A stretch of 44,569 nt of DNA, taken from assembly GCA_014621425.1 (NCBI GenBank), contig JAANBB010000343.1, forward strand, positions 1-44,569. Reading direction: 5' to 3'. Within the stretch, counting starts at the first letter, position 1; each line of letters begins with the position of its first letter. Made by a program: the position numbers and the translations under genes. Below the pieces are notes generated by a model that was not told the origin of the DNA, did not search any database, and saw only the letters and a program-made list of their open reading frames with translations. This DNA comes from Cylindrodendrum hubeiense. Taxonomy: Eukaryota > Ascomycota > Sordariomycetes > Hypocreales > Nectriaceae. Shown piece after piece: positions 1 through 44,569 of the stretch.

Positions 1-2640
1 CAGGCACCAGCCAGGCAGACCTGCCCGGTGGTGGTGCCCGTGTTGCACTGCGCGCTTGACAGACAAGCGACACAGTGGCCAGCCGTGCACACCTGTCCGC
101 TGGTGCACTGTGAATTGGCTGTGCAGCCCGCCGAGCAGGTGCCGCTGTTGCAGACCTGCCCAGCGGTGGTGCACTGGGCGTCGAGGATACAGGCACTGCA
201 GCTGCCCAAGGTGCAGACTTGACCGGCATTGCACTGCGAGCTGGCGGTACACGCCACGCAGAATCCCGCCTGGCAGACTTGACCAGTGGCACAGCCCGAG
301 TTGGCGGTACATGCGGCGATGCAGGAACCGCTGCTGCAGACCTGCGATGACGTGCATTGCGAGGACGACGTGCACGCGGCGCACGCGCCCGAGGTACAGA
401 CCTGTCCGGTGTTGCACTGTGTCGTGTCGGTACACGCTGAACAGGCACCCGAAGTGCACACCTGGCCGGCGCTGCAGCCCAGGTTGCTGGTGCAGCTCGC
501 AACACAGGTTCCGAGGCGGCAGACCTTGCCCGAGCCGCACTGCGTATCGGTGCTGCACGATGAGCAGACGCCGCTGAGACAGACTTGGCCGGTGCGGCAC
601 TGCGACGTGTTGGTGCATCCGGTGCAGAGGCCGGACGTGCCGGTGCCGTGTGGGGTACAGACACGGCCGCCGCCGCAAGCGATTCCGGCGCCCAGCGTCG
701 TGTCGCACGACGTGGCACATAGGCCGGTGCCGGTATCACAGCCCTGCCCGGCAAGGCACTGTGAGTCGAGCGTGCACAGGCCGCAAGCTCCGGTTGAGAG
801 GTTGCACACGGTGCCTGCGTTGCACTGGGCGTTGGTGGTACACGTATCGCAGATTCCAGTGGCCCGGCACACCTTGTCGGCCGGGCATCCCGCGTTGGAT
901 GTGCAGGGCGCGATGCAGCTTCCGCTGCTGCAGACCTGTCCAAGCGTGCATTGAGTGCTGGCCGTGCAGGCGGTGCAGGTGCCGCTGACGCACGCGAGGC
1001 TGTTGGAGCACTGGGAGCTGAGCGTGCAAGCGCCGCATTTCCCGGTGAAGGTGTTGCAGACCTCGTTTGCGCCGCAGTCCGTGTTGACGGTGCACACATT
1101 GCGACACGCGCCATTGGAGCAGTATTGCCCGATGCCCGCGAGAGTGCCGCATTGGACATCGGCAGCACACGCGCCGCAAGATCCGAGATTGCAGACCTGG
1201 CCGGTGCCGCAGTCGGGATTTGCCGTGCACGTGGTGCAGTGGCCCGACTTACACGCCTGGCCGGTGCTGCACTGGGAATTCGCTGTGCAGCCCGCCGAGC
1301 AGAGGCCGCTGTTGCAGACCTGCCCAGCCGTGGTGCACTGCGAGTCGAGGAGACAGGAGCCGCAGGCTCCAAGCAAACATACCTGTCCGGTGGTGCAATC
1401 CGACGTTGCTGTACAGGCCGTGCAGAGGCCGGACTTGCAGACCGATCCCAGGGTACAAGACGTGGATGTGCAAGCGGCGATGCATACACCAGCGCTACAC
1501 ACTTGTCCACTGCCGCACTGAGTGCTGGCCGTACAGCTGCCACAGGATCCCGATACACAGGCTTGGCCAGTGCCGCATTGCGAATTGGTCGTGCAGGCGA
1601 TGCAATGGCCCGACTGGCAGATTTGGCCGCTGCTGCACGTCAGGCTGGAAACACAGCCGGCAGTACAGACGCCGCCGCTGCAGATTTGACCAGCAGTCGT
1701 ACACTGAGAGTCAGACGTGCAAGAGCCACAGGCCCCTGAGGTGCACACTTGGCCAACGCCACATTGTGATGCAGCGGTACAGGGGACACATAGTCCGGCT
1801 TGGCACGTTTGCCCGCTCGGACATGCAGAGTTGGTAAGACAGGCGGGGTGGCAGACGCCGGCGTCGCAAACGTTGCCGAGCCCGCACTGGAGGCTTGTCG
1901 TACAGGTGCCGCAAGCCCCCGAGTTGCAGACCTTGCCAGTGCCGCAGTCCGAGTTGAGCAAGCAGGCCGAGCATCTTCCCAGCGTGCATACTTGACCGCC
2001 GGTGCACTGGCTGCTTGCGGTGCAAGCAGGTTGGCATGCCCCCGAGATACAGACCTCGGTGGAGGCGCATTGGGCGTCGAGAAGACAAGTGGTACAGAGA
2101 CCAGCCAGGCATGCTTGGCCCGAGTTGCACTGCGAGTTGGTTGTGCAGCCGGCGCAGAGTCCGAGGATACACGCCTGGCCTGCAAGGCAGCCCGCGTTGT
2201 TGAGGCAGCCCGGGTTACAGAGCCCGAGCGTACAGACGTTGCCGAGGCCACAGTCCGAGTTTTGGACGCACGTAGTACATTGGCCGGCCCTACAAGCCTG
2301 GCCCAGGGTACACTGGGAGGTAGCTGTGCAGTCGCCACAGACGCCGTTGGTGCAGACATCGCCAATGGAGCACTGGGAGCTGATGGTGCACGGAGCGCAT
2401 ATTCCAGCGGTGCAGACGTCGTCGCCGCTGCACTGGGATGTGGCCGTACAAGGGCGGCAGAGGCCGCTTTGACAGCTGAGTCCGAGGGTGCAGTCGCTGT
2501 TGCTACTGCAGGACGGGGTGATGGTGGGGGCGCAAAGTCCGCTCTGGCACGACATGCCGGTGCCGCACTGAGTATCAGTTTGGCACCCAGTGCAGATTCC
2601 ATTCGGGCAGATTTGGCCCGTCGAGCACTGACTAGAGGTG
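1..2640 (-). repeat. C-terminal-side zone: ~20-residue modules with two-residue linkers
   Basis: About 43 modules (estimate from length) of the form C-x5-C-x5-C-x4-C-x2, for example CTSGQVCTAGHCVAC, CSGDDVCTAGICAPC and CTLGQACRAGQCTTC. The linker between modules is only two or three residues (VA, AP, GD, AG), so C-x2-C pairs appear that are rare in the core. Gln before the second Cys (SQC, AQC) and the GQVC motif are common. The repeats continue past position 1, so the C-terminus and any anchor are not in the window. Confidence 0.88.
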
Positions 2641-5600
2641 ACACAAAGCGGGAGTAGGTTGGGGAGACAGCTGCCAAGCTGGCACACCTCCGCTGCGGCA
2701 CACTGAGCGGTCGTTGTGCAGCTTTGGAGAATCTTGTTTTGGCAGATCCTCAGCTGACACGTCTGACTTGACGTACAGTCCGTGTCCGAAGAACAGCCAG
2801 GAACACATACACCAAACTGACAGGCCTCGGTATCGGCGCAGCCGGCATTGGAGCGGCAACCGGGGATACAGGTGCCGAACTGGCAGATATTGCCAGTACT
2901 GCATGTCGAGTCGGTCGTACACTGAAGTGGGTTTGGAACACAGGTTCCGGCAGTACATATCTCAGCGCTGTCACAATCAGCGCTGGTAGCGCAAGTGCCG
3001 GGGCCGTTGTAGATACAAGTGCCGCCATTGCAAACGCAGAGACCGAAGAGACAGATGTTGGTACCAAGGACCTTGCCAGTACATTCTATATTGCTGCCAC
3101 ACGCCGTCGAGGGGACGACGCAGGTACCGCTCTGGCAGATCTCGCCGCCGGCCTGGTCGCAGTCGACAGATGATGTGCACGTAGGCGTCGACCCGGTGCC
3201 CAGGGTGCAGACACCGTTGAGACAGAGACAAACGCCGGGGAGAGCACAAACGTTGAGGCCAGTGTAACAGTCAGTCGTGCCTGCGCACGATAGGGTGGCG
3301 ACACAGGCGCCGCTCTGGCACGTCGAGCCGGTGATACAATCCGAGTTCGCCGAACAGCCGGGGATGCTTGGGTCGAGAGCGCATTTTCCGTCAGTGCAAG
3401 TGCAGAGACCAAGCGTGCAGAGGCCAACACCCAGAAGGCAGTCAGAGGCGCTGCTGCACGAAACAAGTCCAATATCGGCAGTGCAAAGGCCGACAGTGCA
3501 GACACTGCCCTCGCTGCAGTCGTCGTTATTCTCACAGGTGAGTGATCTAGGAGTACAGGCTCCGAGAGCGCAGAACTCCTCCGCGTTGCAGTTTGCGTCG
3601 GTCGTGCATTGGTTGATGATGGTGGCACGGCAGAAGCCAAGGGTGCAGGTTTCACCACTGGTACAGTCGTCGTCGTCGGTACAGGTTAAGAGTTGCGAGA
3701 CGCAGAGACCAACCAGACAGATTTCGCTATTGCTGCTGTCGCAATCGCTGGTGCTGCTGCATTGGAGCAGAGCGGAGGGGAGGCAAAGTCCTAGCTGGCA
3801 TTCTTCACTTGAGCTGCAGTCGGAGGCGCTCTGGCACCCAGAAAGGTTGCTGGGGAGGCAGACGCCAGAGGTACAGGTTTCATCGTTCGCACAGTTGTCG
3901 GTGGTCGTGCAACCGGCGAGGACTGTAGGGATGCAGAGATTGCTCGTACATGTGAAGCCCTCGTCGCAAGGGGCGGTGGCAGAACAGCCCGAGAATGACT
4001 GCGGAAGGCAGAGGCCAGCACGGCATACATTTTCGGTGCCGCAGTCGGTATCGGCGGCGCAGAGGAGCGAAACTGGCACGCAGAGGCCGGATTCACAGGT
4101 GAAACCGTCTGGGCAGTTGAGGTTAATAGCACAACCGGTAAGGACGCCAGGAATACAAGTGCCCAGCCTGCACACCAAGCCTTCTGCACAAGAATCGCCG
4201 GTTCCGCAGGCAGGGAGGACCGAGGAAATGCAAATGCCAGATGTGCAAGTAGCACGTTCTCCACAATCCTCCGTTGTCGAACAAGTAGACACAATGCTGG
4301 GGAAACAGACGCCCGAGGTACAAGTCTCCCTGACGGCGCAGTCGGTATCGGATTGACAGTTGGGAAGAAGCTGGGGGACGCAAATACCACCAGTGCAGGA
4401 CTGTGATGCTCCACAGTCGTTATCGGAGCTGCAGCTCAAGATGGTTCGCGGGATACAGTAACCCAGTCGGCAAACCTCAGTTACAGCACAGGTAGAATCA
4501 TCTGTACAGCTCGTGAGGAGCGTCGGAAGACAGACCTCAGCAACACATGTCTGGCCCTCAGTGCACTCGGTGTTGCTCTGGCACCCATTGAGAAGAGTGG
4601 GAAGACAGAGGCCGCCAGTGCAGGTTTGGTCAGTATCACAGTCGGAGGTTTGTGTGCAGCCTGGGAAGACGGTTGCAAGACAAATGCTTGCTGTGCAAGT
4701 CTGTCCAGTCGTACAATCTTCCGATGTCGAGCATGTAACGGTATTGCGAGGAATACAGACACCGAGTCGGCAGACGTCGGAGCTAGAGCAGTCGCCATCA
4801 ACTGTGCAGGTAGGAAGCACAGTGGGGAGGCAAACTCCAGCAGTGCAAGATTGACCTGTGCCGCAAGTCTCACTAGTAGTGCAACCGCTGATCGTCTCCG
4901 GGAGGCATATGCCAGCCGTGCAGACGAGGCCATCGCCACAAGGGCTATCGGCGGAGCAGTCAGGGAACACCGTGGGGAGGCAGACTCCAAAGGTGCAAGT
5001 CTGAGTGGAGGTACATTGCTCGTCGGTAGTACAGACAGCGAGATCGTCAGGAATGCAGACACCAAGTCGACAAACCTCACCACTATCGCATTCGGTGCCA
5101 GTGCTGCAATCGGTCAGTGTCGAGGGCAGACAAACACCAGCAATACAAGTCTGGCCATCTGTGCAACCAGTGTTGTCGCCGATGCAGAGAGTGAGGGCGT
5201 CTGGTACGCAGACGCCGGAGACGCAGGAGTCGGCCGATACGCAGTCCTGATCCGTAGCGCAGGTTGGGAAGACTGGTGGCACGCAGAGTCCAGCTGTGCA
5301 CACTTGGCCTTCACTGCAGGCTTCATCAGTAGCACATAGATCGAGCACGTCAGGCAGGCAGACTCCAATTCTGCAGACCTGACCTGTGGCGCACTGAGTG
5401 TCGGTGGTACATGTAGGTAGGGTGGCGGGAACGCATACACCAGCTGTGCATGTTGATCCGTCGGCGCAGGGAGCCACATCGCTACATGTAGGCAGGAGAA
5501 CAGGAAGACAAACGCCTCCGGTGCAGACATTGCTTGAAGAGCAATCCGTATCAGTCTGGCAGGTTGGGAAGACCTCCGGAACGCAGAGGCCGACAGAGCA

Positions 5601-8600
5601 AGTCTGACCGTCGCCACATTGAGCAGTGGTTTCGCAACTGGTGACAATAACTGGTAGACAAACGCCGATTCTGCAGACAAGATTGGAGCCACAGTCGGAA
5701 TCGGCCGCACAAACCGGCAAGTCTGCAGGCACACAAACCCCAGAGGCGCAACTCTGGCCTTCAGCACAATTGCCGCCAGCGTCGCAGGCAGGCAGGATGG
5801 TCGGGATACAGATTCCAGCAGTGCAGGTGTACCCGCTGGTGCAATCCGCATTGGCGGCACAAGGTGGGAAAATCTCCGCGACACAAATACCGCCAGCACA
5901 AGTCTGACCCGTCGCACATTGTTCTTCACTTGTAACGCATGGAACGACAGTTGAGGGGAGACAGACTCCAACTCGACAAACCTGGTCGGTGCCACAGTTG
6001 GAATCGCTTGTACAAGCAGGGAGGAAGGCAGGTAAGCAAACTCCAGCGGTGCAAGCTTCATCTTCTCCGCAGTCCGAGTCCACTGTACAGCTGCCAAGAA
6101 CATCGGGAAGACAGAGTCCACCGGTGCAGGAAAAGCCGCTGCCACAGTCGTTGGTGGATGTACAAGCAGGGTAGAGCTCTGGGATGCAGAGACCGGCAGC
6201 ACAGGTCTGCCCGGCATCACACTGTTGGTCGGTTTCACACAAGGTGAGCGTATCAGGGATGCAAAGGTTGAGTCGGCAGACCTGGCTAGCACCACAATCG
6301 GTATCAGCCTCGCAAGTCGGGAGGACATCGGGGAGGCAGACACCAGAGGTGCAAGTTTGACCATCGCCACAGTTCTCGCCATTTGCGCAGGATGCCAAAG
6401 TGGAGGGGAGGCAAATACCACCATTGCAGGAATTGTTGCTTCCACAGTCACTGTCGACTGTGCAAGTTGGGAAGACCTCAGGGAGACAAATGCCGGAAGT
6501 GCAAGTCTGAGTGTCGGTGCAGCCAGTGTCGTCCTCGCATTGGGTGAGAGTCTCTGGGAGACAGAGGTTGAGTCGACAGACCTGGCCGGTGGCGCAGTCT
6601 GTATCAGTTCCACAGGTGGGAAGGATGTCTGGGACACAGATGCCGGACACACAACTCTCGTCAGAGGAACACTCGCCCTCGTTGACGCAAGCCGGGAAAA
6701 TGGAGACAATACAGAACCCGCCAGTACAGGCTTGGCCACTGACGCAGTCGCTATCGACTGTGCACCTAGGGAATGCCTCGGGGAGACAGACACCGGCTGT
6801 GCAGGTTTGATCTTCATCGCAGTCAGAATCCGCCGTACAAATGTTGATCGCGTCGGGGATGCAGAGGCCAAGTCGACAGACTTGATTGAGGCCACATTCG
6901 GTGTCAGCGGAACAATCAGGAAGATCGACTGGGAGGCAGACTCCTGATACACAAGTTTGGCCATCGGTGCAAGTTGCTCCATCGGCGCAGGTTGGCAGGA
7001 CATCTGGTAGACAGACGCTATTGTAGCAAGCGTTTCCGGTTCCGCAGTCGCTGTCTTCTGTGCAAGGTGGGAAGACCTCTGGGATACATAATCCAGCTGT
7101 GCATGTCTGGCTGTCACCGCAATCGGTGTTGTCGGTACAGGCAGTGATGACCTCAGGGATGCAGATATCCAGTCGGCAGAGTTGGTTGGCACTGCAGTCG
7201 CTGTCGGTTGTGCAAGTGGGTAAAACGGAAGGTAAGCATACACCTAAGGTGCAAGTTTGGTCATCGGTACAGGAGGTGTCATCCGTGCAAGCAGGCAGAG
7301 TACTGGGCAGGCAGGACCCGCCAGTGCAAGTGTTGCCGCTGTCGCAATCGGTAGTAGCTTCACAAGCAGGGTATATCGACTGGAGGCAGAGACCAGCGGT
7401 GCAAGTAAGGCCTTCTGTACAGTCGGAGTTGACGGTACAAGTGGCGAGAGTCTCAGGGATGCAATAACCGAGCCTGCAGACCTTTCCAGTTCCGCATCCA
7501 GAGTCGCTCGTACAGGTAGCGAGCACATCAGGAAGGCAGAGTCCGGAAACACAACTCTGTCCTGCGGTGCAAGGAGCAGAGTCATCGCAGATAGGGAAGA
7601 CTGTGGGAAGACAGACACCAGCAGTGCAAGTTTCGCCAGTCGCACAATTGCCAGAAGACGCGCAAGGCGGGAATACCTGGGGAAGGCATATTCCGCCCAG
7701 ACAAGCCTGGCCAGTTGAACAATCGGTATCAGCTGCGCACGTGGCGAGAGCCTTGGGAACACAAAGTCCGAGTCTGCAGACCGAGGTGGTTTCGCAGTCG
7801 GAATCAAGGGCGCAAGTTGGCAAGATAGATGGGAGGCAGAGTCCGCTGGTGCAGGTCTGGCCGTCGCTACAGGGAGTGTCGGTACCACATGACTGGAGAG
7901 TAGATGGCAGGCAGGTGTTTGCGGTACAGGACTGATCCTGACCGCAGTCAGAATCTTCAGTACAGGTAGGGAAGATGGGTGTAATGCAGAGGCCGGCAAC
8001 GCATGTAAGATCGCCGGAACATGGCTCGGTATCGGAGCACGAGGTCAAAGTCCGGGGAAGGCAAACTCCAAGTCTGCAAACCTCACCGAATGCGCACTCG
8101 GAGTCAACAGCACAAGTTGATAGCCCGTCAGGTAGACAGAGTCCATCGGTGCACGTCTGGCCGGCAATAGTGCAAGAGGCGTCAGTAGTGCAGGTGGGGA
8201 ACACAGTTGGGAAACAAGAGCCGCCAGTGCAAGCTTCGCCGTTGTTGCAGTCGCTGTTGGCTTCGCAAGTCGGGAAGACTTCCGGGAGACAGAGGCCAGC
8301 AATGCAGCTTTCGGGTGAGGTGCAGTCGTCGTTGGTTGTGCAAATTGCGAGGTCGGCGGGCAGGCAGTTGCCGAGTCTGCAGACCTGATCGCCGGTGCAC
8401 TGAGCATCGGTGGTGCAGGTAGGAAGGATCGCGGGAAGACAGACACCAGATGTACAGACTTGGTTAGCACTGCAGTCGTCGTCGATTTCGCAAGTGGGGA
8501 GGACACTGGGAAGACAGACACCTGCTGTGCAGGTGGATCCAGTGTCGCAGTTGTCGTTGGTTTGGCAAGGGGGGAACAGGGCCGGGAGGCAGAGACCACC

Positions 8601-11600
8601 GGTGCAGCTTTCACCGCTCGAACAACCAGAGTCATCGGCGCAGATGTTGAGGGCGGAAGGAATGCAAAGTCCGAGTCTGCAAACCTGCTCGCCGCTGCAG
8701 TCGGCCTCAGTTGAACATGTAGGCAGGACGTCAGGAAGGCAAACGCCGCTGGTGCATGTCTGGGTGGCCGTACACTGGGTGTCGTCCGAGCATGTCTCCA
8801 GGCCAAGTGGCAAGCAAAGGTTTGCAGTACAAGACTGTCCCGAAGAACAATCCGCGGATGTTTGGCAAGCCGGGAAGAGTTCGGGGACACAGAAACCAGC
8901 GGTACAAACGTTGCCGTCAGCACATCCAGTGTCCGCTGTGCAGCCGATGATGTCTCGGGGCAGACAAACTCCCAATCGGCATAGTAGGTCAACAGCACAA
9001 TCAGAATCTGCCGAGCAAGATGCGAGGCTGCTGGGAAGACAGACGCCGGAGGTGCAGGTCGCATCTCCAGTGCAAGAGCCATCAGTGTTGCAGGATGCAA
9101 TCGTGGACGGAAGGCAGTTTTGCTCGATACATGACTGGCCGTTGGCACAATCTGCAGTGATCTCGCAGGGAGGGAAAATTGTGGGGAGGCAGATACCCGC
9201 CGTGCAAGTCTCAGAGGAGCCACATGGCGTTTCCGCATCGCAGGTGGTGAGAGTTCGAGGAAGACAGGCTCCGAGCCTGCAAACTTCAGTAGTAGTACAG
9301 TCGGCATCTACCGTGCAAGTCTCCACAACGGTCGGAAGACAGACACCTGCAGTACAAGTTTGTCCAGTGCTGCAAGTGTTAGATGTATCACCTCCGCAAA
9401 TGTTGAGTGTGTCGGGAAGGCAGAAGCCAGCTGTGCAGGCCTGTCCAGAAGAGCAATCCGTGGTAGAAGTACACGCCTGGAAGACGTCTGGGACGCAAAG
9501 TCCAGCTGTACAAGTCTGGCCCTCGGCGCAAGTTCCATCAGTAGGACAAGCAAGCAGATCACGAGGGAGGCATACGCCAATTCGGCAGACCTCAGTTGTA
9601 GTACAATCCGCGTCAGCTGAACAGGTGGGGATGAAGTCTGGGAGGCAGACCCCGGTGTTGCAGGTTTCAGCAGCGCCGCAATCACTATCAGCAGTACACT
9701 GTGTGATGATGGGAGGCAAACAGGTTCCTGCAACGCAGATATCGCCAGAGGTCGTGCAGTCGGCAGCAGTCTCACAGCCTGGGAAGACGGTTGGAAGGCA
9801 GATTCCAGCCGTGCAAGTCTTGTCGTCGGGACATGATTCATCGCCGGATGTACATGTTGTAACGACTTCGGGGAAACAGACACCGAGCCTACAGACCTCG
9901 CTATCACCGCAGTCGATATCTTCCGCGCAGGTAGGGAGAACTTCAGGAAGACAGACGCCTGCAGTGCAGGTTTGTCCAGTTGTGCAAGTGCCATCTCCAG
10001 CTGTGCAGGGAGTCAATGTGCTTGGGAGGCACACGTTGGCAGTGCAAGTCTCGCCGTCAGTGCAATCATCAGATGTTTGACAGGTAGGAATGATTTGCGG
10101 CAAGCAAAGGCCGGCAGTACACGTTTGGCTAGTGCCACAATCGCTGTCGGTGGTGCATAGAATGAGAGACTTGGGGATACAGACACCAAGACGACAGACG
10201 TCGTCAGCGGAGCAATCAGTGTCGGCAGTGCAAGGGTCCAAGCCTTCGGGAAGACACACGTTGTTGGTGCAAGTCTGGCCAGTGCTGCAACCATTGTTGT
10301 CGGTGCAGCCAAGGAGGCCAGAAGGAAGACAGAGACCGCCCGTGCAAGAGTTACCGGTGCCGCAGTCGGCGTCGACAGTACAAGGGGAGAATATTTCAGC
10401 AATGCAGAGGCCGGCCGTGCAAGTCTGTGTGGAAGAACATTCGGTTTCATCTGTGCAGGGTGCAAGGTCCTTGGGGAGACACACACCAAGTCTGCAAGCC
10501 TCATCTGATCGACAGTCGGAGTCGATACTGCATGTAGGCAAGACATCTGGAAGACAAACACCCAAGGTGCAAACCTGTCCAGAGGCGCATGGGTTTTCAG
10601 TATCGCAAGTGGGAATAATAGTCGGTAGGCAAACTCCAGCAGTGCAAGTGGACTCAGAATCGCAGTTGGCATCAGTCTGACAGGGAGGGAAGACCTCGGG
10701 GAGACAGACACCAGCAGTGCAAACCTGATCAACAGGACATTCCTCATTGACCTGGCAGAGAGCGAGGTCTTGGGGAAGGCAAACTCCAAGCCGGCAGAGT
10801 TGATCCGTGGCACAGTCGGTGTCGACGGTGCAGATAGGTAGATTGTCGGGAAGACAAACTCCTGATGTGCAGGTCTGGCTATCGGGACATTGACCGTCCT
10901 CAGGGCAGGCAGCGAGACCTGAAGGAAGGCAGATACCTCCTGTACAGGCCTGGTCGCTAGTACACTCAGAGTCTTGGGTGCAGGTGGGGAAGATCTTGGG
11001 AATGCAAATACCAGCAGTGCAGCTCTCGTTGTCAGTGCAGTCACTGTTGGCAGTGCAGACCTTAAGGTCTACTGGGAGGCAGACTCCAAGGCGGCATACA
11101 CCATTGCTCTGGCAGTCGCTGTCTGCTGTGCAAGTAGGCAGTTCGGGAAGACAGACTCCCAAGGTGCATGTAAGATCGTTGGTGCAGGGCACCTGCTCCG
11201 AGCAGCCGGCGAGACCTGAGGGAAGGCAAAGGCCACCGGTACAGGCATTACCAGTACCGCAATCCCCATCGACAACGCAAGTAGGGAAAACAGTTGGGAG
11301 ACACATTCCGCCAGTGCAGGACTCGCCAGTGGCACATGATGTGTCATCCGTGCACAAGGAAAGAGCTTGCGGAAGACAGACGCCGAGTCGGCACACAGTA
11401 TCAGTCGCACAGTCGGTATCGGTGGAGCAAGTCGGTAGCACACGTGGTAGACAGACTCCTGCACTACAGGTTTGGTCCGCTGTACACTCCGAGTTATCAG
11501 TGCAAGTTTCCAATCCAGCGGGAAGGCAAGTGCCGGCGGTACAGGTGTTTCCTGAAGAGCAGTCGGCGGAGGTTGTGCAGGTGGGGAACAAAGGCGGAAT

Positions 11601-14600
11601 GCAAAGTGCAACAATACACACGTTTCCGCCATTGCAGTCGCCGTCGGTTGAACAGGTATCGAGGTTGCCGGGAAGACAAACTCCAAGTCTGCAAAGAAGA
11701 CCAACGCCGCAGTTGGCATCGCCGCTGCATTCAGGCAGACCCGAAGGTAAGCAAACTCCCGATGTACACGTTTTTCCAGTACCACAGTCCGTAGTAGGCG
11801 TGCATGATTGCAAAGTATCTGGCAAACAGACGCCATTGAGACAAGCCTGAGAAGCGTCGCAGTCCGTATCGGCGGAACAGAGGGGAAGCAGGGATGCGAG
11901 ACAGATACCAGCAGTGCAGGTCTGATCAGTAGTACATTCTGTGCTGTCGGCACAGGTGTTGAGTAGGGAAGGTAGACACACTCCCAGTCTGCAAACATTG
12001 TCGCCGCTGCAATCCGTATCGGAGGAGCAGGTAGGCAAGACAGAGGGGAGGCATACTCCGCTGGTACAGGTCTGGCCAGTATCGCATCCAGAATCAGCTG
12101 TGCAGTCCTGAATGCCCGAGGGAAGACATGTAGCAGCGGTGCATGATTGACCGGTAGCACAGTCGTCGCTAGACTGGCAAGGGGGGAAGAGGGAAGCAAT
12201 GCAGATGCCAGCAGTACAGGACTGATCAGCAGCACAGTCGGTGCTGTCCGTGCAAACGATCATATTCCTGGGCATGCAGACGCCAAGTCTGCAAACTTCT
12301 TCGGAAGTGCAGCCAGTGTCACTAGAACAGATAGGCAAAATTGTTGGCAGACACACTCCGAGGGTACAAGTCTGAGCGGAAGTACACTGATCATCGGTTT
12401 GACAGGTGTCCAGGCCTTCAGGGAGGCAAACACCAGCAGTGCAAGTTTCGCCTTCGGTACATGCCGTATCATCTTGGCATGTGGGGAATACCTCGGGCAG
12501 ACAGATGCCGGCCGTGCAGACTTGACCATCGCTACAGTCGGTTCCATCGGTGCCGCTACAGAGCGCAAGGTCGATGGGGAGGCAAACTCCAAGCCTACAG
12601 ACCTCATCCGAAGAACAGGTAGTGTCATCCGTGCAGGTGGGGAGGATAGTTGGGAGGCAGACATTGCCAATGCAGGACTGGCCGTCGCCGCAGGGCGCGT
12701 TAGTTGAGCAGCTAGTGAGGCCTGTTGGCAAACAGATTCCAGCAGTACACGAGGAACCAGTGGCGCAATCGGTATCAGCTTGGCAAGTATCGAATGGCGT
12801 AGCAAGGCATAGACCAGCTGTACAAGTCTGTCCTTCGGTGCATGTTGAGTCGTCTGTGCAGGTGATCATATCTCTAGGGAGACAGAGACCAAGTCTGCAG
12901 ACCTGATCGGGATCGCAGGTAGTATCGTCAGAACATGTGGGAAGAATCGAAGGAAGGCACAAGCCTGACGTGCAAGTCTGAGCAGCCAAGCAATCAGCAG
13001 TGGTAGTGCAGCTCTGCAACGTCGAGGGAAGACAGGTGTTAGCTTCGCAAACCTGGCCAGTAGCACAATCAGTGCTAGTTGCGCACGTAGGGAAAATAGT
13101 GGCCAAGCAAAGTCCGGCTGTGCAGGTCTGGTCCTCTGTGCAAGTAGAGTCGTCAGTGCAAGGCGCAAGGTCTCTGGGAATGCAGAGGCCAAGTCTGCAG
13201 ACCTCATCGGCATCGCAGGCAGTGTCATCGGAGCACGTAGGCAGGATCGAAGGAAGACACAGGCCTGACGTGCAGGTCTGAGCAGCCAAACAATCGGCCA
13301 TGGTAGTGCAACTCTGCAGGGTCGAGGGAAGACAAGTATTGGCTTCGCAGACGTTACCGCTAGTGCAGTCCGCATCAGTTGAGCAGGTAGGGAAGAGCGC
13401 AGGCAAGCAGATTCCAGCTGTGCAGGTTTGTTGATCTGTGCAGTCGTCGTTGGTGGTGCAAGTCGCAAGGTCTCGAGGAATGCATACTCCAAGTCTGCAA
13501 ACTTGATCGACATCACAGCCGCTGTCGTCTGAGCAGGTAGGGAGGATAGTGGGGAGACAGATACCTGCAGTGCAGCTCTGGGTAGTGAGGCAGTCACTAG
13601 AGGATGTGCAACTCTGAATAGTAGAGGGTAGACAGATGTTCGCTTCGCATGTCTCGCCAGTGCTGCAATCGGCATTCGAAGAACAGGCTGGGAAGAGCGT
13701 AGGAAGGCATATACCAGCTGTACAGGTCTGAGTGTCGGTGCAAGTATCATCACTTGTGCAAGTTGCAAGGTCGCGAGGAATACAAACGCCAAGTCTGCAG
13801 ACCGAGGTGGCATCACAGCCACTATCATCCGAACAGGTTGGCAAGATAGTGGGGAGGCACATTCCTCCTGTACAGCTCTGGGTAGCAAGGCAGTCACCAG
13901 ATGTTGTGCAACTCTGGAGAGTGGAAGGAAGGCAGGTGTTCGATTGGCATGTCTCTCCAGTCCCGCAGTCGGCGGTTGTGGAACATGTAGGGAAGATTGT
14001 CGCAAGGCAAATACCGGCTGTGCAGGTCTGGGAGTCGGTGCAAGTATCGTCGCTAGTGCAGGGTGCAAGATCGCGAGGAATACAGACACCAAGTCTGCAA
14101 ACGGAGTTGGCATCGCAGCCAGTATCATCTGAGCAGGTAGGCAAAATTGTTGGAAGGCAGATTCCAGCAGTGCAGCTCTGAGTGGACAAGCAGTCACCTG
14201 AAGTTGTGCATGTCTGAACAGTCGGAGGGAGACAGAGACCGGCCTCGCAGACATCTCCAGTGGTGGAGCAGTCCGCGGAGGTTGAACAGGTAGGGAGAAC
14301 TGTGGGAAGGCAAATGCCAGCAGTACAGGTTTCCGATTCGGTGCAGTCAGTTGACGTAGTGCAGACAGTGAGGGTCCTTGGAACACAAACACCCAGGCGG
14401 CATACGCCATCAGCAGTGCAGTCTGTATCGTCAATACAAGTGGGAAGAATTGTCGGGAGACAAATGCCACCGGTGCAAGTTTGATCCTCGGAGCAGTCAG
14501 CGTTGGTCGAACAAGTGGGAAGCTCAATCGGCAAGCAAATGCCCGCGTCACAAGACTCTCCACTGTCACAGTCGGAAGCTTGTGTGCAAGTAGGGAAAAT

Positions 14601-17600
14601 TGTCGGCAGGCACACGCCAGCAGTGCAAGTGTCGGTATCAGTGCAGTCCTCGGAAGTGACGCAGGTGGTCAGAACCTCAGGAACACAGACGCCCAGTCGA
14701 CAGACGCCGTTGTCAGCACTGCACTCAGAATCCTCAGTGCAAGTGGGCAAGATCGACGGGAGACAAACGCCGGCAGTGCAAGCTTGGTCGGCAGAGCAGT
14801 CGGCGACAGTAGTACAGGTCTTGATCGTGGAGGGGAGGCAGATGCCGCCCTCACAAACCTCGCCATTTGTACAGTCGGTATCGGCGGTGCAGGTTGGGAA
14901 GAGAGTAGGCAGACAGAAGCCAGCGGTGCAACTTTGAGCAGATGTGCAGTCAGAAGAACTGGTGCACGCGGTGAAAGTGCTAGGAATACAGAGACCGAGT
15001 CTGCAAACCGCGTTGTCGGTACATTCTGTATCGTCGGCACATGTGGGTAGAATAGATGGAAGGCAGAGTCCACTAGTGCAAGTTTGGTCGCTGGGGCAAG
15101 TTGAGCTGTCGGCGCAAGATTGGATGCCCTGTGGAAGGCAGGTATTTGATTGACAAGTCTGGCCGGATCCGCAGTCGGAGTCGAGTGTGCAACCAGGGAA
15201 GAGCTTGGGGAGACAAAGACCAGCACTGCAGACCTGGCCATCGGAGCAGCCAGTGTCATCAGTGCAAGGGATAAGATCTCTGGGAATACAAACGCCCAAT
15301 CGGCAAACCTCGGTATCACTGCAAGTTGAATCATCAGCACACTGAGGCAGGACCGATGGTAGGCAAACGCCAAGAGTACAGGTCTGGGAGGATGTGCACT
15401 CAGTGTCGCTTGTGCAAGTGTCGAGGGCATCGGGGAGGCAGAAGCCGCCTGTGCAGACCTCGCCAGTGCTGCAGCCTGCATCATCCGTGCAGACGGGGAA
15501 GATGGTGGCAAGACAGATTCCGGCGGTGCAAGACTGGTCCGCAGAACAATCAGCGCTATCCGAGCAGAGAGATAAATCTCGAGGAACGCAAACGCCAAGT
15601 CGGCAGACGTCTGTGGCGCTGGTGCAATCGGTATCGGCCGTGCATGTGGGCAGTATAGCCGGGAGGCATATGCCGCCAGTGCAGGCCTGGCTCGTTGTAC
15701 AGTCAGTGTTGCTTGAACAGCTTTGGATACCCTGGGGCAGACAGAGACTGGCCTGGCAAGCCTCGCCAGTGCTGCAATCCGTGTCAGAGGTACAGCTGGG
15801 GATGACTTCAGGGAGACAGAGTCCAGCAGTGCAAACCTGTTGGGTCTCACACTGATCATCAGCAGTACAAGGAGTCAGGACATCAGGAACACAGAGTCCG
15901 ACTCGGCAAACCTCATTCTCGCCACAGCTGCTATCCGCCGTGCATGTGGGAAGGAGATCTGGCAAGCAGACACCACCGACACATGAAGTTTGAGCAACGG
16001 TGCAGTCCGTATCAGATGTGCAAGTGGTCAGAGTGTCTGGAAGGCAAACACCACCAGTGCAAGACTGGCCTGACTCACAATTGCTATCTGTTGTGCAAGG
16101 CGGGAATACAGCAGGGAAGCAGATGCCGGCGGTGCAAACCTCGCTGCTGGTGCAGTCGGTGTTCGCAGTGCAAGTTGTAAGGGTCTCGGGCAGACATAGT
16201 CCGAGTCGGCAAATCTGCTCGCTGCCACAATCTGTGTCGAGCGTGCAGGTAGGCAGAGCATCGGGAAGACATATGCCAGATGTGCAAGTCTGACCTGTAG
16301 TACAGTCTGCATCGGCTTGGCAGGTGTCCAGACCAGTAGGAAGACAAATGCCCGCGAGGCATGAGTCGCCATCGGCGCAGTTCTGATCTGTGGTGCATGT
16401 TGGGAAAATGGCCAAGCAGATTCCGGCAGTGCAAGTTTGACCAGCGGTTGTGCAATCGGCATCGGCTGTGCATGTCGTGAGAGCATCTGGAAGACACAAT
16501 CCGAGGCGACAAATCTCCTGGTCACCGGTACAATCGCTGTCGGCAGTGCAAGTAGGCAAGAGAGATGGAAGACAGACACCAGAAGTGCAAGTCTGAGCAT
16601 CCGTGCAAGGCGTATCACTGTCACAGGATTGTAGCCCGGTAGGAAGGCAGGTTCCACCAAGGCATGACTGTCCATCACTGCAATCGGTTGGGCCGGTACA
16701 GGCAGGGAAAATCTTGGGTAAGCAGATTCCAGCAGTGCAAGATTGGTTCTCGCCGCAGTCGGTATCAGCCGTGCAGGTAGTGAGGGCTTCGGGGATGCAA
16801 AGCCCAAGACGGCAGACCTCTGCGTCACCGGTACAGTCAGTGTCTGTAGTGCAGGTAGGTAGGTCTCCTGGGAGACAGACACCTCCAGAGCTACAGGTCT
16901 GGCCAGTGGGACAAGCTGTACCATCGGCACAGGACTGCAAGCCCTGGGGCAGGCAAATGCCTCCGAAGCATGTTTGTCCATCTCCACACGTTGTATCGTC
17001 GACGCAGTCGGGGAAAATCTTTGGCAGACAGATGCCCGCAGTGCAATCTTGGCCAGTGCCACAATCGGCATCAGCTGTACAAGTCGTGAGAATCTCAGGC
17101 AAACAAAGGCCGAGTCTGCAGACCTGCGAATCGCCAGTGCAGTCGCTATCGATGGTGCAAGTGGGCAGATCTGCGGGAAGACAAACTCCAGACACACAAG
17201 ACTGTGCGGTCGAACATTCGGTACCAGTTGCGCAGGTCTGCAATACGTCTGGAAGACAAACTCCTCCTAGGCATGATTGATCGTCTGTGCAATCCGTGTC
17301 GGTAGTGCAGTCAGGGAAGATCTTAGGGATGCAGATGCCAGCGGTGCAAGACTGGTTGTCTTCGCATGCACTGTCAGACGTGCAGGGAGTGAGAATCTCT
17401 GGGAGACAGACTCCAAGTCGACACACTTCCTGAGTGCCAGTGCAATCAGTGTCAGTGGTACAAACAGGAAGATCTGACGGAAGGCAGACTTCGTTGGTGC
17501 AAGCCTGGCCGCTCGGGCAGATTGATCCATCTGAGCAAGATTGCAGGCCAGTGGGGAGGCAAATGCCGCCCAAACAGGACTCCGAGGCTCCGCAATCTGA

Positions 17601-20600
17601 GTTGAGCGTACAATCAGGGAACAAGGTAGGCACGCAGATGCCAGCAGTGCAGGACTGGTTGCTGTCGCAGCCATCATCATTTGTGCATGGAGTGAGAGTT
17701 GATGGGAGACACAACCCGAGTCGACAAACCTCCTGAACGCCCGTACAATCGGTATCAGTTGAGCAGAGTGGAAGATCCGCAGGAAGGCAGATTCCGGCTG
17801 TACAGGATTCGCCAGTGGCGCAGCCAGCGTCGTTTGTGCAAGTCTTGAGTGTTTCAGGAAGACAAAGACCAGCAAGACAACTCTGTCCTTGGTCACAAGA
17901 GGAGTCAGTTGTGCAAGATGGGAAGATCTGGGCAATGCAGATGCCAGCAGTACAGGACTGGTTATCCTCGCATGTAGCGTCAGACGTGCACGGAGTCAAG
18001 AGTTCAGGGAGACAAAGGCCAATCCGGCAGACCTCCTTGTCGCCAGTACAGTCAGTGTCGGTTGTACAGGCAGGTAGATCCACTGGGAGGCAGACTCCAG
18101 AGGCGCAAGTCTGACCATCGGGACAGGTCTGAGTTTCACCACAAGTCTGGAGGGTATCCGGAAGGCAAATGCCAGCGGTACAGCTCTGTCCTTGGTCGCA
18201 GGTGGTGTCGTCGGTGCAGCTTGGGAAAATTGTGGGAACACAAATGCCAGCAGTGCAAGTTTGATCGGCACTGCAAGTAGCATCGGATGTGCATGGGGTA
18301 AGGATTTCAGGAAGACAAAGTCCAAGGCGGCAAACCTCTCCAGTGCCGGTGCAGTCGCTATCGAGAGTGCAAGTGGGCAAATCTGCTGGGAAGCAGACTC
18401 CGGATGTGCATGACTGGCCATCGGGGCAGGTCTCGCCCTCGCCGCATGTGTTGAGGGCATCGGGGAGACATATGGAGGCAAGGCAGGATTCTCCTTGTTG
18501 ACAGTTGGCGTCAGTTGTGCAGGTAGGGAAGACCTTGGGCAAGCAGATTCCAGCAGTGCAAGATTGGTTTTCACCACAATCAGTATCTGCTGCGCAAGTG
18601 GCGAGGGCTTCGGGGAGACAAACTCCCAAGCGGCAGACCTCTGCATCTCCGGTACAATCGCTGTCGCCGGAACACGTTGGGAGATCGAGTGGAAGGCAGA
18701 CGCCCGCTGTACACGTTTGGCCCTCGGCGCAAGTAGTGTCAGTGGTGCAAGTTTCCAAGCCGACAGGCAAACAGATTCCTGCGAGGCAAGATTGGCCCTC
18801 ACTGCAGTTATCATCATCTGTGCAAGTCGGGAATGTAGGCAGGCAGAATCCGCCGGTACAGGCTTGGCCTCCGGTGCAGTCGTCATCTGTGGTGCAAGCG
18901 TCAAGAGTTGTAGGGATACAAACACCAAGGCGACAGACTTCGTCAGCACCGCACTCATTATCGAGCGTGCACAGAATCATGGCGTCTGGAAGGCAGACTC
19001 CACCAGTGCAAGTTTGGCCAGCTGCACAAGTCTGTGCATCTCCACAGGCATCCAAAACTGAAGGCAAGCAAACACCACCGAGACAAGACTCATTCTCGGC
19101 ACAGGTCTGATCGGACGTGCAAACCGGGAAGATCTTGGGGAGGCAGATTCCAGCAGTACACGTTTGTTCGGTGGTGCAGTCACCGTCGGCCGTGCAAACG
19201 TCAAGAAGCTTGGGAAGACAGACTCCAAGGCGGCAGATTTGGTCAGTACCACATCCGCTGTCGGCAGTACATTGACGGAGATCGATGGGAAGGCAGACCC
19301 CAGCTGTACAAGTCTGTCCTGTACCACAAGTTTGTGAATCGTCGTCGCAAGACTCCAGTCCTGAAGGAAGACAAGTGTCTCCGAAGCAGGACTGCCCTTC
19401 GCCACAACCGGTATCGTCAACGCAGGTAGGGAAAATCTTTGGCAGACAGATTCCCCCGGTACAGGATTGATTTTCGCCGCAGTCGGCCTCGGCCGTGCAG
19501 ACAGTGAGAATCGCAGGAAGACAGAGTCCAAGTCGGCACACATCCCCGGAAGTGGTGCAGTCGCTATCCTGAGCACAAGTGGGCAAGACAGTGGGGAGAC
19601 AGACTTCGGATGTGCAAGATTGGCCATCGGGACACGTGGGGTTGGCGCCGCCGCAAGATTGCAAACCTGTAGGAAGACAGAATCCGCCAAGGCAGGATTC
19701 GCCAGCGCCACAGCTTGAGTCGAGGGTGCAAGTAGGGAAGATCTCTGGCAAACAAATGCCAGCGGTACAGGCTTGACCATCTGTGCAGTCGGTATCAGCG
19801 GTACAGACAGTAAGTAGCTGAGGAAGGCAAACTCCAACGCGACAAACTTGGTCCGCTGTGCAGTCGCCATCCTCAGTACAGGTTGGCAATGTAGCCGGAA
19901 GACAAACACCAGATGTGCAAGTTTCTCCATCAGAGCAAGTGCTGTCAGTCTCACAAGACTGGAGGCCTTCAGGAAGACAAGTGCCTCCGAAGCAAGACTG
20001 GCCGTCGGCACAGTCGGTGTTTGCAGTACAGGTAGGGAAGATGGTAGGCAAGCAAATGCCTGCGGTACAGGACTGGTCTGAGGCACAGTCGGTATTGGCA
20101 GAACAGACATTGACAACGCCAGGAACGCAAAGGCCGATTCGGCAGACGTCTCCAGTAGTTGTGCAGTCGGTGTCGGTGTCGCAGGTAGGTAGGATGGTAG
20201 GCAAGCAGACACCAGCAGTACAGGTTTGGCCTGCAGCACATTCTGTACCCTCAGGGCAGATAGTAAGAGTCTCAGGGAGACAAACGCCTGCGAGGCAAGA
20301 CTCGCCCTGACTGCAGTCGGCGTCAACTGAGCAAGTCGGGATGAGAGTGGGCAAGCAGAGACCAGCGGTACAAGTTTGGTCTACAGCGCACTCGTCTGAA
20401 GTGGTGCAAGTATTCAAGGGATCAGGCAGGCAGACTCCCAATCGGCAGACTTGGCCATTGCTGCAGTCAGTGTTGGCACTGCAGGTAGGCAAGACCTCCG
20501 GTAGACAGACTCCGGAAAGACATGTAAAGCCATCTGCGCAGGCGGACTCAGGACCGCAAGACTGTAGAGTTGATGGGAGGCATGTTCCGCTGATGCAAGA

Positions 20601-23600
20601 TTCGCCATCACCGCAAGTGTCGTCAGAGGCACAAGCTGGGAAGATGCTGAAAAGACAGATGCCTGCTGTACAAGCCTGGTTCTCTTCACACTGCTCGTCG
20701 GTGGTGCAGGTAGCGAGAGTGTCGGGAATACACACGCCAATGCGGCAGACCTGTCCAGTGCCGGTGCAGTCGCTATCAGCACTGCAGGTCGGCAAGACGT
20801 CGGGTAGACAGACTCCAGCTGTGCAAGTCTGTCCGGAGCTGCACTCGTCGCCGGTTGGGCAAGAGGTGAGACCCGTCGGGAGACAAGTCTGGGCGGTGCA
20901 GGTTTGGCCAGTGGGACATTCGGTACTGTCGAGACAAGCTGGGAAGATGGTCGGGAGACACAGGCCAGCGGTACAGGTCTCGGTAGTTGCGCATCCGGAG
21001 TTATCTTGACAGACGGTGATGATCTGCGGAAGACAGAATCCAAGTCTGCAAACCTCGTCGCTATCGCAGCCAGCATCTTCTGTGCAGGTAGGGAGAGTGG
21101 AGGGAAGGCAAATGCCGGAGACACAGTCTTGGCCATCAGCACAAGCCTGGGTCGCAGAGCAGGTAGGCAGAACAGATGGGAGACAGAAGTTAGCTGTGCA
21201 AGTCTCCCCAGTAGGGCAGTCGGTGTCTGACTGGCAGGGAGGAATGAACTCGGGGACGCAAAGTCCGGCGGTGCAGGCCTGGCCTGTTTCGCAGTCGCTG
21301 TCTGCAGAGCAGAGAAGCTTTGGTAGACAGAAACCAGCCGTGCAAGATTCAGTGGCGGTACAATCGCTGTCGGCTGTGCAGGTTTCGACAATCGGCGGAA
21401 GACAGATGCCAAGTCGACAAACCAATTCGCTGAGACAATCGGAATCGGCGCCGCAAGGAGGCAGGATTGAAGGGAGGCAGACGCCTCCGGTACAGGTCTG
21501 GTCGGCGGCGCAGGCGGGATCAGTAGCACCGCCACAAGACTGTAGGGTAGTTGGCAGACAGAAGCCAGAAGTGCAAGCTTCGCCAGTTGCACAATCGGCC
21601 GCTGTGGTGCATGTGGGGATGAGCGCTGGAAGACATAAACCAGCTGTGCAAGTCTCGGTGCCAGTTTCGCAGTCGGTGCTGGACTGGCAAGTTGTGACGG
21701 CCGGTGGGAAGCAGACGCCGAGTCTGCAAACGTCGCCAGAAGTAGTGCAGTCAGAATCAGCAGCGCAAGTAGGCAGGATAGTAGGCAAGCAGACTCCCGC
21801 TGTACATGTCTGGTCGTCGGCGCAGGCGGCATCAGTAGCGCCTCCACATGACTGTAGGGTAGTGGGGAGGCAGAAACCAGAAGTGCAAGTTTCGCCGCTT
21901 GAGCAGTCGCTCGTAGTTGCGCACGTCGGGATAATTGCTGGAAGACAGAGGCCAGCTGTACACGTCTCAGTGCCAGTTGCACAGTCGCTGTCGCTTGCGC
22001 ATGTCGTAAGCACGGGTGGGAGACAAACGCCGACAACGCAGACGTCTCCAGCAGTGGTGCAGTCAGAATCAGCTGTGCAAGTGGGCAGGACCGAGGGCAG
22101 ACAAACGCCGCCCATGCAGTCCTGGTTTTCATCACAATCCGATTCAGCTGTGCAAGTCTGGAGGGTCTCGGGCAAGCAGAAACCACCAGTGCAGGTTTGA
22201 CTGCTTGCGCAATCGGCCGTGGTCGTACACGAAGGAAGAATCGTGGGAAGGCAGACGCCAGCTGTGCAAGTCTCGGTACCGGTTTCGCAGTCGCTGCTGC
22301 TCACGCAAGTTGTGATCACCGGCGGGAGACAGACGCCCAGGGCGCAGACATCTCCAGAAGTGGTGCAGTCAGAATCAACTGTACAAGTGGGCAGGATTGA
22401 AGGCAAGCAGACACCGCCAGTGCAGTCCTGGTCTTCATCGCAATCGGATTCAGCTGAACAGGTCTTGAGGGTATCCGGCAAACAGAAGCCACCGGTACAA
22501 GTCTGATCAGTTGTGCAGTCAGCCGCGGTAGTGCACGTAGGGATAATAGTTGGGAGGCAAAGGCCAGCTGTGCAAGACAGTCCGGAAGTGCAGTCGGTGC
22601 TAACTGTGCAAGTTGTGAGGATAGGTGGCAGGCAAACTCCCAGTGTGCATACATCTCCAGAAGTTGTGCAGTCCGAGTCCGCGGTACAAGTGGGCAGGAT
22701 TGAGGGCAAGCAGAGTCCCCCTGTGCAGTCCTGGTCTTCGTCGCAGTCAGACGCAGCTGTGCAGGTCTGGAGTGTATCGGGCAAGCAGAAGCCACCAGTA
22801 CAATCTTGTCCAGCTGGGCAATCGGCCGTGACCGTGCAGGCGGGAATAATTGTTGGCAGGCAGATTCCAGCTGTGCAAGATTGGTCGGAAGTGCAATCGC
22901 TATCACCTGTGCAAGTCTTGACCACGGGCGGGAGACAGACGCCAATCGTGCATACGTCTCCAGCAGTAGTGCAGTCCGAGTCCGCAGTGCAGGTAGGGAG
23001 GATTGAGGGTAAGCAGAGCCCTCCTGTGCAGTCCTGATCTTCATTGCAGTCAGAATCAACTGAGCAAGTCTGAAGAGTATCAGGCAGGCAGAAGCCAGCG
23101 GTACAAGCCTGACCAGTCGCGCAATCGGCTGTGGTCGTACAGACAGGAACAATTGTAGGCAGACAGAGTCCAGCTGTGCAAGATTCGCCAGAGGCGCATT
23201 CGCTGCTGGCCGCACAAGTCGAGAGAACCTGAGGAAGACAGACACCGAGGCGGCAGACGTCACCAGAGGTAGTGCAGTCAGAGTCCGCAGCGCAGGTAGG
23301 TAGAATCGAAGGCAAGCAGACACCTGCGGTACAATCCTGACCGTCGTCACACTCTGAGTCGGCTTGGCATGACTGGAGAGTTTCAGGCAAGCAGAAGCCG
23401 GCCGTACAAGCCTCGCCAATGCTGCAATCGGCTGTGGCAGTGCAAGTGGGAATAATGGTTGGGAGGCAGAAACCAGCTGTGCAAGTTTCACTGGAGGCGC
23501 ATTCACTGGTGGCTGCACAAGTTGTGAGGACCTCAGGAAGACAGACACCGAGTCGGCAGACGTCTCCAGTATTTGTGCAGTCAGAATCAGCACTGCAGGT

Positions 23601-26600
23601 AGGCAGGATCGAAGGCAAGCAAACTCTTGCGGTGCAAGCCTGACCGTCGTCACACTCAGAATCGGTTTGGCATGTCTGGAGAGTGCTCGGAAGACAGGTA
23701 CTAGATGTACAGGTCTGTCCGGTGCTGCAATCGCTATCGTCGGTACAGGTGGGGAAAATCTCGGAGGGGAGACAGAAGCCGGCCGTACAAGTCTGGTCGC
23801 TTGTGCAGTCGGTGTCAGACGTGCAAAGAGCAAGTTCCTGAGGAATACACAAGCCAATTCTGCAGACCTCCCCGGTTGCGGTGCAGTCAGAGTCTGCACT
23901 GCAAGTAGGTAGTATAGTGGGCAAGCAAACTCCAGCTGTGCATGATTGACCAGTGCTACACTCGGAATCGGATTGGCAAGTCATCAGAATATCGGGCAAG
24001 CAGAATCCAGATGTGCAGGTCTGGTCAGTAGTGCAGTCGGTGTCATCTGTACAGACGGGGAAAATCGAAGCGATACAGAAACCGGCAGTGCAAGTTTGGC
24101 CCGTCTCGCAAGTCGAATCATCAGTGCAGAGAGCGAGGTCCTTAGGAAGACAAACGCCAATTCTGCAAACCTGATCGCTGGTGCACTCGGAGTCGGTCGT
24201 GCATGTGGGAAGAAGCGTGGGAAGGCAGACGTTCGAAGTGCATGATAGTCCGGTACCGCACTCAGTGTCAGTGGAGCAAGATTGGAGGCCTGTGGGCAAG
24301 CAGTTTCCACCTGTGCAAGATTCGCCAGCGCCACAAGTGTCGGAAGACGAGCATTCAGGGAAGATATCCGTGATATCAGGGAGACAGAGGCCAGCGGTAC
24401 AGGTCTGCCCGGCTGTAGTACAGTCACTATCCTGTTCGCAGGAAATGACGATTTCGGGAAGACAGACTCCAACTGCAGAGCACTTGAGGTCGTTTGTACA
24501 GTCGGAATCAGATGTGCATGCCGGCAGGATAGTTGGAACGCAGACTCCAGCAGTGCAAGTCTGGTCTGAAGCACAAGTCGTGCTGTCAGAGCATGTATCC
24601 AAGATTGAGGGAACACAAAATCCAGCAACGCATTGCTCCGTGTCCGGGGTACAGTCAGAGTCGCCTGAGCATTGGGGCAGGATGGACGGCAAGCAGAGGC
24701 CAGCCGTACAAATCTCACCCTCCGTGGTACAGTCGGTATTTTGTTGGCAGGCGTTGATGATTTCAGGAAGGCAGACGCCAATGGCAGAGCATTTGAGATC
24801 ATTGGTGCAGTCGCTATCAGCTGTGCATGTAGGTAGGATGGTTGGAACACAAACGCCAGCTGTGCAGGTCTCATCTGTAGAACACTCTGTGCCACCAGGG
24901 CAAAGGTCGAGAATAGCTGGGGCACACAATCCGGCCACGCATTGCTGATCAGTTGCACAGCCAGAAGTTGCTGTACAAGTGGGTAGGAGTGAAGGAAGGC
25001 AAATGCCGGCCGTACACTTCTGGTCCGTGGTGCATTCGGTATCCTGTTGACAAGTGACAATGATTTCAGGCAAACAGACGCCAAGTGCGGAACACTTGAG
25101 GTCGTTGGTGCAGTCACTATCAGACGTGCAGGTAGGTAGAATAGTCGGAACACAGACTCCGGCCGTGCAGGTTTGCCCAGTGGCACATTCTGTGCCCTCA
25201 GGACATGTTTCCAGGACTGAAGGAACACAGAAGCCTGCGGTACATGTTTCTGTAGCAGCATCGCAATCGGTGTTGGTTTGGCATACTGGTAGAACTGAAG
25301 GCATGCAAATACCGGCAGTACAAGCTTGGCCATCTAGACATGTGGTGCTGTCTTGGCAGGCGGTGAGAATCTCGGGGAGACAGAAACCCAGTGCCGAGCA
25401 CTTGAGAGTATCTCCACAATCGGCATCAACCGTGCAAGAAGGCAAGATGGTTGGGATACAGACACCTGCAGTACAGGTTTGATCTGCCGCACATTCTGTA
25501 CCGCCAGGGCAGGTATCAAATACAGATGGGACGCAGAGTCCGGCAACACATTGCTCGGTAGTAGCGTCGCAGTCTGAACCGTCCTGACAGATGGGTAGGA
25601 GAGTGGGGAGACAGAAGCCTGCCGTGCAGGTCTGATCCGTTGAACACTCGCTAGTCTCCTCACAGGCGGTAAGGACCTCGGGAAGGCAGACGCCGAGGGT
25701 AGAACACTTGAGGTTGTTGGTACAATCGGCATCTGAGGTGCAGGTAGGGAGGACAGTTGGAACGCAAACGCCTGCGGTGCAGGTTTGGTCTGCGGTACAA
25801 GCAGTGTTATCGGCACATGTGTCGAGAACAGCAGGAACACATATTCCAGCAAGACATTGCTCCGAGGTACCGGTACAGTCTGAATCTGCCTGACATGTAG
25901 GAAGCAGTGATGGAAGGCAGAACCCGGCTGTGCAGGTCTGATCCGTTGAGCACTGGCTGGTCTGCTGGCAAGCAGTAAGGATTTCAGGAAGGCAGACGCC
26001 GAGCACAGAGCATTTGAGGCTGTCGGTACAATCGGTATCTGTTGTGCAGGCAGGGAGAATAGTGGGAAGACAGACACCTGCGGTACAGGTTTGGTCAGTC
26101 GTGCAAGTTGTGTCATCGACACAGGTGTCGAGAACAGCAGGAACACAAGTTCCAGCAACACATTGCTCCGAAGCGCCGGTACAGTCAGAGTCGGCCTGGC
26201 ATGTAGGTAGGAGTGAAGGGAGGCAGAAGCCGGCGGTACAGGTTTGCTCCCCAGAACACTCGCTAGTCTGCTGACAAGCGGTGATAACCTCCGGAAGGCA
26301 GACTCCGAGCGCGGAACATTTGAGACTGTCGGTACAATCGGTGTCTGTCGTGCAGGTAGGGAGGATGGTAGGAACGCAGACTCCAGATATACATGTGAGG
26401 TCCTCTCCGCAAACGCCATCGGAACATGTGTCCAAGACGGATGGAACACAGATGCCGGCAGCGCATTGCTCCGTGTCGGCGGCACAATCTGTATCAGACT
26501 CGCAGCTGGGAATGAGTGAGGGAAGACAGAGACCTGCTGTACAGGTCTGGTCTGTTGAACACTCGCTAGTTTCCTGGCATGCAGTGAGGATTTCCGGAAG

Positions 26601-29600
26601 ACAGAAGCCGAGTGCGGAACACTTCAGGCTATCAGTGCAGTCGGAATCGACGGTACAGGCAGGGAGAATAGTGGGAATGCATACTCCAGCTGTGCAGGTT
26701 TGATCGGCAGCGCATACGTTGTCAGGGCAAGTATCCAACACAGATGGAACACAGAGTCCAGCAACACATTGCTCGGTATCGGTGACACAATCGGTATTGG
26801 ACTCGCAAGTTGGGATGAGTGAGGGAAGACAGAAGCCCGCGGTACAAGTCTGGTCCGTGGGACACTGGCTAGTCGTCTCACAAGCGGTGATGACTTCCGG
26901 AAGACAAACACCAGCTGCAGAACATTTGAGGCCATCAGTGCAGTCGGAGTCGGCTGTACAGGCAGGAAGAATGGTGGGAACACACACTCCGGCTGTGCAG
27001 GTTTGGTCTTGGGCACAGATGCCATCAGGGCATGTGTCCAAGATGGTCGGAAGACAGATTCCAGCAACGCAGGTTTCGGTTGTTTGGCAAGTGGAGGAAT
27101 CCTGGCAGAGAGGTATAATGGTAGCCAAACAAATTCCAGCTGTGCAGGTCTGATCATCGGCGCATCCAGTAGAATCCTGGCACTGAGTGATGACATCGGG
27201 GAGACAGACGCCAATGGCGGAACACTTGAGGCCATTGGCACAGTCTGTGTCCGTGGCACAGGCAGGGAGGATTGTAGGAACGCAAACTCCAGCTGTACAT
27301 GTTTGGTCTGCAGCACATACACCGTCAGGGCAAGTCTCCAATACAGATGGGAGACAGAGCCCGGCAACGCATTGCTCCGTATCGGGAGTGCAATCGGCGT
27401 TGTCTGAGCATACGGGCAAGATCGAAGGCAAGCAGATGCCAGCGGTACAGGTCTGATCTCCGGTGCATGTGGTATCGTCCTGGCAGAGGGTGATGATGTC
27501 TGGAAGACAAATGCCGAGAGCGGAACACTTGAGGCTGTTGCCACAATCGGTGTCGGTGGTGCAAGGAGGCAAGATTGTAGGAATGCAAAGACCTGAGGTA
27601 CAGGATTGACCTTCACCACATTCATTGCCGTTAGGGCAAGACTGTAGCGCAGAGGGGGCGCAGATGCCTCCCACACACTTCTCACTAACATCGCATTGGC
27701 TGTCCTGCTGGCAAGACGGCAGAATGGAAGGAAGACAGAAGCCGCCAGTGCAGGACTGGTCAGCTCCGCATTCACTGCTCTCTTGGCAGGTTGTAAGAAT
27801 CTCCGGCAGACAAACGCCCAGGGATGAGCATTTGAGGCTATCAGTGCAGTCGGTATCAGTCGTACATGTAGGCAAGATGGTAGGAACGCAAACACCTGCT
27901 GTGCAAGTCTGTCCAGTGCTGCAGGCTGTGCTGTCAGTGCAAGTGTCCAAGATAGCAGGAACACAGAGGCCAGCAGCGCACTGCTCGCCATCCTCGCATT
28001 CCGTGGCATCCTGACAAGTGGAGAGAATTGCGGGAATACAGAGCCCGGCTGTGCAGGTTTGGTCAGTTCCGCATTCGCTAGTCGCCGCGCAAGTAGTGAC
28101 AATGTCAGGGAGACAGGTGCCAAGTGCAGCTGAGCATGAGAGACCAGCTCCGCAGTCGGCATCGGTAGAACATGTGGGCAAAATGCTTGGGATGCAAACT
28201 CCAGCTGTACAAATCTGATCTGTGGTACAACCTGTGTTGTCAGAGCAAGTTTGGAGGGCTGAAGGCAAACAGTAACCAGCCACGCATGCCTCGGTAGACT
28301 CGCAGTCGGTGTCGGCTTGGCATGTCGGGATGAGAGAAGGCAGACAGAAGCCGGCCGTACAAGTCTCACCACTCGAGCATGCAGTATTGTCTGTGCAAGC
28401 GGTGATGACTTGAGGAAGGCATACACCTAGAGCAGCAGAGCATTTGAAGGAATCGCTGGCGCAGTCGGCATCGCTTGTACAGGTAGGCAAAATAGTCGGC
28501 ACGCAAACTCCAGCTATGCAAGTTTGGTCAGCGGCGCAGTTTGTCGAATCGGTGCAAGTATCCAGAATTGAAGGAAGACAGATTCCTGCCAAACAGGTCT
28601 CCGTGGTGGTGTCGCAATCGGCATTGCTCTGGCAGGTTGGGATGATGGGAGGTAAGCATAGGCCAGCTGTACAGGTTTGGCCACCAGTGCATGTGCTGTC
28701 ATCCTGACAAGTGATGACGATCTCGGGGAGACAGACTCCAAGAGCCGCGGAGCACTTGAGGTTATCGCTGGTGCAATCGGCATCACTGGTACAACTCGGT
28801 AAAATCGTAGGCACGCAGACGCCTGAAGTGCATGTCTGACCTGCATCACAGGTTGTGCTGTCGGCGCATGTGTCCAAGACTGAAGGAACGCATAGTCCTG
28901 ATACACATGTTTCCGTGGCTGCATCACAGTCGGCGGTACTCTGGCATGTTGGTAGCAGCGAGGGCAGGCATAGGCCGGCAGTGCAGGATTGGGCTTCAGT
29001 ACATGTGGTATCATCCTGGCAGAGCGTAATGATCTCTGGTAGACAGATTCCGAGGGCCGTAGAGCATTTGAGGTCGTTGGTGCAGTCAGAATCACTCGTG
29101 CAAGTGGGGAGTAGCGTGGGTACGCATACACCTGAAGTACACGTCTGGCCTTCATCACAGCCTGTGTTATCAGTACATGTATCCAAGACTGAAGGAAGGC
29201 ATAGTCCTGCGATGCATGTTTCCGTAGCTGTATCACAGTCGGCACTGGTTTCGCACGCAGGTAAGATGGAGGGCAAACAGACACCAGCGGTGCATGATTG
29301 GCCACCGGTACATGTGCTATCGTCCTGGCAGGTAGTGATGACTTCGGGGAGACATACTCCCAAGGCAGCCGAGCATTTGAGCCCATCGGTGCATTCGGAG
29401 TCAGTTGTGCAAGTTGGGAGTATGGTAGGGACACAAACGCCTGCAACGCAGGTTTGGTCTGCGGTACACTCTGTTCCCTGAGGGCATGTATCCAAAACTG
29501 AAGGAACGCACAGCCCTGCGACACAAGTCTCAGTAGCAGTATCACAGTCGCTGTTGCTTTGGCATGTAGGCAAGATCGAGGGCAAACAGAGACCAGCGGT

Positions 29601-32600
29601 GCAAGATTGACCACCAGTGCACGTGCTGTCATCCTCACAAGTGGTGAGGACCTCTGGAAGGCACACTCCCAAAGCAGCCGAGCATTTGAGCCCGTCGCTG
29701 CACTCAGAATCGCTGACACAAGTCGGGAGGATAGTTGGGACACAGACGCCTGCAGTGCAGGTTTGGTCTGCAGTACACTCCGTACCACCGGGACACGTAT
29801 CCAAAACCGCAGGAAGGCAGAGTCCTGCCACACAGCTTTCAGTAGTTGGGGTACAATCGCTGTTGCTTGAGCATGTCTTGACAATTGGCGGGAGGCAGAG
29901 ACCAGCGGTGCAAGTCTGTCCGCCAGTGCATGTGCTATCATCCTCACAGGTCGTGACAACCTCTGGTAGGCATACTCCCAAAGCAGCGGAGCATTTGAGG
30001 CCATCACTGCATTCGGAATCGCTGACACAGGTAGGCAGAATCGTGGGAACGCAAACGCCTGCAATACAAGTTTGGTCTGCAGTACACTCTGTTCCCTGAG
30101 GGCATGTGTCGAGAAGCTTAGGGACACAGATTCCTGCTACACAGCTTTCGGTGGTTGTGTCGCAATCGGTATTGCTTTGACATGTCGGGACAATTGGTGG
30201 CAGGCAAAGACCAGCGGTGCAAGTTTGATCGCTAGGACATTCGCTAGTCTGCTCGCATGTAGTAACAACCTGAGGAAGACAAACTCCTAAGGCAGCGGAG
30301 CACTTGAGTCCCTCACTGCACTCAGTATCGCTCGTACAAGTAGGCAGGACCGTGGGAACACAGACGCCTGCAGTGCAGGTTTGGTCTGTGGTGCATTCTG
30401 TACCCTCAGGGCATGTGTCGAGAAGCGAAGGAAGACAGATTCCAGCCACACAACTTTCAGTGGTTGTGTCGCAATCACTATCGCTTTGACATGTGGGAAT
30501 AATTGGCGGGAGGCAAAGACCAGCGGTGCAAGTCTGACCGCTAGGACATTCGCTAGTCTGCTCACAAGTAGTAACAACCTCGGGAAGACAGACTCCCAAG
30601 GCAGCAGAACACTTGAGTCCATCACTGCACTCAGTGTCGCTTGTGCAGGTAGGCAGAATCGAAGGAACGCATACACCTGCGATACAAGTGTCATCAGTAG
30701 GGCAAGGGGTGCCTTCGGGGCAGGTATCCAAGACTGAGGGAACACATAGGCCTGCGAGACAGGTATCAGCGGTCGAGGCGCAATCGCTGTTGGTTTGGCA
30801 CGTAGGCACGATGGTGGGCAAACAGAAACCGGCTGAACAACTCTCGCTTCCGGGACAGGTGCTCGAGTCTTGACACGAGGTGAGAGTGCTTGGTAGACAG
30901 GTTCCAAGGTCGGTGTTGCATTGGAGGCCATCGCCGCAGTCGCCCTGAGTAGCGCAACTCGGCAAAATGGTAGGAACACAAACGCCTGATATGCAAGTTT
31001 GGCCTTCAGAACAAGGAGTTCCGTCAGGGCATCTGGGGAGAAGATCAGGGAGACATACTCCGCCAACACAGCTCTCTCCAGAATCGCAACCGGCATCATT
31101 CTCGCAAGAGGGAAGGATAGAAGGAAGGCAGATTCCGGCTGTACATGTCTGATCAGTTGCGCACTCGCTGGTAGCTTCGCAAGTGATTATAATCTCTGGT
31201 AGACAAACACCAAGGGCGGCGGAACACTTGAGATCGTTCTCGCAATCGGCGTCCGTCTCACAGGTCGGTAGTACTATTGGAACGCAGACACCGGCTATGC
31301 AGGTCTGGCCCTCAGCGCAGTTTGTGCCTTCAGGGCATGTCGGAAGAACATCAGGGAGACAAAGTCCGCCAGTGCAGGTTTCGCCAGTGCTACAATCAGC
31401 GTTGGCCTGGCAGGTGGGGATGATGTCGGGAAGGCAAAGACCAGCTGTGCAGGTTTGGTCGGCTCCACACTCAGTCGTATCTTCACAGGTGGTAATGATT
31501 TCTGGAAGACAAACTCCAAGGGCAGCGGAACACTTCAAGCTACTATCGCAATCGGCATCAGTGACGCAAGAGGGGAGAATAGTGGGAACGCAAACGCCCG
31601 ATGTGCAGGTTTGGCCTTCGGCACAGCCTGATCCACTGGGGCATTGATCAAGAGCCTGTGGGAGGCAGACTCCGGCGACACACGCGTTACCAGTGTCGCA
31701 GTCGGCATCAGCGGCGCAAGTTGGTACAATCGGCGGGAGACAGAGACCAGCTGTACATGCCTGGCCGCCTGAGCATTCGGTGCTATCTTGGCAGGTAGTA
31801 ATGATCTGTGGTAGGCAGACTCCAAGAGCCTCCGAACACTTGAGACTGGGATCGCTGCAGTCGGAATCGGTAGTACAGGTAGGCAAGATAGTTGGAATGC
31901 AAACGCCTGCAGTGCAAGTCTGCCCAGCCGCGCAATCGGTGTTACCAGCAGGACATGTGTCCAAGATGGATGGAAGGCATACTCCAGCGACGCAGTCCTC
32001 AGCAGATGCACAATCCGTGTTTTGCTGGCAAATAGTGAGGATGGACGGGACGCAGAAGCCGCCCGCACAAGTCTCATCAGCTGTACAATCGCTGGTTTGC
32101 GTGCAGGAAGTGATGACTTCGGGAAGACACACTCCGAGAGCGGCCGAACACTTGAGACTGCTATCGCTGCAGTCCGCATCGGACGTACAGGTCGGTAGGA
32201 TAGTTGGGATGCAAACACCAGCGGTACAGGTCTGGCCTTCAGAACAGGTGGTATCGCTCGTGCATGTATCCAAGATGGATGGAAGGCATACTCCAGCGAC
32301 ACATTCCTCAGTCGTGGCACAGTCCGTATTTTGCTGGCAGGTAGGAATAATAGGAGGGAGACAGAAACCAGCTGTGCAGGACTGGTCTGAAGGACATGTG
32401 CTGGAATCCTCACAAGAGGTAATAACCTCAGGAAGACAGATTCCGAGAGCAGCTGAGCACTTAAGACCACTCTCAGTACAGTCGGCATCGGTGGTGCAGG
32501 TGGGGAGGATAGTTGGGACGCAGACACCGGCTGTGCAGGTCTGTCCTTCAGAGCAAGCAGTGCTATCTGCGCAGGTGTCCAAGATGGAAGGAAGGCAAAC

Positions 32601-35600
32601 TCCTGCGACGCAGTTCTCAGCAGATGCACAATCCGCGTTTTGCTGACAGGTGGGGATGATTGTAGGAAGGCAGAAACCGGCTGTGCAGGTTTGGTCTGAA
32701 GGACATGTGCTAGAATCCGCACAGGCGGTAATAATCTCAGGGAGGCAGATTCCGAGAGCTGCAGAACACTTGAGGTTATCAGTGCAGTCGGAGTCAGCCG
32801 TGCAAGTAGGCAAGATCGTGGGGACACAGACGCCTGAAGTGCAGGTTTGGCCCTCAGCACAGGTGCCACCGGGACATGTGGGGAAGATTGATGGGACACA
32901 AGTTCCCGACACGCACTGCTCGGTGGTCTCACATCCGGCGTCATTCTCACAAGTGGGAAGAAGTGAGGGCAGGCAAAGACCAGCTGTGCAGGTCTCGCTG
33001 CCTGTGCACTCGCTGGCATCCTGGCAAGTGATGATGATCTCGGGAAGACACACTCCAAGAGCGGCCGAACATTTGAGATTGGAATCGCAGTCGCTATCAG
33101 ATGTGCATACGGGCAGAATGGTCGGGAGACACACTCCAGCTGTACAGGTCTGGCCCTCGGCACATTGACCATCGGGGCAGGTATCCAGGACAGCTGGAAC
33201 GCAGATGTCTGCAACACATTGCTCTGTAGATGAACAATCGGCGTCGACAGTGCAAGTAGGGATGAGTGACGGGATGCAGAAGCCAGCTGTGCATGTTTCC
33301 TCGGCTGAGCAATCGCTGGTAGCTGTGCAAGCGGTGATAATTTCCGGCAAGCAAACACCAAGAGCTGCTGAACATTTGAGATCATTGGCACAGTCGCTGT
33401 CCGAAGTGCAGGTAGGCAGGATAGTCGGAACACAAACACCTGCGATGCAAGAGAGGCCTTCGTCACAGTTGCCATCGGTACAAGTATCCAAGATTGAAGG
33501 AACGCATAGCCCGGCGACGCACTGCTCGGTAGTTGAGCACTCGGTGGCGTCCGTGCAGAACGGGATGATTGATGGGAGACAGAGGCCAGCTGTGCAGGTT
33601 TCCTCAGTTGAACAGTCGCTTGAAGCCGTGCAAGTGGTGATAACCTCTGGCAGGCAAACACCAAGAGATGTAGAGCACGTGAGGCCGCCGGTGCAGTCAG
33701 TATCGCTTGTGCAAGTAGGCAAGACGGTTGGCAAGCAAACGCCGGCGGTACAGGTCTGGCCTTCATCGCAATTACCATCGGGGCAAGTATCCAGGACAGA
33801 AGGAACGCAGATTCCAGCCAGGCAGTCTTCAGTTGCAGAACAGTCCGTGGCATCGGTGCAAGTGGGGATAATTGAGGGGAGGCAGAGGCCAGCTGTGCAG
33901 GTCTCATCGGTTCCACATTCGCTGGTCTGCGCGCAAGTGGTAATGACCTCGGGCAAACAAACTCCCAAGGCAGTTGAGCATTTCAGGGGATCTGTACAAT
34001 CAGTGTCGCTCGTGCAAGTCGGCAGAATAGTTGGGACGCAAACGCCTGCAGTACAAGTCTGATCGGCGGAGCAAATGCCGTCGGGGCAGGTATCCAAGAG
34101 CGCAGGAAGGCAAACGCCAGAGACACACTGCTCAGTGGTTTCGCAACCAGCATCGGTCTCACAAGTTGGGAGAATTGAGGGGAGGCAAATGCCAGCTGTG
34201 CAGGCCTGGTCCCCTGTGCACTCCGAGGCATCCTGGCAGGCAGTGATGATCTCTGGGAAGCAGACGCCGAGGGCAGCCGAGCATTTGAGTCCATCGCTGC
34301 ATTCAGCATCGCTGGTGCAAGCCGGCAAGATCGTAGGGACGCAAACTCCTGACGTACACGTTTCTCCTGTAGCACAGTTGCCGTCGGGGCAGCTCTGCAA
34401 AGCCGAGGGAACGCATAGACCAGATAGACAGGTTTCAGTATCAACATCGCAGTCCGAGTCGCCTGAACAGAAGGGCAAGATTGAGGGCAGGCAGAGACCA
34501 GCAGTGCAGGTCTGATCCGCACTACAGTCAGAGGTGGCGGTACAGAGGGTGATAACTTCGGGAAGACAGATTCCGAGGGCGGCAGAGCACTTAAGTCCGC
34601 CATTACAGTCGGTATCTGACGTGCAAGTTGGCAAGACAGTGGGAACACATAGGCTCGCGGTGCAAGATTGGCCTTCAGCGCAGTCGGCTTCGGTAGTGCA
34701 AGTGTCCAGGACCGAGGGGACGCAGAGTCCGGCAACACACCGCTCAGTATCAGGTGTGCAGTCGGAGTTGGTTTCGCAAGTTGGTACAATGGAAGGAAGG
34801 CATAGACCAGCAGTACAGGATTCGCCGCTGGCACATTCTTCGGTGCTTTCGCAGGCTGTAATGACTTCAGGGAAGCATACACCAAGGGCAGCCGAACACT
34901 TGAAGCCGCTGGTACAGTCCGAATCGGCTGTGCAAGTGGGCAAGATGGTGGGAATGCACACTCCAGCGGTACAGGTTTCACCATCACCGCAGGCGCTTTG
35001 ATCGGCACAGAGATCCAAGATCGATGGGACACAGAGTCCAAGTGCGCACTGCTCAGTGTCAGGTGTGCAGTCAGAATCAGTCTCGCAACTGGGCAGAAGC
35101 GAAGGGACGCAGAGACCAGCAGTACAAGACTCGCCCGTGGTGCATTGGTCTGTGGTTTCGCAAGCTGTGATGACCTCAGGGAAGCAGACGCCAAGTGCAG
35201 CTGAGCATTTGAGGCCGCTGGTGCAGTCCGAATCAGTTGTGCAAGTGGGCAAAATCGTCGGAAGGCAGACCCCAGCAGTACAGGTTTCACCAGAAGCGCA
35301 AGCACTTTGATCGGCACAAAGGTCCAAGATCGAGGGCACGCAAACTCCGAGTACGCACTGCTCGGTTCCGGCTGTGCACTCAGAGTTGTCTGCACAAGTA
35401 GGGATGATAGTAGGAAGGCAGAAACCAGCTGTGCAGGTTTGAGACTCTCCACACTCACTAGTATCCTCGCAGGCGGTAATAACCTCTGGGAGGCAGATTC
35501 CAAGTGCAGCTGAGCATTTGAAGCCACCAGAACAGTCCGTATCAGTTGTGCAAGTGGGCAAAATCGTAGGGACGCAGACTCCTGCTGTGCAAGATTGATC

Positions 35601-38600
35601 CGCCTCGCAAGTGCTTGCGTCGGCGCAAGTCTCCAGGATCGCAGGGACACACGACCCGGCGACACACTGCTCGTTGGTGGAGGCGCAATCGGCATTGACC
35701 TCGCAGTTCGAAAGAACTGAGGGGAGACAAACTCCTGCGGTGCAAGACTGGCCTTCGGAACATTCGCTGGTTTGCGCGCATGCAACGATGATTTCGGGAA
35801 GACAAGTTCCTAGGGCAGCGGAGCATTTGAAGCCGGCGCTACATTCTGTGTCTGATGCGCAAGAAGGCAAAATAGTAGGGACGCAGACACCTGCGATACA
35901 AGTTTGGCCTTCACCGCAAGTAGATCCTTCTGGACAGGTATCCAGGACTGAAGGGAGACAAAGCCCAGCAATACAGTCCTCGGTGGAGGAACAGTCGCTA
36001 TCAGTTGCGCAGTTGGAAAGGACTGAGGGGAGACAGAAGCCGGCTGTGCAAGTCTCGCCATCGGAGCATTCGGTACTTTGCGTGCAGGCAGTGATGATTT
36101 CCGGGAGACAGATACCAAGGGCGGCCGAGCACTTGAGGCTGTCGGTACAGTCGGTGTCTGACGTACACGTAGGTAGGACCGTAGGTACACAGGCCCCAGC
36201 GATACAGGATTGGCCTGTGGCACAACCAGTTCCGCTCGGGCAAGTTTCAAAGACGGATGGGATGCAAGTGCCAGCGACGCAAGTCTCAGAAGAGGAGCAG
36301 TCGGTATCCTGCGCGCAGGTTGGGAGAATCGAAGGAAGACAGAATCCGGCTGTGCAGGCTTGTCCATCGCCGCAGTCAGCATTTGCCTGGCAGGATGTGA
36401 TGACCTCCGGGAGGCATATTCCTAGCGCGGCAGAGCATTTGAGGCTATCGGAGCAGTCCGCATCAGTGGCACATGTCGGCAGGATAGTCGGGACACACAC
36501 GCCTGCAATGCAGGATTGATCCGTGCCGCATTCCGTTACGTCTTGACAAGTGTCCAAGATCGAAGGAAGGCAGAGTCCACCGATACAGCTTTCATCGGTG
36601 GAGCACTCAGAGGCATCCGCACAGAACGGTATAATTGATGGCAGACAAAGACCAGCTGTGCAAGTCTCGTCACTTCCACACTCGCTAGTATCCGCACAGG
36701 TGATGACGATCTCAGGGAGACACACGCCGAGAGCAGCGGAGCATTTGAGGCCGTTGCTGCAATCGGAATCTGTGGTACAGGATGGCAAAACGCTGGGGAT
36801 ACATACGCCGCCTGTGCAAGATTGACCGGTTTCGCAGTCAGCTGCACTCGAGCAGGTATCAAGGACAGAGGGGAGACAGAATCCACCAACACACTGCTCA
36901 GAGGTAGCGCAGTCGGTATTAGTGCTACAAGTAGGGATGAGTGAGGGGATGCAAAAGCCACCTGTACAAGCCTCTCCTTCTGCGCAATCGGTGGAAGCCT
37001 GGCAGGATGTGATAACATCTGGAACGCATACACCGAGGGCGGCGGAGCAGGTGAAGCTGTCTGTACAGTCCGCGGCGGACGTACAAAGAGGCAAGATGGT
37101 GGGGATGCAGACGCCTGCTGTGCAAGATTGACCGTCCGCACAGTCAGCTATGGTTGAACAGGTCTCCAAGATTGAAGGAAGACAGAGTCCAGCAACACAC
37201 TGTTCGGTGGATTGACAGTCGGCGTTGGCAGAGCAGGTGGGCAGGATTGCGGGGAGGCAGAGGCCGGCTGTGCAGCTCTCTCCAGTTCCACACTCGCTGG
37301 TCTGCTCGCAAGTGGTGATAACCACAGGGAGACACGTTCCAAGGGCAGCGGAGCATTTGAAGTTGGCACCACAATCGCTGTCAGAGGAACATTCGGGCAA
37401 GATGGAGGGAAGGCATACACCTGCGGTGCATGTCTGGCCATCGCCACAGCTCGAATCGTCGGTACAAAGAGGGAGTATGTCAGGAAGACATACTCCAGAA
37501 ATGCAGTTCTCACTACTGTCACAATCGGACTCGTCTTGACAAGTCGGGAGGACGGTAGGAAGGCAAAGCCCTGCTGTGCAGGAGTCGCCATTGCTACATG
37601 TGGAATCATCCGTGCAAGCAATGAGAATGCTGGGGAGACAGACTCCGAGCGGAGAGCAGGTTTGACCTGCACTGCAGCTGGAGTCGGATGTACAGGTGGG
37701 CAAGATGGTGGGCAAACATACACCTGCGGTGCAAGTCTGGTCATCGCCGCACGCTGTATCGTCGGTACAAAGAGGGAGTATGTCGGGGAGACATAGTCCT
37801 GCCACACAGTTCTCGCTCTCACCACAGTCCGACCCGTCTGCACAGGTAGGGATGATAGTGGGAAGGCAAAGGCCGGCGGTGCAGCTTTCGCCAGAACTGC
37901 ATGAGCTATCATCACTGCAAGGTGTGATGATGGTGGGTAGGCAAACGCCAAGTGGGGAGCAAGTCTGACCACTGGTGCAGCTTGAATCGTCGGTGCAAAG
38001 CGGTAGAATGGTTGGGAGGCAAACACCTGATGTACAGGTTTGGCCGTCAGCGCATTCGGTTCCGGCTGGACAGAGAGGCAGAGTATCAGGGAGACAAAGG
38101 CCTGCAATGCAGTTCTCGCTAGCTCCACAGTCTGAAGAATCGGCACAGGTTGGTAGAATAGACGGGAGACAGAAACCTGCGGTGCAAGCATCGCCACCAG
38201 TGCAGTCTGAATCCGCCGTACAGGCAGTGATGATTTCAGGGAGACAGTATCCCAAAGCCGAGCACTTCAGGGGATCGGTACACTCCGAATCAGTTGTGCA
38301 GGCTGGCAGGATGGAGGGGATGCACACGCCTGCAGTACAGGTCTGGCCAGAGGTACATGCAGTTTGATCTGCGCAGAGGGGTAGAACTGCAGGAAGGCAG
38401 ATGCCAGCAACGCAGTTGTCGCCATTGCTGCAATCGGCGTTCACTTGGCAAGTAGGGATGATGTCGGGAAGACAAAGACCGGCTGTGCAAGCGTCACCGC
38501 CAGTGCACTCGGAATCCGAAGCGCAAGTAGTGATGATCACAGGCAGACAGTATCCCAGAGCCGAGCACTTCAGAGGGTCGGTACAGTCCGAATCAGTGGC

Positions 38601-41600
38601 ACAAGCCGGCAGAATAGTGGGAATGCATACACCGGCAGTACAAGTCTGACCTGTAGCACATTCATTGCCAGTTGGGCAGATGGGGAGATCATCGGGGATG
38701 CAAACTCCTGACAGGCAGTTGGATCCCGTGTCACATTCGGTGGTATCCCTACAGAACGGAGGGATATTGACGAGACAGAGTCCAGCAACGCAAGCTTCGG
38801 CTTCACCACAGTCAGAGGCATCAGTGCAGGTCCCGAGGGCGGTTGGCAAACAGTATCCGATTCCAGAACAGGCGTACCCATCACCGCAGTCGGCAGTGGT
38901 GGTGCAAGTAGGCAGGACATCGGGGATGCAAACGCCGGCGCGACAGCTCGAGCCCGCAACGCAGGCCGAGTCATCGCTGCACAGAGGGAGGATGTCAGGG
39001 AGGCAAATTCCTGCGACACAGTTCTGTTCTCCTTCGCAGTCGGCGTTGACTTCGCAGACCGGCAAGATTGTCGGTATGCAGATGCCAGCCGCACAGGTAT
39101 CACCAGCGGTGCAGTCAGTAGTCTCAGCACAAGTGGTGATAATCTTAGGAAGACAGAATCCAAGAGTGCATACAAGTGAGCTATCTGAGCAAGGCTCATC
39201 ATCCGAACACTGGGTAAGGTCAGACGGAAGACAGACGCCTTCAGTGCAGGATTGTCCACTGGGGCAAGTCTCGCCATTGGCACAAGTAGATAGAACCTTG
39301 GGAAGACAGGTCTCGGCGACGCACATCTGATCAGCGGTACAGTCTGAATCAGTGGCACATTTACCGAGTAGCTTATCGAAGATGGTGCAAAGTCCATCAA
39401 TGCATGTGCAGAAACCGCCTGGGATACAAAAGCTGTCTGTCGACTGGCAAATCGCGTTGTCGGTACACTGTATGGTGTTCACGCAGATGCCAAACTGACA
39501 TTCCTGGCCAGTCGGGCAGGGCTGAGTGGTGCTGCACAGGGACAGGTTGTCCACGAGTGTACAGAAGCCGTTATTACAGATGCAAAGTCCGAATGCGCAA
39601 AGTCCGGCGCCAACAGGACAATCCTCATTCGTAGCACACTGGGTCGCAGTGTCCTTGGGTGTGCAAGTTCCGCCTTCACAGACTTCGTCGATGGCACATT
39701 GAGCGTCAGACGCACAGTTGGTAGCAGCTGTACAGGTTCCCGATGTGCAGGTCTCGCCACTACCACAATCAGCATCAACACTGCACCCAGATGAGGTGCA
39801 GGTTCCGGAGACGCAAGTCTGCCCGCTGGCACAATCGGTATTGGCAGTGCAGGTCGATGCGGTACATGTTCCGGAGACGCAGGTCTGGCCGCTGGGACAC
39901 TGGTTATCCGCTGTACAGCTGGTAGTAGAGGTAGTGCAGGTCCCGGANACNCAGGTCTGGCCNCTGGGACATTGGTTATCAGCAGTACAGCTGGTAGTAG
40001 AGGTTGTGCAGGTTCCAGATACGCAAGTCTGGCCACTGGCACACTGGTTATCGGCAGTGCAGCTGGTAGTAGAGGTAGTGCAGGTTCCGGAGACACAAGT
40101 CTCACCAGCGGCACAATCGCCATTAACAGAGCAGGCAGGGCTAGGTGGAGTACAGGTTCCCGAGACGCAAGTCTCACCAGCGGCACAGTCGCTATTGACA
40201 GAGCAGTCAGAACCAGACAATGGGGTGCAGGCTCCCGAGACGCAAGTCTCGCCAGTTGCACATTCAGAATCGCCAGAGCAGGGCACATCAGCAATACAGG
40301 TCCCAGAGGAACAGCTTGCGCCAGTGCCGCAATCGTCGCTGACGGAACATTGAACCGGGGTGCAGGTGCCGGCATCACAAGTTTGACCTGCGGGACACTG
40401 AGCGTTGGTGGTGCAACCAGTTGAAGGCGTACAAGTGCCAGAGACGCAGGTTGAGCCCGAGGCGCATTGCTCATTCGCTGTGCAACCATTTGGCACACAA
40501 GATCCAGAAATGCAAGCCTCCCCAACTTGACATTGGTTGTTGGTTGCGCAGGGAGCTGGGGGTGTGCAAGTTCCTGACTCGCAGGTCTCCCCTGTCGCAC
40601 ATTGCGAATTAGATGTGCAGTCGGATGGAGAGCAGCTTCCCTGTACACAACTTTCTGCAGAACCACACTGGGCGCTAGAAGTGCAACCAGATGAAGTACA
40701 GGCCCCCGATACACAAGTCTCGGGGGTGGTACAATCAGCGCTGGAGTCGCAATCGGAGCCGGAGCCGGCGATGCAGGTTCCAGAAGAACATGTCTCCCCA
40801 GTGGCACATTGGCTGTCAATGGTGCAAGCTGTAGGAGAACAAGTTCCAGAGATGCAGCTCTCGCCGGTGCCACATTGAGAGCTTTCAGTACAGGCGGAAA
40901 CAGTGCAAGTTCCGGACACGCAGCTCTCGCTGGTGTCACATTGAGTGCTGTCGGTACAGCCAGAAGCAGTGCAAGTTCCGGAGACACAGCTCTCGCTAGT
41001 ACCGCATTCAGAGCTGTCGGTACAGCCAGAAACAGTGCAGGTTCCAGAGACGCAACTCTCGCCGGTGCCACATTGAGAGGTGGCGGTACAGCCAGTAGCA
41101 GTGCAGGTGCCAGAGACGCAGCTCTCGCTGCTATCACATTGAGAACTGTCGGTGCAGCCAGATGCGGTACAAGCTCCAGATACACAGCTCTCGGTGGTGC
41201 CACACTGAGAACTGTCGGTACACCCAGAAAGAGTACAAGTTCCGGAGACACAGGTCTCGCTGGTGCTACATTGAGAGCTGTCAGTACAGCCAGATGAAGT
41301 ACAGACTCCAGATACACAGGTCTCGGGAGCGGTACAATCAGCACTAGAATCGCAGTCAGTACCGGAGCCGGTGATGCACGTTCCAGAAGAACATGTCTCT
41401 CCAGTGGCACATTGGCTGTCAATAGTACAGGCTGTGGAGGAGCAAGTTCCTGAGATACAGCTCTCGCCGGTACCACATTGAGTGCTTTCGGTACAGCCAG
41501 AAGCAGTGCAAGTTCCGGAGACACAGCTCTCGCTGGTGGCACATTCAGAACTGCTGGTGCAGCCAGAGGGAGTGCAGGACCCAGAGACACAGCTCTCGCT

Positions 41601-44569
41601 GCTTCCGCACTGAGAGCTGTCGGTACAGCCGGAAGTAGTACAGGCTCCGGATATACAAGTCTCGGGGGCGGTGCAATCGGCACTGGAGTCGCAGTCGGTG
41701 CCGGAGCCGGCGATGCAGCTTCCGGAGGGGCAAGTTTCGCCAGTCGGGCATTGGCTGTCAGTGGTGCAAGCTGCAGAAGAGCAGGTTCCAGATACGCAAG
41801 TCTCAGGGGGAGAGCACTCAGAGCTGGATTGGCAGCCATTTCCAGAGCCAGCAGCGCAAGTGCCTGACGTACAAGTCTCGCCGGTGGGGCATTGGCTGTC
41901 AATGGTGCAAGCTGTGGAGGAGCAAGTTCCTGAGACGCAGCTCTCGCCGCTTCCACATTGAGAGCTGACGGTGCAGCCTGACGTAGTGCAAGTTCCGGAC
42001 ACGCAGGTCTCGGGGTCGGTACAGTCTGCACTAGAGTCGCAGTCGGTGCCGGATCCAGCAATACACGTTCCAGTTGAACAGGTCTCGCCAGTCGGGCATT
42101 GGCTATCGACAGTACAGGCTGTGGAAGAGCAACTTCCAGAAATGCAGCTCTCGCCGCTTCCACATTGAGAGCTGTCAGTGCAGCCAGAAGGAGTGCAGGT
42201 TCCAGAGACGCAGGTTTCGCCGCTTCCACATCGAGAGCTGTCGGTACAGTCCACCGTGGTGCAAGCTCCGGACACGCAAATCTCCAAGCTGTTGCAATCT
42301 GCACTAGAGACACAATCGGCGCCGGAGCCAGCGGTGCACACTCCGGCGGGGCAGGTCTCGCCAATCGGGCATTGGCTATCGAGAGTGCATGATTGAGAAG
42401 TGCAGGTTCCAGAAAGGCAGCTCTCGTCGGTTCCACATTGAGAGCTTTGAGTACAGCCTGAAATAGTACAGGCTCCAGATACGCAGCTCTCGCCACTTCC
42501 ACATTGAGAACTCTCGGTACAGCCCGAACTGGTGCAAGCTCCAGAGACGCAAGTCTCGGGGGCGGTGCAATCAGCGCTGGAGTCACAGTCAGTGCCGGAG
42601 CCGGCGATGCATGTTCCGGATGAGCAAGTCTCGTCAGTGGGGCATTCGCTGTTAATGGTGCAGGCTGTAGAAGAGCAAGTCCCAGAGATACAACTCTCGC
42701 CAGTTCCACATTGAGAGCTGTCAGTGCAGCCCGAAATAGTGCACGCGCCAGAGACACAAGTCTCGGGGTTAGTGCAGTCAGCGCTGGTTTGGCAGTCATT
42801 TCCAGAGCCAGCAGCACAAGTGCCTGACGTACAGGTCTCTCCTGATGGACATTGGGTATCGGTTGTACAGTCCGTAGATGTACAACCACCGGAAACACAG
42901 CTCTCGCCTGAAGCGCACTGGGTGCTAGTAGTGCAACCTGAGTTAGAGCAGGTTCCAGATATACAGGTGTCGGGGGTGGTGCAATCAGCGCTGGATTGGC
43001 AGCCAGAATCGGAGCCAGCAACACAAGTGCCTAACGTGCAAGACTCTCCTGTTGGACACTCAGGGTCAGTTGTACAATCCGTAGATGTGCAACCACCGGA
43101 TACACAGCTCTCGCCTGAAGCACACTGGGTACTAGTAGTGCAACCAGAGCTAGAGCAAGTACCAGATACACAAGTATCGGGGGCGGTGCAATCGGCGCTG
43201 GATTGGCAGTCAGAATCAGAGCCAGCAACACAGGTGCCCAGCGTGCAAGACTCTCCTGTTGGACACTCAGCGTCATTTGTGCAATCTGTGGCTGTGCAAG
43301 CGTTTGAAACACAACTTTCGTCGGAATCACACTGAGAACTAGCAGTACAGCCAGAGGTAGTACACGCGCCAGAAACACAAGTCTCAGGGGCGGTGCAATC
43401 AGAGCTGGATTGGCAGTCACTTCCAGATCCAGCCGCGCAAGTTCCTGATGTGCATGTCTCGCCGGTAGGGCATTGGCTGCCAATGGTGCAATCTGTAGAC
43501 GTGCAAGCGCCGGATACACAGCTCTCGCCAGAACCGCATTGGGTGCTAGTAGTGCAGCCAGACGTAGTACACGCTCCAGATACACAAGTCTGGCCGTTAG
43601 GGCAGGTATCGCTGGTGGTGCAGCCGGTAGTTGAAATAGGACTACACGTTCCAGAATTGCAAGTCTCGCCAGTAACACATTGAGTGTCATCTGTGCAGTC
43701 CGTAGCTGTGCAGATGGTTGACACACAGCTTTCACCAGAGCCACATTGGCTGCTGGATGTGCAAGGGGAAGTGGTACAGGCTCCAGAGACGCAAGTCTGG
43801 CCGTTGGGGCAGGTATCACTGGTAGTGCAGCCAGTGGTCGAGATAGGTGTACACATTCCGGAAGTGCAGGTCTCGCCAGTAACACATTCGGTGCTATCTG
43901 TGCAGTCTGTGACTGTGCAGACATTTGACACACAGCTCTCACCGGAGCCGCACTGAGTGCTATCAGTACATCCGGAGGAAGTGCAGGCGCCAGACACACA
44001 AGTCTGGCCGTTGGGACAGGTATCGCTGTTGGTACAGCTAGTGGTCGAGACAGGAGTGCAAATTCCGGCACTGCAGGTCTCACCAGTTGCACACTGGGTG
44101 TTATCTGTGCAATCTGTAGATGTACAAGCGTTTGACACGCAGCTCTCGCCAGTACCACATTGACTACTAGACGTGCATGCTGTGCAAACTCCAGCATCAC
44201 AGATTTGTCCATTAGTACAGTCAGAGTTGCCAGAGCACCCAGTTGAAGCAGTGCAAAACCCATCTTGACAAGTCCCAATATTGCAATCAATATCGAAAAA
44301 GCAAGTGCATCTACCGGAGTCGCAGCTGTGCCCCGGCTTACAATCCCCATCAGTAGTGCATGCAGTAGTGGGTGTTGCGCAGACGCCAGATTGGCAGGTC
44401 TGTCCACCAGTACACTGAGAGTCATCGGAGCAGGTAGTACTGGGTGTGGAGCAGACTCCAGATTGGCAGGTCTGCCCATTAGAGCACTGNGAGTCANNGG
44501 NGCANGTCGTGCTAGGTGTTGTGCAGACACCAGACTGACAGGTTTGCCCACCGGTGCACTGAGAGTCAT
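1..44569 (-). CDS. Giant cysteine-rich modular repeat protein, internal fragment (both ends outside window)
   Basis: One uninterrupted frame fills the window (complete codons 44567 to 3, 14,855 residues) without a start or stop. I translated stretches at both ends, both hinges and several core units; all are in the same phase. In-frame Met codons at 43854-43856, 39324-39326 and 2553-2555 are not followed by any in-frame stop. The product is a chain of four-cysteine modules, typically C-x5-C-x5-C-x4-C, separated by linkers of 2 to 11 residues, so about one residue in six is Cys. In the parts I translated I saw no Trp, very few Met and no membrane segment. Cys spacing and the DC-x2-G-x-x-C-x2-G-x-C style recall EB-module or Dickkopf-N-like cysteine-rich repeats, but I cannot assign a family. 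A secreted, disulfide-bonded fibrous or surface role is inference. The N-terminus lies beyond 44569 and the C-terminus beyond 1. Recognising the coding frame is near certain; function is unknown. Confidence 0.93.
2640..4140 (-). other. C-side transition zone with three C-x-C modules
   Basis: In protein order, family B ends and modules become irregular (ICLVGLCVSQLLTC, FCALGACTPRSLTC). Three modules with C-x-C follow: GLCTLGLCTCTDGKCALDP (about 3370-3440), VCALPGVCLCLNGVCTLG (about 3195-3260) and ICLFGLCVCNGGTCIYNG (about 2995-3060). Each is followed by a regular module such as CQSGACV, CQSGTCVV or CTAGTCVP. Next come CQFGTCIPGC and CQFGVCVPGC modules, and a last Leu-Pro linker (LPNLLPLC) near 2650. 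The C-x-C modules closely match those of the N-side hinge and differ from the surrounding repeats. Confidence 0.82.
12880..14250 (-). repeat. Homogenised 300-bp family B block with CEAN modules
   Basis: Markers at 12890, 13190, 13490, 13791 and 14091 are almost exactly 300 bp apart, and the units share long similar DNA stretches. One module has an unusual fourth loop (VCEANTCLP, TCEANICLP) in place of the common TAGV or TSGV, followed by STLQSC or STIQSC. Another reads CTTTADCLAAQTC or CTSSSDCLTTQSC. The uniform period indicates recent tandem duplication of a whole four-module unit. Confidence 0.65.
21030..21420 (-). repeat. Five-module variant unit in family B
   Basis: The distance between successive markers (21410 and 21039) is about 371 bp instead of about 303 bp, which adds one module. 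Four linking modules instead of three are visible between the two markers, at about 21335, 21260, 21190 and 21110. The frame is unchanged. This is a single-module insertion or the remnant of unequal exchange. Confidence 0.7.
21440..23060 (-). repeat. Homogenised family B block lacking the marker arginine
   Basis: Five adjacent units of about 305 bp are nearly the same in DNA. In four of them the marker loses Arg: DVCVVGVCLPP (22028), DVCALGVCLPP (22330), DVCTLGVCLPP (22636) and DVCTIGVCLPP (22940). The neighbour at 21718 keeps it (DVCRLGVCFPP). All five share the PP linker and a VTTC-like start to the next module. The combination suggests a recently amplified sub-family. Confidence 0.7.
24335..24400 (-). 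other. Boundary between core families A and B with elongated linker
   Basis: The normal seven-residue linker between modules is replaced by LPDITDIFPEC, about four residues longer. On the N-terminal side the last family A marker is LKCSAVGVCLP (24480). On the C-terminal side the first family B marker is QVCRIGVCLP (24160). The linker is acidic and contains two Ile-Phe-type hydrophobics. It marks a clean switch between two amplified super-repeat families. Confidence 0.7.
24390..39190 (-). repeat. Core repeat family A: about 49 copies of a ~306-bp (102-aa) four-module unit
   Basis: The marker LKCSAALGVCLP (or SAVGVC, SAIGVC, SALGYC) recurs about every 306 bp from 39165 to 24480; I count about 49 copies, including the divergent edge copies at 38866 and 39165. 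Each unit has four four-Cys modules. In order they are the SAALGVCLP module, a CTGGQTCTAGLCLP module, a module ending CVAGxCVPSILDTC or CLAGICLPSILDTC, and a CAADQTCTAGVCVP module ending TILPTC. Linkers are Leu-Pro plus aliphatic residues. Copies differ by many silent changes, for example Leu-Lys-Cys written CTCAAATGC, CTCAAGTGT or CTGAAGTGC. Divergent copies include 30916, 28133, 37048 and 37653-37952, where the Leu-Lys motif is replaced. Confidence 0.9.
28510..30700 (-). repeat. Locally homogenised block of family A units
   Basis: Seven adjacent units share long stretches of near-identical DNA, clearer than between distant copies. A typical unit contains EVVTTCEDDSTCTGGQTC, CLPPIVKTC, CVAGLCLPAVLDTCPGG and ADQTCTAGVCVPTILPTC. 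The shared motif gcagc(c/g)gagcatttgag recurs at about 29372, 29680 and 29988. This looks like recent amplification or gene conversion inside the array. Confidence 0.65.
39300..39660 (-). other. N-side hinge: C-x-C modules between outer zone and core
   Basis: In protein order the regular repeats stop at EVCEGGTCTPKDTATQC. Then come GLCAFGLCICNNGFCTLVDN, a CPTGQECQFGIC module, and SFCIPGGFCTCIDGLC followed by TIFDKLLGKC. Core modules then begin (DQMCVAETCLP). Two C-x-C motifs (CIC, CTC), each followed by a Gly-containing C-x4-C and a hydrophobic linker (TLVDNL, TIFDKLL), set this segment apart. It is less repetitive and richer in Phe, Leu and Ile than its surroundings. It may be a folded junction or hinge; that role is inference. 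Confidence 0.8.
39868..40085 (-). repeat. 72-bp near-identical tandem repeats
   Basis: Three copies of a 24-residue module with core CTADNQCPSGQTCVSGTC and linker TTSTTS. The shared ggtagtag motif starts at 39921, 39993 and 40065, exactly 72 bp apart. Differences are few and mostly silent. Three ambiguous bases fall in this array, which suggests that near-identical copies were not cleanly resolved in the assembly. Confidence 0.85.
39948..39963. other. Ambiguous bases (N at 39948, 39951, 39963)
   Basis: Three unresolved bases sit inside the 72-bp tandem array. In the coding frame all three are third codon positions: GTN (Val whatever the base), TGN (Cys in all neighbouring copies) and AGN (Ser in neighbours). 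This is what merging of near-identical repeat copies or alleles with silent differences would give. Confidence 0.9.
40865..41330 (-). repeat. 66-bp tandem module array
   Basis: About seven successive modules of 22 residues of the CTDSSECGTSESCVSGTC type with a TASG-like linker. The marker cagctctcgc and its close variants recur every 66 bp (40921, 40987, about 41053, 41119 and onwards). Neighbouring copies differ at only a few positions, including silent third-position changes. A similar shorter run lies near 41,460-41,640. Confidence 0.78.
41690..43450 (-). repeat. Higher-order repeat marked by AGSGTDC linker
   Basis: A module ending in CIAGSGTDC or TSGSGNDC recurs near 41692, 41840, 42043, 42315, 42590, 42795, 42998, 43210 and 43420. 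Spacing is mostly 203-212 bp (three modules) and sometimes about 275 bp (four modules). A typical order is a TINSEC-type module with the long linker, then CDSSADCTAPETCVSGAC, then CTESSQCGSGESCVSGAC. Earlier copies near 41353 and 40746 are more widely spaced. The varying number of modules between markers suggests gain and loss of whole modules. Confidence 0.75.
44255..44345 (-). other. Variant module with C-x-C motif near N-terminal edge
   Basis: Within the regular array the translation changes to GHSCDSGRCTCFFDIDC followed by NIGTCQDGFCTASTGC. It contains CTC, a Phe-Phe pair and a DxDC segment, and its Cys spacing differs from the surrounding C-x5-C-x5-C-x4-C units. It resembles the C-x-C modules at 39,370-39,610 and 2,980-3,440, so it may be another hinge or a ligand-binding module. 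It separates the 72-bp array at the edge from the longer 22-24-residue module zone. Confidence 0.7.
44346..44569 (-). repeat. Tandem 72-bp coding repeats at the window edge
   Basis: Three consecutive modules of 24 residues with core CSDDSQCTGGQTCQSGVC and a Thr/Ser/Pro linker (STPSTT, TTPSTT). The shared gagtca motif starts at 44419, 44491 and 44563, exactly 72 bp apart. The copies are nearly identical at DNA level and the middle one contains five unresolved bases. The array runs off the window, so its copy number is unknown. Confidence 0.85.
44490..44505. other. Ambiguous bases (N at 44490, 44497, 44498, 44501, 44505)
   Basis: Five unresolved bases lie in the middle copy of the edge 72-bp array. 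In frame, 44490 and 44505 are silent third positions (TCN Ser, ACN Thr); the other three affect the two residues that read Asp and Ser in the neighbouring copy. The frame is not interrupted. Confidence 0.9.

Follow-up and report, generated by a model that had tools for sequence, protein, structure and literature searches.

Contig C272 of the Cylindrodendrum hubeiense assembly (47.5 Mb in 798 contigs) was studied over its entire length of 44,569 bases, here called the window, and it raises the question of what kind of gene keeps a reading frame open from one end of a contig to the other. The initial annotation had described a single giant open frame that fills the window, and translation bore this out: the frame runs from 44567 to 3 on the minus strand and comprises 14,855 codons with 0 stops, a status demonstrated for the 14,851 readable codons (8 N bases leave four residues unreadable, aa 22, 23, 1534 and 1538, 0-based). 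The other five frames of the window hold 48, 177, 281, 594 and 677 stops. In a first-order Markov control with the dinucleotide make-up of the window (60 sequences, 180 frames, N read as A), frames held 514 stops on average and never fewer than 454, and no open run exceeded 301 codons. ATG occurs 13 times in the open frame, for the first time at aa 237 (0-based). At both contig edges the repeats described below are still in register and a repeat unit is cut midway, so the gene extends past both ends and exceeds 44.6 kb, as had been proposed. It had also been predicted that a gene finder working from ATG to stop would miss the frame; a standard ORF listing of the window shows 50 closed ORFs that are 200 aa or longer and, since the frame has no stop, none of them can belong to it. 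The description as one of the largest uninterrupted coding sequences known was fair, but the gene is not alone in this: the fungal NRPS gene tex1 is given as ~62.8 kb (PMC11610996), and more than 41,000 proteins longer than 5,000 aa are reported for UniProtKB (PMC11573180). The length of the gene is not unique, yet it is extreme for a fungal protein other than a peptide synthetase. No match to Rfam at gathering scores was found within the window, nor was there a match in the phage collection when a 5,568-base piece served as query.

The frame is built from small Cys-rich units arranged in three blocks that are separated by irregular modules:

3..44567, minus strand: open frame of 14,855 codons without a stop, open at both ends; internal part of a giant gene
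39648..44567, minus strand: N block, the N-terminal part of the stretch (aa 1-1640); 71 four-Cys units with short linkers
39348..39647, minus strand: first boundary modules (aa 1643-1677 and 1700-1736, 0-based); irregular, between the N block and the core
3468..39347, minus strand: core (aa 1741-13700); 472 units, equal to 118 superrepeats
3033..3467, minus strand: second boundary modules (aa 13701-13845); by eye of the same type as the first set
3..3032, minus strand: C block, the C-terminal part of the stretch (aa 13846-14855), with 44 units; leaves the contig

The encoded protein contains 2,407 Cys (16%) and 25% Ser+Thr, with little Lys (0.6%) and Arg (0.7%), hardly any His and no Trp. A regular expression (X being allowed in place of Cys) recognized 591 four-Cys units, which span 14,591 residues and leave 264 unassigned; the commonest spacing, C-x5-C-x5-C-x4-C-x7, is found in 358 of them. 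Introns are not needed by such a frame, as the residues outside the units belong mostly to similar Cys-rich modules; a scan by a crude pattern returned three candidate donor-branch-acceptor sets. Units of the N block (Ser+Thr 37.6%) are 20-26 aa long, with a 4-residue linker in 42 of 71 and a similarity peak every third unit. The core follows a period of four units, a superrepeat of about 100-101 residues present in 118 copies (unit identity 0.595 at lag 4 versus 0.39-0.42 at lags 1-3), carries a net charge of about -11 per 100 residues, and has a linker of exactly 7 residues in 462 of its 472 units, most commonly LPSILPT, VPTILPT or LPTILPT. The linkers of the C block are reduced to 2-3 residues in 36 of the 44 units. 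This block (window 3-3035) has a GC3 of 0.73 versus 0.53 in the core, part of it is 48% identical to a small gene on contig C490, and it is possibly of separate origin. Modules resembling those at the boundaries were also seen, by eye, near the end of a smaller array gene on contig C101.

Similarity among the superrepeats declines steadily with distance (0.60 at lag 1, 0.37 at lag 80), a pattern that local duplication is expected to leave. The closest relative is the adjacent copy for only 45 of the 118 superrepeats (for 35 it lies ten or more places off), which indicates that larger or older rearrangements also took part. Among the 14,855 aa there is no KR, RR, KK or RK pair (about two were expected by estimate), a weak hint of a single long chain uncut by a Kex2-like protease. 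Trypsin would find only 185 cleavage sites, of which 3 fall within the first 1,640 aa, and would yield only 38 peptides of 7-30 aa, so that searching for tryptic peptides would be a poor check of the giant protein.

Coding in this frame is supported beyond its mere openness by purifying selection. Between core units one superrepeat (four units) apart, pN/pS was 0.45 in the open frame and 1.16 and 1.38 in the +1 and +2 frames (Cys codons were excluded in the open frame and retained in the shifted-frame controls). The comparison used 385 of the 468 lag-4 pairs, 83 having been dropped for unequal length or Cys positions; pS was 0.66 and pN 0.30 (dN/dS ~0.24), pS exceeded pN in 379 of the 385 pairs, and dS between such units was ~1.6. 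A low ratio in the open frame together with high ratios in the shifted frames indicates long-lasting selection on the protein that the open frame encodes.

Four pieces of the window, together 3,858 of the 14,855 aa, were scanned with domain profiles. All four matched Pfam DUF7107 (PF23416) with 124 to 213 bits (cut-off 24.6; E 3e-36 to 6e-64), and three exceeded the 25-bit cut-off of Dickkopf_N (PF04706), the C-terminal piece reaching 21.3 bits; the latter match denotes profile similarity only. NCBIfam TIGR04201 (Myxo_Cys_RPT; cut-off 25) scored 90 and 178 bits in the end pieces (the N-side piece being 42000-44567); one core piece reached 15.7 bits, below the cut-off, and the other gave no match. 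The four pieces yielded no enzyme domain. The name DUF7107 occurred in no paper found by a literature search conducted largely outside subscription papers, and the literature on Dickkopf-type fungal proteins and on giant fungal genes yielded no such protein among the matches listed. A search among proteins of ~5,500-17,500 aa, in a database whose fungal share may be small, gave two matches only, one of 5,600 aa, Cys-rich with other repeats, and one of 6,999 aa, low in Cys. The 5,600-aa protein has a different four-Cys repeat and, going by its Pfam label PF10282, a propeller-type domain at the N terminus, and is probably bacterial; it would be a convergent giant.

When a core piece was compared with ~5.8 billion proteins, the named origins among its 75 matches were all Myxococcota or Deltaproteobacteria, and three relatives of the core superrepeat (31-42% identical) were found in the bacterial and archaeal species genomes. 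Together with TIGR04201, which takes its name from Myxococcus repeats, and with the GC3 of the C block, which is intermediate between that of the fungal genes and that of the bacterial relatives, this could suggest a bacterial contaminant (e.g., from Myxococcota) or a gene transferred very recently from such a bacterium. However, the 75 matches are merely 26-33% identical, and the GC3 of the core and of the N block (0.53 and 0.51) is nearer to that of a transporter gene and two polymerase genes of the genome (0.57-0.68) than to that of two bacterial relatives (0.88 and 0.85). The codon usage of the core likewise correlates better with these three fungal genes (0.83, 0.83, 0.86) than with the two bacterial relatives (0.56, 0.69), and the DNA of the N block is similar to that of the arrays on C501 and C336, two contigs that bear fungal-type genes (a PDR_CDR transporter and a desaturase, respectively). 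A bacterial source is therefore highly improbable. The nearest named protein to the array on C101 comes from Dactylonectria macrodidyma, a member of the Nectriaceae (PMC4400431). The gene whose interior makes up the window belongs to a filamentous ascomycete near the Hypocreales, a placement that leans on this protein and on an RPB2-like sequence judged by eye, and the identification as a giant fungal Cys-array gene is almost certain. The initial annotation, which compared the size with that of bacterial surface proteins and synthetases, did not name the kind of protein; it is a fungal array of the DUF7107/Dickkopf_N type, neither a bacterial surface protein nor a synthetase.

Further arrays of the DUF7107 type were found in the genome on at least four contigs, C336, C501, C101 and C490 (150 of 595 search candidates were scored), and more may exist elsewhere. 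On C490, an open stretch of 744 aa has a hydrophobic start, a Ser/Thr-rich stalk and an array resembling the C block that ends in a stop; by its sequence it looks like a complete, small gene. The array on C101 (1,124 aa) is 49% identical over 93% to a 1,872-aa protein of D. macrodidyma, and its head lies on contig C43, the two contigs sharing an exact overlap of 195 bases; this gene is likely the orthologue of D. macrodidyma EDB81DRAFT_762333. Viewed by eye, it repeats the plan of the window in miniature, with short-linker units, an irregular module, LP-linker units and again an irregular module. The Dactylonectria gene model seems to be fused to a neighbor gene, and a neighbor that is apparently the same follows the C101 gene on its downstream side (by eye). 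That C101 might carry the other end of the window gene was rejected, because its upstream part is on C43 and its neighbor is the gene fused in the Dactylonectria model.

On C336, a Met followed by a hydrophobic stretch opens a head region, and the array that follows leaves the contig; heads that open in the same way lie on C43 and C490 (all three judged by eye). The array of C336 shifts frame near 2016-2215, either through an error of sequencing or assembly or because the array is truly broken there. C501 begins within an array resembling that of C336, and the ends of the two contigs are 73% identical over 159 bases (longest common word 24 bases), a resemblance that makes their neighborhood likely. 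Most simply, C336, C501 and C272 would be pieces of a single gene longer than 55 kb (the sum of the pieces), although no overlap links them, in which case the signal-peptide-like head on C336 would belong to the window gene. At ~5040-5080 of C501, the Cys array continues without interruption into a PDR-type ABC transporter gene, which it enters midway, the first part of that gene being missing. C501 was considered as the 3' end of the gene and dropped for this reason, and the junction is treated as a probable misjoin (or a real rearrangement), the end of C43 being misassembled as well: its positions 1-155 hold ~155 bases unrelated to the C101 gene beside the exact overlap.

Contig ends in this assembly are unreliable. 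DNA searches of the genome with both window ends found no overlapping contig: the right end matched the arrays on C501 and C336 with 65-80% identity, plus one 30-base stretch of 93%, and the left end matched itself alone (at the protein level it matched arrays on C490, C501, C336 and C101 with 32-53% identity). The contig might be an assembly artefact, in which repeats were joined to give a false length or order, and the single Ns that sit inside repeats, the foreign bases at the end of C43 and the passage of the C501 array straight into a transporter gene are all in keeping with this. The superrepeat copies are, however, old and distinct (dS ~1.6, mean neighbor identity 60% and 86% for the top pair at the protein level), so that sequencing reads can be placed among them; the frame is open across 44.6 kb, the 7-residue linkers are steady, and the order of the blocks is broadly like that of the C101 gene (by eye). 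A single long-range duplicate or collapse would escape notice; an artefact of this kind nevertheless appears very improbable to us.

A different doubt concerns the activity of the gene, which might be real but silent or decaying and retained by chance in this strain. The C336 piece, if it is part of the same gene, changes frame (by error or in reality), and the selection measured lies between old copies and is therefore compatible with a recent loss of expression. On the other hand, the 14,851 readable codons contain not a single stop, and pN/pS is low. We consider this alternative unlikely.

To approach the function of the gene, the fold of its units was considered. A sequence search of solved structures returned nothing better than E 0.11. 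An AF2 model of 8 core units, built from 56 window rows, had a mean pLDDT of 76.9 and a hairpin in 8 of 8 units, and a second model of 6 short-linker units showed the same layout as the core model with a pLDDT of 63 (the rows of both alignments overlap along the array, and their true depth is below 56 and 40, respectively). Each unit is predicted by these models to be a tiny disulphide-stabilized hairpin module.

The linker of each unit occupies the place of the inhibitory loop of squash inhibitors, for which reason we considered a multi-headed protease inhibitor or ligand trap, with each linker as an exposed loop of the binding type. In squash trypsin inhibitors, Cys IV holds the binding loop, but this Cys has no counterpart in the window unit. 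Moreover, the third position of the linker, which is P1-like, holds Lys or Arg in only 31 of the 462 linkers, and the Pfam Squash profile scored 14.2 bits in one of the four scanned pieces, below the cut-off of 22 bits for squash-type inhibitors, and was unlisted in the other three. An inhibitor or trap is thus an unlikely role for the array, though less so than any of the other alternatives weighed above.

We favor a structural chain instead. The sequence shows ~600 four-Cys units of ~25 residues that share a single frame under purifying selection, and 118 four-unit superrepeats make up the core. The four Cys of a unit may pair C1-C3 and C2-C4, like the two-disulphide core of knottins, and the chain would form a protease-resistant string of beads or a rod with a length of the order of a micrometre, if 1.5-2 nm per unit is assumed. 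It would enter the secretory pathway by a signal-peptide head like that on C336, and its Ser/Thr-rich end would be O-mannosylated; the protein would then serve as a coat fibre for protection or adhesion, located in the wall of the hyphae or in the extracellular matrix. The array grew by tandem duplication, largely local, followed by long divergence. Secretion of the giant protein is very probable. Whether it serves as a coat or matrix fibre rather than in another role is, by analogy, an evenly balanced matter, and the whole reading, a giant, probably secreted and very acidic fibre of the wall or matrix, is the best explanation at hand, with somewhat better than an even chance of being right. 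A more tentative proposal, to which we give rather less than an even chance, is that the fungus secretes one molecule with no fewer than 14,855 residues, and plausibly with over 18,500 should C336, C501 and C272 form one gene. Such a molecule would be an almost pure polymer of two-disulphide mini-hairpins, about a micrometre long in order of magnitude, and would represent a new class of giant extracellular filament in fungi.

A fibre of this length with ~2,400 Cys would probe how far secretion and oxidative folding can go, and it would serve as a model for the growth of long disulphide-rich fibres by tandem duplication at a fixed linker length. The gene gives a handle on the DUF7107 family, and it illustrates that draft assemblies cut and hide genes of such kind.

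Among known systems, D. macrodidyma EDB81DRAFT_762333 (1,872 aa) shares the DUF7107 profile with the window protein and, by eye, has a signal-like start, a Cys-rich head, a short-linker block and an LP-linker block; it differs in that the array after the head comprises ~750 aa (by eye) versus at least 14,855, and lacks the 118-fold superrepeat. The Myxococcus-type repeats of TIGR04201 have a 22-residue unit with four Cys and take in both short-linker ends of the window above the cut-off, but they are named after bacteria, and the core pieces fell below the cut-off or were unmatched. The Balbiani ring proteins of Chironomus are giant secreted silks with Cys-containing repeats and long uninterrupted coding arrays; likened by description only, they share with the window protein the giant Cys-containing repeat array, but are insect silks. 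Fungal peptide synthetases of the tex1 type, as far as they are described in the source cited above, likewise have a very long gene, but they are enzymes with catalytic modules. The nearest studied parallel for a role in the wall or matrix is QID74 of Trichoderma, described as a secreted Cys-rich repeat protein of the wall; its deletion makes the fungus more sensitive to lytic enzymes of exogenous origin, and a self-chitinase is bound by its repeats (PMC13170347). Both proteins are fungal with Cys-rich tandem repeats, secretion and wall location being known for QID74. They differ when compared by published motif and repeat length: QID74 is reported to have 13 repeats of 59 residues and a tridecapeptide motif ending in Trp (PMC13170347), whereas the window protein has no Trp and a core period of four units (about 100-101 residues), and QID74 is likely an analogue, not a homologue. 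Arrays of DUF7107 are already known as a Pfam family; what stands out here is the extreme length and regularity of the array.
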